Shown here: positions 1 through 64,000 of the stretch, one piece after another
Position numbering within the stretch: the stretch's first letter is position 1
Layout: each line of letters starts with the position of its first letter
DNA from: Streptomyces sp. NBC_01775
GTDB taxonomy: Bacteria; Actinomycetota; Actinomycetes; Streptomycetales; Streptomycetaceae
Length of the DNA stretch: 64,000 bases
Reading direction: 5' to 3'
Assembly: GCF_035917675.1 (NCBI RefSeq)
Contig: NZ_CP109104.1
Location: forward strand, 6,758,001-6,822,000
Translations under genes and position numbers: made by a program
Notes under the pieces: model-generated
Seen by the model: only the letters and a program-made list of their open reading frames with translations
Database searches by the model: none
What the model was told of the DNA's origin: nothing

Positions 1-525
1 GGCGACGCGGGCGGAGAGTTCGGGGCTGTCTGAGGTGTCGCGGTCGCGCAGCATCGTCTCGATCCGGAGGAGCTGCTCGGTGATGTGGGCGAGCTGCTCG
101 GTGCCGGGCTGGGCGGCGAGCTGACGCTTCTTGCGGTCCAGATCGAGGAAGACGTTGACCTTCGTGCGCAGCACCCAGGGGTCGATGGGCTTGGCGAGGA
201 AGTCGGCGGCCCCCAGGGCGTAGCCGCGGTAGGCGTAGTCCGGGTCCAGGTCGGTGCCGGTCAGCAGGATGATGGGGACATCCTTGGTCTGGTCGAGACG
301 CTTGATGTTGCCCGCCGTCTCGAACCCGTCCATTCCGGGCATCAGGACATCGAGCAGTACGAGCGCGAAGTCCTGACGGAGCATCGCCTTCAGGGCCTCC
401 TCGCCCGAGCGCGCGGTCACCAGATGCTGGTCCAGAGGCCCCAGCACGGCTTGCAGGGCGACGAGGTTCTCCTGCATGTCGTCGACGATCAGAATGCTCG
501 ACCTGTCCGACGCCGGCGCGGTCAT
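1..525 (-). CDS. Response regulator with receiver domain (3' end beyond window)
   Basis: Reading the minus strand from the ATG at 525 gives 175 codons open to the window edge, so the C-terminus is missing. The start ILIVDDMQENLVAL, the phospho-acceptor motif LVLLDVLMPGMDGFE, the ILLTGTD switch region and the conserved lysine in DFLAKPIDP are those of a CheY-like receiver. A helical stretch rich in Glu and Leu follows from about residue 140, as in receivers that feed a coiled-coil output. Its ATG overlaps the stop of the upstream hybrid kinase by 4 bp (ATGA), so the two are translationally coupled and this protein probably receives phosphate from that kinase. The output domain cannot be seen. 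Confidence 0.9.
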   Translation of the reverse strand, partial: MTAPASDRSSILIVDDMQENLVALQAVLGPLDQHLVTARSGEEALKAMLRQDFALVLLDVLMPGMDGFETAGNIKRLDQTKDVPIILLTGTDLDPDYAYRGYALGAADFLAKPIDPWVLRTKVNVFLDLDRKKRQLAAQPGTEQLAHITEQLLRIETMLRDRDTSDSPELSARVA

Positions 526-3500
526 GGTGCCCCGCTCTCGCCGTTGCTGTTGTCGTCGGTGCCGCTGCCGTCATCGCCGCCGTCGGCACCCGTGCTGAGC
601 AGGTCGTACATGGCCTGCAACAGTTCATCGAGGTTCACCGGCTTGGAGATGTACGCGTCCGCGCCGCTCTCCAGCGCCTTCTCGCTGTCGCCGGACATCG
701 CCTTGGCGGTGAGCGCGATGACGGGCAGTTCCGCCAGCCGAGGCGTGTTCCGGATGCTCTGAATCGCCTCGTAGCCGTTCATCTCGGGCATCATGATGTC
801 CATCAGGACCAGCGCGACCTCGGGTGAACGGTCCAGGACCTCAAGACCTTCGCGGCCGTTCTCGGCGTATTTCACGGTGATCCCGACGCGGCTCAGCACG
901 TGCGTCAGGGCGAAGACGTTGCGGATGTCGTCGTCCACGATGAGCACGTTGCTGCCCGCCAGGACCTCACCCCGCGGTCCGCCGAGCCACTGCTTGAGCT
1001 GCGTCGTCTCGGGCCAGGCGCGCTCGTGTCCCTCGATCCGCTGGGGCGGCTCGGCAAGTGATGGCCTCTCGGGTGCGACCGTCTCGACCCGGGGGGCGGG
1101 GGAAGGCGGAGCCGCGGTGGGTTCGGTGGGCTCCGGCCCTTCGCCCTCCGGCAGCGCGGCGGGCGCAACCGGTTCGGGGGTGACGCCGGCCCCGCGCTCG
1201 TGGAGGTTCACGTCCGGCGTCGCCGTCGCGGGCACCGGCGTGGGGGAGGGGGCACTGCCGGGGTAGACCGACGGAATGAAGAGCGTGAACCGCGAGCCCA
1301 CGCCCTCCGTGCTCTCGACGTCGATACGGCCGCCGAGCAGTCCGGCGATCTCGCGGCTGATGGACAGCCCGAGGCCGGTGCCACCGTATCTGCGGCTGGT
1401 GGTGCCGTCGGACTGCTGGAACGCTTCGAAGATCGCCGAGAGCTTGTCCGGCGGGATACCGCTTCCGGTGTCCTTCACGGAGAAGGCGAGAACGGCTTCG
1501 GCCTCGCGCAGCGTCGGCTCGCGGAAGTCCGCGCCGGAGGCGCGCTCCACGCGCAGTTCCACACCGCCGGATTCGGTGAACTTCACGGCGTTGGACAGCA
1601 GGTTGCGCAGCACCTGCTGGATGCGCTGCTCGTCCGAGTGCAGCTCGCGCGGCACGTTCTCGCCCACCACGATCTCGAAGGTCAGCCCGCGGTCGGTGGT
1701 CATCGGCTCGAACGTCGCGTGGACGTAGTCCAGCAGCTTCGTCAGCGGCAGTTTCTTGGCCCGTACGTCCATCCTCCCGGCTTCGACCTTCGACAGGTCG
1801 AGGATGTCGTTGATGAGCTGAAGCAGGTCCGAACCGGAGCGGTAGATGGTGCTCGCGAAATCCACCTCCTGCTCGGAGAGCCGCCCGTCGGGGTTGTCCG
1901 CGAGCAGTCGCGCGAGTATCAGCAGCGAGTTCAGCGGGGTGCGCAACTCGTGCGACATGTTCGCCAGGAACTCCGACTTGTACCGCGACGACGTGGCCAG
2001 CAGCGCGGCCTTCTCCTCGAGTTCGGCGTTGGTCCGCTGTAGTTCGTCGGAGCGCTGGCGCAGTTCGGAGGTGAGCCGCTGGGACTCCGAGAGCAGCTCC
2101 TCCGTGCGGGCGTTGGCCAGGATCGTGTTGATCGAGACGCCGATGGTGTGTACGAACTGGTCGATGAACGTCAGATAGATCTCGTTGAACTTGCTGAACG
2201 AGGCGACCTCGATCACGCCGAGTGCCCGGTTCTCGAAGAGGATCGGCAGGATGAGGATGTGGGCCGCGGGCGCGGAGCCCAGTCCGGACTCCACCCTGAC
2301 GTAGTCGGGCGGGGCGTCGTCGATGAGGATGGACTTCTTCTCCGTGACCGCCTGGCGTATCAGCCCGCGCAGCGGGGAGTCGGGTCCGCCGGGGTCCTCG
2401 CGCCCGCTGGTGCCGTAGCCGGCGATGTACTCCAGCTCCTCGCCCGGCCCCTCTCCGGTGCCGACCAGGAAGAACGCCCCGGCCTGCGCGTTCACCAGCG
2501 GCGTCAGCTCCCGCAGGATCAAATCGGCGACCTCCACCAGATCGCGCTGGCCCTGCATCAGCCCGGCGATGCGGGTCAGGTTGGACTCCAGCCAGTCCTT
2601 GGTGCGGGTGGTCTCGCGCAGGTTGGCCACCATCACGTTGACGTTGTCCTTCAGCTCGGCGACCTCGCCGCGCGCGTCCACCTGGATCGAGCGGGACATG
2701 TCGCCCTGGGTGACGGCGCTGGCGACCTCGGCGATCGCCCGGACCTGCGTGGTGAGGTTCAGGGCGAGCTGATTGACGCTGGTTGTCAGCCCTTTCCAGG
2801 TGCCGAAGACGCCCTCGACGCGGGCCTGTCCGCCGAGCTGCCCCTCGCTGCCGACCTCACGCGCGACGCGGGTGACCTCCGAGGAGAAGGAGGAGAGGGT
2901 GTCGACCATGGTGTTGAGGGTGGTCTTCAGCTCCAGGAATTCGCCGCGTGCGTCGACGTCGATCTTCTTGGAGAGGTCTCCGTTGGCCACGGCGGTGGCG
3001 ACCTGGGCGATGTTGCGGACCTGCGAAGTGAGGTTCGACGTCATGAAGTTCACGTTGTCGGTGAGGTCCTTCCACAGGCCGGACACCCCGTGGACCTCGG
3101 CCCGGCCGCCGAGGTTGCCCTCGGTGCCGACCTCGCGGGCGACGCGGGTGACCTCGGCGGAGAAGGCGCGCAGCTGGCGGACCATGGTGTTGACGGTGTC
3201 CTTCAGTTCGAGGATCTCGCCGCGTGCGTCGACGTCGATCTTCTTGGAGAGGTCTCCGTTGGCCACGGCCGTGGTCACATGGGCGATGCTGCGGACCTGC
3301 GATGTCAGGTTCAGCGCCATGGAGTTGACGCTGTCGGTGAGGTCCTTCCACACCCCCGACACGTCCCGGACCTGTGCCTGTCCGCCGAGGTTGCCCTCGG
3401 TGCCGACCTCGCGGGCGACGCGGGTGACCTCGTCGGCGAAGCCCGAGAGCTGGTCCACCATCGTGTTGAGGGTCGTCTTCAGCTGGAGGATCTCGCCTTT

Positions 3501-4727
3501 CGCGTCGACGGTGATCTTCTGGCTGAGGTCGCCCCCGGCGACCGCGGTGGCGACCTGGGCGATGCTGCGGACCTGTGACGTCAGGTTGGAGGCCATGAGG
3601 TTGACGTTGTCGGTCAGGTCCCGCCAGACGCCGGACACGCCTCGCACCTGTGCTTGTCCGCCGAGGTTGCCTTCGGTGCCGACCTCGCGGGCGACGCGGG
3701 TGACCTCGTCGGCGAACGCGGAGAGCTGGTCCACCGTCGTGTTGACCGTGCTCATCAGCTGGAGGATCTCGCCTTTCGCGTCGACGGTGATCTTCTGGCT
3801 GAGATCGCCCTGGGCGACGGCCGTGGAGACCTGGGCGATGTTGCGGACCTGCGAGGTCAGGTTGGAGGCCATGAGGTTGACGTTGTCGGTCAGGTCCCGC
3901 CACACGCCCGACAGCCCTCGCACTTCGGCCTGTCCGCCGAGGTTGCCCTCGGTGCCGACCTCCTGGGTGACGCGGGTGACCTCGTCGGCGAACGCGGAGA
4001 GCTGGTCGACCATCGTGTTCACGGTGAGCTTCAGCTCGAGCAGCTCACCGGAGGTCTCCACCATGACCTTCTGGGTCAGGTCTCCGTTGGCGACCGCGGT
4101 CGTCACCCCCGCGATGTCACGCACCTGAGCGGTGAGCCGCTCCGCCATGGTGTTGATGGCTTCGGTCACCCGCTGCCAGTCGCCGGACAGCTCCCCCACG
4201 TCCGCTCGTCCGCCGAGGTTGCCCTCGGTGCCGACCTCCCGGGCGACGCGCGTGACCTCTCCGGTGAACATGGAGAGCTGGCCCACGAGACGGCTCAGTC
4301 CCCTGTCCAGGCGTCCGAGGTCGCCTTGGGGCCGCTGCTGGGGCCCGGCTCCCTCCACGTGCTGGGTCAAGTCCCCGTCGGCAACCGATTCCAGCACGTG
4401 GGTCGCCCTGGTCACCGGGGTCGCGAGAGCCTCGATCAGCTGGTTCGTCTCATCGACGCTGGTGGACCAGGTGCCCTGGCCCGGGCTGGCCGAGACCCGC
4501 TCGTCCAGCCGCCCGTTCTTGGCCACCTCGCGGCGGACCCGCTTCAGCTCGGCGGCCAGATGTTCGTTACGGGCGGCTATCTGGTTGAACATTCCAGCGA
4601 TCTCACCGAGTACGCCCGGGCTCTCGGCCCCCGCGCGCGCCGAGAAATCCCCGTCGCTCAGCGACCGCATCGCTCCGAGCAGCGGACGGAGATCCCGCTC
4701 GCGCACAGACTCGCCCTGAGCATCCAT
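522..4727 (-). CDS. Soluble multi-HAMP hybrid histidine kinase
   Basis: A 1401-residue hybrid sensor kinase with no transmembrane segment. The first ~720 residues hold about eight HAMP units of roughly 92 residues, recognisable by motifs such as [18 protein letters not shown] and [17 protein letters not shown]. They are followed by a GAF-like domain (~740-890), a coiled coil, HisKA with the phospho-histidine at H926 ([10 protein letters not shown]), HATPase_c ([17 protein letters not shown]), a Pro/Ala linker and a C-terminal receiver with the acceptor at D1310 ([13 protein letters not shown]). Poly-HAMP kinases resemble the fungal Nik1 group-III family, which senses osmotic stress; the signal here is unknown. 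The repeats are also visible as ~276-bp DNA repeats. The gene overlaps the downstream response regulator by 4 bp and is divergent from the SpoIIE phosphatase. Confidence 0.95.
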
Positions 4728-4763
4728 GGCATCCCATCCTCGGCATCCTGGATGTACACATTT

Positions 4764-4793
4764 ATCCTAATATAAAAGGTGTAGCGCTGGTCA
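4764..4793 (-). promoter_or_regulatory. Candidate promoter of the hybrid kinase
   Basis: The 85-bp divergent gap (4728-4812) contains an unusually AT-rich stretch. On the minus strand a TAGGAT -10 hexamer (4764-4769) lies 18 bp downstream of TGACCA (4788-4793), a fair match to a Streptomyces vegetative promoter. It would give a leader of about 30 nt before the ATG at 4727. The plus-strand promoter of the SpoIIE gene must lie in the same gap but is not evident. Confidence 0.4.
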
Positions 4794-4812
4794 TTCGAAT
4801 CAGGAGCGGCTT

Positions 4813-6744
4813 GTGCGACTGCCGTCCGTCGGCCTGAGCGATCCCGTGTCGCGGAGGGCCCTCCCCCCGAGCCAGCTCGCGCCCTCCGCGGCGCGTGCCC
4901 TCCTACGCACGGAGATCGAGAAGCACGGCCGCTCCAGCACGACGCCGGGGCGGCTGATCCAGCGCCTGAGCGAGGACGCGGTGCTCCTCGTCAGCGAACT
5001 GGTCACCAACGCGCTCGTGCACGCCGGAACCCGGATCGAGGTCGCCTGCGACGTGGAGACGACGCAGCCGAGACCCCCGCGGGGCGCTGCCTCACGCGAC
5101 GGTGGGGCAACGCGGGACGGCGGGGCGACGCGGGACGGCGGGGTGACCGAGGGTGAGGTGGCTGAGGGCGGTGCGGCCGGGGAGGGGGTGGCCGAAGGCG
5201 GCCCGGTGGAGATCGTCGCCGTCCTGGTCGAGGTGGCCGACGCGCAGCCCACCGGCCGGGTGAGCGGCGACTCGTCCGGCCGCCGCCCCGGCGGGCGGGG
5301 TCTCGGCCTCCAGCTGGTCGGATCGCTGGCCGAGTCCTGGGGCGTGACCTACCGGCGTACCGAGAAGGTCGTCTGGTTCCGCATCGCCGTCTCCGAGATG
5401 GTGCCCAGGCCCTCGGGCTCGCTCACCGAGAGCATGCACCGCGAGCTGGACGCCGCGGAGATCCACCCCGCCTCCGGGCAGGCGGCCCGGCGCCGCACGG
5501 CCGAGTGGACCGACCACGGCGGCGCCTTCCTGGCCGAGGCCAGCGAGCTGCTCGCCGGGCAGCTGGATGAGGACATGGTCGCGGCGCTCGCCGGCCAGCT
5601 GCTGGTGCCGCGGCTGGCCGACTGGTGCGCGGTCTGGCTGACCACGGAGCTCGGCGGGATGCGACTGTCCCGCGTCTGGCACTCCGACGAGCGGGAGGTC
5701 GACGCGCTGCGCTCGGCCCTCGAACCGGATCCGCCGCCCGCGGGCCTGCGCACCGTCGGCATCCCCTGGCCCTGGCCCTGGCCCGGGAACGCCGAAGAGC
5801 CCCAGGGAGGCGGTTCGGCGCTGGCCTTCTCCCTGGTCGCGGGCGGCACCTGTCTGGGCTCGCTGGTGATCGGCAGATCCGGCCCGACGGAGATGACGGG
5901 CTCCGTCGCCCGGACGGCGGAGGACGTCGCGCGCCGGGTGGCTCAGGCGATCGTCACGGCCCGCCAGTACACCCGTCAGACCAGCATCAGCAGCGCGCTC
6001 CAGCGCAAGCAGCTGCCGCTCTCGCTCGCCAACCTTCCGGGCGTGGAGACGGCGATCGTCTACGAGCCGCACGCCATGGGCCAGACCGTCGGCGGCGACT
6101 TCTACGACCTCTTCCCCCTGGGCCACGGCCGCTGGTCCTTCCTGCTCGGTGACGTCCAGGGCAAGGACCCCGAGGCGATGTCCGTCACGGGGCTCACCCG
6201 CCACCTGGTGCGGCTGCTCGCCCGGGAGGGCCACGGTGTCGAATCCGTGCTCGGCAAGCTGAACGCCGCCATGGCCGAGGAGGCCGCCGAGGCCGTGGCC
6301 GTGGGCGGCGAGAGCGCCCAGCCGCGCTTCTTGACCCTTGTCTATGGAGAGCTGGAGCCCGAGGAGCGCTCGGGCGGAGCGCATTGCACCGTTGCCAGCG
6401 CCGGACATCCGCCTCCGCTGAAGCTGTCCACCACCGGCGCGGTGGCGCCGGTGGTGGAGCCGCAGATGCTGCTCGGCATCGACGAGGCCACCGAATTCGC
6501 GGCCTACACCTTCGATCTGGAGCCGGGCCAGTCGCTGCTGACGGTGACCGACGGGGTGACCGAACGCCGCAACGGAGACAGGCTGTTGGACGACGACGAC
6601 GGCCTGGCGGAGATCCTCGCCGGCTGCGTCGGCATGGGCGCCACGGCAGTCGCGGAACGGGTACGCCAGGCCACGCACGACTTCGGCCCGGAGCCGACCG
6701 AGGACGACCTGGCGATTCTCGTACTGCACGCGGTGGCCGGCTGA
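4813..6744 (+). CDS. SpoIIE-type PP2C phosphatase with N-terminal HATPase domain
   Basis: 643 residues starting at GTG 4813, chosen because AGGAG lies 6 nt upstream. The N-terminal ~180 residues form an anti-sigma-like ATPase: N-box SELVTNALVHAG at residues 61-72 and a G-box near GGRGLGLQLVGSLAESW. The ATPase is interrupted by a low-complexity Gly/Asp/Thr insert at about residues 95-130 built on a repeated RDGGAT unit. A GAF-like middle (~200-380) leads to a SpoIIE phosphatase domain with GGDFYDLF near residue 427, LLGDVQGKDPEAM, and a metal-binding DDLAIL near the end. Proteins with this architecture usually act in partner-switching cascades on anti-anti-sigma factors. It is divergent from the hybrid kinase, which suggests a common stress pathway, but no target is in the window. 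The canonical GDVCGKG motif is altered to GDVQGKD. Confidence 0.93.
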   Translation: MRLPSVGLSDPVSRRALPPSQLAPSAARALLRTEIEKHGRSSTTPGRLIQRLSEDAVLLVSELVTNALVHAGTRIEVACDVETTQPRPPRGAASRDGGATRDGGATRDGGVTEGEVAEGGAAGEGVAEGGPVEIVAVLVEVADAQPTGRVSGDSSGRRPGGRGLGLQLVGSLAESWGVTYRRTEKVVWFRIAVSEMVPRPSGSLTESMHRELDAAEIHPASGQAARRRTAEWTDHGGAFLAEASELLAGQLDEDMVAALAGQLLVPRLADWCAVWLTTELGGMRLSRVWHSDEREVDALRSALEPDPPPAGLRTVGIPWPWPWPGNAEEPQGGGSALAFSLVAGGTCLGSLVIGRSGPTEMTGSVARTAEDVARRVAQAIVTARQYTRQTSISSALQRKQLPLSLANLPGVETAIVYEPHAMGQTVGGDFYDLFPLGHGRWSFLLGDVQGKDPEAMSVTGLTRHLVRLLAREGHGVESVLGKLNAAMAEEAAEAVAVGGESAQPRFLTLVYGELEPEERSGGAHCTVASAGHPPPLKLSTTGAVAPVVEPQMLLGIDEATEFAAYTFDLEPGQSLLTVTDGVTERRNGDRLLDDDDGLAEILAGCVGMGATAVAERVRQATHDFGPEPTEDDLAILVLHAVAG

Positions 6745-7038
6745 TCAGGCTTCCGTTTCACCGGGTGCGTCATCCGGCCTGTCCGCGCTCAGCGGATCGC
6801 TCCAGCTGCGCATGTGCCGGTCGACGCTTTCCCGCACTCGCTGTCGCAGCTGCTCATGCTCAGGCAGGCCAGGGTCCATCCCTTCCGCCTCGAAGACGGC
6901 ATCGGTGAAGCTGTCCGCGTCGGCGGGCGGTGCCTCCCGCAGGCGGCGTTGCTCCTGCGGCGGGAGACAAAAACCGAGGTCGACGCAGAGTTCGTAGAGG
7001 AGCCGCTGAACGTCGGCTTCCGGGTCGCGGTGGGCCAT
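6745..7038 (-). CDS. Small acidic conserved hypothetical protein
   Basis: A 97-residue protein if started at the ATG at 7038 (MAHRDPEADVQRLLYELCVD); an in-frame start 18 nt upstream is possible. Its stop abuts the stop of the convergent SpoIIE gene with no gap. It is rich in Glu, Asp and Arg, has no membrane segment, and keeps strong G/C bias at third codon positions. I recall similar short proteins in Streptomyces, but no function can be assigned. Confidence 0.6.
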   Translation of the reverse strand: MAHRDPEADVQRLLYELCVDLGFCLPPQEQRRLREAPPADADSFTDAVFEAEGMDPGLPEHEQLRQRVRESVDRHMRSWSDPLSADRPDDAPGETEA

Positions 7039-7227
7039 GAACACAGCATGGCCCACCGCACGCCCGGCCGGTTCGTCACCGACTCGGCGAATGGTTGTGC
7101 AGAGGTTCAGCAGCGACGTCAGAGTGCGTGGCGCCTGCCGTATTCATGACCCGGCGTCCGGGAATATCGACGGCCCTTGGCGGAAGCGCTGACTCTTTCT
7201 TCCTCGTCTCGTGCAAGCCCTTGATTC

Positions 7228-8076
<849 letters not shown>

Positions 8077-8077
8077 G

Positions 8078-8314
8078 TCACACGCTCCGGAAGCCGCGCG
8101 CGCTCGGTGCGGCCGGCGCGTGCTTGTGGCGCACATGTGCGCCGAAGAGCGCTTCGAGGTCGGCGCGTGGTTTCGGGTCACCCGCCGCGCGGTTGATCTG
8201 CGCGTGGTACCAGTCGCAGGCCTCGCAGGCCTCGCAGGCCTCGCAGTCCTCGCAGGCCGCCCGCCGCGCGGGGCCCGGCTCCTCCCTGTCGGGGACGTCC
8301 AGTCGTCGCTCCAT
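8078..8314 (-). CDS. Small Cys-rich protein with CEAC repeats
   Basis: 78 residues beginning MERRLDVPD. Residues ~20-34 carry four closely spaced Cys pairs in a CEDCEACEACEAC pattern, encoded by a 9-bp DNA tandem repeat at about 8215-8258. The remainder (DWYHAQINRAAGDPKPRADL) is helical and ends in a basic tail. Short proteins of this kind recur next to XRE/DUF397 modules in Streptomyces. A metal-binding or protein-binding role is possible but not shown. It is divergent from the decayed XRE regulator and 1 bp upstream of the next small gene. Confidence 0.6.
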   Translation of the reverse strand: MERRLDVPDREEPGPARRAACEDCEACEACEACDWYHAQINRAAGDPKPRADLEALFGAHVRHKHAPAAPSARGFRSV

Positions 8315-8462
8315 CGTTCCCGCCTGTCGCTGTCGCCAGTTACTTGTGACTCACTGTGGTCAGAACAACACGGACGGCGCTACAAGGACGCGCTATGCGC
8401 GGAATTGCTCATGGGTGCGTCAGCAAGTTGCGCGCGAGCGGGGCTAGTTAGGGCAGGTCAGC

Positions 8463-8975
8463 GTGGTGGAAAAGCGCAAGCAGCCAGCAGGAATGAGTAT
8501 CCCGCCGAGCCTCGGTGAGGACGTCCGGCGAGTGAGACAGGCCCGCCGCATCTCCCAGACGGCGTTCGCCTCCGCCACCGGCTACACGCAGAGCTATGTG
8601 AGCCGTGTGGAGTCGGGGGAGTGCCGCGGGCATCTGTGGTCCTGCACGAGGCATGCCTACGGGTGCAAGTCGGCTCGGCCCCGGTGATGGTGGGACAACT
8701 CGCCCACATTGTCCGGGAGATGAGGCGACACCCGCGGCTAACGGTCCAAGTGCTTCCCTACAGCGAAGCGGAGGTGGCGATCAGTACCCCTTTTGCCATC
8801 TCGGAGATTCCGGATAGCGCACCGCGTGTGTATGTGGAGGGTCCGCAGGCCGGGCAGACGTACGACACGCAGGACGCCGTTGCTGATGCTGTGGAGATCT
8901 TTGATCGCTTGCGCGCCTGTGCGCTGAGCCCAGATAATTCCGTCGCATGCATCGAAAGCGTGAAGGAAGATCATG
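8463..8975 (+). pseudogene. Decayed XRE-family regulator (HTH + DUF5753)
   Basis: The GTG at 8463 opens a frame with a clear N-terminal XRE helix-turn-helix (LGEDVRRVRQARRISQTAFA, then GYTQSYVSRVESGE). After about 55 residues it runs out of frame. From about 8621, in a different frame, come the signatures of the C-terminal DUF5753 domain: VVLHEACLRVQVG, VMVGQLAHIVREM, TVQVLPYSEAEV and VYVEGPQAGQTYD. About 130-150 residues that normally connect the two are missing, so an internal deletion with frameshift has inactivated the gene. Intact relatives (WhiJ-like regulators) are ~280 residues and sit directly upstream of a DUF397 gene, as here. Confidence 0.8.
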
Positions 8976-9170
8976 AACGAAGCGCAGTGGGTCAAGTCCA
9001 GCTACAGCGACGGGCAAGGCGGCAACTGCGTCGAGTGGGCCCCGGATCTCATGCGCGAAAGCGGGGCCGTTCCGGTGCGGGACAGTAAGGACATCGGCCG
9101 GGCGCCGGTCGTGTTCTCGCGGGCCGCGTGGGCGGCCTTCGTGGGCGGCGTGAAGAGCGCCGCTTGCTGA
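8973..9170 (+). CDS. DUF397 domain protein
   Basis: 65 residues starting MNEAQWVKSSYSDGQGGNCV, followed by EWAPDLMRESGAVPVRDSKD and a C-terminal SRAAWAAFVGGVKS. This is the standard DUF397 pattern (WxKSSYSxxxGGNCVE, VRDSKD, W..F). Such proteins are encoded beside XRE/DUF5753 regulators and are thought to modulate them in development and antibiotic control. Here the cognate regulator is decayed, so this small protein is either orphaned or works with a paralogous regulator elsewhere. Its ATG overlaps the end of the regulator relic. Confidence 0.92.
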   Translation: MNEAQWVKSSYSDGQGGNCVEWAPDLMRESGAVPVRDSKDIGRAPVVFSRAAWAAFVGGVKSAAC

Positions 9171-9180
9171 TCCGGGTGGC

Positions 9181-9253
9181 CCCGCCTGCCGCTGGTCATC
9201 AGGCGGGCGGCTGAGGACCAGCACCTGTGGCCCGGTGCGGAGCACCGGGCCAC
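9181..9253. terminator. Two hairpins between convergent genes
   Basis: CCCGCCTG/CAGGCGGG (9181-9207), followed by a perfect 12-bp stem GTGGCCCGGTGC with a 3-nt loop (9227-9253). They lie between the stop of the DUF397 gene and the stop of the convergent lectin gene and can serve both directions. There is no U-tract, as is usual in Streptomyces. Confidence 0.75.
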
Positions 9254-9280
9254 GAGTGTGAGGGTCAGGAGCCGTCAGGC

Positions 9281-9820
9281 TCAGACCAGGCGGAACTTCT
9301 GGTTGGCGCCGCCGTTCCAGTGGTACTGGATGACCCGCGCCCGGTCGGCGTGGCTGGCGCCTTCCACGTCGAAGTACTTGTTCGCGAAGGTCTTGATGGC
9401 TACCTGGCCGTGGCCCACGCCCACGATGCGGAACTTCTGGTTGGCGCCGTTGTGGCAGCGGTACTGGATGATCCGTGCGTGGTCGGAGTGGCTGGCGCCC
9501 TCCACGTCCAGGCACTTGCCTGCGAAGGTCCGGATCTCGTACGTGCCGCCGCCGGAGTGCCGCAGCTCGAACCGCTGGTTGCGGCCCCCGGTGCAGTGGT
9601 ACTGAATGATCCGCGCCCGGTCGGCGTGGCTGGCGCCCTCTACGTCAAGACACTTGTTGGCGAAGGTCTTGATCTGCACCACCCTGTTGTGCGCGGCGGT
9701 GGGCGCCTTGGCTGCCGGTGCTTCGGCGGCCTGCGCTCCGGCGGACACCCCGCCCGCGACGGCTGCAGCGGTGACGGCGGCGACGGAGAGACAACGCAGA
9801 GCTGTTGAACGAACCCGCAT
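9281..9820 (-). CDS. Secreted ricin-type beta-trefoil lectin
   Basis: 179 residues from the ATG at 9820 (AGAGGGG upstream). A Sec signal peptide (MRVRSTALRCLSVAAVTAAA, cleaved near AGAQAAEA) is followed by a short Ala/Pro linker and three ~45-residue trefoil subdomains that also show as DNA repeats. Each has the pattern KTFAN/GK(C/Y)(L/F)DVEGASH(A/S)D and ends in NQ(R/K)F, a QxF variant of the QxW motif. Repeats 1 and 2 keep the Cys pair (KCLDVEG, QYHC or QYRC). Repeat 3 has lost both (KYFDVEG, QYHW). There is no attached catalytic domain, so it is likely a stand-alone extracellular sugar-binding protein. Confidence 0.88.
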   Translation of the reverse strand: MRVRSTALRCLSVAAVTAAAVAGGVSAGAQAAEAPAAKAPTAAHNRVVQIKTFANKCLDVEGASHADRARIIQYHCTGGRNQRFELRHSGGGTYEIRTFAGKCLDVEGASHSDHARIIQYRCHNGANQKFRIVGVGHGQVAIKTFANKYFDVEGASHADRARVIQYHWNGGANQKFRLV

Positions 9821-10042
9821 GTGGACCCCTCTTGTATGGAGCACCTTGGTGAGTGCTGCCTGCGAGAGAGAGAATGGCTCACCGATGGTCACCAGAAACA
9901 CCGATATGCCCGCATTCACCCGTCAGGGTGCCTGATGGCCGATAAACGTGTGACTCTTCAGAGGCTCTGCTGACGTAACCGCACAATTCGGAAGGCCAGT
10001 TCGTGAGCCCTTGGGCGCGTCCGCTCGCCCGCCGACAGGGCT

Positions 10043-10071
10043 TGACTTAACGTCCGGTTTAAGTTCGATGC
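10043..10071 (+). promoter_or_regulatory. Candidate promoter with embedded inverted repeat
   Basis: TTGACT at 10043-10048 could be a -35 element. It overlaps the inverted repeat ACTTAA-N8-TTAAGT (10045-10064), a shape typical of TetR-family operators. A weak -10 (CGATGC) would follow at a 17-bp spacing, placing the transcription start at or next to the ATG at 10080. No regulator gene adjoins, so the protein that would bind is unknown. Confidence 0.4.
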
Positions 10072-10079
10072 TCTGCCGC

Positions 10080-10499
10080 ATGAATACAACGGTCCTCGAC
10101 GGACAAGAGCAGGATGCCGAGATTGAGGCGATCAAGCAGGTGGTTGTCACGCTTGAGCACTCCCAGCGGCACGAGCTGCCCGAGGAATTCATCGGGCTGT
10201 TCCGGGCCGACGCGGTCTGGACGACCGGGCATGGCAAGCGCCTCACCGGTCGGGACGAGATCGCGGCCTTCACGCGGCAGGTGCTCCCCGGGGCGATGAC
10301 GGACGCGACCGTCACATACGAGGTGGTGGACGTGCTGTTCATCCGGTCTGATGTCGCCGCCGTCCGGGCGCACGCGCAGTACTGGACGTCCGACGGCCGG
10401 CCGGACGGGAACCCGGGCAGCCCGCTCTATGTCATGGCGAAGGACGAGGGGCGGTGGCGCTTGACCGCCTGCCAGAACACGGAGATTCTCAGCGCGTAG
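10080..10499 (+). CDS. SnoaL-like / SgcJ-EcaC family NTF2-fold protein
   Basis: 139 residues starting MNTTVLDGQEQDAEIEAIKQ. The pattern EAIKQVVVTLEHSQ...FIGLFRADAVWTTGHGKRLTGRDEIAAFTRQVLPG, split across the first 80 residues, matches the SgcJ/EcaC/SnoaL-like NTF2 superfamily, small alpha+beta barrels that bind hydrophobic ligands or act as cyclases or hydrolases. The C-terminal VYVMAKDEGRWRLTACQNTE-like strand (here LYVMAKDEGRWRL) is typical. No Shine-Dalgarno sequence precedes the ATG, consistent with a leaderless transcript. The substrate is unknown. Confidence 0.8.
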   Translation: MNTTVLDGQEQDAEIEAIKQVVVTLEHSQRHELPEEFIGLFRADAVWTTGHGKRLTGRDEIAAFTRQVLPGAMTDATVTYEVVDVLFIRSDVAAVRAHAQYWTSDGRPDGNPGSPLYVMAKDEGRWRLTACQNTEILSA

Positions 10500-10520
10500 C
10501 AGCGGCGGTGCTCGCAGGTC

Positions 10521-10562
10521 GGCCTCGCCGGCTGCCGGTGACTTCCGGTGGCCGGCGAGGCC
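10521..10562. terminator. Bidirectional terminator hairpin
   Basis: A perfect 12-bp stem (GGCCTCGCCGGC at 10521-10532, complement at 10551-10562) around an 18-nt loop, placed between the convergent stops at 10499 and 10580. Confidence 0.8.
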
Positions 10563-10579
10563 AACCCGTGAGCGTGCCG

Positions 10580-11287
10580 CTACGGCCTCTCCACCCGCAG
10601 CGCGGACAACTGCTGCTCGAACGGCAGCACTTCGAGGCTGTCGGAGGGCGCGGCCCGGGTGTCCGCACGGGGCGCGACCAGCCCCGCCAGCTCCCCGCCC
10701 GCGCGGGCGACCCGGCGGGGGAGGGACGGGGTGAGCCCGTCATCGGGCGCCGCCCAGTCGTCGGTCGCCGCGTAGACCGCCGTGGGCACCGTCACCGCGC
10801 GCAGGTAGGTGAACAGCGGGCGCATCGCGTGCTCCAGTACCAGCGAGTGGCGCGGGGAGCCGCCGGTCGCGCCGAGCAGGGTCGGCTTGCCGGTCAACGC
10901 GTCGTTGTCCGTCATCCCCACGACATCGAAGAAGGACTTGAACAGGCCGCTGTAGGAGGCGGAGAAGACCGGTGTGACGGCTATCAGCCCGTCAGCCTCC
11001 GTCACCTTCCCCACCCCCCTCCGCAACTCGTCACCGGTCAGGCCGGTGACGAAAGCATTGGCTATCTCCCTTGCCACGTCCCGCAGTTCGACGACCTCTA
11101 CCTCGACGCCGTCGGCCCCGGTGGCCTCGTCGGCCCCGGTGGCTCCGGCCTCGGTGTCCCGGTCCGCCAGCGCGACCCGTGTCGCCTCCGTCAGGCGGTC
11201 GGCCAGCAGCCGGGTGGACGACGGCTCGCTCAGTCCGGCCGAGACGACGGCCAGACGTGCGGGACGTACGGGCTTCACGGACGTCAT
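10580..11287 (-). CDS. NADPH-dependent FMN reductase
   Basis: 235 residues with the flavodoxin-like fold of NADPH-dependent FMN reductases: ARLAVVSAGLSEPSSTRLLA at the N-terminus (phosphate loop), a central ADGLIAVTPVFSASYSGLFK, and LLGATGGSPRHSLVLEHAMR. It overlaps the luciferase-like monooxygenase by 4 bp (stop 11284-11286 region, start 11287), so the two are coupled. The pairing resembles the CE1759/CE1758 families of Actinobacteria. The likely role is to supply reduced FMN to the partner monooxygenase. Confidence 0.9.
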   Translation of the reverse strand: MTSVKPVRPARLAVVSAGLSEPSSTRLLADRLTEATRVALADRDTEAGATGADEATGADGVEVEVVELRDVAREIANAFVTGLTGDELRRGVGKVTEADGLIAVTPVFSASYSGLFKSFFDVVGMTDNDALTGKPTLLGATGGSPRHSLVLEHAMRPLFTYLRAVTVPTAVYAATDDWAAPDDGLTPSLPRRVARAGGELAGLVAPRADTRAAPSDSLEVLPFEQQLSALRVERP

Positions 11288-12408
11288 ACGGCAGCTCCCT
11301 CCTGCTCGGCGTCGGCCTCGGCGTCGCGCGCGGCGACCCGCGCCGCGTGCGTGGGCGCGTCCGCCGTCCCGGCGGGACGCCCGGCGGCCATCTCCTTCCG
11401 CAGTACCGGCACGACCTCCTCGCCCAGCATGTCCAGCTGTTCCAGGACGGTCTTGAGGGGGAGGCCCGCGTGGTCCATGAGGAAGAGCTGGCGCTGGTAG
11501 TCGCCGAAGGACTCGCGGAAGGTCAGGGTCTTCTCGATGACCTCCTGGGGGCTGCCGACGGTCAGCGGCGTCTGGTCGGTGAACTCCTCCAGGCTGGGGC
11601 CGTGCCCGTAGACCGGCGCGTTGTCGAAGTACGGCCGGAACTCGCGTACGGCGTCCTGGGAGTTGGGCCGCATGAACACCTGGCCGCCGAGCCCGACGAA
11701 GGCCTGCTCGCGGGTGCCGTGGCCGTAGTGCTCGAAGCGGTCGCGGTAGAGGTTGATCAGCCGCTGGAAGTGGCCGGTGGGCCAGAAGATGTGGTTGGCG
11801 AAGAAGCCGTCGCCGTAGTAGGCGGCCTGCTCGGCGATCTCCGGGCTGCGGATCGAGCCGTGCCAGACGAACGGCGGGACGCCCTCCAGCGGGCGCGGGG
11901 TGGCGGTGAAGCCCTGGAGGGGCGTGCGGAAGCGGCCCTCCCAGTCCACCACGTCCTCGGTCCAGAGCTTGTGGAGCAGGGCGTAGTTCTCGATCGCCAG
12001 CGGGATGCCCTGCCGGATGTCCTGGCCGAACCAGGGATAGACCGGGCCGGTGTTCCCGCGGCCCATCATCAGGTCGACGCGGCCGTCCGCGATGTGCTGG
12101 AGCATCGCGAAGTCCTCGGCGATCTTGACCGGGTCGTTGGTGGTGATCAACGTGGTCGCGGTCGACAGGAGCAGCCGCTCGGTGCGGGCTGCCAGGTAGC
12201 CGAGCATCGTCGTGGGGGAGGAGGGCACGAACGGCGGGTTGTGGTGCTCGCCGGTGGCGAAGACGTCGAGCCCGACCTCCTCGGCCTTGCGGGCGATGGT
12301 CAGCATCGCCTTGATCCGCTCGTGCTCCGTCGGGGTCCGCCCCGTCGTGGGGTCGGCCGTGACGTCACCGACGCTGAAGATCCCGAACTGGATGGGGGTG
12401 GCCGTCAT
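11284..12408 (-). CDS. LLM-class flavin-dependent monooxygenase
   Basis: 374 residues from the ATG at 12408 (MTATPIQFGIFSVGDVTADP); the open frame extends further upstream but that part lacks coding character. The TIM-barrel luciferase-like motifs are present: GLDVFATGEHHNPPF near the start, TTLITTNDPVKIAEDFAMLQ and DGRVDLMMGRGN. The final ~40 residues are an Ala-rich tail. It is the first gene of a two-gene operon with FMN reductase. The probable reaction is FMNH2-dependent oxygenation of an unidentified small molecule. Confidence 0.9.
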   Translation of the reverse strand: MTATPIQFGIFSVGDVTADPTTGRTPTEHERIKAMLTIARKAEEVGLDVFATGEHHNPPFVPSSPTTMLGYLAARTERLLLSTATTLITTNDPVKIAEDFAMLQHIADGRVDLMMGRGNTGPVYPWFGQDIRQGIPLAIENYALLHKLWTEDVVDWEGRFRTPLQGFTATPRPLEGVPPFVWHGSIRSPEIAEQAAYYGDGFFANHIFWPTGHFQRLINLYRDRFEHYGHGTREQAFVGLGGQVFMRPNSQDAVREFRPYFDNAPVYGHGPSLEEFTDQTPLTVGSPQEVIEKTLTFRESFGDYQRQLFLMDHAGLPLKTVLEQLDMLGEEVVPVLRKEMAAGRPAGTADAPTHAARVAARDAEADAEQEGAAV

Positions 12409-12691
12409 GGTGCTCGCCGTCCTCCTGCGGATGGGGTCGAAAGATTGGTTGACTGTTGAACTACATTCCCGTGAATGCTTCCGGAGCCCCAGGAATTCCC
12501 GGTCGCCGCCGGCCCCCGTCCCCGCACCGGTACCCGCCACCCGGGGGCGGGACGCCCCGGCGTGCCGGGGACGCCTGTGAAACGATCAGTTCGGACCGGC
12601 AATCTCCCGGAAACCCTGTGGTGGAATGCTGATATGGCCCCGTAGTGCCGGGCGACCTGAGCGAACCTCTCTGACCTGCAAGGATAGGCCC

Positions 12692-14053
12692 ATGGACAAG
12701 CAGCAGGAATTCGTCCTCCGGACGCTGGAGGAGCGCGACATCCGGTTCGTCCGACTCTGGTTCACCGATGTCCTCGGGTTCCTGAAGTCGGTCGCTGTCG
12801 CGCCCGCCGAACTTGAGCAGGCGTTCGACGAGGGCATGGGCTTCGACGGCTCCGCCATCGAGGGCTTCGCCCGCGTCTACGAGTCCGACATGATCGCCAA
12901 GCCCGACCCCGGCACCTTCCAGATACTGCCCTGGCGGGCCGAGGCCCCCGGAACCGCCCGCATGTTCTGCGACATCCTCATGCCGGACGGCTCGCCCTCC
13001 TACGCCGACCCGCGCTACGTCCTCAAGCGGATCCTGGCCAAGACCTCGGACCTCGGGTTCACCTTCTACATCCACCCGGAGATCGAGTTCTTCCTGCTCA
13101 AGGACAAGCCGGTGGACGGCTCCCGCCCCGTCCCCGCCGACTCCTCCGGCTACTTCGACCACACCCCGCAGAACGTCGGCATGGACTTCCGCCGCCAGGC
13201 CATCACCATGCTGGAGTCCATGGGTATCTCCGTGGAGTTCTCCCACCACGAGGGGGCGCCCGGCCAGCAGGAGATCGACCTGCGCTACGCGGACGCGCTG
13301 TCGACGGCCGACAACATCATGACGTTCCGCCTGGTCATGAAGCAGGTCGCACTGGAGCAGGGGGTGCAGGCCACCTTCATGCCCAAGCCGTTCTCCGAAT
13401 ACCCCGGCTCCGGCATGCACACCCACCTCTCGCTCTTCGAGGGCGACCGCAACGCGTTCTACGAGTCCGGCGCCGAATACCAGCTCTCCAAGGTCGGCCG
13501 CTCCTTCATCGCCGGACTGCTCCAGCACGCCGGGGAGATCTCCGCCGTCACCAACCAGTGGGTCAACTCCTACAAGCGCATCTGGGGCGGCGCGAACCGC
13601 ACGGCGGGCGAGGGCGGCGAGTCGCCCTCCTACATCTGCTGGGGCCACAACAACCGCTCCGCGCTGGTCCGCGTGCCCATGTACAAGCCCGGCAAGACCG
13701 GCTCCACCCGCATCGAGATGCGCTCCCTCGACGCCGGCGCCAACCCCTACCTCGCCTACGCGGTCCTCCTGGCCGCCGGCCTCAAGGGCATCGAGGAGGG
13801 CTACGAGCTTCCTCCCGGTGCCGACGACGATGTCTGGGCGCTCTCCGACGCGGAGCGGCGCGCGATGGGCATCGAGCCGCTCCCGCAGAACCTCGGCGAG
13901 GCGATCAGCCTCATGGAGCGGAGTGAGCTGGTCGCTCAGACATTGGGGGAGCACGTTTTTGACTTCTTCCTCCGGAACAAGAAGCAGGAGTGGGAGGAGT
14001 ACCGCAGCGAGGTGACGGCTTTCGAGCTGCGCAAGAGCCTTCCCGTGCTGTGA
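12692..14053 (+). CDS. glnA2: Glutamine synthetase-like protein GlnA2
   Basis: 453 residues from the ATG at 12692, with AAGGA about 7 nt upstream. The GSI fold is complete: the latch GFDGSAIEGFARVYESDM, FYIHPEIEFFL metal ligands, the ATP-binding HTHLSLFEGD region and RIEMRSLDAGANPYLA. Y371 (GYELPP) falls where GlnA carries its adenylylation tyrosine. Gene order with glnE and overall length match S. coelicolor glnA2 (SCO2241), reported to be a gamma-glutamylpolyamine synthetase in polyamine catabolism rather than a true glutamine synthetase. I infer the same role here from orthology. Hairpins follow the stop. Confidence 0.9.
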   Translation: MDKQQEFVLRTLEERDIRFVRLWFTDVLGFLKSVAVAPAELEQAFDEGMGFDGSAIEGFARVYESDMIAKPDPGTFQILPWRAEAPGTARMFCDILMPDGSPSYADPRYVLKRILAKTSDLGFTFYIHPEIEFFLLKDKPVDGSRPVPADSSGYFDHTPQNVGMDFRRQAITMLESMGISVEFSHHEGAPGQQEIDLRYADALSTADNIMTFRLVMKQVALEQGVQATFMPKPFSEYPGSGMHTHLSLFEGDRNAFYESGAEYQLSKVGRSFIAGLLQHAGEISAVTNQWVNSYKRIWGGANRTAGEGGESPSYICWGHNNRSALVRVPMYKPGKTGSTRIEMRSLDAGANPYLAYAVLLAAGLKGIEEGYELPPGADDDVWALSDAERRAMGIEPLPQNLGEAISLMERSELVAQTLGEHVFDFFLRNKKQEWEEYRSEVTAFELRKSLPVL

Positions 14054-14128
14054 TTGCCCCTGCCCTGCCCCGCCCCTTCCCTCTCCCAGCCTCCGGCCGG
14101 GAGGTGCCCCCTCAGCTCTTCAACGGTC

Positions 14129-14200
14129 GCCGGAGGAGGGCTGAATTTCAGCCCTCCTCCGGCGCTTGAGGAGTGGGGGTTCGGGGGCGAAGCCCCCGAA
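14129..14200 (+). terminator. Tandem hairpins between glnA2 and glnE
   Basis: A 17-bp perfect stem (GCCGGAGGAGGGCTGAA at 14129, complement ending 14163, 1-nt centre) and a second stem TTCGGGGGC-GAA-GCCCCCGAA at 14180-14200. The first is strong enough to terminate glnA2. The second belongs to the GGGGGCGAAGCCCCC hairpin type that also fills the malE-malF gap. Confidence 0.8.
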
Positions 14201-14243
14201 AGAAACGGGAAGGGGAGGGATTGGGGAAAGACAAGGAGTGAGC

Positions 14244-17228
14244 GTGACACACGGCGGCAGGCGGAACAGCACGTTCGGGCGACTGCTGCGGCACGGGTTC
14301 ACGGACCCGGACGCCGCCGCACGCCTGCTCGACGCCCCCGAGCTGGACCGCGTCCGCGCGGACACCCTCTTCCTCGACGCCCTCGGCGCCACCGCCGACC
14401 CCGACCTCGCACTCCTCGGCCTCCTCCGCCTCGTCGAGTCGCTCGACAAGGACGCCCAGTCCCTCATCGACACCCTCCTGGCGGCCAAGCCCCTGCGCGA
14501 CCGGCTCCTCGGCGTCCTCGGTGCCTCCACGGCGCTCGCCGACCACCTCGCCCGTCACCCGTACGACTGGCAGGCGCTGGTCACCTACGAGTCCGCCGAC
14601 CTGCACCCGGGGGTGGAGGAGTTCGAGGCGGCGCTGCGCGGCGTCGACGGGCCGGACGCGCTGCGCGTCGCCTATCGCCGCGCCCTGCTGTCCATCGCGG
14701 CCCGCGACGTGTGCGGTACCAGCGACGTCGCCGAGACGGCGGCCGAGCTGGCCGACCTGGCCACCGCCACGCTCCGCGCGGCCCTGGCGCTGGCCGAGGC
14801 CGAGGCGCCGGAGGACGCGGCGGTGTGCCGGCTCGCCGTCGTCGGCATGGGCAAGGCCGGCGGCCATGAGCTGAACTACGTCTCCGACGTGGACGTCATC
14901 TACGTCGCCGAAGCCACCGACGGCGCGGACGAGGAAACCGCGCTCAAGGCCGCCAACAGGCTGGCCGCGCACCTCATGCGCATCTGCTCCGACACCACCG
15001 CCGAGGGCACCATCTGGCCCGTCGACGCCAACCTGCGCCCCGAGGGCCGCAACGGGCCGCTCGTGCGCACCCTCAGCAGCCACCTGGCCTACTACCAGCG
15101 CTGGGCCAAGACCTGGGAGTTCCAGGCGCTGCTCAAGGCCCGTCCGATGGCGGGCGACCCGGTGCTGGGCTTCGAGTACGTGGACGCCGTCTCGCCCATG
15201 GTGTGGCAGGCCTCCGAGCGGGACAACTTCGTCACCGACGTCCAGCAGATGCGCCGCCGTGTCGTCGCCAGCATCCCCGCGGCGCAGGTCGAGCGGGAGC
15301 TGAAGCTGGGGCCCGGCGGACTGCGCGACGTCGAGTTCGCCGTCCAGCTCCTCCAACTGGTGCACGGCCGCAGCGACGTCACGCTGCGCAGCCCCACCAC
15401 CCTCGAAGCACTCGACGCGCTGGCCGCCGGCGGCTACGTGGGCCGCCAGGACTCGGCGGCGCTGGATGCCGCCTACCGCTTCCTTCGCACCATGGAGCAC
15501 CGCATCCAGCTCTACAAGATGCGCCGCACCCACCTGATGCCCGATTCCGAGGCCGACCAGCGGCGGCTGGGGCGCTCGCTGGGATACCGCAGCGAGCCCG
15601 TCACCGAGCTGCACAAGGCCTGGCGCCGTCACGCAGCCGCCGTACGGCGGCTGCACGAGAAGCTGTTCTACCGACCGCTGCTGGACGCCGTCGCCCAGCT
15701 CGACGCGGGTGAGGTCCGGCTCTCCCCCCAGGCCGCCCGCCAGCGGCTGGAGGCCCTCGGCTATGCCGACCCCGCCTCCGCGCTGCGCCACCTGGAGGCC
15801 CTGGCCTCCGGGGTCAGCCGCAAGGCCGCCATCCAGCGCACCCTGTTGCCGGTGCTGCTGGGCTGGTTCGCCGACTCAGCTGACCCCGACGCCGGGCTGC
15901 TCGCCTTCCGCAAGGTCTCCGACGCGCTCGGCAAGACGCCCTGGTACCTGCGGCTGCTGCGCGACGAGGGCGCGGCGGCCGAGAACCTCGCCCGCGTCCT
16001 GTCCGCCGGCCGCTTCGCCCCCGACCTGCTGCTCCGCGCCCCCGAGGCCGTCGCGCTGCTGGGCGACGAGGGCGGGCTGCGGCCCCGCTCGCTCCTGGCC
16101 CTCACCCAGGAGACCCTGGCCGCCGTCAGCCGGGCCGTCGACGCCGAAGGGGCCGTCGTCGCCGCTCGCGGGGTGCGCCGCCGGGAGCTGTTCCGTACGG
16201 CCGCCGGCGACCTGATCGGCGCGTACGGCACCGAGGGCGTAGCGCCGCAGGACCCGGCCGAATCCCTCGACCGGGTCGGCGACGCGCTCACCGACATCAA
16301 CGCCGCGGCGCTCGCCGGAGCGCTGCGCGCCGCCGTACGCGCCCAGTGGGGCGACGAGCTGCCCACCCGCTTCGCCGTCATCGGCCTCGGCCGCTTCGGC
16401 GGCCACGAGATGAGCTACGGCTCCGACGCCGATGTGCTGTTCGTCCACGAGCCCCGGGACGGCGTGAGCGAGCACGAGGCAGGCAAGGCTGCCTTCGCCG
16501 TCGCCACCGAGATGCGCCGGCTCCTCCAGCTGCCCACCGCCGACCCGCCGCTGGTCATAGACGCCGACCTGCGCCCCGAGGGCAAGACGGGGGCGCTGGC
16601 CCGCTCGCTGGGCTCCTACGCCGCCTACTACCGCCGCTGGTCGATGGTCTGGGAGAGCCAGGCGCTGCTGCGCGCCGAGTACGTCGCGGGCGACGAGGAA
16701 CTGGCCGGGCGCTTCATGGAGCTGATCGCGCCGCTGCGCTACCCCGAGGGCGGTCTGGAGGAGGACGCCGTACGCGAGATCCGCCGGCTGAAGGCCCGCA
16801 TGGAAAGCGAACGCCTGCCGCGCGGCGCCGACTCCACCACCCACACCAAGCTGGGCCGGGGCGGGCTGACGGACGTCGAGTGGACGGTCCAGCTCATGCA
16901 GATGCGGCACGCGGCTCAGGTGCCCGGCCTGCGGACGACCCGCACCCGGGTGGCGCTGGCCGCCGCGCTGGAGGCCGGTCTCGTGGACGAGACGGACGCG
17001 CACGTCCTGGACGAGGCGTGGGTGCTGGCCTCGCGGGTGCGGAACGCGGCGATGCTGGTGCGGGGGCGGCCCGGCGACACATTTCCCTCGGAATCGAGGG
17101 AACTGGGCGCCGTGGGGCGGTACCTGGGCTATGAGCCCGGCCACGTGGGGGAGATGCTCGACGACTACCGCCGGGTGACACGGAGGGCCCGTGGGGTGGT
17201 CGACCGCCTCTTCTACGACGCGGAGTGA
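14244..17228 (+). CDS. glnE: Glutamine synthetase adenylyltransferase / deadenylylase
   Basis: 994 residues. I place the start at GTG 14244 because AAGGAG lies 5 nt upstream; the frame is open further back. Two nucleotidyltransferase domains are visible. The N-terminal one (deadenylylase half) has GMGKAGGHELNYVSDVDV near residues 201-216. The C-terminal one (adenylylase half) has GLGRFGGHEMSYGSDADV near residue 714. Each is followed by the helical GlnD/PII-uridylyltransferase-like region. GlnE attaches or removes AMP on the tyrosine of GlnA according to nitrogen status; its target glnA is at 60937 in this window. It lies 190 bp after glnA2 and is convergent with the PAP2 gene, with a 16-bp gap. 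Confidence 0.95.
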   Translation: MTHGGRRNSTFGRLLRHGFTDPDAAARLLDAPELDRVRADTLFLDALGATADPDLALLGLLRLVESLDKDAQSLIDTLLAAKPLRDRLLGVLGASTALADHLARHPYDWQALVTYESADLHPGVEEFEAALRGVDGPDALRVAYRRALLSIAARDVCGTSDVAETAAELADLATATLRAALALAEAEAPEDAAVCRLAVVGMGKAGGHELNYVSDVDVIYVAEATDGADEETALKAANRLAAHLMRICSDTTAEGTIWPVDANLRPEGRNGPLVRTLSSHLAYYQRWAKTWEFQALLKARPMAGDPVLGFEYVDAVSPMVWQASERDNFVTDVQQMRRRVVASIPAAQVERELKLGPGGLRDVEFAVQLLQLVHGRSDVTLRSPTTLEALDALAAGGYVGRQDSAALDAAYRFLRTMEHRIQLYKMRRTHLMPDSEADQRRLGRSLGYRSEPVTELHKAWRRHAAAVRRLHEKLFYRPLLDAVAQLDAGEVRLSPQAARQRLEALGYADPASALRHLEALASGVSRKAAIQRTLLPVLLGWFADSADPDAGLLAFRKVSDALGKTPWYLRLLRDEGAAAENLARVLSAGRFAPDLLLRAPEAVALLGDEGGLRPRSLLALTQETLAAVSRAVDAEGAVVAARGVRRRELFRTAAGDLIGAYGTEGVAPQDPAESLDRVGDALTDINAAALAGALRAAVRAQWGDELPTRFAVIGLGRFGGHEMSYGSDADVLFVHEPRDGVSEHEAGKAAFAVATEMRRLLQLPTADPPLVIDADLRPEGKTGALARSLGSYAAYYRRWSMVWESQALLRAEYVAGDEELAGRFMELIAPLRYPEGGLEEDAVREIRRLKARMESERLPRGADSTTHTKLGRGGLTDVEWTVQLMQMRHAAQVPGLRTTRTRVALAAALEAGLVDETDAHVLDEAWVLASRVRNAAMLVRGRPGDTFPSESRELGAVGRYLGYEPGHVGEMLDDYRRVTRRARGVVDRLFYDAE

Positions 17229-17244
17229 ATCGGCCCCTGCCCGA

Positions 17245-18102
17245 TCAGGCGGGGCTCGTCGCCAGCCTCGGTAGGCGGTAGGAGAGGCGGCCGTACCAGG
17301 TGTAGGAGAGGGCGAAGCCGAGGCTCAGGCAGAGCAGGCCGCCGACCGCGTCGAGCCAGAAGTGGTTGGCCGTGCAGACGATGACCGTCAGCGTCGTCAC
17401 CGGGTACAAGACACCCGCCACCTTCGCCCACACCGGCTTGGCCAGCATCGCGATGGTGATCCCGCACCACACCGACCACCCGATGTGCATCGAGGGCATT
17501 GCCGCGTACTGGTTGGACATCTGCGCCAGGTTCCCCGAGGCCATCGAGCCCCAGGTCTGGTGCACCTGCACCGTGTCGATGAAGTACCCGCCGTTCATCA
17601 GGCGGGGCGGGGCCAGCGGGAAGAGGTAGTAGCCCAGCAGGGCCGTGCCCGTGGTGGCGAACAGCACCAGACGCGTGGCGGCGTACCGCCCCGGGTGGCT
17701 GCGGAAGAGCCACACGAGCACGCCGATGGTCACGATGAAGTGCAGCGTGGCGTAGTAGTAGTTCATCGAGATGATCAGCCACGTCACCCCGCTGACCGCG
17801 TGGTTGACCGACTGTTCGACGGCGATGCCCAGGGCCCGCTCCGTGTCCCAGATCCAGTCCGCGTTGCGCAGGGCCTCGGCCCGCTGCTCGGGGACCGCGT
17901 TACGGATGAGGGAGTACGTCCAGTAGCTCACCGCGATGAGGGCGATCTCGAACCAGATGCGGGGGCGGCGAGGGGAGCGCAGCCTTTGCAGCGGACTGAG
18001 TCTCGTGCGGGTATGAGTGGGTTCCGCCGGGACTTCGGTGACGTCCTGCGTGGTGGCGTCCTGCCGGCTGTCTTCTTCGGTCCTCGTGGTCGGTACCCCC
18101 AT
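17245..18102 (-). CDS. PAP2-superfamily membrane phosphatase (AUR1-like)
   Basis: 285 residues: a charged N-terminal ~45 residues, then about six hydrophobic segments. The PAP2 catalytic motifs are present as AAMPSMHIGWS and VCTANHFWLDAVGG, the SMH...H...D arrangement of the AUR1/inositol-phosphoryl-transferase-like branch. Its position next to glnE corresponds to a conserved gene in S. coelicolor. The substrate is probably a lipid phosphate or phospho-inositol lipid at the membrane. The enzyme class is clear, the substrate is not. Confidence 0.88.
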   Translation of the reverse strand: MGVPTTRTEEDSRQDATTQDVTEVPAEPTHTRTRLSPLQRLRSPRRPRIWFEIALIAVSYWTYSLIRNAVPEQRAEALRNADWIWDTERALGIAVEQSVNHAVSGVTWLIISMNYYYATLHFIVTIGVLVWLFRSHPGRYAATRLVLFATTGTALLGYYLFPLAPPRLMNGGYFIDTVQVHQTWGSMASGNLAQMSNQYAAMPSMHIGWSVWCGITIAMLAKPVWAKVAGVLYPVTTLTVIVCTANHFWLDAVGGLLCLSLGFALSYTWYGRLSYRLPRLATSPA

Positions 18103-18128
18103 AAGGCGACAGTCTGCCAGACGGGGGG

Positions 18129-18155
18129 ACCCGACCGATCATCCTGCGGTCGGGT
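18129..18155 (-). terminator. Hairpin after malR
   Basis: A perfect 9-bp stem (ACCCGACCG at 18129-18137 with its complement at 18147-18155) and a 9-nt loop, 45 bp beyond the malR stop on the minus strand. Confidence 0.6.
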
Positions 18156-18199
18156 CTTGGGCCGATTGCCTCGTCCCTACGTCTGATCTGCCCCAATAC

Positions 18200-19219
18200 C
18201 TAGGTCCCACGCTTGCCGCGGGAGGCGGTGGAGCCCCGTACGACGAGTTCGGGAAGGAAGACGAATTCGCTGTGGGGAGCCGGGGTGCCCCCGATTTCCT
18301 CCAGCAGCGCGCGCACGGCCGCCTGGCCCATGGCGGTCACCGGCTGACGGATCGTGGTGAGGGGCGGATCGGTGAAGGCGATGAGCGGGGAGTCGTCGAA
18401 GCCGATCACCGACACCTCGCCGGGTACGGTCAGGCCACGTTGCCTGGCTGCGCGGATGGCGCCCAGCGCCATCATGTCGCTGGCGCACACAACGGCCGTG
18501 CAGCCCCGCTCCAACAGCGTCAGCGCGGCGGCCTGACCGCCCTCCAAGGTGAAGAGGGAGTGCTCGATCAGCTCGCCGGGGTCGGCGCCCTCGAACTGCT
18601 CGCGCATCGTCTGCGTGAAGCCCTCGATCTTGCGCTGTACGGGCACGAACCGTTCGGGGCCCAGCGCCAGGCCGATGCGCTCGTGCCCGAGCGAGACCAG
18701 GTGGGTTACCGCCAGTCGCATGGCCGCCCGGTCGTCGGGGGAGACGAAAGGGGCACGCACCCCGGGGGAGAAGCCGTTGATGAGGACGAACGGCACGCCC
18801 CGGGCGTGCAGGCGTTCATAGCGTCCGACGTCCGCCGTGGTGTCGGCGTGCAGCCCGGAGACGAAGATGATCCCGGCGACACCCCGGTCCACCAGCATCT
18901 CGGTCAGCTCGTCCTCGGTGGAGCCGCCGGGGGTCTGGGTGGCGAGGACCGGGGTGTATCCCTGCCGGGTGAGGCCCTGCGCGATCACCTGCGCGAAGGC
19001 GGGGAATATCGGGTTCTCCAACTCCGGGATGATCAGCCCGACCAGGCCCTCACTGCGGCGGCGCAGCTTGACGGGACGCTCGTACCCGAGCACGTCGAGT
19101 GCGGCGAGTACGGATTCGCGGGTGGCCGCAGCGACGCCAGGCTTGCCGTTGAGGACCCGGCTGACCGTGGCTTCGCTGACCCCCGCCTGTGCTGCGATGT
19201 CAGCTAGCCGTGCGGTCAC
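18200..19219 (-). CDS. malR: LacI-family maltose regulator (copy 1)
   Basis: 339 residues from GTG 19219. The N-terminal LacI helix-turn-helix and hinge (LADIAAQAGVSEATVSRVLN, then GKPGVAAATRE) precede a periplasmic-binding-protein-like sugar domain (VGLIIPELENPIFPAFAQVI, FVLINGFSPG, VVCASDMMALGAIRAARQRG, VIGFDDSPLIAFTDPPLTTI). It matches MalR (Reg1) of S. coelicolor and S. lividans, which represses malEFG until maltose or maltodextrin is present. It starts 25 bp after the stop of the GH13 gene at 19245 and is probably co-transcribed with it. A close paralogue is at 26274. Confidence 0.9.
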   Translation of the reverse strand: MTARLADIAAQAGVSEATVSRVLNGKPGVAAATRESVLAALDVLGYERPVKLRRRSEGLVGLIIPELENPIFPAFAQVIAQGLTRQGYTPVLATQTPGGSTEDELTEMLVDRGVAGIIFVSGLHADTTADVGRYERLHARGVPFVLINGFSPGVRAPFVSPDDRAAMRLAVTHLVSLGHERIGLALGPERFVPVQRKIEGFTQTMREQFEGADPGELIEHSLFTLEGGQAAALTLLERGCTAVVCASDMMALGAIRAARQRGLTVPGEVSVIGFDDSPLIAFTDPPLTTIRQPVTAMGQAAVRALLEEIGGTPAPHSEFVFLPELVVRGSTASRGKRGT

Positions 19220-19244
19220 GGGACTGGACCTTACCGGCAGTGCA

Positions 19245-20996
<1,752 letters not shown>

Positions 20997-21090
20997 GCGG
21001 GTTTCCCTCTCGGGCGGGACCCGGTGCGGGTCGGGGAATCACGGCGGGCACGGTCCAGGGCTCAACGGGGAGCCCGACTCCCGGGTTACT

Positions 21091-21136
21091 CGGCTTCCGG
21101 AAGCCGCCCGCGTATCTTGCAGAAATTTACCGCAAG
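21091..21136. promoter_or_regulatory. Candidate MalR operators between GH13 copy 1 and malE
   Basis: The 231-bp divergent gap has a perfect 16-bp palindrome CGGCTTCCGGAAGCCG (21091-21106) and, 9 bp further on, CTTGC-N11-GCAAG (21116-21136), whose left arm reads CTTGCAG. CTTGCAG-type motifs are the sites I recall for Reg1/MalR upstream of Streptomyces maltose genes. Both sequences sit where a repressor could control both divergent arms. Confidence 0.55.
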
Positions 21137-21227
21137 ACCTTTCGGAGATGTGGCAGCGCTGTTACGTTCCTGCGCAGCCGGGCGCCGTTCAGGGCGGTGC
21201 GGGCTCTCACCCTGCGGAGGGATCGAC

Positions 21228-22499
21228 ATGCGGCGTGGCATAGGCGCCACCGCGCTGGTAGCGGCACTGGCTCTTGCGGCAACGGCTTGCGGTGGCTCGG
21301 ACGGAGACGACAACGGCTCCAGCGGCAAGATCGAAGGCACCGTCACCTTCTGGGACACCTCGAACGACGGCGAGAAGGCCACGTACCAGAAGATCGCCGA
21401 GGACTTCGAGAAGAAGCACCCCAAGGTCGATGTGAAGTACGTGCACGTCAACTTCGGCGACGCCAACCAGAAGTTCAAGAACGCCGCCGGCGGCAACTCC
21501 GGTGCCCCCGACGTGATGCGCACCGAGGTCGCCTGGGTCGCGGACTTCGCCCGCCTGGGCTACCTCGCTCCGCTGGATGGCACGCCGGCGCTGGACCAGG
21601 AGTCCGACTACCTCAAGACGGCGGCGGGCTCCACCCGCTACAAGGGCAAGACCTACGCGGTGCCGCAGGTCACCGACACCCTCGGCCTCTTCTACAACAA
21701 GCGGCTGCTGAAGAAGGCGGGCGTCAAGGTTCCCACGTCCTTCGCGGGGTTGAAGAAGGACGCCAGGAAGATCAAGGACAAGACCGGGGCCACCGCGCTC
21801 TACCTGCGCGGTGACGATCCGTACTGGTTCCTTCCTTACCTGTACGGCGAGGGGGGCGACCTGCTCGATGCCAAGGCGAAGAAGGTCACCGTCGACCAGA
21901 AGCCGGGCGTCAAGGCGTTCGCCACCATGAAGGACCTTGTCGACTCCAAGGCGGCCGTCACGGATTCCAGTGACGGCCAGGAGAACGGCATCAAGGCATT
22001 CCAGGAGGGCAAGGTCGCGATGATCATCGACGGCCCCTGGGACATCGCGCTCGCCCGTGAGGGCGAGGAGTTCAAGGGCGGGAAGAAGGACAATCTCGGC
22101 GTCGCGCCTGTGCCTGCCGGCAGTAAGGCGCAGGGGTCTCCGCAGGGTGGCTGGAACCTCTCCGTCTACGCCGGGACCAAGCGGATGCGTGCGGCGCAGG
22201 AATTCGCGAAGTACATGAGCAGTGCCTCGGTGCAGGCCCGCACCACGGAGTCGCTTTCGTTGTTGCCCACGCGGAAGTCTGTTTATGAGCGGTCCGCTGT
22301 TCGGGACAACGAGATGGTGGAGTTCTTCCGGCCCGCCGTGAAGAAGGCTGTGCAGCGGCCTTGGATTGCCGAGGGCAACTCGTTGTTCGAGCCTATTCGG
22401 GTGGGGGTTGACGGGGTGTTGGCCGGGGGTAAGTCGCCTTCTGCGGCGGCGGGCAAGACGGGGGATGAGTTCCGCAAGCTCTTGAAGGGTTACAAGTAA
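21228..22499 (+). CDS. malE: Maltose/maltodextrin-binding lipoprotein
   Basis: 423 residues from the ATG at 21228 (GGAGGG 5-6 nt upstream). The signal peptide ends in a lipobox with lipidated C21 (ALAATAC), followed by a Gly/Ser/Asp linker. The extracellular solute-binding domain shows GTVTFWDTSNDGEKATYQKI near the start, APDVMRTEVAWVADFARLGY and KVAMIIDGPWDI. It would deliver maltodextrins to MalF/MalG. Third-position bias weakens toward the 3' end (several T and G endings from ~22130 on). A 290-bp hairpin array separates it from malF. No ATPase gene is present; Streptomyces uses the shared MsiK. Confidence 0.93.
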   Translation: MRRGIGATALVAALALAATACGGSDGDDNGSSGKIEGTVTFWDTSNDGEKATYQKIAEDFEKKHPKVDVKYVHVNFGDANQKFKNAAGGNSGAPDVMRTEVAWVADFARLGYLAPLDGTPALDQESDYLKTAAGSTRYKGKTYAVPQVTDTLGLFYNKRLLKKAGVKVPTSFAGLKKDARKIKDKTGATALYLRGDDPYWFLPYLYGEGGDLLDAKAKKVTVDQKPGVKAFATMKDLVDSKAAVTDSSDGQENGIKAFQEGKVAMIIDGPWDIALAREGEEFKGGKKDNLGVAPVPAGSKAQGSPQGGWNLSVYAGTKRMRAAQEFAKYMSSASVQARTTESLSLLPTRKSVYERSAVRDNEMVEFFRPAVKKAVQRPWIAEGNSLFEPIRVGVDGVLAGGKSPSAAAGKTGDEFRKLLKGYK

Positions 22500-22500
22500 G

Positions 22501-22790
22501 GGCGGGGCTCCGCCCCTTGGGCCCCGTTCTTGGGGCTTCGCCCCTTGGGTCCTCGCCGTTGTTGGGGGCTTCGCCCAAACCCCCTTGGCCTCGCCGGCCG
22601 GGCGGCGGGGCGGCTCCGCCCCCCACCTGCCCCCCGCTACGGGGGCTCCGCCCCTCTAGCGGGGGGCCGTTGGGTGGGGGCCCCGGACGGAGTCTGGGGG
22701 AGGAGCCGCCCCAACGCCCGGCCGGCGAGGCCATCGGTCAGAGGGCGAAGCCCTCAAAAGGGGGTCAGGGGGCGAAGCCCTCACGGGAAA
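22501..22790 (+). repeat. Nested hairpin array between malE and malF
   Basis: Starting at the malE stop there are about seven small hairpins of the types GGGGC(T/G)(T/C)CGCCCC and GGGCGAAGCCC. A larger nested structure sits among them: outer arms of 18 bp (GGCCTCGCCGGCCGGGCG at 22587-22604, complement at 22715-22732), a second pair of 11 bp (22607-22617 with 22702-22712), and an inner pair of 11 bp (22629-22639 with 22657-22667). No gene is present. In transcription units of this kind such structures usually attenuate readthrough or protect the upstream mRNA, giving more binding protein than permease. That role is inferred. Confidence 0.8.
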
Positions 22791-22803
22791 TGAAAGGCTA
22801 CAT

Positions 22804-23730
22804 ATGAAGCGGATCATCGCCCTGTCGGCGAGACACTGGTACGCGTGGACCATGGTGGCGCCCGTCGCCATAGTCATCGGCCTCATCATCGGATACCCCC
22901 TCGGCCGCGGTGTCTATCTGTCGCTGACCGACGCCGACGAGGCCAACGTCGAGCGGACGATCGGCGTCAACCATATTCCGGCGACCTATGAATTCACCGG
23001 GATTGACAATTACAAGCGCATCTTGTCCGACAGTGTCTTCTGGGATCGGTTGGGCTGGACCGCGTTGTGGACGGTCGGGTGTGTGAGCCTGACCTTCCTG
23101 CTGGGGCTCGCGCTTGCGAACATGCTCAACCGGAAGGTGAAGGGGCGTGCCTTCTATCGGGTTGGGATGATCGTTCCCTGGGGGATTCCCGCCTTTGTGT
23201 CGGTCTTCGCCTGGAAGATGCTCTTCAATGAGAAGAACGGGCTGCTCAACAAGGTCCTGGACGGTGGCGGCATCGAAGGGGTGCCGTGGCTGGGGGATCC
23301 GGTGTGGGCGAAGGTCGCCGTTGTCGCGGTGAACGTCTGGCTCGGTGTGCCCTTCATGATCGTTGCCATGCTGGGCGCGCTCCAGTCCATACCCGGCGAG
23401 CTGTACGAGGCGGCGGAGATGGACGGCGCGGGGCCCTGGCAGCGCTTCCGCAACATCACGCTGCCGGGCGTGCGCACGGTCAGCAGCACCGTGGTGCTGC
23501 TCAGCACCATCTGGACGTTCAACATGTTCCCGGTGATCTTCCTGCTCACCAAGGGCGGCCCCGAGGACTCCACGGAGATCCTGGTGACGTACGCGTTCCG
23601 GCTCTCCTTCGTCAACAGCCCGCGCGACTTCGCCACTTCGGCGGCCTGGGGCGTGCTGATCTTGCTGCTGCTCTCGCTGTTCACGGTCGTCTACCGGCGG
23701 GCGCTGCGCCGTCAGGGAGAGGTGTGGTGA
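22804..23730 (+). CDS. malF: Maltose ABC transporter permease MalF
   Basis: 308 residues from the ATG at 22804 (AAAGG about 8 nt upstream). About six membrane segments are visible, e.g. the first at residues ~15-37 and the last near residues 280-300. The EAA loop, which contacts the ATPase, is at about residues 199-215 (ELYEAAEMDGAGPWQRF). The stop overlaps the malG start. Many codons in the first third end in T or G, unlike the 3' half, similar to the end of malE. Confidence 0.93.
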   Translation: MKRIIALSARHWYAWTMVAPVAIVIGLIIGYPLGRGVYLSLTDADEANVERTIGVNHIPATYEFTGIDNYKRILSDSVFWDRLGWTALWTVGCVSLTFLLGLALANMLNRKVKGRAFYRVGMIVPWGIPAFVSVFAWKMLFNEKNGLLNKVLDGGGIEGVPWLGDPVWAKVAVVAVNVWLGVPFMIVAMLGALQSIPGELYEAAEMDGAGPWQRFRNITLPGVRTVSSTVVLLSTIWTFNMFPVIFLLTKGGPEDSTEILVTYAFRLSFVNSPRDFATSAAWGVLILLLLSLFTVVYRRALRRQGEVW

Positions 23731-24563
23731 CGATGCGCACCCGTAAGCGGACGCCGGCGGCGTCCATCGGACTGCACGCGGGGCTGCTGCTCGGCACGGC
23801 CTGCGCGCTGTTTCCGCCGCTGTGGCTGCTGGTGACCTCGTTCAAGCCCACGAGCGAGTCCTTCTCCGCCGCTCTGGTCAAGGACTTCACCCTCGGAAAC
23901 TATCGGCATGTTGTCGCCGACACGCATTTTCTCAGCTGGTTCGGCAATTCGGTTATTGTTGTGTGCGGCACTACCGTTGTCGGCGTTTTTATTTCCGCGA
24001 CCACTGGTTATGCGCTCAGCCGGTTTCGCTTTCCCGGGATGCGGTCGCTGATGTGGGTGCTGCTCATCACGCAGATGTTCCCGATGGCCGTGCTGATCGT
24101 GCCGCTCTACAACACGATGGCGAAGCTGGGGCTGCTCAATCAGCCCGTGGGTCTGATCGTCACCTATCTGACGGTGGCCGTGCCGTTCTGTGCGTGGATG
24201 ATGAAGGGCTTCTTCGACACGATTCCCGTCGATATCGACGAGTCCGGGAGGGTGGACGGGCTCAACCCGTTCGGGACGTTCTGGCGGCTCATCCTCCCGC
24301 TGGCCAAACCCGGTCTCGCGGTGACCGGCTTCTACACCTTCGTGACCGCGTGGGCGGAGGTCGCCTACGCGACCGCCTTCATGACCGGCGAGGAGAACCT
24401 CACCCTGGCGGGCGGCCTCCAGACCTTCGTCAACCGTTACGGGTCCGACTGGGGTTCCATGACTGCCGCTGCCGTCATCATCGCCGTTCCGGCAGCCGTG
24501 GTCTTCGGCTTCGCCCAAAGGCATTTGGTGTCGGGGCTGACGGCGGGTGCGACGAAGTCCTGA
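23727..24563 (+). CDS. malG: Maltose ABC transporter permease MalG
   Basis: 278 residues if started at GTG 23727, which overlaps the malF stop (GTGA) with GGAG 7 nt upstream; ATG 23733 is the alternative. Six hydrophobic segments are evident. The cytoplasmic EAA loop around residue 170 reads DIDESGRVDGLNPFGTF, so the usual EAA is replaced by ESG while the DG and downstream LP are kept. It ends 67 bp before the GH13 gene, which is probably in the same operon. Confidence 0.92.
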   Translation: MTMRTRKRTPAASIGLHAGLLLGTACALFPPLWLLVTSFKPTSESFSAALVKDFTLGNYRHVVADTHFLSWFGNSVIVVCGTTVVGVFISATTGYALSRFRFPGMRSLMWVLLITQMFPMAVLIVPLYNTMAKLGLLNQPVGLIVTYLTVAVPFCAWMMKGFFDTIPVDIDESGRVDGLNPFGTFWRLILPLAKPGLAVTGFYTFVTAWAEVAYATAFMTGEENLTLAGGLQTFVNRYGSDWGSMTAAAVIIAVPAAVVFGFAQRHLVSGLTAGATKS

Positions 24564-24630
24564 CGTTTTTCCGCTCTTTCTTCTTTCCGTTGCCGGGCCG
24601 GGCCAGTGGCGGAACAACGATGAGGATCAC

Positions 24631-26273
<1,643 letters not shown>

Positions 26274-26277
<4 letters not shown>

Positions 26278-27284
26278 CGAGCCCCGCTCCGGCGCGGCTG
26301 GCCGACCTCGCGGCGCACGCCGAGGTCAGCGAGGCCACCGCCAGCCGCGTCCTCAACGGCAAGCCGGGCGTTGCCCACGCCACCCGACAGCGGGTGCTGG
26401 CCGCGCTGGACGTGCTCGGGTACGAGCGCCCCGCGCGCTCCCGGCAGCGCAGCGCGGGCCTGGTGGGGCTGGTCATCCCGGAGCTGACCAACCCCATCTT
26501 CCCCGCGTTCGCGCAGGTCATCGAGCAGTCCCTGTCCGGATACGGCTACACGCCCGTGCTCGGGACACAGCTGCCGGGCGGGGCGACCGAGGACGAGCTG
26601 GTCGGCCAGTTCGTGGAGCGTGACGTCGCCGGGATCATCTTCTTGTCGGGCCTGCACGCCGACCTGACGGCGGATCCGGGCCGCTACGCGAAACTGGCGG
26701 GCCGGGGCGTGCCGTTCGTCCTCGTCAACGGCTACAACGACGACATCAGCGCGCCCTTCGTCTCCCCCGACGACCGGGCGGCGGCCACGATGGCCGTTGC
26801 GCACCTGCGTGAACTGGGCCACCGGAGCATCGGGCTGGCCGTGGGGCCCGAGCGCTTCGTGCCCACCCGGCGCAAGGTGGAGGGCTTCACACGGGCGATG
26901 GAAGCGGCGGGCGCGACGCCCCGTATCCAGCACACCCTGTTCACCGTCGAGGGCGGGCACGCGGCTGCCGGTGCGCTGCTGGACGCGGGCTGCACCGGAC
27001 TCGTGTGCGGCAGCGACCTGATGGCGCTGGGCGCCATCCGGGCAGTCCGCCAGCGCGGGCTGGCGGTGCCGCGCGAGGTGTCGGTCGTCGGCTACGACGA
27101 CTCGGAGCTGAACGCCTTCACCGATCCGCCGCTCACCACCGTCCGCCAGCCGGTGGGCGCCATGGCGAAGGCGGCCGTGCACGCGCTGCTGGAGCCGATG
27201 GGCGGCAGCCCGATGGGGGACACGGAGTTCGTCTTCCAGCCGGAACTGGTCGTGCGCGGCTCCACCGCGCACGCCCCCGGCTGA
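26274..27284 (+). CDS. LacI-family regulator (copy 2, MalR paralogue)
   Basis: 336 residues from the ATG at 26274, overlapping the aglA stop (ATGA). It aligns along its whole length with MalR copy 1: LADLAAHAEVSEATASRVLN, VGLVIPELTNPIFPAFAQVI, LVCGSDLMALGAIRAVRQRG, DDSELNAFTDPPLTTVRQP. The recognition helix has EATASRVLN where copy 1 and most family members have EATVSRVLN. This regulator is encoded inside the operon it probably controls, giving feedback. Whether both copies bind the same operators cannot be read from sequence. Confidence 0.92.
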
Positions 27285-27323
27285 CCGGGCCCGGTGGCTG
27301 ACCGGACGCCGGGGCTCAACCGG
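27279..27323. repeat. 17-bp tandem repeat spanning two convergent stop codons
   Basis: GGCTGACCGG recurs at 27279 and 27296, with a related GGCTCAACCGG at 27313, an exact 17-bp period. The TGA in the first copy is the stop of the LacI gene. The TCA in the third copy (27316-27318) is the stop of the convergent kinase gene. The gap between the two genes thus consists almost wholly of this repeat. Confidence 0.7.
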
Positions 27324-28917
27324 TCCTTCCCACCCGGGACTTGGCGGCGAGGGCGCCGCGGGCGAAGCAGAGCCGGTAGGCGTCGCCGGAGTTGAGGGCC
27401 GTGCTGTAGTAGACGCACCGCTGGCCCTCGGGGGTGCGCGGCGCCGCGTCCGGGGGGCCGTCGCGGGTGAACATCGGCATCCGGTCCTCCACCTCCGCGC
27501 GCGGCGTGCCGGGCCGCAGACCCGCGTAGGCGTCCTCGTCCAGCACCGACAAGGAGGAGCTGACCAGGCTCACCGGCAGCGACAGCAGCAGGATGCCGAC
27601 GACGACCGCGAGCGGCGCCAGCACCGTCTGGGTGAGGCTGCGCCGCAAGCGCTGCCTGGCCAGCGCCAGTTCGCGGGCCGAGGTGCTCGACCCGGGGCCG
27701 GGGCCGAGGCCGGGCGTCGCCTCGTGTACGGCGTGTACGGCGTTCACGGCGCTCACCGGGAAGGCTTCTCCCGGGGGCTCCGGCGCTGCGGACGCCCCCA
27801 CCGGCGGTTCGGCGACCGGGAGTTCGGCGGTGACCTCGAAGCCGCCCTCGCCGGTCGGGCCCGAGCGCAGCGTGCCGCCCGCCAGCCGTACGCGCTCGTC
27901 GAGCCCCACCAGTCCGGCGCCGCCCGAGGCCAGTCCGCGCCCGGTGTCCGGCGCGGCGTCCGACGGCGGGTCGTTGGCGACGGTGACCGTGCACCGGGCG
28001 TCCGCGTACGCGAGCGTGACACGTACCTCGGCGCCCGGTGCGTGCTTGGCCGCGTTCGTCAGCGCCTCCTGGACGACCCGGTGCGCGGCGTGCCGGGCCA
28101 TCGGCGGCAGCCCGTCCGCCGCCTCCCCGCCGGCCAGGGTGACCGTCAGCCCGCTGGCCCGCGCGCCCTGTACGACCTCCCGCACCGTCCCCGCGCGCGG
28201 AACGGTCGGCGCCTCCTCGCCGTCCTCGCGCAGCACGCCGATGATGTCGCGCAGCCGCGCCGTCGCCGCCGCTGCCGCCTCCCGCAGCTCGCCCGCCGCC
28301 GCCCGTTGGTCCGCGTCGAGGTCCGGGTCGACCTGGAGCGCCCCGGCCCGAACGGCGAGCAGCGTCAGGTCATGGCCCAGCGAGTCGTGCATGTCCCCGG
28401 CGATACGGGCCCGTTCGCGCAGCCGCGCCCGGTCGGCAGCCGTGCGCTGCTGCTGCTCCAGCTGTCCGGCCAGCCGCCAGCCGGTGCCCACCAGCTCGGT
28501 GTACTGCTTGCGGTGGCGCCCCAGCATCCACGGCAGGCCCGTGGCCAGCAGCAGCGTCAGCAACTGGGTGGGCCACGCCCACAGCTCCCGCTGGACGAAC
28601 ACACACAGCGGCAGCCCCGCCAGGGCGACGGCGGAGAGGAACCACAGCGCCGGGCGGGCCGCCACCCGCTGTCCGGCCAGGTAGCCGAACACCGCCAGCG
28701 CGGGCCAGTACTCGGGCGCCAGCAGCTCGGTGCTGGCGGCCAGCCCCATCGCGACCGGCACCGCCACCCCGGCCAGCGGCCACCGCCCGCACACCCGCGC
28801 CGCCACCACCAGCAGCGGCACCGCCACCGCCGCCGTCAGGGTGTCCTGGCCGTGCCGTTGGACGGCGGCGGCGAGCGGGGCCGCGCAGACGAGAGCGGCC
28901 AGCAGGAGAAAGCGCAT
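27316..28917 (-). CDS. Membrane histidine kinase with C-terminal membrane-anchored tail
   Basis: 533 residues. Four to five hydrophobic segments fill residues ~1-130. A HisKA_3 dimerisation domain follows (RARIAGDMHDSLGHDLTLLA, phospho-His in MHDSLGH), then an HATPase_c with HRVVQEALTNAAKHA and GAGLVGLDERV. Unusually the protein continues: a Pro/Ala linker, an extra membrane segment at ~440-465 (VLAPLAVVVGILLLSLPVSL) and a ~65-residue tail with two Cys (QRCVYYST, YRLCFARG) predicted to lie outside the membrane. It pairs with the response regulator at 29011, which is transcribed first. Confidence 0.9.
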   Translation of the reverse strand: MRFLLLAALVCAAPLAAAVQRHGQDTLTAAVAVPLLVVAARVCGRWPLAGVAVPVAMGLAASTELLAPEYWPALAVFGYLAGQRVAARPALWFLSAVALAGLPLCVFVQRELWAWPTQLLTLLLATGLPWMLGRHRKQYTELVGTGWRLAGQLEQQQRTAADRARLRERARIAGDMHDSLGHDLTLLAVRAGALQVDPDLDADQRAAAGELREAAAAATARLRDIIGVLREDGEEAPTVPRAGTVREVVQGARASGLTVTLAGGEAADGLPPMARHAAHRVVQEALTNAAKHAPGAEVRVTLAYADARCTVTVANDPPSDAAPDTGRGLASGGAGLVGLDERVRLAGGTLRSGPTGEGGFEVTAELPVAEPPVGASAAPEPPGEAFPVSAVNAVHAVHEATPGLGPGPGSSTSARELALARQRLRRSLTQTVLAPLAVVVGILLLSLPVSLVSSSLSVLDEDAYAGLRPGTPRAEVEDRMPMFTRDGPPDAAPRTPEGQRCVYYSTALNSGDAYRLCFARGALAAKSRVGRTG

Positions 28918-29010
28918 GCACCGAGCATCGCCGAACGCGGGGCCCGGTACCTCTGTCGAAAGTGGTGGTCCGGTGCCACGGTCAGCCGTCGTCGGCCCGC
29001 TCCGCGCTCC

Positions 29011-29751
29011 TCACGCCGGTTCGCCCACGTCGTCGGAGTCGCCCGCTTCGTCCGCGTCGGCCGCCCCGTCCACCAGGCCCGCCTCGTAGGCGAGGATCGC
29101 CGCCTGGACGCGGTTCTTCATGTCCAGGCGGGCGAGTATCTGACTGACGTACGTCTTCACCGTGCCCTCGACGACGTGCAGGCGTCCCGCGATGTCGGCG
29201 TTGGACAGCCCGGCCCCCACCAGCGAGAGGACGTCCCGCTCGCGGGGGGTGAGCCCCGCGATCCGCGAGCGGGCCGTGGCGCGCCGGCCGAGCTGCGCGG
29301 TGTCCATGTGGGAGATCACCCTGCGCGCGACGGCGGGGGAGAGGTAGGCGCCGCCCTCGTGCACGGCGCGGATGCCCGCCAGCAGCTCGTGCGGGTCGCC
29401 GGACTTGAGGACGAAACCGGCTGCGCCCGAGCCCAGCGCGCTCGCGATGTACTCGTCCTCGGAGAACGTGGTGAGCATCATCACCGCCGTCTCCGGCGAG
29501 GCACGGTGCAGTTCGGCGGCGGCGCGCAGTCCGTCCAGCCTCGGCATCCTGATGTCCAGCAGGCACACATCAGGGCGGTGCCGCAGCGTCAGCTCGACCG
29601 CCTCGCGCCCGTCGGCCGCCTCGGCGACGACCTCGATGTCCCCCGCCGAGCCGAGGATGGCCCGCACCCCGGCCCTGATCATCGCCTCGTCGTCCGCGAG
29701 GAGAACCCGCACGGGTCCGCCCGCCCGGCGCTCCTGCTCTGTCCTGTTCAC
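29011..29751 (-). CDS. NarL/LuxR-family response regulator
   Basis: 246 residues. Receiver domain with VRVLLADDEAMIRAGVRAIL, phospho-acceptor in CLLDIRMPRLDGL, switch region MMLTTFSEDEY and the conserved lysine in FVLKSGDP. The C-terminal LuxR helix-turn-helix is LTPRERDVLSLVGAGLSNAD, then GTVKTYVSQILARLDMKNR. An acidic tail follows. It lies 93 bp upstream of the kinase at 27316-28917 in the direction of transcription and is its likely partner. Confidence 0.93.
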   Translation of the reverse strand: MNRTEQERRAGGPVRVLLADDEAMIRAGVRAILGSAGDIEVVAEAADGREAVELTLRHRPDVCLLDIRMPRLDGLRAAAELHRASPETAVMMLTTFSEDEYIASALGSGAAGFVLKSGDPHELLAGIRAVHEGGAYLSPAVARRVISHMDTAQLGRRATARSRIAGLTPRERDVLSLVGAGLSNADIAGRLHVVEGTVKTYVSQILARLDMKNRVQAAILAYEAGLVDGAADADEAGDSDDVGEPA

Positions 29752-29778
29752 GGGATCAGCGTAAGAGACGCGGAGAGG

Positions 29779-29811
29779 CCGGCCCGGGCCGATGACGCGG
29801 ACCCGGGCCGG
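29779..29811 (-). terminator. Terminator hairpin after the dioxygenase gene
   Basis: A 10-bp perfect stem (CCGGCCCGGG at 29779-29788 with its complement at 29802-29811), 11 bp beyond the stop of the minus-strand dioxygenase gene. Confidence 0.7.
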
Positions 29812-29821
29812 TCCCGCAGGG

Positions 29822-30619
29822 TCACCCGGCGCTGTTGACCCCGACGGTCAGCGAGCCCGCGTAGCCGTCGGACGGGGTGGAGCCCAACGCCTTCAGCGTC
29901 AGGAGGCCGGACGTGGCTCCGCCGCCGTCGTAGATGGAGTCCTCGTCCAGGGTGACGCGCTCCGTCTCGTTCGTCGGATACGGGTCGGTCGCGGCCACCT
30001 GTTCCGTGGTCTCCTCGGCGAAGAAGAGCTGGCCTGTGTGGATCACTTCGCCGCCGCTGTACGAGCCGTCGTCCGTCAGCTCGACATCCGTGTGCACCTT
30101 GAGATGAATGTGCACGCAGCGGCCCCGGTACCACCCGGGGTAGACCGTGGTGAGCTTCGCGACGCCGTTCTCGCCGCTGAGGACGCCGCCGCGCAGGAAG
30201 GTGCCGTTGTCCGGCTCCTCGTGGCCGTTCTGGCCGACGAAACCCGAGTATTCGCCGAGCGCGTCGGCGTGCCACAGCTCGACCAGGGCCTTGGGGAGCG
30301 GGGCGCAGTCGTTGGCCTCGTCCACGACGGTGAGGGTGAGTTCCAGGGGGATGCCCGTCTTGTCCTCGCGGATGTCCTCGCGTACGAGGGCGCCGTCCAG
30401 CCAGTACGGGCCTTCGGTCACCTCTTTGGTGAGGGAGCAGACGGCGGCGCCGGCCGAGCCCGGCGCGGCGGCCGGGGCCGCGCTGGCGGAGGTGGCCGAT
30501 CTGGCGGTGACGCCCAGTCCGGCGGCCACCGCCGTGGCGCCGCCGGCGATCAGAAGTTTCCGTCGGCCCAGGGGGAAGGACCGTCGCTCTGCGTTCTCTG
30601 AGGCTGAAGAGTCTGTCAT
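29822..30619 (-). CDS. Tat-exported intradiol ring-cleavage dioxygenase family protein
   Basis: 265 residues. The N-terminus has a twin-arginine signal (GRRKLLIAGGATAVAAGLGV). The mature domain matches the intradiol dioxygenase fold: EVTEGPYWLDGALVREDIRE, ALVELWHADALGEYSGF, YPGWYRGRCVHIHLKV and GQLFFAEETTEQV. The Fe(III) ligands expected for the family, two Tyr and two His, are available in GEYSGF, YPGWY and CVHIHLKV. It is an extracytoplasmic member of the protocatechuate/catechol dioxygenase family with unknown aromatic substrate. Confidence 0.9.
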   Translation of the reverse strand: MTDSSASENAERRSFPLGRRKLLIAGGATAVAAGLGVTARSATSASAAPAAAPGSAGAAVCSLTKEVTEGPYWLDGALVREDIREDKTGIPLELTLTVVDEANDCAPLPKALVELWHADALGEYSGFVGQNGHEEPDNGTFLRGGVLSGENGVAKLTTVYPGWYRGRCVHIHLKVHTDVELTDDGSYSGGEVIHTGQLFFAEETTEQVAATDPYPTNETERVTLDEDSIYDGGGATSGLLTLKALGSTPSDGYAGSLTVGVNSAG

Positions 30620-30700
30620 GTACGCGGAATGTAGGGGGGCTTGCTGTCAGTTTCCTGTGAGAGACGTAAAGCCGAGCTCGCGCAAGCTCTCTTCCGGTCA

Positions 30701-30750
30701 GGGGGCGCCCGAAGGGGCGCGGGGAACTGCGCGCCCAGACCGAAAGCACC
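30701..30750. repeat. Recurrent Streptomyces intergenic element
   Basis: The core GGGGCGCGGGGAACTGCGCG (30714-30733) with flanking GGGGGCGCCCGAA is, from memory, a sequence met in many intergenic regions of Streptomyces genomes. It can fold (GCGC arms around GGGGAACT). The 222-bp gap 30620-30841 contains this element and no gene. Function unknown. Confidence 0.5.
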
Positions 30751-30841
30751 CGCACTCTGCACACCACAGGCAGGGGCAGCCCCTGCTCAGCACCAGGGAA
30801 GAGGGCGACAGAAAGGTCAGCCGGAACACGCCGCAGGCACG

Positions 30842-32854
30842 TCAGCGCAGGGGCGCGACCCGGCTCCCATCCTCCCGCTCGCCCGACAGTTCAGCGCGCG
30901 CGCCGGGCCCGGCGGGCACCGCCAGGGTGCCGCTCCCCACGGCGGCGGAGCCACCGGCGCCGGGCCGCAACCCCGTGCCGCGCACCCGCACCCGGGACAC
31001 CTCGTAGCTGCTCGCGGCGAGCACGTACCAGTGCCCCTCGCTCGACTTCCACAGCACCCCCGTCACCACCGCCCGCCCGCGCGGCCCGCACGCCGGGGTG
31101 TTCTCGGCGCGCGATGCCGCGGCCCCCGGCCTGCCGGGGGAGCGCGCGGGGGCCTGGAACTGCGCTATCGCCCTGGCCCCCGTACCCCGCCACGTGCCCG
31201 CCCTGGTGCACACCCAGGCAGCCTCGCCGTCGCCCTCCGGCAGCCGCTGGCGCGCGAACTCCCAGGAGTTGACGGACTTCACGCCGCCGGCCAGCACGGC
31301 CGGGAAGTGACACGCCGTACGGGCCAGCCGGGTGCGCGCCGCCTCGCTCGTGGCGGGCCCGCGCTTCTTGCCGTCCGTCAGCCGGGCCGGGGGCAGCTCG
31401 CCCAGATCCGTGTAGAGCTCGACCTCCGGCGCGATCTCCTCGCTCCCGGTCAGCGCCACCCCCGGCCAGCTCTCGCAGCGGCGCGGGTTGGTCACCGGGG
31501 TGCGCATGCGCGCGGTGACCCCGTCCCGGTCCCTGGCCAGTTCGCGGCTCCCCTTGTCCGCCGGGTCCAGCAGATCCACCACGGCCGCCGTCCGCACCCA
31601 CGGCGCCGTCAGATAGCGCACCTCGCCCTCGGTGCGCGAGATGACCAGCGCCCCGGAGGAGGTCGCTCCGGCACCCGCCGTGCGGGCCAGATCCAGCGCG
31701 ACGCCCACCTCCTCCGTCTCCCCCCGGTCCAGCGGCTCCGCGTACCGGGCGACCCGCAGCCCGTCGTGCAGCAGCACCACCGCCATGCCCTCCAGCCGCC
31801 CCGCGTACAGCAGTTGGGGCGGCCCCGCCGGCGGCCCCGCGGGGGTGCCGCGCACCGCGGAGACCCGTACGTCACCGGCGGGGTGCGCCCAGGTGGCCAG
31901 CGCCCGCTCCAGCAGGGCCTCGTCACGGCGCAGCGGACCGCGCGCCGGCCACGCGGAGAAGTCCGCACGCGAGGCACGCCGCCACGCGCCGGGCCGCACC
32001 CGCGTCAGCGCGCCCGGATCGAGGGCGCGCTGCGCCTCGGCGTTGCGCGCGTACGGCGGCCTCGCCGCGCTGTCGGGGCCCCACGAGTCACCGGGCGCGC
32101 CCAGCAGCCCCAGGCACGCCAGCACCGCGAACCCGGCGGCGAGCGCCGCGCGCTTGTGCTGGCGGCGGCGCAGCAGATCGGTCGGCCGGGCGTGGAGGGC
32201 GCACGCGTCGAACTCCCCCGACTCCAGCAGCGAGCCGTCCTTGCTGCCCGCCGGTGTCTCGAGGGCGTTCGCCTCCGCGAGCGCCCCCTCCGGATCCGGC
32301 ACCCGCAGCTCCCGCAGCAGCCGCCGTATGTCCGGCTCCGCCAGGCCCTCCAGCCCGCGCAGCACGTACGCGGCCCGGCCCGCGGCCGACACCCTGGACA
32401 GCGCGTGGTCCAGGGTGAGTTCGTCGGCACCGGCGACGCGGGGGAACAGCCGCAGTCCCAGCACCCACGGCAGCAACCCGGGCAGCAGCGGCAGCGCGCG
32501 CAGCCGGCAGGGGCCCAGCCTGCGCGGGCGCTGGGCCGCCAGCGCGGCGCGCAGCACGCACAGCCGCAGCCACACATAGGCCGGATCCGGCCTGACCCAG
32601 CCGGGGACTCCCGTACGGGGTCCGGGGATCGGCAGCTGCGAGGTCGAGACGCGCCCGTGGGGCAGCGCCCGCTGGGTCAGCGCGTGCGCCGCCAGCACCC
32701 GCCGGTGCCGGCCGAGCCTCGGGGGCAGGACGAGATAGGCGAGGCGCACGAGTCTCGCGTAGTGCTCGACGAGCGCGGCCTCGGCCTGCTCGACGTCCAC
32801 CGCGCTGGACGGTGTCCACGAAGCCGCCGCTGAAGTCACTTCCCGGGCAGTCAC
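30842..32854 (-). CDS. Large membrane-anchored protein with sigma-like N-terminal region
   Basis: 670 residues, not assigned to a named family. Residues ~20-190 resemble an actinobacterial ECF-sigma-like module: EALVEHYARLVRLAYLVLPP recalls region 2, and LSRVSAAGRAAYVLRGLEGL with AEPDIRRLL recalls region 4. A single membrane segment follows at ~240-257 (AALAAGFAVLACLGLLG). The remaining ~400 residues should lie outside the cell and contain paired cysteines (PRRCESWPG, ARTACHFPA, AAWVCTRAG, NTPACGPRG). This looks like a cytoplasmic regulatory module joined to an extracytoplasmic sensor, but a direct DNA-binding role is conjecture. It overlaps no neighbour. Confidence 0.75.
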   Translation of the reverse strand: MTAREVTSAAASWTPSSAVDVEQAEAALVEHYARLVRLAYLVLPPRLGRHRRVLAAHALTQRALPHGRVSTSQLPIPGPRTGVPGWVRPDPAYVWLRLCVLRAALAAQRPRRLGPCRLRALPLLPGLLPWVLGLRLFPRVAGADELTLDHALSRVSAAGRAAYVLRGLEGLAEPDIRRLLRELRVPDPEGALAEANALETPAGSKDGSLLESGEFDACALHARPTDLLRRRQHKRAALAAGFAVLACLGLLGAPGDSWGPDSAARPPYARNAEAQRALDPGALTRVRPGAWRRASRADFSAWPARGPLRRDEALLERALATWAHPAGDVRVSAVRGTPAGPPAGPPQLLYAGRLEGMAVVLLHDGLRVARYAEPLDRGETEEVGVALDLARTAGAGATSSGALVISRTEGEVRYLTAPWVRTAAVVDLLDPADKGSRELARDRDGVTARMRTPVTNPRRCESWPGVALTGSEEIAPEVELYTDLGELPPARLTDGKKRGPATSEAARTRLARTACHFPAVLAGGVKSVNSWEFARQRLPEGDGEAAWVCTRAGTWRGTGARAIAQFQAPARSPGRPGAAASRAENTPACGPRGRAVVTGVLWKSSEGHWYVLAASSYEVSRVRVRGTGLRPGAGGSAAVGSGTLAVPAGPGARAELSGEREDGSRVAPLR

Positions 32855-32916
32855 ATTGGTCTGAACGACCCATTGTTCCTACGGTCACCACGACCGCTGC
32901 CGTGCGCCCCGCCCGC

Positions 32917-32976
32917 CGGCCTCAGCCCGAGCGCCCGTGGGCCTCAGCCCGAGCGCCCGCCGGCCTCAGCCCGAGC
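32917..32976. repeat. 22-bp tandem repeat, three copies, at the kinase stop codon
   Basis: GGCCTCAGCCCGAGCG(CCCG) starts at 32917, 32939 and 32961. The third copy contains the TCA that is the stop codon of the minus-strand kinase gene (32966-32968) and encodes its last residues. The other two copies lie in the downstream gap. Confidence 0.85.
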
Positions 32977-34120
32977 GGTCGGAGGGGACCACCTCGGAGG
33001 GACCCAACGGGACAGCCGGGACCTCCAGAGTGACCATGGTGGGGCCGCCCTCCGGGCTGTTGAGCGCGAGGACGCCGTCGAACTGCGCGAGCCGCCGCTG
33101 CACCCCCTGCATGCCGGTGCCCTTCTCCAGGGAGGCCCCGCCCTTGCCGTCGTCGGTGACCGTCACCCGGATCATCGGGCCGGACGAGGTCTCCGCGTAC
33201 AGCACGTCGAGCCACACCCGGGAGGCCGCCGCGTGCTTGGCGGCGTTGGTGAGGATCTCGCTGACGGCGAAGTAGACGGCGGATTCCACCGGTTCCTCGA
33301 AGCGCCCCGCCAGCTCGATGTCCTCCGCCACCGGCATCTGCATCCGCAGCGCCAGCGCCCGCAGCGCGTCGGGCAGGCCCCGCTCGGCCAGCACCGGCGG
33401 ATGGATACCGCGCACCAGGTCGCGCAGCTCGGTCAGTGCCTCCGCCGAGTTCTCCCTGGCCTGCGCGATCATCTGCTTCGCGCGGACCGGATCCCGCTCC
33501 ACCAGCGCCTCGATGGTGCCCAGGCTCATGCCCATCGCGACCAGCCGCGCCTGGGCGCCGTCGTGCAGATCCCGCTCGATACGGCGCAGTTCGGCGGCCG
33601 AGGAGTCCACCGCGTCGTGCCGTGTCTCATACAGCTGCTCGACCCGCCGGGCCAGCAGCATCTCGCGGGTGGGCTCCAGCATCGCCTTGGTGAGCCGGTG
33701 GTTGAGCGGGAGCATGGGCGGCAGCAGCGCGGTGGTGAAACCGGCCGTCATATCGGCGGGCAGCCACGCCATGTCCCGCCAGGTCGCCGGGTCCTTCAGC
33801 AGCAGCGTGCACCGCTCGACCTGGCCGACGATGCCCTTGCGCAGGTCGAGCGGGAAGGGTCGGTACGGCTCGGGCACCCCCAGCCCGCCCCACCTGTCGA
33901 CCAGCTTCCGCCTGCGGTTCGCGTAGGCGCGCACCCCGCCCTGGGCGAGCGGGGTGGTGACCACGCCGACCCCCACGGGGATCAGCACGATCGAGACGAC
34001 CGACAGCACGAACAGCATGATCGACAGGGGGAGGGAGACCAGCGCGAGCGCCGGGCCCCGCACGAGGGCGAGCATCAGCTCGTGTGTCTGCACCGCCGCA
34101 CGCGGTCTGTCCTCTGCCAC
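32966..34120 (-). CDS. Sensor histidine kinase (HisKA_3)
   Basis: 384 residues. Two hydrophobic segments near residues 20-60 and a weaker one near 125-140 precede a HisKA_3 domain (AAELRRIERDLHDGAQARLV, phospho-His in DLHDGAQ) and an HATPase_c (SEILTNAAKHAAASRVWLDV, TDDGKGGASLEKGTGMQGVQ). It is strongly similar along its whole length to the kinase at 50899. The probable regulator is at 37398, separated by the GH89 gene; all three are on the minus strand with gaps of about 50-60 bp and may share a transcript. Confidence 0.92.
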   Translation of the reverse strand: MAEDRPRAAVQTHELMLALVRGPALALVSLPLSIMLFVLSVVSIVLIPVGVGVVTTPLAQGGVRAYANRRRKLVDRWGGLGVPEPYRPFPLDLRKGIVGQVERCTLLLKDPATWRDMAWLPADMTAGFTTALLPPMLPLNHRLTKAMLEPTREMLLARRVEQLYETRHDAVDSSAAELRRIERDLHDGAQARLVAMGMSLGTIEALVERDPVRAKQMIAQARENSAEALTELRDLVRGIHPPVLAERGLPDALRALALRMQMPVAEDIELAGRFEEPVESAVYFAVSEILTNAAKHAAASRVWLDVLYAETSSGPMIRVTVTDDGKGGASLEKGTGMQGVQRRLAQFDGVLALNSPEGGPTMVTLEVPAVPLGPSEVVPSDRSG

Positions 34121-34167
34121 GATCCTCTGCCTTCTGCCCTGAACTTCTCGCCGGGAGCCAGGGCCGC

Positions 34168-37100
34168 CTAGTGCGTCACCCAGCCGTCGAACTCCACCGT
34201 CGCACGTGCGCCGCTGCCCCCGTTTGTCGCCGTCATGAACAACCCGGCGTCCAGCTTGGCTGACGCGCCCGGGACGGCGACGGTTGCGACAGTACGCCAG
34301 GTCTTGCCGTTGTCGGTCGACAGTTCGCCTTTGAAAGAGCCGCCCGAGCGGGAGAGCCGCAGCAGGACGGGTGCCTTGACGCCGGTCACGCGCCGGTAGG
34401 TGTCCAGGGTGCCGTTGCTGTCCGTGTCGTAGGACAGCACCACCCCGTTGCCCGGGGTCACGGCCAGGTTGAGGAAGCCGCCGGACTTGGCGTCCGCCAG
34501 GTCGTCGCGGGCGATGATGCCCGCGCGGGCCCAGGGACCCGAGTCCTCCTGCGAGACGACCTTCACCGTCACCGAGGCGCCCTCACCCAGCACACCGGGC
34601 CGCCAGACGGCACCGAACTCCGCTGTCGCCTTCCACAGGTCGGCCCCCGCCCCGTTGATCGCGTACCGCCCGTCCACCTGCCCGAACACGGCCGCGTTGG
34701 TGGTCACCGTACGCACCCCCGGGGGCAGTGGCCCGGCCAGGAAGAGCCGGCCGCCGCGCCCGGTGGTCACCCGCTCCTGCCCCTCGGGCCCGTACTGCAC
34801 CTTCACGTCGTACGACAGCGGCTGCAAGGGGTCGGTCAGCGGCCGGTCGGGCGTGGTCACCCGCCAGCGCACCCGCGCCTCGCCACCAGGGCCGACGCCC
34901 GGCAGCGAGGTCGGGTCCTGCGGCTGGGCGCCGTCCAGGCCGCTCAGCGAGAGGTCGACGGCGCCGGTCGCGCGCAGCCCGTTCTCGTTGCGGAAGGTGG
35001 CGGTCAGCGTGCTGTCGCCGCCCGGCTCGACGGCCTGCGGTTCGGCGGTGACGGTCAGCGAGCCCTGGTACGGCGCCTTCGCGAGCACCTCGTGCACCCG
35101 CGAGGCGATGCCGTACGCGTCGCCGACGGGCCGCATCGGATAGTCCTTGGCCTCCCGCGTCCAGGGATCCTCGACCGCGTACCAGTCGAACTTCTTCAGG
35201 TCGCGGCCTTGTTCCAGCGCGTCCTGCGCGTCGTCGAGGAACGCCTTCCACTGCGGCAGGTGGAAGTCGCCGAGCAGGCCCTGCCAGTCGCGGTTGGCGT
35301 AGTTGGCCAGATGGCCCCCGTCGGCCGTCGGCCGGTCGGCCCAGGTGGTGACCAGTACCCGCGCCGTGCGCTCCAGCTTCGCGCGCTCGTCGGCGGAGGA
35401 GGCCGAGCGCCTGGCCGCGTCCAGCCAGGGCCCCAGCAGGAACGCCCGGTGCCCGCCGGACATCTGCTCGCTCAGCTCCATCAGCTTCAGCCACAGCGCG
35501 GCCAGCCGCTTGAAGGTCGCCGTCTCGCCCTGCTGATAGGCCGACTGGAGCTGCGGGATGAGCATCCAGGAGCGATTGGCCAGAACCTGCCGCCCGGTGT
35601 CGGTGAGGTCGTAGCGGTACGCGTCGTTGCCGCGCAGCTTCTCGGCGACGCCCAGCAGCCCGGCGAAGGCGGCGTCGAAGCCCGGCATGTCGAAGGCCGG
35701 GGTGTGGGTGGCGTAGTAGGTGCCCGAGCGGGCGGTCAGCGCGGGACGGGAGACGAAGACGCTGTCGTGCGGGCGCCCGTCCGTGCTGCTGATGCGGTAC
35801 GCCGTATCGCGCAGTGCCGCCATCGCCTCGCGGGCCCTGGCGTCCTCGCCGCCGTAGCGTGCCCGCGCGTACCCGGCGAACCACTTCTCGCGGTCCACGG
35901 CCTCCTCGCACCAGGCCAGCTCGCTGAACAGCTCGGCCGCCGCCGGGTCGCGGTGGGTGGCCTCCGGCATGTAGCAGGTGCCGGCCAGCTTGCTCCCCGG
36001 CTTGTCCCGCCAGGTGGTGAAGCGGTCCGCCCACATATGGGTCTTGGCGCCGATCGTGGTGCGCCCGCCGAAGTTGGGGATCGTGCCGAACGCGTACGGC
36101 ACCCCGCCCCAGTCCTGCTCCCGGTCGGTGACCCGCTCCAGGTCCGAGAGGCCGTCGACGATGAGCATGCGCTGCTTGTCCGCGAGCGCGTCCAGCAGCT
36201 CTTTGCGCGGGTTCTCCTGCCAGCCGAGAATCACCCAGGTGGCGCCCGGCCGCGCCGTCTGAAGCGCCTTCTCCACCGCGCGCGCCGCGTCCGGCACCGG
36301 CACGTCGCCCGGGTCGCCGCCCTCGTGGAGCAGGTCCATCTTGAAGTGGGCGGCCTCGCCGAACAGTTTCCGCTGGTGCGTGTAGAACGCGGCGGCCACC
36401 TTACGGAAGACCGCCGTACGCGGATCCAGCCACGGCGGACGCGCCAGCCCGTTCCAGGTGCCCTGGGGGATGGTGCGCCCGCCCGGGTTGCGCTCGGTGA
36501 AGTCGGCGGGGACGGTGCCGAAGTAGCCCGGCAGCACCGGGCGCATTCCCAGCTCCCGCATCCGCGCCACGATCCGCTGCCCCAGCTCGGTGCGCTTCTT
36601 CAGCAGCGCCGCGCTGACGGGCCCGCCGTAGCGGTCCATGTTCTGCAACAGCCACCAGGGCTGATGGGTCGGCGCCGGGATCCAGGCGCGGGCCTCGGCC
36701 TCGCTGTACCCGAAGCCCTGGAGCAGCCGGTGGTAGACGGCCTCCTGGCCCGCGGTGACCAGCACCTCGTTGCAGCCGTGCAGTGCGAGGACGTCGAGGA
36801 AGCGCTCCCAGTGGGCCCAGTCGGCGTAGGGCGCCGTGTAGCCGTCGTGGGTGTCGTTGAGCGCGAAGCGGTGCGCCACGGTGGCGCGCTGCGCGTGCGG
36901 TGACCTCGGCGCCGGGAGGGTCTCGGGCAGCTCCAGCTGGGTGCCCGACCAGGAGATATGCGCGTCACAGCTGTACTTCAGGTACCAGTGCACGCCCGTC
37001 AGCAGCGCCACCGGACCCGTACCGGCCACATGGACCTGGCCCGCGCCCCCGGTGACCTTGAACCGCTCGGGGCCGCCGATGAGCTGGAGCGTGATCTGGC

Positions 37101-37335
37101 TGCTGTGCCGGGGCAGCAGCCGCCGCACCGCCTCGGCCGCCGGTCTGGTGGCGTCGGCCCCCGCTCTGCCGGTGCCCTCCGCGCGCGCTTCATCCGCTGC
37201 CATGGCTGGGATGTACCCCGTCCCCAGCGCGAGACCCGCGCCGAGCGCCCCCGTTGTGCCCAGTACGGCGCGCCTGTTGAAGGGGTGGGTCGTGTGTTTT
37301 CCGTGCGGCTCGTGCTTCTTGTGCGGCTCGTGCAT
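34168..37335 (-). CDS. Secreted alpha-N-acetylglucosaminidase (GH89)
   Basis: 1055 residues. A His/Lys-rich start leads into a Tat signal (NRRAVLGTTGALGAGLALGT). The GH89 (NAGLU) domains follow: N-terminal domain ~60-160, TIM barrel ~165-500 (HRFALNDTHDGYTAPYADWA, HEGGDPGDVP, VILGWQENPRKELLDAL, NFGGRTTIGAKTHMW) and the helical C-terminal domain to ~740. Beyond this come an NEW3-like beta domain (TVTAEPQAVEPGGDSTLTAT) and a C-terminal jelly-roll-like module of ~180 residues (TTNAAVFGQVDGRYAINGAG), probably carbohydrate binding. It would release GlcNAc from glycans outside the cell. It lies between a response regulator and a histidine kinase, suggesting control by them. Confidence 0.92.
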   Translation of the reverse strand: MHEPHKKHEPHGKHTTHPFNRRAVLGTTGALGAGLALGTGYIPAMAADEARAEGTGRAGADATRPAAEAVRRLLPRHSSQITLQLIGGPERFKVTGGAGQVHVAGTGPVALLTGVHWYLKYSCDAHISWSGTQLELPETLPAPRSPHAQRATVAHRFALNDTHDGYTAPYADWAHWERFLDVLALHGCNEVLVTAGQEAVYHRLLQGFGYSEAEARAWIPAPTHQPWWLLQNMDRYGGPVSAALLKKRTELGQRIVARMRELGMRPVLPGYFGTVPADFTERNPGGRTIPQGTWNGLARPPWLDPRTAVFRKVAAAFYTHQRKLFGEAAHFKMDLLHEGGDPGDVPVPDAARAVEKALQTARPGATWVILGWQENPRKELLDALADKQRMLIVDGLSDLERVTDREQDWGGVPYAFGTIPNFGGRTTIGAKTHMWADRFTTWRDKPGSKLAGTCYMPEATHRDPAAAELFSELAWCEEAVDREKWFAGYARARYGGEDARAREAMAALRDTAYRISSTDGRPHDSVFVSRPALTARSGTYYATHTPAFDMPGFDAAFAGLLGVAEKLRGNDAYRYDLTDTGRQVLANRSWMLIPQLQSAYQQGETATFKRLAALWLKLMELSEQMSGGHRAFLLGPWLDAARRSASSADERAKLERTARVLVTTWADRPTADGGHLANYANRDWQGLLGDFHLPQWKAFLDDAQDALEQGRDLKKFDWYAVEDPWTREAKDYPMRPVGDAYGIASRVHEVLAKAPYQGSLTVTAEPQAVEPGGDSTLTATFRNENGLRATGAVDLSLSGLDGAQPQDPTSLPGVGPGGEARVRWRVTTPDRPLTDPLQPLSYDVKVQYGPEGQERVTTGRGGRLFLAGPLPPGVRTVTTNAAVFGQVDGRYAINGAGADLWKATAEFGAVWRPGVLGEGASVTVKVVSQEDSGPWARAGIIARDDLADAKSGGFLNLAVTPGNGVVLSYDTDSNGTLDTYRRVTGVKAPVLLRLSRSGGSFKGELSTDNGKTWRTVATVAVPGASAKLDAGLFMTATNGGSGARATVEFDGWVTH

Positions 37336-37397
37336 AGGGTGCCTCCACTGCCGTAAGTGACCAAAGACACGTACGGGGAGGCACGCTAACGACTCGG

Positions 37398-38045
37398 TCA
37401 GCCTCGGTCGAGGTACGCGAGTACGGCGAGTACGCGTCGGTTGTCGTCGTCCGAGGGCGGCAGGTCGAGCTTTCCGAAGATGTTGGAGGTGTGCTTGGCG
37501 ACGGCCCGCTCGGTCACGAACAGCTGCGCCGCGATCGCCGCGTTCGACCGCCCCTGCGCCATCAGCTCCATGACCTCCTTCTCCCTGGAGGTCAGATTCC
37601 CCAGCGGCTTGTCCTGCGAGCGGCGCGTCAGCAACTGCTGGATGACCTGCGGATCCATGGCCGTACCGCCGTCGGACACGCGGCGCACCGCGTCGATGAA
37701 CTGGTCGGCGTCGAAGACCCGGTCCTTGAGGAGATAGCCCACGCCGCCCGTGCCGTCCGCGAGCAGCTCACGCGCGTACAGCTGCTCGACGTGCTGGGAG
37801 AGCACCAGCACCGGCAGCCCCGGCCGCTTGCGGCGCGCCTCCAGCGCGCACTGGAGCCCCTCGTCGCTGAACGACGGCGGCAGCCTGACGTCCACCACGG
37901 CGACGTCGGGCTGTAGTTCGGCCAGGGCCCGGCTCAGCTCGGGCCCGTTGTCGACCGCGGCGGCGATCTCGAAGTCGAACGCCTCCAGCATCCGCACCAG
38001 CCCGTCCCGAAGCAGGAAAAGGTCCTCGGCGATCACGACACGCAC
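37398..38045 (-). CDS. NarL/LuxR-family response regulator
   Basis: 215 residues from GTG 38045 with GGAG upstream. Receiver: VVIAEDLFLLRDGLVRMLEA, acceptor in VAVVDVRLPPSFSDEG, conserved lysine in GYLLKDRV. LuxR domain: LTSREKEVMELMAQGRSNAA, then ERAVAKHTSNIFGKLDLPPS. The DxRLPP(S/T)xxDEG signature is typical of regulators paired with HisKA_3 kinases of the kind at 32966. It precedes the GH89 gene by 62 bp. Confidence 0.93.
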   Translation of the reverse strand: MRVVIAEDLFLLRDGLVRMLEAFDFEIAAAVDNGPELSRALAELQPDVAVVDVRLPPSFSDEGLQCALEARRKRPGLPVLVLSQHVEQLYARELLADGTGGVGYLLKDRVFDADQFIDAVRRVSDGGTAMDPQVIQQLLTRRSQDKPLGNLTSREKEVMELMAQGRSNAAIAAQLFVTERAVAKHTSNIFGKLDLPPSDDDNRRVLAVLAYLDRG

Positions 38046-38146
38046 GGAAACTCCAAATTCGCAGCGGGCTGGGCCGTATGGCGGCAGGTCGCTAAGAATC
38101 TACCGCCCCCGCCCCATCCCCCGAACGAGAACGAGACCCTGCCGAC

Positions 38147-38220
38147 GGCGGCCCCTCTCTTCCCGCCGCAGCGGCGCCGCACCTCGGGGCGGCGGCCCTC
38201 TCTTCCCGCCGCAGCGGCGC
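38147..38220. repeat. Direct repeat of ~30 bp
   Basis: The sequence starting GGCGGCCC(C)TCTCTTCCC and ending GCCGCAGCGGCGC occurs at 38147-38177 and again at 38191-38220, differing by one base. The 323-bp gap 38046-38368 holds this repeat, GC-rich filler and no recognisable gene. The start of the response regulator transcript should also lie here. Confidence 0.7.
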
Positions 38221-38368
38221 TGAGCCACGACGCCACCGGTCCGGCGGTGCCAGGCTTCGGGGGTGGGGCCCCATTTCCCCGGGCGCGACGGCGCAAGCCC
38301 GCCGCATCGGCCCGGTGGTGCCGAGCAAGCTCCGTCGCATCCGTGGGCCCAGGCCCACAGCCCCCGGC

Positions 38369-38806
38369 TCACAGCCGGCGGGCGGCGACTGCCTGGCGGG
38401 TCTCCTCCTCGATCAGGTCGGCGTTGATCTGCCCCGCCGCCGTGGCGCCGCCCGACGCCGCCGCGCCGACCTGCGCCATCAGGTCGGTGGCGTTGCCGGC
38501 GACCCACACCCCGGGTACATCGGTGCGGCCCCCCGCGTCGGAGGGGATGTACTCGCCGGCCCCGGTGGGGTGCTCCACCGCGCGCAGCCCGAGCGCGGCC
38601 AGAAAGCCGCCGCGGGCCACCATCCGCGTCGCGACCGCCAGCGCGTCCCGCGGCACGACCGTGCCGTCGGTCAGCCGCACCCCCGCGAGGCGGTCCTCCG
38701 CGACCTCCAGGGACGCCACCTCGCCGCGCACCACACGGATGCCACGGGCGGCCAGCCGCTCCGCCTCCTCGCCCGCCGGCGGCGGCGCGGTGTGGACACC
38801 GACCAT
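38369..38806 (-). pseudogene. 5'-truncated NAD(P)/FAD-dependent oxidoreductase
   Basis: 145 residues from an internal ATG at 38806 match only the C-terminal ~45% of a thioredoxin-reductase-like flavoprotein: EEAERLAARGIRVVRGEVAS, RLAGVRLTDGTVVPRDAL and the C-terminal FAD motif TDVPGVWVAGNATDLMAQVG, ending GQINADLIEEE. The N-terminal GxGxxG FAD motif and the CxxC/NAD region (~180 residues) are absent, although only ~20 bp separate the relic from the operator of the divergent regulator. The coding bias and C-terminus are intact, so the deletion appears recent. The frame stays open upstream but into the regulator gene's antisense. Confidence 0.8.
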
Positions 38807-38825
38807 GCGCGCCCCCGCCGCGAAC

Positions 38826-38851
38826 GGCAAACTTACTTGCCGGACTGGCAA
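38826..38851. promoter_or_regulatory. Operator of the XRE-cupin regulator
   Basis: Three alternating half-sites: GGCAA (38826-38830), TTGCC (38837-38841) and GGCAA (38847-38851). They form two overlapping palindromes and a 21-bp direct repeat of GGCAAACT. They lie 11 bp before the regulator ATG and faced the lost start of the divergent oxidoreductase, so they probably served both. Confidence 0.65.
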
Positions 38852-38861
38852 ACTGGGTCGC

Positions 38862-39491
38862 ATGGACAACGACCACGACCTCGGACAAGCGCTCGACGCG
38901 GTCGGCCCCCGGCTGCGCGCGCTGCGCCAGCGGCGCGAGACCACGCTGGCCGAGCTGTCGGCGGCGACCGATATCTCGGTGAGCACCCTGTCCCGGCTGG
39001 AGTCCGGCACCCGCCGGCCGAATCTCGAACTTCTGCTCCCCCTGGCCAAGGCCCACGGCGTCACGCTCGACGAACTCGTCGACGCCCCGCCGACCGGAGA
39101 CCCGCGCATCCACCTGCGCCCGGTCACCTCCCACGGCATGACGATGCTGCCCCTGACCCGTCGCCCCGGCGGCATCCAGGCGTACAAGCTCGTGATCCAG
39201 CCCGGCGACCGCCCCAACGACCCCGACCCCCGAAGCCACGAGGGCTACGAATGGCTCTACGTCCTCAACGGGCGCCTGCGCCTCGTCCTGGGCGAGCACG
39301 ACCTGGTGCTCCCACCCGGTGAAGCGGCCGAGTTCGACACCCGCGTACCGCACTGGTTCGGACCCGCCGAGGGCCAACCGGTCGAGTTCCTCTGCCTGTT
39401 CGGCAGCCAGGGCGAACGCGCCCACCTCCGCGCCCGCCCAGAGCCCCGCGCCGACCCCGATCCCCGCGAGCAGGGCGAGCCCCGCGAGTAG
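38862..39491 (+). CDS. XRE-family regulator with cupin sensor domain
   Basis: 209 residues from the ATG at 38862. The N-terminal XRE helix-turn-helix is RLRALRQRRETTLAELSAAT with ISVSTLSRLESGTRRPN. From ~110 a cupin_2 barrel follows: SHEGYEWLYVLNGRLRLVLG, LVLPPGEAAEFDTRVPHWFG. No Shine-Dalgarno sequence is visible, so a leaderless transcript is possible. In related genomes, as I recall it, this regulator is divergent from an intact FAD-dependent oxidoreductase that it controls; here that target is truncated. The last residues are encoded by an 18-bp direct repeat that contains the stop codon. Confidence 0.92.
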   Translation: MDNDHDLGQALDAVGPRLRALRQRRETTLAELSAATDISVSTLSRLESGTRRPNLELLLPLAKAHGVTLDELVDAPPTGDPRIHLRPVTSHGMTMLPLTRRPGGIQAYKLVIQPGDRPNDPDPRSHEGYEWLYVLNGRLRLVLGEHDLVLPPGEAAEFDTRVPHWFGPAEGQPVEFLCLFGSQGERAHLRARPEPRADPDPREQGEPRE

Positions 39492-39497
39492 GGCGGA
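39462..39497 (+). repeat. 18-bp direct repeat creating the stop codon
   Basis: CCCCGCGAGCAGGGCGAG (39462-39479) is followed immediately by CCCCGCGAGTAGGGCGGA (39480-39497). A C-to-T change in the second copy turns the CAG (Gln) of the first copy into the TAG stop of the regulator. Confidence 0.85.
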
Positions 39498-39501
39498 TGC
39501 C

Positions 39502-40125
39502 TCAGCCCGCCGCGGCCGGCCCCCGGTGCCGCACCAGAGGCAGGTACACCTCGTCCACGATCTCGACGAGCACCTCGTCGGGCGCCGATGGGTACCCGCG
39601 CACCACGAATTCGTTGCGCAGCAGGACCATGGCCACGGTCGCGACCCGCGGGTGAAGCGCTTCGGGGGCTGCTTCACCGCGGGCGACCGCGCGCCCCAGG
39701 ACGGTCAGCCAGGGGGCAGCCGCGGTGTCGCCGGGCTGTTCCCGCAGCTGCGCCAGGAGTTCCGGCGTGCCGCCGGCGGCGGCGAGCAGCTCGCGCAGGA
39801 CGGCGCCGTAGGGAGAGCTCCAGTTGCGGTTCGCCATGCGCAGCAGTTCGAGTACGTCGCCGCGCAGCTCGCCGGTGTCGGGGGGCTGGACCGTCGTGGT
39901 CAGCTGCCGATAGGCCGCGATGCCGAGCGCGAGGCGATTCGGCCAGCGGCGGTAGAGCGCGTTCTTGTTGGTGCCCGCACGGGTGGCGACCTTGTCCATC
40001 GTCAGCCCGGCGTATCCCGACTCGGTGAGTTCGTCCACCGCCGCGCCCAAGATCGCCTCCTCCAGGGCGGCCCCGCGTCGCCGCGTCCGCCCGGCGCCTG
40101 ACGACGTCTTCGGATCCTCTGTCAT
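39502..40125 (-). CDS. TetR-family transcriptional regulator
   Basis: 207 residues from the ATG at 40125, with AGGAAGAGG just upstream. The helix-turn-helix is in EEAILGAAVDELTESGYAGL and MDKVATRAGTNKNALYRRWP, the standard TetR N-terminus. The C-terminal ligand domain includes LRELLAAAGGTPELLAQLRE and matches the TetR_C family common in Actinobacteria. It is convergent with the XRE-cupin gene and divergent from the gene at 40246. The gap between the divergent pair holds two identical-class palindromes, so this regulator most likely represses both itself and that gene. Confidence 0.92.
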   Translation of the reverse strand: MTEDPKTSSGAGRTRRRGAALEEAILGAAVDELTESGYAGLTMDKVATRAGTNKNALYRRWPNRLALGIAAYRQLTTTVQPPDTGELRGDVLELLRMANRNWSSPYGAVLRELLAAAGGTPELLAQLREQPGDTAAAPWLTVLGRAVARGEAAPEALHPRVATVAMVLLRNEFVVRGYPSAPDEVLVEIVDEVYLPLVRHRGPAAAG

Positions 40126-40142
40126 GGCCTCTTCCTGCAAGC

Positions 40143-40211
40143 GGTACTGAAAGTACCTTCCCATTTTGGTTGCCACGCCTGAAGTGCGGCAACTACGGTA
40201 CGGTGCGTACC
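40143..40211. promoter_or_regulatory. Two GGTAC-N5-GTACC operators and a middle palindrome
   Basis: GGTACTGAAAGTACC (40143-40157) and GGTACGGTGCGTACC (40197-40211) share the arms GGTAC/GTACC, with centres 54 bp apart. Between them lies GTTGCC-N13-GGCAAC (40169-40193). One box is next to each divergent start (40125 and 40246). The 15-bp palindromes have the size expected for a TetR dimer. Confidence 0.7.
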
Positions 40212-40245
40212 TTAAATATTCCGTCGTCAGCAGAGGACATGACGC

Positions 40246-41280
40246 ATGCGTGCCAGAGGCATCAGCTACGACACCGGCTTCGTCCGCAACGGAGCGAGCT
40301 CCCGCAAGCTCTTCGACCCGGAGACGGTCCGGCGCGAGCTGCGCATCATCCGTGACGACCTGCGCTGCGACGCCGTCCGCGTCATGGGCGGCGACCCGGA
40401 ACGGGTGGAGCTGGCGGCGGGGTACGCCGCCGACCTGGGCCTGGAGGTCTGGTTCTCCCCCTACCCCCTGGAGCTGACCGCCGAGGAGATGCTGGAGCTT
40501 TTCGCCGACTGCGCCGAGCGCGCGGAGCGGCTCAGGCAGCGGGGAGCCGAGGTCGTGTTCGTCGCCGGCGCCGAGCTGAGCTTGATGGACAAGGGGTTCC
40601 TGCCCGGCGAGAGCACCGAGGAACGGGTGGCGCTGCTGAGCCGGACGGACAGCGTGCGCGAGCACATCGGCGAGGTAGGCGTACGGGTCAACGAGTTCCT
40701 CGGCAAGGCCGTGGCACTCGTCCGCGAGCGCTTCGGCGGCAAGGTGACCTACGCCGCCGTGCCATTTGAGCGCGTCGACTGGGCACCCTTCGACATCGTC
40801 TCCCTGGATCTCTACCGCTCGGCCGAGACCGCCGACCGGTTCGCCGAAGGCGTCCATGACCTCACCGCGCGGGGAAAACCGGTCGCGATCACGGAGTTCG
40901 GCTCTGCCGGATACCACGGCGCGGGCGAGCGGGGCGCGCACGGTCTGGAGATCGTCGAGTACGACGAGGACGCCGGTCCTCTGCGGCTGAAGGGTGAGTA
41001 CGCCCGCGACGAGGCCGGTCAGGCCGCCTATCTGCGCGAGCTGCTGGAAGCCTTCGACGCGGGCGGCATCGACAGCACCTTTGTGTTCACCTTCGCGCTG
41101 TACGACCACGTGCACCGCCCCGACGGCGACCCCCGTGACGACTTGGACCTGGCCAGCTATGGCATCGTCAAAGTCTTCGAGGACCGCCTCGGCACCACCT
41201 ACCCCGACATGCCATGGGAGCCCAAGGCCGCGTTCACCGCCCTCGCCGACTTCCACGGCCGACCGCTGGGGGAAGGCTGA
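40246..41280 (+). CDS. TIM-barrel glycosidase-like protein (annotated elsewhere as abortive infection protein)
   Basis: 344 residues starting MRARGISYDTGFVRNGASSR. The pattern of beta-alpha units (CDAVRVMGGDPERVELAAGY, GLEVWFSPYPLEL, EVVFVAGAELSLMDKGFLPG, FDIVSLDLYRS, PVAITEFGSAGYHGAGERG, STFVFTFALYDH) is that of a glycoside-hydrolase-like TIM barrel, with glutamates at the strand-4-like and strand-7-like positions (GAELSL, ITEFG). Homologues in Actinobacteria are, from memory, often labelled abortive infection protein; nothing in the sequence supports phage defence. It is divergent from and probably repressed by the TetR regulator. The stop codon lies in a tandem repeat. Confidence 0.8.
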   Translation: MRARGISYDTGFVRNGASSRKLFDPETVRRELRIIRDDLRCDAVRVMGGDPERVELAAGYAADLGLEVWFSPYPLELTAEEMLELFADCAERAERLRQRGAEVVFVAGAELSLMDKGFLPGESTEERVALLSRTDSVREHIGEVGVRVNEFLGKAVALVRERFGGKVTYAAVPFERVDWAPFDIVSLDLYRSAETADRFAEGVHDLTARGKPVAITEFGSAGYHGAGERGAHGLEIVEYDEDAGPLRLKGEYARDEAGQAAYLRELLEAFDAGGIDSTFVFTFALYDHVHRPDGDPRDDLDLASYGIVKVFEDRLGTTYPDMPWEPKAAFTALADFHGRPLGEG

Positions 41281-41340
41281 CGACCACCGGGGGCTGACGA
41301 CCACGGGGGCTGACGGCCACCGGGGCTGACGGCCACCGGG
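41277..41340 (+). repeat. 16-17-bp tandem repeat, four copies, starting at a stop codon
   Basis: CTGACGACCACCGGGGG begins at 41277, with variants at 41294, 41310 and 41326. The TGA in the first copy is the stop codon of the upstream TIM-barrel gene. The rest fills the gap to the convergent flavoprotein. Confidence 0.85.
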
Positions 41341-41354
41341 TGAGCGCTGACGCG

Positions 41355-42308
41355 TCACGGCCCGGAGGGCGGCGGATAGTGGGCGGTCAGCGCGGCGGCG
41401 GCGCCGGAGCCGTGGGCCGTGGTGATCCGCTGGTGGCGGGGGGAGCGCAGATCGCCGGCGGTGTGGAGGCCGGGCGGCTGGGCGTCCGGGGGACAGTACC
41501 CGTGCGCGTCCCGGTGCAGGGAACCTTCGGGGGCTGCCGGGCGTGAACCGGCGTTCACGAGGAGCTGGTGCGGCGCGAACGTCCCCGTGGTGCCGTCCGC
41601 GAGGTGCGCCCGCACCTCATGTCCCGGCGCCCCGCCCCCGCCGCTGACCGGGACCACGCGCACTTCACGCACTTCGTGCAGCTGGACGCGGGGATCGCCG
41701 GCCAGTTCGGCGGTCTTGTACGCGTCCGCCGGGGGATACAGCACCTCCAGCCGCGCGTCCGCCTCCGGGTGGGCACGCAGCCAGGTGCCGAGGGGACGGT
41801 CCGCGCCCAGGACCAGCGCGTGGGTGAGCCGGGGACCCGTGCGCCACAGCTGCGGGACCGTCATTCCGTCGGGCACGTCCACCCACGCCACGTCGGTTGC
41901 CTCCAGGGACTCGACGCCCGTCGCGACGACGACCGCGTCGCCGGTGTACGCGCGTCCGTCGTCGAGCGTCACCCGGGCCCGCTCGGCGCCGTGCGGCGCG
42001 GTGACCCGTACCGCACGGCCCCGTACGGCCATGCAGCGTCCCGTCGCTGTCAGCCGGGCGATGTCCTGGGCCATCGCTCCGGCGAGCGCCGGGCCCGTGC
42101 GCCAGCCGCCGGGTACGTTCTCGAGCGCGTCGATGTGCCAGGGCTTGCCGCCCACCCGCTCCGCCGCCTCGATGAGCGTGACCCGCGTGCCCACGCTCGC
42201 CGCCATCAGCGCCGCCGCGACGCCCGCCGGTCCGCCGCCGACCACGACGAGCCCGGAGTGGGTCGCGCTGCCCGCGCCGACCCCCGGATCCGCAACGTCC
42301 TCCGCCAT
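41355..42308 (-). CDS. NAD(P)/FAD-dependent oxidoreductase
   Basis: 317 residues from the ATG at 42308 (MAEDVADPGVGAGSATHSGL). The FAD dinucleotide motif is LVVVGGGPAGVAAALMAASV, followed by IEAAERVGGKPWHIDALENV. VVVATGVESLEA and the C-terminal GLHTAGDLRSPRHQRITTAH complete a thioredoxin-reductase-like flavoprotein. No CxxC redox pair is present, so it is not a thioredoxin reductase. The likely reaction is NAD(P)H-dependent reduction or hydroxylation of an unknown substrate. The 221-bp gap upstream contains low-complexity GC-rich sequence and the protease terminator. Confidence 0.87.
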   Translation of the reverse strand: MAEDVADPGVGAGSATHSGLVVVGGGPAGVAAALMAASVGTRVTLIEAAERVGGKPWHIDALENVPGGWRTGPALAGAMAQDIARLTATGRCMAVRGRAVRVTAPHGAERARVTLDDGRAYTGDAVVVATGVESLEATDVAWVDVPDGMTVPQLWRTGPRLTHALVLGADRPLGTWLRAHPEADARLEVLYPPADAYKTAELAGDPRVQLHEVREVRVVPVSGGGGAPGHEVRAHLADGTTGTFAPHQLLVNAGSRPAAPEGSLHRDAHGYCPPDAQPPGLHTAGDLRSPRHQRITTAHGSGAAAALTAHYPPPSGP

Positions 42309-42479
42309 GCCGTGCACGGTACCCGCGTGGGCGGGAGGCCCCGCGTGAACGGGAGGTCCGCGTGGGCGGGAGGGTTCTCGCGAGTGGGGGAGGGCCCCCG
42401 CGCCCGCCCGTCCCCCCGGAGGGGAAGGGGTGAGGGAAGGGCGGGCGGCGGGAGCCCCGTCGAGGTGGGCGGGGAAGGG

Positions 42480-42509
42480 GCGCACACCCCTCAACACTCG
42501 GGTGTGCGC
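42480..42509 (-). terminator. Terminator hairpin of the protease gene
   Basis: A 10-bp perfect stem GCGCACACCC/GGGTGTGCGC (42480-42489 with 42500-42509), 20 bp after the protease stop on the minus strand. Confidence 0.75.
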
Positions 42510-42529
42510 CCGCTCCCACCCGGTACGCG

Positions 42530-43486
42530 TCAGCCGATGACGCTCTTGATCCAGTCGCGCTGCTCGGCGGCGCTCGTGTAGATGTCGGGCGTCGTCGCGC
42601 AGTCGCCGACCGAGCGGCTGGTGATGCCCGCGAGCTGCCAGCGCCCGGCCGCCTTGGTCAGGGCCGCGGCGCCGGAGTCGCCTCCGCACGTTCCGGCGTT
42701 GCCGCCCGGGTTGTCGGTGCAGAAGTCGCCCTCCGCGATGCCCCAGGCGTCCCCGTCCTCCGGGTTGGAGACGCACTTGGGGGTGTCGGGCGCGAGGACC
42801 GGCAGGTCGATCTCCTGGTGCTTCACCGGGAGTTGGGCCGGGTTGTTGTCGGTGGCCTTGGTGTAGCCCCAGCCGGTGGCCTTGACGGTGTCCCCGGCGG
42901 CGGGCGTCGTGGCGGCCAGCGCCGCGGGCTTCTGCTTCACCTTCTCGGACAGCTGGATGAGCGCGATGTCCTGGCCGCTCGCCCTGTCCTCGTGGTACGT
43001 CCAGCCCGGGTTCACCTTGAACTGCTTGACGCCGACGACGGTGCCGCCCTGAGTACGGTCCAGGGAGCCGACCCGCACGTGGTAGAGCTTCGGGTCGTAC
43101 ACCTTCTCCGCGGAGACGCAGTGCGCGGCCGTCGCGACCCAGTCGGGGGCGATCAGGGTGCCGCCGCACGCGTGGGAGTTCGGGTTGCCGTCCCGCTCCT
43201 TCTGAAGGGAGACCACGAACGGGTACTTCTCGGTGGACTCCTTGCCACCGATGATCTTCGTCTCGTATCCGGAGTCCCCGGAGCCCTTCGCGGCGCCGGT
43301 GCTCTCGCCCGCGTAGGCGGCCGTGGCGCCCGTGGCACCTATGACGCCCGCGGCCAGCCCCAGTGAGAGAGCGGTGACGGCGGCTGCGCGCGTGGCCCCG
43401 CCTCTTCTGCGGGTCTTGCCGGTGATCTCTTCGGGGGTCTTGCCGTGGGCAGGGCGCGAACCGGGGGTTTCTCGCGAGTGCTTGAT
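42530..43486 (-). CDS. Secreted S1-family serine protease lacking a canonical start codon
   Basis: The protein contains a complete chymotrypsin fold: mature N-terminus IIGGKESTEKYPFVVSLQ, H122 (TAAHCV), D173 (GQDIALI) and S271 (CGGDSG), numbered from 43486. Upstream in the same frame is a signal peptide (RRRGGATRAAAVTALSLGLA, then an AYA-like cleavage site). Back to the in-frame TGA near 43655 there is no ATG, GTG or TTG. The best placed codon is ATC at 43484-43486 (AGGGAAGAG just upstream, then AAG CAC TCG), which looks like a mutated ATG. The only canonical in-frame start, GTG 43216, would remove the signal and activation site. Residue 189 (chymotrypsin numbering, six before the Ser) is Gly, so specificity should not be trypsin-like. 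Confidence 0.8.
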   Translation of the reverse strand: MKHSRETPGSRPAHGKTPEEITGKTRRRGGATRAAAVTALSLGLAAGVIGATGATAAYAGESTGAAKGSGDSGYETKIIGGKESTEKYPFVVSLQKERDGNPNSHACGGTLIAPDWVATAAHCVSAEKVYDPKLYHVRVGSLDRTQGGTVVGVKQFKVNPGWTYHEDRASGQDIALIQLSEKVKQKPAALAATTPAAGDTVKATGWGYTKATDNNPAQLPVKHQEIDLPVLAPDTPKCVSNPEDGDAWGIAEGDFCTDNPGGNAGTCGGDSGAAALTKAAGRWQLAGITSRSVGDCATTPDIYTSAAEQRDWIKSVIG

Positions 43487-43816
43487 GAGCTCTTCCCTTC
43501 GCTTTCCGTCCCCTTCACCGGAAGGGGACGCTGGGGGGATGTACGCGGGTCCGATGCGGGTCCGGTACGTGGCCCGGTGCTGGGGCCAGGAAGGTGCGTG
43601 GAGCTCATGCGAGAGCGCCTCATCCGTACCCTCCGTTGACCCGCGTATCCCTGGTCACAGGAACTGCGGGGTCATCCCATCCCCTCAACGCCCTTGTGTC
43701 CAAGCCTTTTTGGGGAGCGAAGACGGGAACGCGACACGGAGGATGAGATTCCGTGACGGCGCTTCTGCGGGGGAGGGCGCGGGGTGGGAGAGGGAACAGG
43801 GGGCGGGGAGCCGGGG
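43487..43816. other. Intergenic region without a recognised gene
   Basis: The sequence between the protease leader and the 20-bp repeat block contains a C-rich stretch and an AGGAAGGTG-like purine run. It also has the only poorly GC-biased segment nearby (AACGCCCTTGTGTCCAAGCC). Open frames here show no codon bias. The protease promoter should be in this interval. Confidence 0.5.
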
Positions 43817-43896
43817 GCGGGGCTGAGCCCGGGGAAGCGGGGCTGAGCCCGGGGAAGCGGGGCTGAGCCCGGAGAAGCGGGGCTGAGCCCGGGAAA
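43817..43896 (+). repeat. 20-bp tandem repeat, four copies, upstream of the acetyltransferase
   Basis: GCGGGGCTGAGCCCGGGGAA occurs four times in exact register (43817, 43837, 43857, 43877), with one or two changes in the last two copies. Each unit contains the small palindrome GGGCTGAGCCC. The last unit runs straight into an AAAGGAG ribosome-binding-like sequence at 43893-43899. Confidence 0.9.
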
Positions 43897-43935
43897 GGAG
43901 TGGCCTCTTCCCCAGGGCGCGCCGATCATGCGGAA

Positions 43936-44511
43936 GTGACAGAAACCCGATTCAAAGAACTGGGCCGAACGGCCATGGAAGCGCTGGCGGCCGGAGAACT
44001 GGACGCGGGCTCCCGCGCGGTGGGGCTGGACCTGCCGGACCTCTTCGTGAGCGAACGCGCCCGCTGGCTGTGGCGCTACCGGCTCACGCAGATGGCCGCG
44101 GACCCCGAGGGCGCCGCGTGGTGCGTACGGCAGGTCCTCGTCGGGGTGGACGTCGGGGTGGACGCCGGGGTGGACGTCGGGGTGGAGGACAGCGGCGGTC
44201 AGGGCACGCGGGAGGCGGTCGTCGGGCACGCCGGGTTCCACGGGCCGCCCGACAAGGCGGGGATGGTGGAGATCGGCTACGTCACCGTCCCCGCGTACCG
44301 CCGTCGCGGCTACGCCCGCGCGGCCCTCACCGAACTGCTGCGCCGCGCCGCCGCCGACCCCTCCGTAAGCGTCGTACGCGCGACCGTCGCCCCCGACAAC
44401 GTGGCGTCCCTCGCGACACTCGCGCCCTTCGGCTTCACCCACGTCGGGGAGCAGTGGGACGAGGAGGACGGGCGCGAGCTGATCTACGAGCGGTCGGCGC
44501 GCGCGGAGTAG
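43936..44511 (+). CDS. GNAT-family N-acetyltransferase
   Basis: 191 residues if started at GTG 43936 (VTETRFKELGRTAMEALAAG); GTG 43900, which overlaps AAAGGAG, would add 12 residues. GNAT motifs are visible: VEIGYVTVPAYRRRGYARAA (motif A, acetyl-CoA pyrophosphate loop RRRGYA) and VRATVAPDNVASLATLAPFG with GFTHVGEQ. Between the first beta strands is a VDVGVDAGVDVGVE insert encoded by 12-bp direct repeats at about 44148-44190. The substrate is unknown. Confidence 0.85.
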   Translation: MTETRFKELGRTAMEALAAGELDAGSRAVGLDLPDLFVSERARWLWRYRLTQMAADPEGAAWCVRQVLVGVDVGVDAGVDVGVEDSGGQGTREAVVGHAGFHGPPDKAGMVEIGYVTVPAYRRRGYARAALTELLRRAAADPSVSVVRATVAPDNVASLATLAPFGFTHVGEQWDEEDGRELIYERSARAE

Positions 44512-44565
44512 CGCCCGCGCGGGCCCGCCCTCCCCGCCGGTGTGCCCCACCCCTTTCGGGTCCGG

Positions 44566-45234
44566 CTACGCGTAGATGTGCAGCTCTTCCTTCGTGGCTC
44601 CGGAGAGGGCGTAGGCGGCGGGATCGGGGAGCGGCCGGTCCGCGTAGAGACGGAAGAGAGTGGGGGTGTCGGTGCACAGGGCCGCGGGCGGGCGCCCCTC
44701 GCGCGGGTTCCCCAGGGGGAAGGGCTCCGCGGAGCTGTCGCTCAGCGTGACCCGTACCAGTGGGGTGTCGCGCCGGGTGCGGGCGGCCACGGTGAGGAGC
44801 GCCAGCGCGTCTCCGCCCGACGCGTCGGCGTACGCACCCGGCAGGCCCCACGCGTCTCGTACGTCACCCGCGTGCACCCACTCGCCCAGCGCCACGGTGT
44901 CCAGAAGGCCGTGTGTGAGCCCCGCGATGACGGGGCCCGCCTCCGTCATCGCGCGCTCCAGCTCGTCCACGACCTGGGCCGGAGACCAGTCGGCGCGCTC
45001 GGCGACGTCCGCCGCGTTCGAGGCGTCGGAGAACACGCCGGGCTCCAGCCGGCCCTCGACGATCCGTACGAGCGCGGCGGAGCAGTGCGCCAGGACCTCG
45101 CGTACGTCCCAGTCCGGGCAGGCCGTGGGACGGGCGAAGTCCGCCTCCGGCGCGGCCCGCAGCAGGGGCACGAGCGCGTCGCGCTCGGACAGTAACAGGC
45201 GTTCCGGCAGCTCAGGATCACGGTCGGCACTCAT
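44566..45234 (-). CDS. Maleylpyruvate isomerase / mycothiol-dependent DinB-family protein
   Basis: 222 residues from the ATG at 45234 (MSADRDPELPERLLLSERDA). The four-helix DinB/MDMPI domain has FARPTACPDWDVREVLAHCS with its metal-binding His and a second site at LGEWVHAGDVRDAWGLP. Its C-terminal beta domain follows (VRVTLSDSSAEPFPLG). This family uses mycothiol or bacillithiol as cofactor in Actinobacteria and Firmicutes. It is convergent with the acetyltransferase. The reaction is not predictable. Confidence 0.85.
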   Translation of the reverse strand: MSADRDPELPERLLLSERDALVPLLRAAPEADFARPTACPDWDVREVLAHCSAALVRIVEGRLEPGVFSDASNAADVAERADWSPAQVVDELERAMTEAGPVIAGLTHGLLDTVALGEWVHAGDVRDAWGLPGAYADASGGDALALLTVAARTRRDTPLVRVTLSDSSAEPFPLGNPREGRPPAALCTDTPTLFRLYADRPLPDPAAYALSGATKEELHIYA

Positions 45235-45466
45235 GCGCCGTGACTTTACGGGGTGCGGCTGTGCGGGGACGAAGGTATTGTTCGCGTCCGGCAACGGATG
45301 TTCGATACGCAGCACGACGCGAACGAGGAGAGGGAGGTGGGACCGATTACCGCCGTAGCAGGCGGGGCGCTCTCGCCCTGTGCCCGAAGGTCACCCTTCT
45401 CCGTGTGAGCGGGGGCCGTCGGCAAGCCCGGGAGTGTCCCAGGACCCCGGAAGGCTCCAAGGCTTC

Positions 45467-46267
45467 ATGTCGCTCCATCCCGCACGAGTGTCGAAAACCG
45501 AACTGATCACCCAACTGCGCGCCGCCGGCTGCGTCTTCGCCGAGGACGAGGCGCGGCTCCTGTTCGAGACGGCGCGCACCCCGGCCGAGCTGGCCGCGAT
45601 GACCGAACGGCGCGTCGCCGGACACCCCCTCGAACACGTCCTGGGCTGGGCGGAGTTCGCCGGCCTGCGCGTCGAGGTGGGCGCCGGGGTGTTCGTACCC
45701 CGGCGCCGTACGGAGTTTCTGGTGGCCCGCGCCGCTGCCGCCGCGCCCGAGGGGAGGCCGGCCGTGGTGGTGGACCTGTGCTGCGGGAGCGGGGCCGTGG
45801 GCGCCGCGGTGCTCGCCGCGCTCGGGGGGCGCGGCGAGCTGTACGCCGCCGATCTGGACCCCGCCGCCGTCGGCTGCGCCCGGCGCAACCTCGCCCGCGT
45901 GGACGGGCGCGTGTACGAGGGTGACCTGTTCGCGGCGCTGCCCCGCGAACTGCGGGGGCGCGTCGACGTACTGGCGGCGAACGTGCCCTACGTCCCGACG
46001 GACGAGCTGGCGCTCCTGCCGTCCGAGGCCCGCGATTTCGAGCCGCGCGCCGCGCTGGACGGCGGACCCGACGGCCTCGCCCTCCTGCGGCGGGTCGCCG
46101 CCGAGGCCTCCGCCTGGCTCGCCCCCGGCGGATCACTCCTCACAGAAACGAGCGCCCACCAGTCCGAAGCGGCGGCCCGCCTCCTGGAGGCCGCGCTTTT
46201 GACCGTGGAAATATCCCATTCCTCCACTTTCCCCGCCACCACGCTCACGGCCACCCGGCTCGGCTGA
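45467..46267 (+). CDS. PrmC-related protein-(glutamine-N5) methyltransferase
   Basis: 266 residues from the ATG at 45467 (AAGG five to eight nt upstream); GTG 45488 is an alternative. It has the HemK/PrmC layout: a helical N-terminal domain (ERRVAGHPLEHVLGWAEFAG), SAM motif I VVDLCCGSGAVGAAVLAALG and the catalytic-loop motif as NVPYVP, where true PrmC enzymes have NPPY. This variant group is known as PrmC-related with unknown substrate; the release-factor PrmC would be elsewhere. Confidence 0.88.
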   Translation: MSLHPARVSKTELITQLRAAGCVFAEDEARLLFETARTPAELAAMTERRVAGHPLEHVLGWAEFAGLRVEVGAGVFVPRRRTEFLVARAAAAAPEGRPAVVVDLCCGSGAVGAAVLAALGGRGELYAADLDPAAVGCARRNLARVDGRVYEGDLFAALPRELRGRVDVLAANVPYVPTDELALLPSEARDFEPRAALDGGPDGLALLRRVAAEASAWLAPGGSLLTETSAHQSEAAARLLEAALLTVEISHSSTFPATTLTATRLG

Positions 46268-46390
46268 CACGCGCCAGGAAGGGACCGGACGGCGCGCCCC
46301 GCCGCCCCCGCCCGCGCCGGCGCCGGAGGCCTTGGCCTGTGCTGGGAGCCCGACAGGGCTGACGAGGCTGCTGGGGCCGCTGGGTGGGTG

Positions 46391-47326
46391 CTAGGTCTGT
46401 GCAGGGGCCGACGAGGGCGCGCCGCCGGGGCGGAAAAGGCTCAAGCCGGGGGGAAGTTGGGACTCCGCCTCGTGAAGGACCGTGGTGACCGTCTCCGCGA
46501 AGTGGACGTCGTACGGGTGCGGGGTCCCGGAACGGGCCGCGCTCAGGAGGGCGTCCACCGCGTGGGCGAAGGCCGTGGCGGGATCCTCCTCGCGGGATGG
46601 GAGGGCGGCCACGCCCGCCGGACCGCGGACCTCAGCGGTGACCCCCGCGGCGGACGGCGTCACAGAGTGGCTGAGCGTGCTAGTGCTGGACGCCCCGGAC
46701 TCGTGCCGCAGCACGAGGTGCACCGTGTCACCCACACCCCCTCTTACCGCCGTGACTCCGGCCACGGCGCCGAGCAGCGGCAACAGCACGGACAGCGCGT
46801 GCGGCCCCACGTCCCACAGCGCTCCCTTCTCCCGCCGCCACGGCGACGCCGCGTACGGCGACTCCCCGCCGCCGAACACCGGTGAGAGCCAGTCCGCGCG
46901 CCCCACCTGCCAGCCGTCCTCCCCGGCCCGCTCCCGCAGCCACCGCGCGGTGACGTCGCTGAAGTGGAGAGTGAAGAAGACGACGGAGGCCACCCCCGCC
47001 CGCTCGACGGCGGCGGTCACCTCCCGCGCGGCCTCGGGCGTCGTGGCGACGGGCTTGTCCAGCAGCAGATGACAACCCGCCTCCGCGGCCCGTACGGCCA
47101 GCGGCGCCTGTACATCGGGCGGCAGCGCGACGGCGACCGCGTCGCAGGCGGCGAAGAGCGCGTCCGCGTCCGCATAGGGCGGGGTTCCCAGGCGTGCGGC
47201 CTGGGCCTCGGCGGCATCGGGACGGCGCCCCCACACGCCCACCAGTTCTACGTCCTCGTGCGCCGCGAGGGCGGGCCCGTGCGTGCGGTCGGCCCAGGGG
47301 CCGGTGCCCAGCAGTCCGAATCTCAT
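46391..47326 (-). CDS. Gfo/Idh/MocA-family oxidoreductase
   Basis: 311 residues from the ATG at 47326. The Rossmann start is MRFGLLGTGPWADRTHGPAL, with the adenine-side VWGRRPDAAEAQAARLGTP and the catalytic-lysine motif LLLDKPVATTPEAARE (EKP type, here DKP). The C-terminal domain begins about residue 125. It probably oxidises or reduces a sugar-like substrate with NAD(P). No pathway partners adjoin. Confidence 0.88.
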   Translation of the reverse strand: MRFGLLGTGPWADRTHGPALAAHEDVELVGVWGRRPDAAEAQAARLGTPPYADADALFAACDAVAVALPPDVQAPLAVRAAEAGCHLLLDKPVATTPEAAREVTAAVERAGVASVVFFTLHFSDVTARWLRERAGEDGWQVGRADWLSPVFGGGESPYAASPWRREKGALWDVGPHALSVLLPLLGAVAGVTAVRGGVGDTVHLVLRHESGASSTSTLSHSVTPSAAGVTAEVRGPAGVAALPSREEDPATAFAHAVDALLSAARSGTPHPYDVHFAETVTTVLHEAESQLPPGLSLFRPGGAPSSAPAQT

Positions 47327-47473
47327 GACGGCAGCGTAGGAGATACGGCAGCGTAGGAGACCGCCCGAGTGAGCCGCCCCACGATCCGTCTGCCCGGCCC
47401 GTCCACGCGAGGGCGGCGCGGAGGGGTGCGTTAGGGGTGCGCGAGGGGTGCACACCACGCGGGGCACGAAGGG

Positions 47474-47555
47474 CACGCGGGGCACGAGGGGCCCACAGAG
47501 CACGCGGGGCACGAGGGGCCCCACAGACCACGAAGGGCACGAGAAGCCCACAGGG
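47474..47555 (+). repeat. 27-28-bp tandem repeat, three copies
   Basis: Units beginning CACGCGGGGCACGAGGGGCC at 47474, 47501 and 47529, each ending in CCCACAG(A/G), fill the leader of the next gene and stop 7 bp before its GGGAGAGG ribosome binding site. Partial units extend upstream to ~47455. The third copy is diverged (A for G changes). Confidence 0.8.
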
Positions 47556-47576
47556 CACAAAAGGGAGAGGTACAGC

Positions 47577-48143
47577 ATGGCCGACGCGCCACCACCGGTC
47601 CGAACGGCGCTTCCGCGCGCCGAACTGCTCGTCGACCGCGAGGTGACGGACGAAGCCGCACACGCCCTGAGCGCGCACTTCAGCGACGCGGGCTACGCCG
47701 TGACCACCCGCCGGGTCCTCGAAGACCGAGGGCTCGAAGAGCTGACGTGGATCGTGCTGGCGGCGCTCCCCCTCCAGGCGTTCTTGAGCGGACTGGGCAA
47801 CGAGGCCGTCACGGACGCCTACCGAGGGCTGAAGGCCCTGGTCACCCGCATCCGGCCCGGCGCGAGCGCGGACGCGGACGCGGGCTCGGGCGCGGTCCCG
47901 AGCGCGCGGGACGGTGTCGGTGTCGGCGTCGGCACCGACGCCGGTGAGGCCGTCCCCCTCGTGCTCCAGGACCCCGGCACCCGCCTGCGGATCGTCCTGG
48001 AGGCGGACCTCCCCGAGGAGGCATACGCGCAGCTCACGCGCCTGGACCTCACCGCCTTCCGGATCGGCCCCCTGCACTACGACAGGGCCCTGGGCCGCTG
48101 GCGCTCACCGCTGGACGAGGCGGCCGGGCCCGGGCGGGGGTAG
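47577..48143 (+). CDS. Hypothetical protein
   Basis: 188 residues from the ATG at 47577, with GGGAGAGG 7 nt upstream; the frame is open further back through the tandem repeats but that part looks non-coding. The N-terminal half (AELLVDREVTDEAAHALSAH, a hydrophobic WIVLAALPLQAFLSGLGNEA) and the C-terminal half (VLQDPGTRLRIVLEADLPEE, RIGPLHYDRALGRWRSPLDE) look folded. They are joined by an Asp/Ala/Gly/Val low-complexity linker. No family recognised. Confidence 0.65.
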   Translation: MADAPPPVRTALPRAELLVDREVTDEAAHALSAHFSDAGYAVTTRRVLEDRGLEELTWIVLAALPLQAFLSGLGNEAVTDAYRGLKALVTRIRPGASADADAGSGAVPSARDGVGVGVGTDAGEAVPLVLQDPGTRLRIVLEADLPEEAYAQLTRLDLTAFRIGPLHYDRALGRWRSPLDEAAGPGRG

Positions 48144-48290
48144 GGGCAGGGCCACGGCCACCGGCTCGACGGGGGTGGTGAACAACACGGCCAGCGCGCG
48201 TGGGCGCACACGCCGCGAGTGGCCGAGCGGGCCGAACCCCCGCCCCGCAGGCGGAAGTCCAGCCCGGCCCTCCTCGGGACGCGCCCCCTC

Positions 48291-50600
48291 TCAGCGCACC
48301 TGTATCGGCTCCGCCTCGTACCCCTGGGACGGCGACGGGACATCGGCCCCGGGGCCCACCGGACCGGATATGCCGGCCCCCGCGTCCGCCTCGTCGTGCG
48401 CTCCGCCGTGCTCCAGACGGGGCAGCCACCCCAGCCACTTGGGCAGGTACCAGTTCTGTTCGCCCAGCAGCATCATCACGGCGGGCAGCAGCACCATCCG
48501 CACCACGGTGGCATCCAGCAGGACGGCGACCGCGAGGCCGACCCCGAGCTGCTTCATGTCCTGCATCGACAGGGTCGCGAACACCGAGAAGACGGCGACC
48601 ATGATCAGGGCCGCGCCCGTCACAGCGGGTGCTGTCGCCTGGATGCCCTCGCGTATGGCCTCGCGGGTGCCGGCACCCCGGTCGTGTGCCTCGCGGATCC
48701 GGGAGACGACGAAGACGTGGTAATCCATCGACAGCCCGAACAGGACGACCAGGACGAACAGCGGCATCCACGACTCGATCGCGCCGACCGCGTCCGTCCC
48801 CACCAGCGAGGCACCCCAGCCGTGCTGGAAGACCGCCGTCATCACTCCGTACGCGGCGCCCACCGACAGCAGGTTGAGCACGATCGAGGCCAGCGCGATC
48901 GGCACCGAGCGGAAGCAGATCAGCATCAGCATGAAGGTGACGACGGTGATGAAGACGAAGACCGGCAGGATGCCGTCCCTGAGCTGGTCGTTGAAGTCTT
49001 TCGAATTGGCCAGCTCGCCCGCCACATACACCTGCCCCGACGCCGCGACCGGGCCCAGCGTGTCCGGCACGACCGTGCCGCGCAGCCGGTCGAGCGCGGC
49101 GAGCGAGGTGGCGTCGGTGCCGTTGCCCGCGAGCGGTACGTCGATCACCGCGACGTCGTCCTTGGCGTACACAGCCGTCTCGACGCCCTTGCCGAAGTGG
49201 CTGTCGTGCGTGACCTTCTCGCGGAAGCCGGCGAGGGCCTGGCGGGTCTTCGCGGAGCGGATGTCGTCCGACTTGAGCACGACCCGTGCCGGGTCGGGGC
49301 CGCCGGGGAAGCTCTTGTTGATCTTCTCGGCGCTGACCCGCAGCGGGGCTTCCTTCGGCATCTGCTTGTCCAGCGACAGTTGCTCCGTCTTCATCCCGAG
49401 CGCGGGCGCGGCCAGTACCAGCATCGCTACGGCGGCGGCGACGGCGAACAGGCCGGGCGCGGCCAGAACCGGCCGCAGCAGCGTGCCCGAGATCCGGCCG
49501 GAGGGCTTGCGCCGCCCCTGCTCACGGTCCCGCTTGCGGCCACCGAGGAAGGGCATCTTGCCCTTGTCGATCCGGTCCCCGAGCCACGACAGCATCGCGG
49601 GCAGGATCGTCACCGAGCCGAGCATCGCGATGAAGACCACCAGAATGGTGGCCACGGCGAAGCCCTCGAACAGCAGCAGCCCGGACAGGAACATCCCGGC
49701 CATCGCCACCATCACCGTCACCCCGGACACCAGCACGGCACGCCCGCTGGTGGCGGCGGCTATCCGCAGCGCCGTCTCCGGATCACGTCCCGCGGCGCGT
49801 TCGTCCCGCTCGCGGCGCAGGTAGAAGAGGCAGTAGTCGACGCCGACGGCCAGGCCCATCAGCAGCATCACGGAGTTGGTCGTCGGGTCGATATGGAGTT
49901 GGCTGCTGATGAGCGCCAGGATGCCGTTGGCCGCGAGGAAGGCGGTGACTGCGAGCGCCACCGGCAGCAGCGCTGCCACAAGCGCGCCGAAGGCGACCAG
50001 CAGGATGCCGAGCGCCAGTGGCACGGCCGTCCACTCGGCCTTGGCGAAGTCGTCGCCGAGGATCTTGTCCAGCCACTTCATGGCGCTGGCTTCGCCGTAC
50101 TGGTGTATCTGGACGCCGTCGCCCTTGTGCGCGTCGCGCACCTTGTCGACCGCCTCCGTCACCTCGGTGATCGGCCCCTTGTCCTGCGACTCGGGATCAC
50201 CGCGCATCTGGAAGCCGATCAGCGCTGCTCTGCCGTCCTTCGATGGCAGCGGCTCGCGGACGTTCTTGACGCGGCCGGTGTCCTCGACCGCCCTGGTCAC
50301 CTTCCCGGCGACCGCTCTCCACCCGCCCTTGTCCTTGCTGGAGACCATCACCGACTCGGCGGGGGGCTCTTTGATCCCGGCGTCCTCCAGGATCACGGTG
50401 GCCCGCGCCGAATCCCGCACGGTCTGCTCGGAATCGGCGGGCTCGGTCAGCCCCGTCATGCCCCCCAGCGCCGCCGTGAGCACGACGAAGAGCAGCCAGC
50501 CGATGACCGCTGTCTTGCGGTGCCGGGTGCTCCAGCCCCCCAGCCGGGCCGCCATCCCCTCCCGGCTCCGCCTGTCCTGCGCTGCCCGCGTGCCCCTCAT
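48291..50600 (-). CDS. MMPL/RND-family membrane transporter
   Basis: 769 residues from the ATG at 50600 (GGGGAG 8 nt upstream); the frame is open further back. It shows the MMPL architecture: a membrane segment after WSTRHRKTAVIGWLLFVVLT, a large extracytoplasmic loop, then two sets of five to six membrane segments. The paired proton-relay motifs are GVDYCLFYLRRERDE and GLSMDYHVFVVSRIREA. Such proteins export lipids, drugs or secondary metabolites by proton antiport. It is divergent from the histidine kinase at 50899 across 298 bp in which I see no gene. Confidence 0.93.
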   Translation of the reverse strand: MRGTRAAQDRRSREGMAARLGGWSTRHRKTAVIGWLLFVVLTAALGGMTGLTEPADSEQTVRDSARATVILEDAGIKEPPAESVMVSSKDKGGWRAVAGKVTRAVEDTGRVKNVREPLPSKDGRAALIGFQMRGDPESQDKGPITEVTEAVDKVRDAHKGDGVQIHQYGEASAMKWLDKILGDDFAKAEWTAVPLALGILLVAFGALVAALLPVALAVTAFLAANGILALISSQLHIDPTTNSVMLLMGLAVGVDYCLFYLRRERDERAAGRDPETALRIAAATSGRAVLVSGVTVMVAMAGMFLSGLLLFEGFAVATILVVFIAMLGSVTILPAMLSWLGDRIDKGKMPFLGGRKRDREQGRRKPSGRISGTLLRPVLAAPGLFAVAAAVAMLVLAAPALGMKTEQLSLDKQMPKEAPLRVSAEKINKSFPGGPDPARVVLKSDDIRSAKTRQALAGFREKVTHDSHFGKGVETAVYAKDDVAVIDVPLAGNGTDATSLAALDRLRGTVVPDTLGPVAASGQVYVAGELANSKDFNDQLRDGILPVFVFITVVTFMLMLICFRSVPIALASIVLNLLSVGAAYGVMTAVFQHGWGASLVGTDAVGAIESWMPLFVLVVLFGLSMDYHVFVVSRIREAHDRGAGTREAIREGIQATAPAVTGAALIMVAVFSVFATLSMQDMKQLGVGLAVAVLLDATVVRMVLLPAVMMLLGEQNWYLPKWLGWLPRLEHGGAHDEADAGAGISGPVGPGADVPSPSQGYEAEPIQVR

Positions 50601-50898
50601 ATGGACGCTCCCCATATCTCGTTGTCCGGGACTTATTTCGTTTCCCGCGATGCGCCTGGTTCGAATACGTTCCTCTTGCACCGAAACGCTGTTCTTGCCG
50701 TGGGAACAACGCTAGAAAGCCGGGGGCCGCGGTCCCAGCCGCTGAACCCCCTGATCGCCGGAAGACAGGGCGAGTCCTGAGGGTGGTGCTAGGTCCACCC
50801 AGGGTTCTCTAGCTCGGGCCAGTGCGGTGCCGGGGCCGGGCGCCGCAGACTGGCAACGTGCCTGGAGAGCAGACACATGAGTACGGGGGCAGGCCGGG

Positions 50899-52266
50899 GT
50901 GAATGAAATGAGCGGGACGATGACGAGAAGCGAAGGCACAGTGCGGGCGGCGCCCCCGGTGCCGGCTGCCGTGCGCTCGGCCTGGCAGACCGCCGGCCCG
51001 CGCGGGGGGCGGCCATGGTCCGCGGGGCTCGCCGCGTCGCGCGGCGTCGCGCTGGCGTTCCTGTCGTTGGGCGGCTCCCTGGCGCTGTTCATCACCACGG
51101 TGCTGTCCCTCGCCCTCCTCCTGCTGGGAGTGGGCTTCTTCACCACCCCGTGGGTGCTGCAAGCCGTGCGGATGCACGCCAACCGGCGGCGCCAGCTGGC
51201 GGGCGACTGGGCGGGAGTGAAGCTCCTGGCCCCCTACCGCCTGCTGCCCCAGAGCCGCATCGGAGTCACGGGCCACGTCGAGCGCTGCGTCCTCATGCTC
51301 AAGGACCCGGCCACCTGGCGGGACCTGGTCTGGCTGATCGTCGACGCCACCGTCGGGTTCGCCATAGCACTCCTCCCGCCCGCCCTGATCCTCTACGGCA
51401 TAGAGGGCTGGGTGATGCTCTGCGGCCTCTGGCACGCCGTCGCCGGGGACTACTGGTACGGCTTCGTCCACGTGGAGAACTTCGGCGACGCCGTGCAGTG
51501 CGCCCTGCTGGGCACCTTCCTTCTGCTCACCGCGCTGAGCGTCAACCAGCACCTGGTGAAGGCGCACTTCCAGGTCGCCCGCGCCTTCCTGTCGCCCACG
51601 CGGGAGGCCCTGCTCGCCCAGCGCGTCGAGCGGCTCTACGAGACCCGGCACGACGCGGTCGACACCTCGGCCGCCGAGCTGCGCCGCATCGAACGCGACC
51701 TCCACGACGGCGCGCAGGCCCGCATGGTGGCCATGGGCATGAGCCTGGGCGCCATCGAAACCCTCATCGAACACGACCCGGCGAAGGCCAAGCAGCTGAT
51801 CGGCCAGGCGAGAGAATCTTCGGCCGAGGCGCTGACGGAGCTGCGCGACCTGGTGCGCGGCATCCACCCGCCGGTGCTGGCCGAGCGCGGCCTCGGCGAC
51901 GCGGCCGAGGCACTCACGCTGCGCATGCAGGTGCCCGTCGAGGTGGACATCGACCTGCCGGGCCGCTTCGACGAACCCGTGGAGACGGCTGCCTACTTCG
52001 CCATCAGCGAGGTCCTCACGAACGCGGTCAAGCACGCGGAGGCCGGCCGGATCTGGCTCGACGTCCACCACACCTACGACGCGGGCGGCATGCTCCGCAT
52101 CGCCGTCACCGACGACGGCAAAGGCGGCGCCGATGTCACCAAGGGCTCCGGCATAGCGGGCGTCCAACGCCGCCTCGGCCAGTTCGACGGCATCCTCGCC
52201 GTCACCAGCCCCTCGGGCGGCCCCACCATGGTCACCATGGAAATCCCCAGCGTCCCGGTGCTGTAA
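50899..52266 (+). CDS. Sensor histidine kinase (orphan paralogue)
   Basis: 455 residues from GTG 50899; ATG 50908 is an alternative. The N-terminus has a hydrophobic pair at residues ~50-85, two more segments at ~150-185 and another near 200-215. HisKA_3 (AAELRRIERDLHDGAQARMV) and HATPase_c (SEVLTNAVKHAEAGRIWLDV, TDDGKGGADVTKGSGIAGVQ) follow. It shares long near-identical stretches with the kinase at 32966 (e.g. LTELRDLVRGIHPPVLAERG) but has an extra ~50-residue membrane insert. No response regulator adjoins. It is divergent from the MMPL transporter, a plausible target. Confidence 0.92.
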   Translation: MNEMSGTMTRSEGTVRAAPPVPAAVRSAWQTAGPRGGRPWSAGLAASRGVALAFLSLGGSLALFITTVLSLALLLLGVGFFTTPWVLQAVRMHANRRRQLAGDWAGVKLLAPYRLLPQSRIGVTGHVERCVLMLKDPATWRDLVWLIVDATVGFAIALLPPALILYGIEGWVMLCGLWHAVAGDYWYGFVHVENFGDAVQCALLGTFLLLTALSVNQHLVKAHFQVARAFLSPTREALLAQRVERLYETRHDAVDTSAAELRRIERDLHDGAQARMVAMGMSLGAIETLIEHDPAKAKQLIGQARESSAEALTELRDLVRGIHPPVLAERGLGDAAEALTLRMQVPVEVDIDLPGRFDEPVETAAYFAISEVLTNAVKHAEAGRIWLDVHHTYDAGGMLRIAVTDDGKGGADVTKGSGIAGVQRRLGQFDGILAVTSPSGGPTMVTMEIPSVPVL

Positions 52267-52310
52267 GCCCGGCAGGCCCGGGGGAGAGCGGTGTGGGCCT
52301 CAAGCCGGGC
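52267..52310. terminator. Terminator overlapping convergent 3' ends
   Basis: Nested stems GCCCGGC/GCCGGGC (52267-52273 with 52304-52310) and GGCCC/GGGCC inside. They follow directly on the kinase stop and include the LysR stop codon at 52300-52302. Confidence 0.65.
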
Positions 52311-53202
52311 AGGGGGCCCAGTGCTGACGGGCCAAAGCGGCAAGCTCGCGCACTGCCGGGGCGGGCTGCCGCCCCTCGTGGCGGACGAAGAAGACGTCCA
52401 GCACCGGCTCGCACTCCCACGCCAGAGCGGCCAGCTCGCCTCGCGCGATCTCCTCGTCGACCGAAGCGGCGGGCGCGAGCCCCACCCCGAGGCCCGCTGC
52501 GGCACACCGCCGCAGCGCTTCCACGCTGAAGAACTCCACCGTCGGCGGGCGCAGCCCCGCCCGGCTCAGTTCCCGGTCCATCACCAGCCGCTGGGCACAG
52601 CCGGGCTCCAGCAACAGCACGGTCTCCCGGGCGAGTTCCCCGGTTGCCACCCGGCGGCGGGCCGCGAGCGGGTGGCGCGGGTGTGCGACGAGCCGCAGCG
52701 GCTCGCGCCGCATCCGCTCCGCGTGCACCCCCGGCGCGCTGACCGCCTCCTCCTGGAGGAAGCCCGCGTCGATGGTGCCCTCGGCGAGGGCGTCCAGCAG
52801 GGGTCCGCGCGCCGCGGGCTGAAAGGCCAGCCGCAGCAGCGGAAAGCGTTCGCGCACGGCGCCGAGTACGGGCGGCAGATGGTGCGCGCACAGGCTCTCC
52901 GGTGCGGCGAGCCGCAGCGTGCCCCGTATTCGCGCGGGGTCCTCGCCCGCGCCGCGCACCGCTTCCGCTGCCTGTTCGGCCCGCCCCAGCAGGGTCCGAG
53001 CGTGTGTGCACAGCTCGCGGCCCGGACCGGTCAGCACCACCCGCCGCCCGAGCCGCTCGAACAGCGCGACCCCCAGCTCGTTCTCCAGGGCCTTCACATG
53101 CGCCGTCACGCTGGACTGCACATAACCCAGCTCCCGTGCCGCACGTGTGAAGTGCAGATGCCGGGCGACGACGAGGAACGTCTCCAGCTGCTTCAGTTCC
53201 AT
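52300..53202 (-). CDS. LysR-family transcriptional regulator
   Basis: 300 residues from the ATG at 53202. The helix-turn-helix is MELKQLETFLVVARHLHFTR with AARELGYVQSSVTAHVKALE and NELGVALFERLGRRVVLTGP, followed by the periplasmic-binding-like effector domain (GTLRLAAPESLCAHHLPPVL). It is divergent from an MFS exporter across 92 bp that contain a long inverted repeat, the usual arrangement for LysR control of an adjacent target. Confidence 0.93.
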   Translation of the reverse strand: MELKQLETFLVVARHLHFTRAARELGYVQSSVTAHVKALENELGVALFERLGRRVVLTGPGRELCTHARTLLGRAEQAAEAVRGAGEDPARIRGTLRLAAPESLCAHHLPPVLGAVRERFPLLRLAFQPAARGPLLDALAEGTIDAGFLQEEAVSAPGVHAERMRREPLRLVAHPRHPLAARRRVATGELARETVLLLEPGCAQRLVMDRELSRAGLRPPTVEFFSVEALRRCAAAGLGVGLAPAASVDEEIARGELAALAWECEPVLDVFFVRHEGRQPAPAVRELAALARQHWAPCPA

Positions 53203-53224
53203 ACGGCGAGCGTAGCCACGCATC

Positions 53225-53256
53225 GAAGAATCCGATCGGGAACATCGGAAATCTTC
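53225..53256. promoter_or_regulatory. Candidate LysR operator
   Basis: GAAGAATCCGAT (53225-53236) and ATCGGAAATCTTC (53244-53256) form a 12-13-bp inverted repeat with one extra base in the right arm and a 7-bp centre. It lies midway between the divergent LysR and MFS starts. Confidence 0.6.
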
Positions 53257-53294
53257 GTTGGACACGATCGGTTCTCCGGCCCTACAACTCGACC

Positions 53295-54692
53295 ATGCGC
53301 ACGACCCGTTCCGGACCCGCCGCCCCACGCCCCGCCGCCCCACACCCTGCCGCCCTACCCCCTGCGGCCCCACGCCCCGCCGACGCACACGCCGCAGCCA
53401 CGCCCGCCACCCCCCGTACCGGCCTCGCGAGCCGGGACTTCCTGCTGCTCCTGGCCTCCACCGCCGCGGTCTTCGGCAACTCGTCCCCGCTGCTCTCCGT
53501 AGTCCCGCTGTGGGCCGAACACGGTGGCGGTGGACACGGCGGCGCCGGTGCGACGACCGCTCTCACCATGGCCACCACCGTCGCTGCGCAGCTCGCCATG
53601 GGCCGGGTGCTGCGCCGCTTCCCCGCGCGCCACGCGCTGACCGCCGGGGCGCTGACGATGGGCCTGCCCGCCTTCGCGTACGCCCTCTCGCCCGCGCTGC
53701 CCCTCACGCTCGCGCTTTCCGCCGTGCGCGGCCTCGGCTTCGGCATGGTCACCGTCGCGGGCAGCGCGCTCGTCGCCGAACTGGTGCCGCCCGCACAGCG
53801 GGGGAGGGCCGTCGGCTGGTACGGCGTCGCGGTCGGGCTGCCCGCCGTCGCGTTGCTGCCGCCGGCAGTGTGGTGCGCGGCGGAGTTCGGCTTTGGCCCC
53901 GTCTTCCTCGCCACGGCCGCGCTCGGCGTACTGGCGGCCCCGCTCAGCGCCCTCATCAGCCACGACGCCGGCCACGACGCCGACCACAATGCGGGCCCCA
54001 ACGCCGGCCACACCGCTGTCGCCGAACCAGGAGAGGACGCGAGCGCCGCGCCCCGCGAGGACACCACCGGGGGTGCCCGCCCCGGCCTTCGCGCGCTCGC
54101 GACCCCGTGGCTGCTGCTGTTCGTCTCCGTGTGCGCGCTCGGCAGCCTCATGTCCTTCCTGCCGCTCGCCCTCACCGCACCGGGTACGGCCCCCACCGCG
54201 CTCCTCACGGTCTCCCTCGCGCTGATCGTGGGCCGCTGGGCGGCGGGGGAGTGGAGCGACCGGCGGGGCGCCGCCGGTCGGCTCGCGGCGCCCGCCGCGT
54301 TGGCCTGCGCGCTCGGCACGGCCGCCTTCGCGGCGGTAGGCACGCTCCCGGCGGGCCGGGCGCTCCCCGTGGGCATCGCCGCCGGGCTCGTCTTCGGCCT
54401 GGGTATGGGCGCCCTCCAGAACGACACCCTCGTGGCGATGTTCCACCGCGCGGGCCCCGCGCACCACGGCACCGTCAGTGCCGTCTGGAACATGGGCTAC
54501 GACAGCGGCTTCGGCGCCGGAGCCCTGCTCACCGGCGTCCTGGCCCAGGCGCTCGCCCTCAGCCTTCCCACCACGTTCCTCGTCCTGGCCGCCACCGTCG
54601 CCACTGTCCTGCTGATGACGACGGTGTCGGCCAGGGGGGGAGCGAGGTCCCGGGAACGTGATCCGGACGACGGGAGGCCACCCAACGCCTGA
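53295..54692 (+). CDS. MFS transporter
   Basis: 465 residues from the ATG at 53295. The first ~45 residues are an Ala/Pro/His low-complexity extension, followed by about twelve membrane segments in two halves. AMGRVLRRFPARHALTAGAL is the conserved loop 2-3. The central cytoplasmic loop after segment six carries a degenerate DAGHDADHNAGPNAGH repeat. The protein resembles drug-efflux MFS permeases. The substrate is unknown, and control by the divergent LysR gene is likely. Its stop codon lies within a 17-bp direct repeat. Confidence 0.9.
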   Translation: MRTTRSGPAAPRPAAPHPAALPPAAPRPADAHAAATPATPRTGLASRDFLLLLASTAAVFGNSSPLLSVVPLWAEHGGGGHGGAGATTALTMATTVAAQLAMGRVLRRFPARHALTAGALTMGLPAFAYALSPALPLTLALSAVRGLGFGMVTVAGSALVAELVPPAQRGRAVGWYGVAVGLPAVALLPPAVWCAAEFGFGPVFLATAALGVLAAPLSALISHDAGHDADHNAGPNAGHTAVAEPGEDASAAPREDTTGGARPGLRALATPWLLLFVSVCALGSLMSFLPLALTAPGTAPTALLTVSLALIVGRWAAGEWSDRRGAAGRLAAPAALACALGTAAFAAVGTLPAGRALPVGIAAGLVFGLGMGALQNDTLVAMFHRAGPAHHGTVSAVWNMGYDSGFGAGALLTGVLAQALALSLPTTFLVLAATVATVLLMTTVSARGGARSRERDPDDGRPPNA

Positions 54693-54734
54693 CGCGGGCC
54701 TGCCCCGTACAGGCCTGCCTGACGCGGGACTGCC
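54688..54734. repeat. Direct repeat at the MFS stop codon
   Basis: CCTGACGCGGG(C/A)CTGCC occurs at 54688-54704 and 54718-54734, 30 bp apart. The TGA in the first copy is the stop of the MFS gene. Further downstream (54750-54825) GAATCC recurs at least five times, so the whole 141-bp convergent gap is repetitive. Confidence 0.75.
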
Positions 54735-54833
54735 TCACACAGGCCCCCACGAATCCCGCCTCCCACGACCCCCAGGAATCCGTCCCCCCGAATCCGCCCT
54801 CCCACGAATCCCCACGAATCCCCCGACTCCGTC

Positions 54834-56489
54834 TCACACGAGCGCCGACACCTTCTCCCGGTACTGCCGCACCGGCGCCGCGTCGCGGTAGGGCTCCAGC
54901 CGTCGCTCGAAGTCCCGTACATACTCGTGCGCCCGCACCGAGCGCATCTCCGCCGCCTGGTGCGCCGCCTCGACGCCCAGCGCGCAGGCCTGCTCGATCT
55001 CTCCCAGCCCCAGCCGGGCCGAGGCGAGCACCACCCGGCAAAAGAGCCTGCTGCGCGCGAACCCCGCGCCCCGCAGCTGGAGCGACCGCTCGGCGTGCTG
55101 CGCCGCCGCGCGGTACTGCTGGAGGTCGCGGTGGCAGTGGCCGAACTCGTCGGCGAGCTGCGCCTCGTCGAAGAAGCGTGCCCACTGCGGGACGTCCTCC
55201 CCGGGCCGTGCGCTCTCCAGCGCCCGCTCGGCCCGTGCGAGCGAGGCGGTGCAGGCCCGTACCTCGCCGAGCACCCCGTGGCCCCGCGCCTCGGCGGCGT
55301 GCAGCAGCGCCTGGACGACGGGCGCCGCCGAGGCGCCCACGCCCTGCTGCGCGACCCGCGCGAGCTGTACCGCCTCGCGGCCGTGCCCCAGGTAGACGGC
55401 CTGCCTGCTCATCGTCACGAGGACGTAGCTGCCGAAAGCGCGGTCGCCGGCCGCCTGGGTCAGCCGTAGGGCCTGGACGAAGTAGCGCTGGGCGAGCCCG
55501 TGCGCGGCGATGTCGTACGACGTCCAGCCCGCCAGCCGTGTCAGGTCGGCGGCGGCGCCGAAGAGCCGGCGCCCGAGCTGCTCGCCGTAGACGCCGCGCA
55601 GCATCGGTTCGGCCTCGTGCTCCAGATACCGCACCAGGGCCTGCCTGGCGTGGCCGCCGCCGTAGGCGTGGTCGAGCGCGCGGAACAGCTCGCAGACCGA
55701 GCGCAGCGCCGCCACGTCACCGCCGGAGACCCGCTGGCCCGGGCCACGCTCGACCCGGTCGAGCCGCGCGGCCGACAGCGCGGGCCGGGCCACCATGCCG
55801 GGGCCCGCCACCCGCGTCTGCGCGGGCACCCGCACCCCGCCGCTGTGCACCAGCGCGGGGCCTTGCCCGTGCGGCTGGCCCGGCCCGTGGCCGTGGCCTG
55901 CGGCGTGTCCGTGTCCATGTCCGTGGCCGGGACCTGTGCCGGCGCCCGCGCCCACCGGCGTCTGCCCGGGCCCCGGCGGGTGACCGAGCCCCGGTGGATG
56001 ACCCGAGGGGCCGTCGGGTTCCGGACCGCGCGCCACCCGCTCATCGGCTCTGCCGATCAGCCAGTCGCGGCTGGGAACCACGAGCCCCGCCGGGGTGAAG
56101 GCGATCTTCCGCAGCTCGGCGTGGCTGCCCGAGTCCTTGCGCCACAGGCCGCTGACGATGTCCACCGCCTCGGCGGGGGTCGCGGCGAACTCAAGGCCCG
56201 CGTACACCGGGGCGCACGCGTCCAGGCCGAGGTCCTGGGCGGTCAGCCGCCGGCCGAGCCGGCGGGTGAAGACCTCGGCGATCAGCGCGGGGGTCGTGCC
56301 CCTCGGCTGCTGTCCGCGCAGCCAGCGGGTCACCGAGGTTTTGTCGTAGCGCAGGTCAAGACCGTGTTCCAGGCCGAGCTGATCCACCCGCCTGGCGAGT
56401 CCGGCGTTGGAGAAGCCCGCCTCGGCGATCAGCGCGGCGAGCTGGCGGTTGGGGATGCGCTGCTGGGATGACTGGGTCGCGTCGCTCAC
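54834..56489 (-). CDS. NsdA-like XRE/TPR regulatory protein
   Basis: 551 residues from GTG 56489 (GGGGG upstream); ATGs at 56510 and 56516 are alternatives. The N-terminal ~100 residues contain a DNA-binding-like domain (RQLAALIAEAGFSNAGLARR, YDKTSVTRWLRGQQPRG). A conserved middle (AATPAEAVDIVSGLWRKDSG) is followed by a His/Gly-rich low-complexity stretch (GHGHGHGHAAGHGHG, ~195-215). The C-terminal half is helical and TPR-like (VRYLEHEAEPMLRGVYGEQL, QALRLTQAAGDRAFGSYVLV). Similar proteins act as developmental or antibiotic regulators in Streptomyces. It is divergent from lipB. Confidence 0.8.
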   Translation of the reverse strand: MSDATQSSQQRIPNRQLAALIAEAGFSNAGLARRVDQLGLEHGLDLRYDKTSVTRWLRGQQPRGTTPALIAEVFTRRLGRRLTAQDLGLDACAPVYAGLEFAATPAEAVDIVSGLWRKDSGSHAELRKIAFTPAGLVVPSRDWLIGRADERVARGPEPDGPSGHPPGLGHPPGPGQTPVGAGAGTGPGHGHGHGHAAGHGHGPGQPHGQGPALVHSGGVRVPAQTRVAGPGMVARPALSAARLDRVERGPGQRVSGGDVAALRSVCELFRALDHAYGGGHARQALVRYLEHEAEPMLRGVYGEQLGRRLFGAAADLTRLAGWTSYDIAAHGLAQRYFVQALRLTQAAGDRAFGSYVLVTMSRQAVYLGHGREAVQLARVAQQGVGASAAPVVQALLHAAEARGHGVLGEVRACTASLARAERALESARPGEDVPQWARFFDEAQLADEFGHCHRDLQQYRAAAQHAERSLQLRGAGFARSRLFCRVVLASARLGLGEIEQACALGVEAAHQAAEMRSVRAHEYVRDFERRLEPYRDAAPVRQYREKVSALV

Positions 56490-56745
56490 GGAACCCCCAG
56501 GTCGTTCCATCGTCATCAGGTTTACGGTCTCCTGCCCTCGCGGCTTACGGCAGACGCCGGGGCGCCCTGCTGGAACGGCGCGAATGTAACGGGCCCTCGC
56601 ACACCGTTCGCCCCCTTCGTCGGGCATTCATCCGTACGTGTGAGGAGGCAGCCACCTGCGGGGGCGGTGCGCCCCGGCCGTACAGTGGCGGTGGGCGCGA
56701 GCGCGGATCCGCTCGGGTCCGAGAGGCGGTAGGAGGAGGAACGGC

Positions 56746-57639
56746 ATGGGGCAACCCCTGGCGAGCAGCCAGCCTGAAAGTGAACTTCGGTTCGTCCACC
56801 TGGGGTTCGGCGCCGACGCCGTCGAATATCTGGAGGCGTGGGACGAGCAGCGCCGGGTGCACGCGGCGCGCTTCGCCGACGAGATCCCCGACACCTGTCT
56901 GCTGCTGGAGCACCCCCCGGTCTATACCGCCGGCCGGCGCACCACCGATGACGAGCGCCCGCTTGACGGCACTCCTGTCGTCGACGTGGACCGCGGCGGC
57001 AAGATCACCTGGCACGGCCCCGGTCAGCTCGTCGGCTACCCGATCCTGAAGCTGCCGCGTCCCGTGGACGTCGTGGCGCACGTCCGCCGCCTGGAAGAGG
57101 CCATGATCCGCGCGTGCGCCGACCTCGGCCTGGAGACGACCCGGGTGGAGGGCCGCAGCGGAGTGTGGGTGCTGGGCGACCCGGTGGACGAGCGCCCGGC
57201 GCTCCCCGGCCTCTCCCTGGACTTCGACCCGCGCCTCAACCAGGAGGACTACGACCCCCGCCTGATGGGTCCCGAGTACGCGCCCTCCAACGCGGGGCAG
57301 CGCGGCGAGGACCGCAAGCTCGCCCAGATCGGCATCCGTGTCGCCAAGGGCGTGACCATGCACGGCTTCTCGTTGAACTGCAACCCCGACAACACCGGTT
57401 TCGACCGGATTGTCCCCTGCGGTATCCGTGACGCGGGCGTCACCTCGCTCTCCAACGAGCTGGGCAGGAATGTTCCGGTCGCCGAGGTGCTTCCGGTAAT
57501 GGAGAAACACCTGCGCCAGGTCCTGGAGTCCGCGAACCCCATGCCGCGCACGGAGTCGACGGACACCGCGTCACGCACGGGGTCCGTCGGCTCCGTGTCA
57601 CCCACGGGGTCGGCCGACCCCGAGCCGCGTGCGGTCTGA
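56746..57639 (+). CDS. lipB: Octanoyltransferase LipB
   Basis: 297 residues; the ATG at 56746 is preceded by AGGAGGAGG. It moves octanoyl groups from acyl-carrier protein to lipoyl domains, the first step of lipoate synthesis. Catalytic residues are C225 (VPCGIRDAG) and K191 ([11 protein letters not shown]); [18 protein letters not shown] is the substrate loop. A ~40-residue insert lies between GVWVLGDP and the catalytic Lys, usual for actinobacterial LipB. The C-terminus ends in three in-frame 9-residue repeats ([27 protein letters not shown]). lipA follows after 96 bp. Confidence 0.95.
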
Positions 57640-57735
57640 GGGCGGCTCATCGCCCTTGAGCCCGTACGAGACCCCTTAAAGCGCAGGCGTAGGCTGATAC
57701 CCGCCGCTGAATCGAAAGTACGTAGGGAGCCGGAC

Positions 57736-58698
57736 GTGTCCGCTGTCGCACCCGACGGTCGCAAGATGCTCCGCCTGGAGGTCCGCAACAGCCAGACCCC
57801 CATCGAGCGCAAGCCCGAGTGGATCAAGACCCGGGCGAAAATGGGCCCCGAGTACAACGCCCTCCAGAGCCTGGTCAAGAGCGAGGGGCTGCACACGGTC
57901 TGCCAGGAGGCCGGCTGTCCGAACATCTTCGAGTGCTGGGAAGACCGCGAGGCGACCTTCCTGATCGGCGGCGAGCAGTGCACCAGGCGCTGCGACTTCT
58001 GCCAGATCGACACCGGCAAACCCGCCGAGCTGGACCGCGACGAGCCCCGCCGTGTCGCCGAGTCGGTCCGCACGATGGAGCTGCGCTACGCCACCATCAC
58101 CGGCGTGGCCCGCGACGACCTGGACGACGGCGGCGCCTGGCTCTACGCCGAGACGGTCCGCCAGATCCACGCCTTGATGCCCGACACCGGCGTCGAGCTG
58201 CTCATCCCCGATTTCAACGCCGAGCCCGACCAGCTCGCCGAGGTCTTCTCCTCGCGCCCCGAGGTGCTGGCGCACAACGTCGAGACCGTGCCGCGCATCT
58301 TCAAGCGCATCCGCCCCGGCTTCCGCTACGAGCGCTCCCTCGACGTCCTCACCAAGGCCCGTGAGGCCGGTCTCGTCGTCAAGTCCAACCTCATCCTCGG
58401 CCTGGGGGAGACCCGCGAAGAGATCAGCGAGGCCCTCCAGAACCTGCACGACGCGGGCTGCGAGCTGATCACCATCACCCAGTACCTGCGCCCCACGCCC
58501 CGTCACCACCCGGTCGAGCGCTGGGTCAAGCCGCAGGAGTTCGTGGAGCTGAAGGAGGAGGCCGACGAGATCGGCTACGCGGGCGTGATGTCCGGCCCTC
58601 TGGTCCGCTCCTCGTACCGCGCGGGCCGCCTCTACCAGCAGGCGATCGACGCCCGCCAGGGCACGACCTCGGCGGAGGACGCGACCTCCGCGGCGTAG
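57736..58698 (+). CDS. lipA: Lipoyl synthase LipA
   Basis: 320 residues from GTG 57736 (GGGAG about 6 nt upstream). A radical-SAM enzyme that inserts two sulfurs into protein-bound octanoyl groups. The auxiliary cluster cysteines are C56, C61 and C67 ([12 protein letters not shown]). The radical-SAM cluster is C82, C86 and C89 (CTRRCDFC). GLGETREEI and [13 protein letters not shown] are typical of LipA. The C-terminal R-S-S-Y motif (VRSSYRAG) is present. The coding end overlaps an imperfect direct repeat that continues past the stop. Confidence 0.96.
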
Positions 58699-58736
58699 GA
58701 CGCGCTCTCGGAGGCGGAGGACGCCCCCGCCGCGTA
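58668..58736 (+). repeat. Imperfect ~30-bp duplication across the lipA stop codon
   Basis: CTCGGCGGAGGACGCGACC...GCGGCGTA (58668-58697, ending in the first bases of the TAG stop) is followed by a diverged copy CTCGGAGGCGGAGGACGCC...GCCGCGTA (58707-58736). Confidence 0.65.
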
Positions 58737-58879
58737 TATCGACCTCGGCCGGGTGAGTGCCGGGTGAGAGGCGTCCCGGTGGGGCCGGCGGGACGGACAC
58801 GCGGCGTGATTCTGGCGTGACGGAAGGGAGCCGTGCGGCGGGCCGGGAGTGACCTTCGCCGCACAGGCTTTCGTGGACT

Positions 58880-58908
58880 TTGACCCTCCGGTCATCCGCT
58901 GGTAACAC
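58880..58908 (+). promoter_or_regulatory. Vegetative promoter upstream of the small conserved gene
   Basis: TTGACC (58880-58885) and TAACAC (58903-58908) with an exact 17-bp spacer, the best sigma-70-type promoter seen in the window. Transcription should start near 58915, giving a ~60-nt leader to the GTG at 58975. Confidence 0.65.
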
Positions 58909-58974
58909 CGAGGCGTGACGCTGAAACCACGCACCGCGACAGCACGCGCGACATCACAGACGGAGGGGATCACT

Positions 58975-59157
58975 GTGCGGACCACCCTGCGCGCCCTGGA
59001 GGGCTTGGAGCACTTCCTGCTCGCCGGCGGCCGGCACACAGCGCGCCGCAACGCGTGGACGGCGGTTCTGGAAGACCGCCGCAGGGCCCGCGCCCGCCAC
59101 GAGGCGGAGCAGGTCTTCGACGCGGCGGCCCGGCCGAAGGCGAACCCCGCCATCTGA
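58975..59157 (+). CDS. Small conserved Streptomyces protein (SCO2195-like)
   Basis: 60 residues from GTG 58975, chosen because GGAGGGG lies 6 nt upstream; GTG 58915 would give 80 residues and coincides with the predicted transcription start. The sequence (VRTTLRALEGLEHFLLAGGR, then RNAWTAVLEDRRRARARHEA) is an amphipathic Arg-rich helix pair. Its place between lipA and the DUF4191 gene matches S. coelicolor SCO2195. Function unknown. Confidence 0.7.
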   Translation: MRTTLRALEGLEHFLLAGGRHTARRNAWTAVLEDRRRARARHEAEQVFDAAARPKANPAI

Positions 59158-59256
59158 GGGGCCGCCCGGACGGGGCCGCCCGGACGGGGCGGGGCTGCTG
59201 GGAGCACGGCTGGGGCGAGGGGACCGCGGGGCATCCCGCACCGTAAACTTCCCCCC

Positions 59257-59949
59257 ATGGCGAGGAAGGACAACAACACCGAGAACCCTGGGCGGCTCAA
59301 GCAGATCGCTCAGACGTACAAGATGACCCGGCGCGTGGACCGGAAGATCGGTTGGATCCTGGCCGGCGTGGGGCTCGTCACCTTCGGTGTACTCCTCGCG
59401 ATCGGCTTCCTGATCGGCCACCCGGTCTACCTGGGCATTCTGGGCGTACTCCTGGCACTGCTCGCGTGCGCGATCGTCTTCGGCCGCCGCGCCGAGCGGG
59501 CGGCCTTCGGGCAGATGGAGGGCCAGGTGGGAGCGGCGGCGGCCGTGCTGGAGAACTTCAAGCGGGGCTGGCAAGTCACCCCGGCCGTGGCGATGAACCG
59601 CAGCCAGGACGTCGTCCACCGGGCGGTCGGCAAGGCGGGCATCGTGCTGGTCGGCGAGGGCAACCCCAACCGGCTGCGGGGCCTGCTGGCCTCGGAGAAG
59701 AAGAAGATGGCGCGCATCGTCGGCGACGTACCTGTCCACGTGCTGGTCGTCGGCGACGAGGAGGGCCAGGTCGAGCTGAAGAAGCTGCGCACCCGCATGA
59801 TGAAGCTCCCCAGGGTGCTCCAGGGCGCGCAGGTGACCCAGGTCAACGACCGGCTGCGCGCACTCGGCGACCTGATGAGCAACATGCCCATCCCGAAGGG
59901 CCCGATGCCCAAGGGGATGAAGCTGCCGAAGGGGCCGAACGGCCGCTGA
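59257..59949 (+). CDS. DUF4191 membrane protein
   Basis: 230 residues. After a basic N-terminus (RLKQIAQTYKMTRRVDRKIG) two membrane segments lie at ~32-52 and ~56-74. The soluble part contains GQMEGQVGAAAAVLENFKRG and VGEGNPNRLRGLLASEKKKM, then a Lys/Pro/Met-rich tail (PKGPMPKGMKLPKGPNGR). This is the standard DUF4191 protein found between lipA and glnA in actinobacteria. Function unknown; its conserved synteny suggests a membrane housekeeping role. Confidence 0.93.
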   Translation: MARKDNNTENPGRLKQIAQTYKMTRRVDRKIGWILAGVGLVTFGVLLAIGFLIGHPVYLGILGVLLALLACAIVFGRRAERAAFGQMEGQVGAAAAVLENFKRGWQVTPAVAMNRSQDVVHRAVGKAGIVLVGEGNPNRLRGLLASEKKKMARIVGDVPVHVLVVGDEEGQVELKKLRTRMMKLPRVLQGAQVTQVNDRLRALGDLMSNMPIPKGPMPKGMKLPKGPNGR

Positions 59950-60015
59950 GGCCCACGGAGCGGCAGAACAGCGGCACGAGGAAGCACGAGCCAGCGGCAC
60001 GAGGAAGCACGAGGA

Positions 60016-60056
60016 AGAGGGCGGGACCCGCGAGCGGCGGCCCCCGCCCTCTCTCT
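60016..60056. terminator. Bidirectional terminator with T-rich tail
   Basis: Stem GAGGGCGGG/CCCGCCCTC (60017-60025 with 60043-60051), followed on the plus strand by TCTCTTTGTT. It lies between the convergent DUF4191 and RDD genes. Just before it is a 22-bp direct repeat (CAGCGGCACGAGGAAGCACG..., 59969 and 59992). Confidence 0.8.
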
Positions 60057-60089
60057 TTGTTCGTCTACGGGCTTTGTTCGTCCACGGGG

Positions 60090-60557
60090 TCAGATCCGCA
60101 CCTGGACGGCGCCGGAGAGCTGGTCGTGCAGGCCGCGGTTGTCGCGGTCCCAGATGAGCGCGGGGATGGCGAGCCCCAGCAGGACGGTGCGGACCAGCGT
60201 GCGCCACACCGGCAGCTTGCCGAGCCCGTTCAGCGAGACGACGCGGAGGCCGAGCAGCCGCTTGCCGGGGGTGGAGCCGACCGTTCCGACGGTCAGCAGG
60301 CTCATCACCAAGAAGACGGCCAAGGCCCAGTTGTTGGTGGCCTCGATCCGGCGGTCGGCCAGCGCGAAGCCGATCAGGGCCGAGAGCGCCCAGTCGATGA
60401 AGATCGCGCCGAACCTGCGTCCGATCGACGCGACGGATCCGGGCCCCTCTTCGGGAAGTCCGAGCCGCTTTCCGCGGTAGCCGAAGTCGGCTCCCATGTC
60501 CTCCGCGGCAGCGCGGGGACCGGACAGCCACGATCCGATTGCTTCCCTGTTGTCCAC
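60090..60557 (-). CDS. RDD-family membrane protein
   Basis: 155 residues. The RDD signature is [20 protein letters not shown] (R and two D at the usual places). Three membrane segments follow, with [20 protein letters not shown] between them. It matches SCO2197, the gene before glnA in S. coelicolor. RDD proteins are small membrane proteins of mostly unknown role, some proposed to transport ions. It is divergent from glnA. Confidence 0.92.
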
Positions 60558-60608
60558 CCGTCAACGGTATCGCGCCGTATTCCCCCACCGGTGGCCCCCC
60601 GGGTCCCT

Positions 60609-60688
60609 GGTACGGGGCGGTCCCGGTACGGGGCGGCCTGGGCGCAAGGCGGCCGGGGTACGAGGCAGCCTGGGTACGAGGCGGTCCC
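60609..60688. repeat. 16-bp tandem repeat, five copies, upstream of glnA
   Basis: Units GGTACGGGGCGGTCCC, GGTACGGGGCGGCCTG, GGCGCAAGGCGGCCGG, GGTACGAGGCAGCCTG and GGTACGAGGCGGTCCC occupy 60609-60688 in exact register. The block lies 114 bp upstream of the GlnR box. The 379-bp gap between the RDD and glnA starts holds nothing else except the glnA promoter. Confidence 0.88.
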
Positions 60689-60801
60689 GGGCCGGGACGG
60701 GCACGAAGCGGGCGAGGGCGCGGCGCCGGTGCCGCCGTGGCGCGGGACTCGATCCGCCGCGGCGCGGCGCGCAAGCTGAGCTCTCGGCCGCCGCCAGCTG
60801 G

Positions 60802-60839
60802 TTAACATCGGCGAAACAATCGGGTCATGCTGGAGAAAT
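60802..60839 (+). promoter_or_regulatory. GlnR operator of glnA
   Basis: Four half-sites with exact 6-bp spacing: TTAAC (60802), GAAAC (60813), GTCAT (60824) and GAAAT (60835). This is the a1-b1-a2-b2 arrangement of Streptomyces GlnR boxes (consensus GTNAC-n6-GAAAC, twice) and deviates by one base in three of the half-sites. It lies ~100 bp upstream of the glnA ATG, so glnA should be activated under nitrogen limitation. Confidence 0.88.
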
Positions 60840-60936
60840 GGCCCCTGCCTATGGTCGGTCACCAGGCGCGCCCCTCGCACTGTGCCCGCGCCCCGGAGCA
60901 AGCCCGTCCCGACGCGGCGGGAGTAGGAGGACTTGG

Positions 60937-62352
60937 ATGTTCCAGAACGCCGACGAGGCCAAGAAATACATCGCGGACAACGACGTCAAGTTCATTGACG
61001 TCCGCTTCTGCGACCTGCCGGGCGTCATGCAGCACTTCGCGGTGCCGGCCGAGTCTTTCGACCCGACCGAGAGCCTGATGTTCGACGGCTCGTCGATCCG
61101 CGGCTTCCAGGCGATCCACGAGTCGGACATGGCCCTGGTCCCGGACCTGTCCACCGCGCGCGTCGACCCGTTCCGCTCCGAGAAGCACCTCAACATCAAC
61201 TTCTTCATCCACGACCCGATCACCGGCGAGCAGTACAGCCGTGACCCGCGGAACGTGGCGAAGAAGGCCGAGGCCTACCTCGCCTCCTCCGGCATCGCCG
61301 ACACCGCCTTCTTCGGCCCCGAGGCGGAGTTCTACGTCTTCGACAGCGCCCGCTTCGAGACGAGGGCGAACGGCGCCTTCTACGAGATCGACTCCGAGGC
61401 CGGCGCATGGAACACCGGCGCCCTCGAGGACGGCACCAACCGCGGCTACAAGGTCCGCTACAAGGGCGGCTACTTCCCCGCCCCGCCGGTCGACCACTTC
61501 GCCGACCTGCGTGCCGAGATCTCCCTGGAACTGGGCCGCGCGGGCCTGGAGGTCGAGCGCCAGCACCACGAGGTGGGCACGGCCGGACAGGCGGAGATCA
61601 ACTACAAGTTCAACACGCTGCTGGCCGCGGCCGACGATCTGATGCTGTTCAAGTACATCGTCAAGAACACCGCCTGGCGCAACGGCAAGACCGCCACCTT
61701 CATGCCCAAGCCGATCTTCGGCGACAACGGCTCCGGCATGCACGTCCACCAGTCCCTGTGGGCGGGCGGCGATCCCCTCTTCTACGACGAGCAGGGCTAC
61801 GCGGGCCTCTCGGACACCGCCCGCTACTACATCGGCGGCATCCTGAAGCACGCCCCCTCCCTGCTGGCCTTCACCAACCCGACGGTGAACTCCTACCACC
61901 GCCTGGTCCCCGGCTTCGAGGCCCCGGTCAACCTGGTCTACTCCCAGCGCAACCGCTCCGCGGCCATGCGCATCCCGATCACGGGCTCCAACCCGAAGGC
62001 CAAGCGCGTCGAGTTCCGCGCCCCGGACCCGTCCTCGAACCCCTACCTGGCGTTCTCGGCCCTCCTCCTGGCCGGCCTCGACGGCGTCAAGAACAAGATC
62101 GAGCCCGCCGAGCCCATCGACAAGGACCTCTACGAGCTGGCCCCCGAGGAGCACGCCGACGTCTCCCAGGTCCCCACCTCGCTCCCGGCGGTCCTTGAAG
62201 CGCTGGAGTCCGACAACGAGTACCTCCAGGCCGGCGGCGTCTTCACCTCCGACCTGATCGAGACCTGGATCGACTACAAGCGCACCAACGAAATCGCCCC
62301 GATGCAGCTGCGTCCCCACCCGCACGAGTTCGAGCTGTACTTCGACATTTAA
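60937..62352 (+). CDS. glnA: Type I glutamine synthetase
   Basis: 471 residues from the ATG at 60937, preceded by a strong TAGGAGG. It makes glutamine from glutamate, ammonia and ATP in the cytoplasm as a dodecamer. Signatures: latch [18 protein letters not shown], metal site [15 protein letters not shown] loop [18 protein letters not shown], and [17 protein letters not shown]. The adenylylation tyrosine is Y399 ([11 protein letters not shown]), the target of GlnE encoded at 14244. Transcriptional control by GlnR is indicated by the upstream operator. Synteny matches S. coelicolor glnA (SCO2198). Confidence 0.97.
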
Positions 62353-62361
62353 GGGGCACCG

Positions 62362-62442
62362 CAGGTCGGAGCGGGTTTCCGCTTGACCTGTGCCGTATCG
62401 GCCGTGGGCCGCCACTTCTCGCCAGGGGAGGGGCGGCCCACG
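62362..62442 (+). terminator. glnA terminator hairpins
   Basis: First hairpin: CAGGTC/GACCTG arms with an inner AGCGG/CCGCT stem (62362-62390). Second: an 11-bp stem CGTGGGCCGCC/GGCGGCCCACG (62403-62413 with 62432-62442) followed by a TGTGTGTG run. Confidence 0.8.
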
Positions 62443-62851
62443 TGTGTGTGAGGCGGGTCTGGCGCTCGGGGGAGAGGCCGGGGCGGAGGCGTCGACGTGT
62501 TCGGGGGCGCGCACGGTCGGCTGCCGGGCGGTTCAGGGAGGTGGCGGACTTTCTCCGCCGGGCCGCCGGGCCGCCGGGCCGCCGTGTCGCTCGCGGTCGA
62601 GGGCGGTCTTCTTGCCGGGCACCTTCTCGTGGTCGGGGCTCAGGCGTCCACACCCTTGCCGGGCGTGGGAGAGCGCTGCGTTACAGCCGGGCGCTGATGA
62701 TGAGTACCCGCTCCCCACCAGCTTCGACGTCGAGATTCATGCGGTCATGTGAAACCCGAGTGAACCGTTGGCCGCTTGCGCGCGTATCAACAGGCGCTAG
62801 CGGGTGGCACACCCGCAATCTTCCTCGGAATGACTAGCGGGAGGTACTTGA
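62443..62851. other. Intergenic region without a recognised gene
   Basis: After the glnA terminators there are ~400 bp in which open frames lack codon bias. GC content falls toward the 3' end. A direct repeat CTAGCGGG occurs shortly before the methyltransferase. The promoter of that gene is not evident. Confidence 0.5.
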
Positions 62852-63571
62852 ATGACCGTTACGGATGACGCTGCGCAGTTATCCCCGGCGCTCGATGACG
62901 TGCCGGGTTGGTTTTCCAGGACCGACCAACAGCTCTTCGAATGGTTTCTGACTCACCCTCACGCGAGCGGCGATCTCCTGGAAATGGGGGTTTACGTCGG
63001 GAAGAGTGCAATTCTTCTCGGTCAGCACTTGCGACCTGGTGAATCGCTTACGGTGTGCGACCTGTTCGACTCGCCGGCCCCTGATGCGGCGAACGGGGCG
63101 GAGGTGTCGGAGTACCACCCCCTGGCCACCCGGGAAGTCTTTGAGAAAAACTACCTCTCATTTCACGACGAGCTTCCCCGAGTTCTGGAAGCGCCCACGT
63201 CGGTCCTGGCGGAAGAAGTTGCCGCAGATTCATGCCGCTTCGTGCATATCGACGCCTCGCATTTGTACCACCACGTCACGGAAGACATTGGTACGGCTCG
63301 CAATGTCCTGCTCCCGCAGGGAGTGGTTGTGCTGGACGATTTCAGGGCTCCACACACGCCGGGAGTCGCATTGGCCACCTGGGAGGCGGTGGTGCGGCGT
63401 GACCTCAATCCGATCTGCGTGAGCGAAGGCAAGCTCTACGGCACCTGGGGAGATCCGCGACCAGCCCAAAAGGACATCTTGGAGTCCTTCCAGTCCGCCG
63501 AGAATTTCGATATCAGTGTCGAAATGCTGGCAAGGCACCAGGTTATTAAATTTCAATCGAGAACGGCTTAG
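62852..63571 (+). CDS. Class I SAM-dependent methyltransferase (TylF/Methyltransf_24-like)
   Basis: 239 residues from the ATG at 62852 (GGGAGG 7 nt upstream). SAM motif I is DLLEMGVYVGKSAILLGQHL, followed by SLTVCDLFDSPAPDAANGAE; the acidic FVHIDASHLYHHVTEDI and GVVVLDDFRAPHTPGVALAT are typical of the macrocin-O-methyltransferase-like group. Codon use is less G/C-biased than in glnA (many codons ending in T or A). It stands alone between a terminator and katG, suggesting acquisition. The substrate is unknown; small-molecule or sugar O-methylation is likely. Confidence 0.85.
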   Translation: MTVTDDAAQLSPALDDVPGWFSRTDQQLFEWFLTHPHASGDLLEMGVYVGKSAILLGQHLRPGESLTVCDLFDSPAPDAANGAEVSEYHPLATREVFEKNYLSFHDELPRVLEAPTSVLAEEVAADSCRFVHIDASHLYHHVTEDIGTARNVLLPQGVVVLDDFRAPHTPGVALATWEAVVRRDLNPICVSEGKLYGTWGDPRPAQKDILESFQSAENFDISVEMLARHQVIKFQSRTA

Positions 63572-63639
63572 AGGCGCGGGGTCGGGCGACGACCTGTGAG
63601 GGCGCTTGAACCCTGACGGTGGGTGGTCAGGAAGGCGGT

Positions 63640-63675
63640 GAGGGCCGCCCCCCTGTATCGGGGGTGGCGGCCCTC
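63640..63675. terminator. Bidirectional terminator
   Basis: Arms GAGGGCCGCC(CCCC) and (GGGG)T GGCGGCCCTC around a short TGTAT loop, between the convergent methyltransferase and katG genes. Confidence 0.8.
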
Positions 63676-63758
63676 GGCCACGGAAGCCCGGAGGCGGTTG
63701 GGCCCGGGGCCGGGCAGGCCGGTCCGGGCCCAACCCCGGGCGTCGGGTCAGGTTGTGC

Positions 63759-64000
<242 letters not shown>

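Follow-up and report, generated by a model that had tools for sequence, protein, structure and literature searches.

Stop-codon-spanning tandem repeats in Streptomyces sp. NBC_01775 probably belong to a genus-wide class of short duplications tolerated downstream of genes

The stretch of the Streptomyces sp. NBC_01775 genome analysed here (the window; 64,000 nucleotides, contig NZ_CP109104.1, forward-strand positions 6,758,001 to 6,822,000) contains six genes that had been described, from the letters alone, as having their stop codon inside a short tandem repeat. TRF recovers all six arrays across the stops and places no other array across a called stop of the window (score at least 50). On the plus strand, a LacI-family gene (26274-27284; Pfam LacI and Peripla_BP_3) has its TGA (27282-27284) within 2.2 copies of a 17-bp unit at 27279..27316. 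On the minus strand, 3.1 copies of a 22-bp unit at 32910..32977 include the TGA (32966-32968) that ends a histidine kinase gene (32966-34120; HisKA_3 and HATPase_c). The remaining four arrays lie on the plus strand. An HTH-cupin (XRE-cupin) gene (HTH_3 and Cupin_2) ends at TAG 39489-39491 within 2.1 copies of an 18-bp unit (39458..39495), 34 bp of this array, counting the stop, being within the gene, which carries another 18-bp array at 39428-39468. Gene 40246-41280 has four copies (4.0) of a 16-17-bp unit at 41275..41340, across TGA 41278-41280; initially labelled a TIM-barrel gene, it has no Pfam match, and relatives of its protein are found at 65% identity at best. An MFS gene (MFS_1) carries 2.0 copies of a 30-bp unit at 54687..54745, across TGA 54690-54692, with further arrays overlapping or following it at 54732-54781 and 54745-54821. 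Finally, lipA, encoding lipoyl synthase (Radical_SAM and LIAS_N), has 2.6 copies of a 21-bp unit with 82% matches at 58670..58724, across TAG 58696-58698. The TGA recurs in later units of four of the six arrays (LacI, kinase, gene 40246-41280 and MFS), and the TAG is present once in each of the XRE-cupin and lipA arrays. The preliminary description was accurate in its LacI, kinase, HTH-cupin, MFS and lipoyl synthase labels, which agree with Pfam, and in the 17-bp LacI, 22-bp kinase, 16-17-bp TIM and 18-bp XRE-cupin periods; its MFS (17 bp) and lipA (about 30 bp) units had to be corrected to the values above, and the XRE-cupin array, put at 39462, moves to 39458-39495.

Other arrays of the window lie just past stops. 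A 28-bp unit repeated 2.4 times at 22504..22576 (plus strand) follows an SBP_bac_1 gene, starting 4 bp beyond its stop and so not spanning it; the corresponding gene end of Streptomyces sp. AA1529 has an array too, with a period of 23 bp (score at least 45). The tail-to-tail gap between genes 59257-59949 (plus) and 60090-60557 (minus) holds two arrays: 2.0 copies of a 23-bp unit at 59969..60013 and 2.0 copies of a 17-bp unit at 60055..60088, the latter 1 bp downstream of the RDD-family gene's stop. At a score of at least 45, the matching gap has 20- and 22-bp arrays in AA1529, a 15-bp array in Streptomyces sp. JJ38 and no array in S. sulphureus. At the same threshold no array is listed at the end orthologous to that of the LacI-family gene in AA1529, S. 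sulphureus and JJ38, nor at the end of the AA1529 kinase orthologue.

We counted arrays with TRF (period 10-60, score at least 50 by default, at least 45 for lipA ends and orthologous ends) in 864 kb of the 9.34 Mb of the same genome, in three further sets of 400 kb each (G009, G005 and G026) and in a lipA panel of Streptomyces loci, comprising 55 loci for coverage and the outgroup count and 54, with L072 left out, in later analyses. There are 80 lipA loci in all; one, from a metagenome bin (L132), was placed in no panel. Gene calls came from a home-made codon-score caller; on 50 kb of a single annotated Streptomyces plasmid, it found 39 of the 41 annotated stops belonging to genes of at least 300 bp, and 44 of 48 stops there were common to both. 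With retrained gene calls, 36 of 744 stops in the 864-kb sample lie inside an array, compared with 0.5 on average (range 0-3) across 20 local gene-end shuffles. Only 5 of 737 starts lie inside one; over four Streptomyces sets together the counts are 79/2186 stops and 13/2178 starts. Whole-sample shuffles agree: 35 stop-spanning arrays at 743 stops (score at least 50) compare with 2, 0 and 1 in three shuffles, and 37 (score at least 40) with 4, 0 and 3. That the arrays are a product of chance or of the composition of 71% GC DNA has next to no probability: shuffled sequence does still yield 38-52 coding arrays at a score of at least 50, but intergenic arrays fall from 113 to 0-8 in three shuffles and stop-spanning ones as given above. 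The shuffles thus rule out a chance origin of the class, within which single weak arrays may still be chance.

The units of the different arrays are unrelated in sequence, as had been proposed for the window. For 35 units taken from stop-spanning arrays, the best pairwise identity averages 0.639, compared to 0.625-0.630 after shuffling, and 2 of 595 pairs reach a best identity of at least 85%, compared to 0-1 in five shuffles. Since the units are unrelated, no transposed element is seen, and a dispersed repeat family of the MIRU or TAACTGA kind was rejected because units are not shared between loci. Mycobacterial interspersed repetitive units also lie at gene ends and overlap stop and start codons; they form one dispersed sequence family, whereas the arrays here have no common sequence. 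Other known repeats resemble these arrays in part. The tandem repeats of Borg elements are reported to evolve fast and arise independently, to have units divisible by three within ORFs, and to be perfect and A-enriched, with example units of 18-21 nt and examples of six to eight units (PMC9879509). The fast evolution, the independent origin, the coding units divisible by three and the example unit lengths have counterparts in our arrays, which, unlike the Borg repeats as described there, are mostly imperfect and GC-rich, mostly have 2-4 units and lie in an ordinary bacterial chromosome. The TAACTGA direct repeats of Beggiatoaceae are likewise short, but they are described as one fixed 7-bp sequence, mostly upstream of starts, with differences between two close Cyanothece strains being mostly indels in 7-nt steps (PMC4679880); the units here have no sequence in common and sit past the stops. 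Constant-size bacterial repeats are 20-21 nt long, variable in sequence, generally without amino acid repeats and found in Actinobacteria among others (PMC8161180), whereas the non-coding periods here range from 11 to 46. Among the literature matches listed, with subscription papers mostly outside reach, there is no published account of such arrays in Streptomyces.

The arrays prefer gene 3' ends, as originally claimed, but the stop codon itself is not their focus. Array coverage is 1.6-3% in coding sequence and about 1% around starts; it is 4.8% at -10..0 of the stop, 8% at 0..10 and 14% at +20..+40, with a maximum of 13-14% over +20..+60. In the placement tests, which drop stop-spanning arrays that have no fitting intergenic gap (71 of 79 kept; 31 of 36 in the own genome), convergent gene pairs have 35 stop-spanning arrays where random placement predicts 34.7. 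Given the downstream peak of coverage and the agreement of convergent pairs with random placement, the arrays are not aimed at the stop codon. Same-strand pairs behave differently, with 36 arrays against 19.5 expected under flat placement or 25.0 when weighted for the measured gap at starts, and over all pairs 71 compare with 54.2 (P 0.002) or 59.7 (P 0.03), respectively. The idea that stops would prove no richer in such repeats than intergenic DNA in general therefore does not hold for same-strand pairs, and this excess may point beyond simple placement. The gene-side edge of the arrays rises stepwise within -20..0 of the stop, and 29 of 36 stop-spanning arrays here, and 39 of 43 in other Streptomyces sets, begin no more than 1.1 units before the end of the stop. 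The neighbouring gene matters when it is near: arrays within the first 120 bp past the stop occur in 54 of 358 convergent and 13 of 348 same-strand gaps of 60-150 bp, a difference expected if the 5' region of the next gene forbids arrays, and are equally frequent in gaps of 150-400 bp (23/226 and 39/413).

The structure of the duplications points to their likely origin. Non-coding arrays of the own genome have periods of 11-46 bp, mostly 14-24. Among exact two-copy duplications, mean junction homology is 5.0 bp for the 70 that lie outside genes or at their edge and 4.5 bp for the 67 within genes, compared to 0.79 bp expected by chance, and the period of 66 of the 67 coding duplications is divisible by 3. 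A Salmonella study also reports spontaneous rearrangements with junction microhomology above that of simulated chimeras and, for verified duplications, homologies from about 11 bp upwards at the junctions (PMC3411829); homology above chance is thus common to both, and the mean of about 5 bp and the short units set the present arrays apart. Given the junction homology, the coding frame filter and the convergent placement, the data favour the proposal that slippage is tolerated at 3' ends. Probably, the arrays are microhomology-primed tandem duplications that arise genome-wide and are tolerated where the protein is unchanged, the stop-spanning ones being mainly the upstream edge of the tolerated zone. 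Template slippage between direct matches of about 5 bp would make short tandem duplications throughout Streptomyces DNA, and whole units could later be gained or lost. Selection would remove a duplication that disrupts the frame or damages a start or promoter; past the stop no coding sequence would be at risk, and duplications could survive. If the duplicated piece includes the stop, its first copy would still terminate the protein at the same residue, so that an overlap of up to one unit with the gene should also be harmless. This simple rule, that a stop-spanning duplication keeps the protein, could account for the genus-wide pattern without a new element. A minority, XRE-cupin and lipA, look like in-frame protein-tail repeats with the stop in one copy, in which case the protein end would shift; arrays of this kind are a possible source of new protein tails.

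We infer both replication slippage as the source and neutral persistence, and several observations oppose the neutral reading. Besides the same-strand excess, coverage in divergent regions is about 3% even 100-250 bp from any start, which calls for either region-wide constraint or a higher input at 3' ends. Intergenic coverage in the own genome is higher in the core than in the arms (0.073 versus 0.037, P 0.005), which runs counter to the simple view of relaxed arms, although G009 and G005 lack this excess. In addition, too many non-coding arrays have periods divisible by 3 (55/113 arrays, 34/70 exact duplications), which suggests that some may sit in missed or decayed coding sequence.

A higher input could, in addition to tolerance, make the peak if 3' ends were mutational hot spots, with termination, R-loops or converging polymerases raising slippage. 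We consider this not very likely. The coverage peak at +20..+60 and the low divergent coverage far from starts would fit it, as would arrays lying wholly within the final 150 bp of genes, which are informative because protein constraint there should not depend on the neighbour. Over five sets, such arrays are commoner at convergent than at same-strand ends at scores of at least 40 (88/974 versus 57/1171, P 0.0001), 50 (47 versus 33, P 0.016) and 60 (21 versus 10, P 0.017), with no such difference deeper inside genes. However, three cut-offs were tried and the P values are uncorrected, and the excess at 40 and 50 is due to the lipA panel, in which the loci are orthologues rather than independent samples. 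The four other sets give 41/606 versus 41/833 at 40 (P 0.17) and 23/606 versus 26/833 at 50 (P 0.56), and retain a difference at 60 (17/606 versus 8/833, P 0.013); for convergent-transcription mutagenesis, then, the last-150-bp result varies with cut-off and set. Long-gap same-strand and convergent 3' flanks being alike, and junction homology being similar within and outside genes, also speak against a hot spot. It is improbable that Streptomycetaceae 3' ends are duplication hot spots through termination or replication-transcription encounters, with protein tails and tail-to-tail gaps being continually rewritten.

Selection for spare stop codons had been offered as a cause, copied units acting as back-up stops, and in several frames for periods not divisible by 3. 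TGA is repeated in four of the six window arrays, and an in-frame second stop follows within 21 codons at a frequency of 0.54 for genes with spanning arrays (n=28) compared to 0.23 for array-free flanks (n=365), but duplication by itself supplies a copied stop. A hand count finds further copies of the stop in 20 of 35 arrays and a single stop in the other 15, and the period is divisible by 3 in 15 of 35; non-spanning flank arrays show second stops at 0.13 (n=70), below the array-free value. With stops often not retained in later copies and not enriched in flank arrays, we rejected this reading, which is very improbable.

Equally, an insulating role, with the arrays as multiplied terminators or insulators, finds no support in folding and is highly improbable. 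Arrays do sit where terminators sit and reach their highest coverage, 12.1%, between convergent genes; a short inverted repeat is visible by eye in the consensus unit of the 22504 array, and the AA1529 array at the equivalent gene end also looks hairpin-like. Yet flanks with arrays fold no better than those without (mean z -0.81 versus -1.03; 70 of 78 array flanks and 70 of 317 array-free flanks), unit dimers show no folding advantage over their shuffled counterparts (mean z -0.15, P 0.12, n=143), and there is no conservation at the lipA end. Terminator multimers were thus rejected, hairpins being no stronger than in comparable sequence, and caution is needed before repeats at 3' ends are taken as regulatory.

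Outside Streptomyces, in small samples, arrays span 3 of 210 stops in Nocardioides, Kribbella and Aeromicrobium, 1 of 23 in Actinomadura, and none of 88 stops in 20 GC-rich loci and 24 stops in 8 GC-poorer loci of other Actinomycetota. Array sites are lineage-specific. At the lipA end, 77 of 80 relatives have no spanning array (score at least 45), nine of these having a non-spanning one nearby, and the spanning arrays of the other three have units that differ from the lipA unit here. Among 392 genus genomes, the best orthologue of the MFS gene shares 71% nucleotide identity with it, a distance at which its array can no longer be compared.

Unit number was compared among related species. A broader survey of partners made 534 array comparisons, several per array; counting each array once, against its closest partner, the length differs by whole units in three of six stop-spanning arrays and by another indel in the other three, with none unchanged, as against 84 of 98 coding arrays with unchanged length. 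Two of the three whole-unit cases align without clean units. The arrays could serve as natural markers for strain typing. One unit-number difference is clear: between two convergent genes, Streptomyces sp. DvalAA-43 has three 31-bp units and S. gelaticus has one (loci L091/L092). Each unit resembles the ends of both flanking genes, and both reading frames have the same length and end at the same residue, the ends shown differing at 3 of 44 residues each.

When we ran TRF (period 10–60, score at least 50) on the window, which comprises bases 6758001–6822000 of a 9.06-Mb contig in a 9.34-Mb genome, the called stop codons spanned by a tandem array were exactly those of the six arrays reported in the preliminary description, at the ends of the LacI, histidine kinase, XRE-cupin, 'TIM-barrel', MFS and lipA genes. 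Two repeat lengths had to be revised: the MFS array, described as having a 17-bp unit, is 30 bp × 2.0, and the lipA array, described as about 30 bp, is 21 bp × 2.6. The view that the units are unrelated in sequence was borne out, with 2 of 595 pairs reaching at least 85% best identity versus 0–1 when shuffled; the 35 stop-spanning units resemble one another no more than shuffled units do. A further array at 43807–43897 (20 bp × 4.1, 95% matches, consensus containing TGA) encloses the end of ORF 43323–43826, which has neither a Pfam hit nor a gene call and was therefore left out of the count.

We then extended the sample to 40 stretches of 20 kb (864 kb including the window), using a codon-score gene caller that, on a 50-kb stretch of annotated Streptomyces plasmid, recovered 39 of 41 annotated stops (genes of at least 300 bp). 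Arrays span 35 of 743 stops (36/744 after retraining of the caller) and 5 of 737 starts. Shuffling the whole sample three times left 2, 0 and 1 stop-spanning arrays, and shuffling gene ends alone, 20 times, left a mean of 0.5. The rate is not reduced among better-supported genes (30/506). Other Streptomyces sets gave 7/344, 8/332 and 28/781, Kitasatospora and near genera 7/127 (nine loci), a genome of another family in the same order 8/339, Nocardioides, Kribbella and Aeromicrobium together 3/210, and Actinomadura 1/23. The pattern is genuine and present in every Streptomyces set sampled, and is more frequent in this genome than in the other Streptomyces sets (36/744 versus 43/1442, P 0.03).

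Arrays cover 1.6–3% of the sequence within genes. Coverage is 4.8% over a gene's final 10 bp, 8% over the 10 bp that follow the stop and 14% at +20 to +40, before falling to 5% by +150 to +250; near starts, arrays cover about 1%. In intergenic DNA they cover 12.1% between convergent genes, 5.8% between same-strand genes and 4.0% between divergent genes. Taken together, these profiles place the peak downstream of the stop, with the stop codon on its shoulder. On the gene side, array edges show a stepwise rise in the 20 bp preceding the stop, a distance of roughly one unit, and 29 of the 36 stop-spanning arrays in this genome begin no more than 1.1 units upstream. This step is expected if a duplication that includes the stop would leave the first copy's stop in place.

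To compare these positions with chance in four Streptomyces sets, we moved each array randomly within its own gap, permitting one unit into the gene 3′ end. Convergent pairs had 35 spanned stops against 34.7 expected, and therefore their stops are not a target. Same-strand pairs retain an excess (36 against 19.5, or 25.0 when weighted for the measured gap at starts). Pooling all pairs gave P 0.002, or 0.03 with this weighting. In this genome, the arrays found in same-strand gaps are placed towards the stop (26, 15, 6, 12 and 5 by fifths of the gap). Arrays in the 120 bp directly downstream of the stop are equally frequent in convergent and same-strand gaps of 150–400 bp (23/226 and 39/413), and unequally so in gaps of 60–150 bp (54/358 and 13/348).

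Gene 3′ ends may themselves be duplication hot spots, with input raised at convergent ends, which we consider the less likely reading. Arrays confined to a gene's final 150 bp are more frequent beside convergent than same-strand neighbours over all five sets (88/974 versus 57/1171 at scores of at least 40, 47 versus 33 at 50 and 21 versus 10 at 60), and deeper inside genes these sets show no such difference. This excess varies with the cut-off: with the orthologous loci of the lipA panel removed, it holds at scores of at least 60 (17 versus 8, P 0.013) but not at 40 (41/606 versus 41/833, P 0.17) or 50 (23 versus 26, P 0.56).

Among exact two-copy duplications in the four Streptomyces sets, mean junction homology is 5.0 bp outside genes or at their edges (n=70) and 4.5 bp inside them (n=67), against 0.79 by chance, and the period is divisible by three in 66/67 coding cases versus 34/70 others. 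Both results fit a single process plus a frame filter, and we infer this process to be replication slippage. The pattern is probably best explained as ordinary short tandem duplication, tolerated beyond gene ends. Separately, periods divisible by three are over-represented outside called genes (55/113 non-coding arrays; 34/70 exact pairs, four sets).

Second stops occur in a 0.54 fraction of genes with stop-spanning arrays versus 0.23, since the duplication itself copies the stop; beside non-spanning flank arrays they are fewer (0.13). By hand count the stop is repeated in 20 of 35 arrays and single in 15, and folding revealed no hairpin excess. The literature searched yielded no description of stop-spanning arrays in Streptomyces; its closest match is a Borg-element study that reports repeats with their first unit placed within the ends of genes (PMC9879509).

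The lipA stop is spanned in 3 of 80 relatives, by arrays of other units, and in none of those closest in sequence; among the matches listed, the nearest lipA outside this genome belongs to Streptomyces sp. AA1529 (95% over the matched part). Orthologous ends were comparable for 29 of 50 window genes, with at most three relatives each, and by eye none of the arrays listed there shared this genome's unit. At the end of gene 21228–22499, AA1529 also has an array (23 bp versus 28 here); in the tail-to-tail gap 59950–60089, AA1529 and JJ38 carry different arrays and S. sulphureus none. Such differences show turnover of arrays but no rate, because the flanks there have diverged. In closer pairs, the closest partner keeps the length of 0/6 stop-spanning, 2/12 near-3′-flank, 3/10 other intergenic and 84/98 coding arrays. 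For three of the six stop-spanning arrays its length differs by whole units, only one of the three aligning cleanly. In that case, two convergent genes of Streptomyces sp. DvalAA-43 are separated by 70 bp from stop to stop and have three 31-bp units between them, where S. gelaticus has one unit and 9 bp between stops; every unit is similar to the 3′ ends of the two genes. Each reading frame has the same length in both species (212 and 176 codons including the stop), with 3 differences among the 44 residues shown at each protein end.

Across 41 sampled stretches of this genome, intergenic array coverage is twofold higher in the core than in the arms (0.073 versus 0.037), a difference absent in two other Streptomyces genomes. 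Within the window, arrays cluster at 47328–47553 (17 bp exact × 1.9, 11 bp × 4.1, 18–27 bp × 2.9–3.6), 5′ of a minus-strand GFO/IDH/MocA-family gene or within its longer frame. A 276-bp repeat × 5.3 at 2823–4281 lies in a 1401-residue hybrid histidine kinase (522–4727, minus strand) whose HAMP matches number six to seven, and is a coding repeat of a kind already known. A 138-bp repeat × 2.8 at 9290–9675 lies in ORF 9281–9919 (minus strand), which matches ricin-type beta-trefoil lectin domains.
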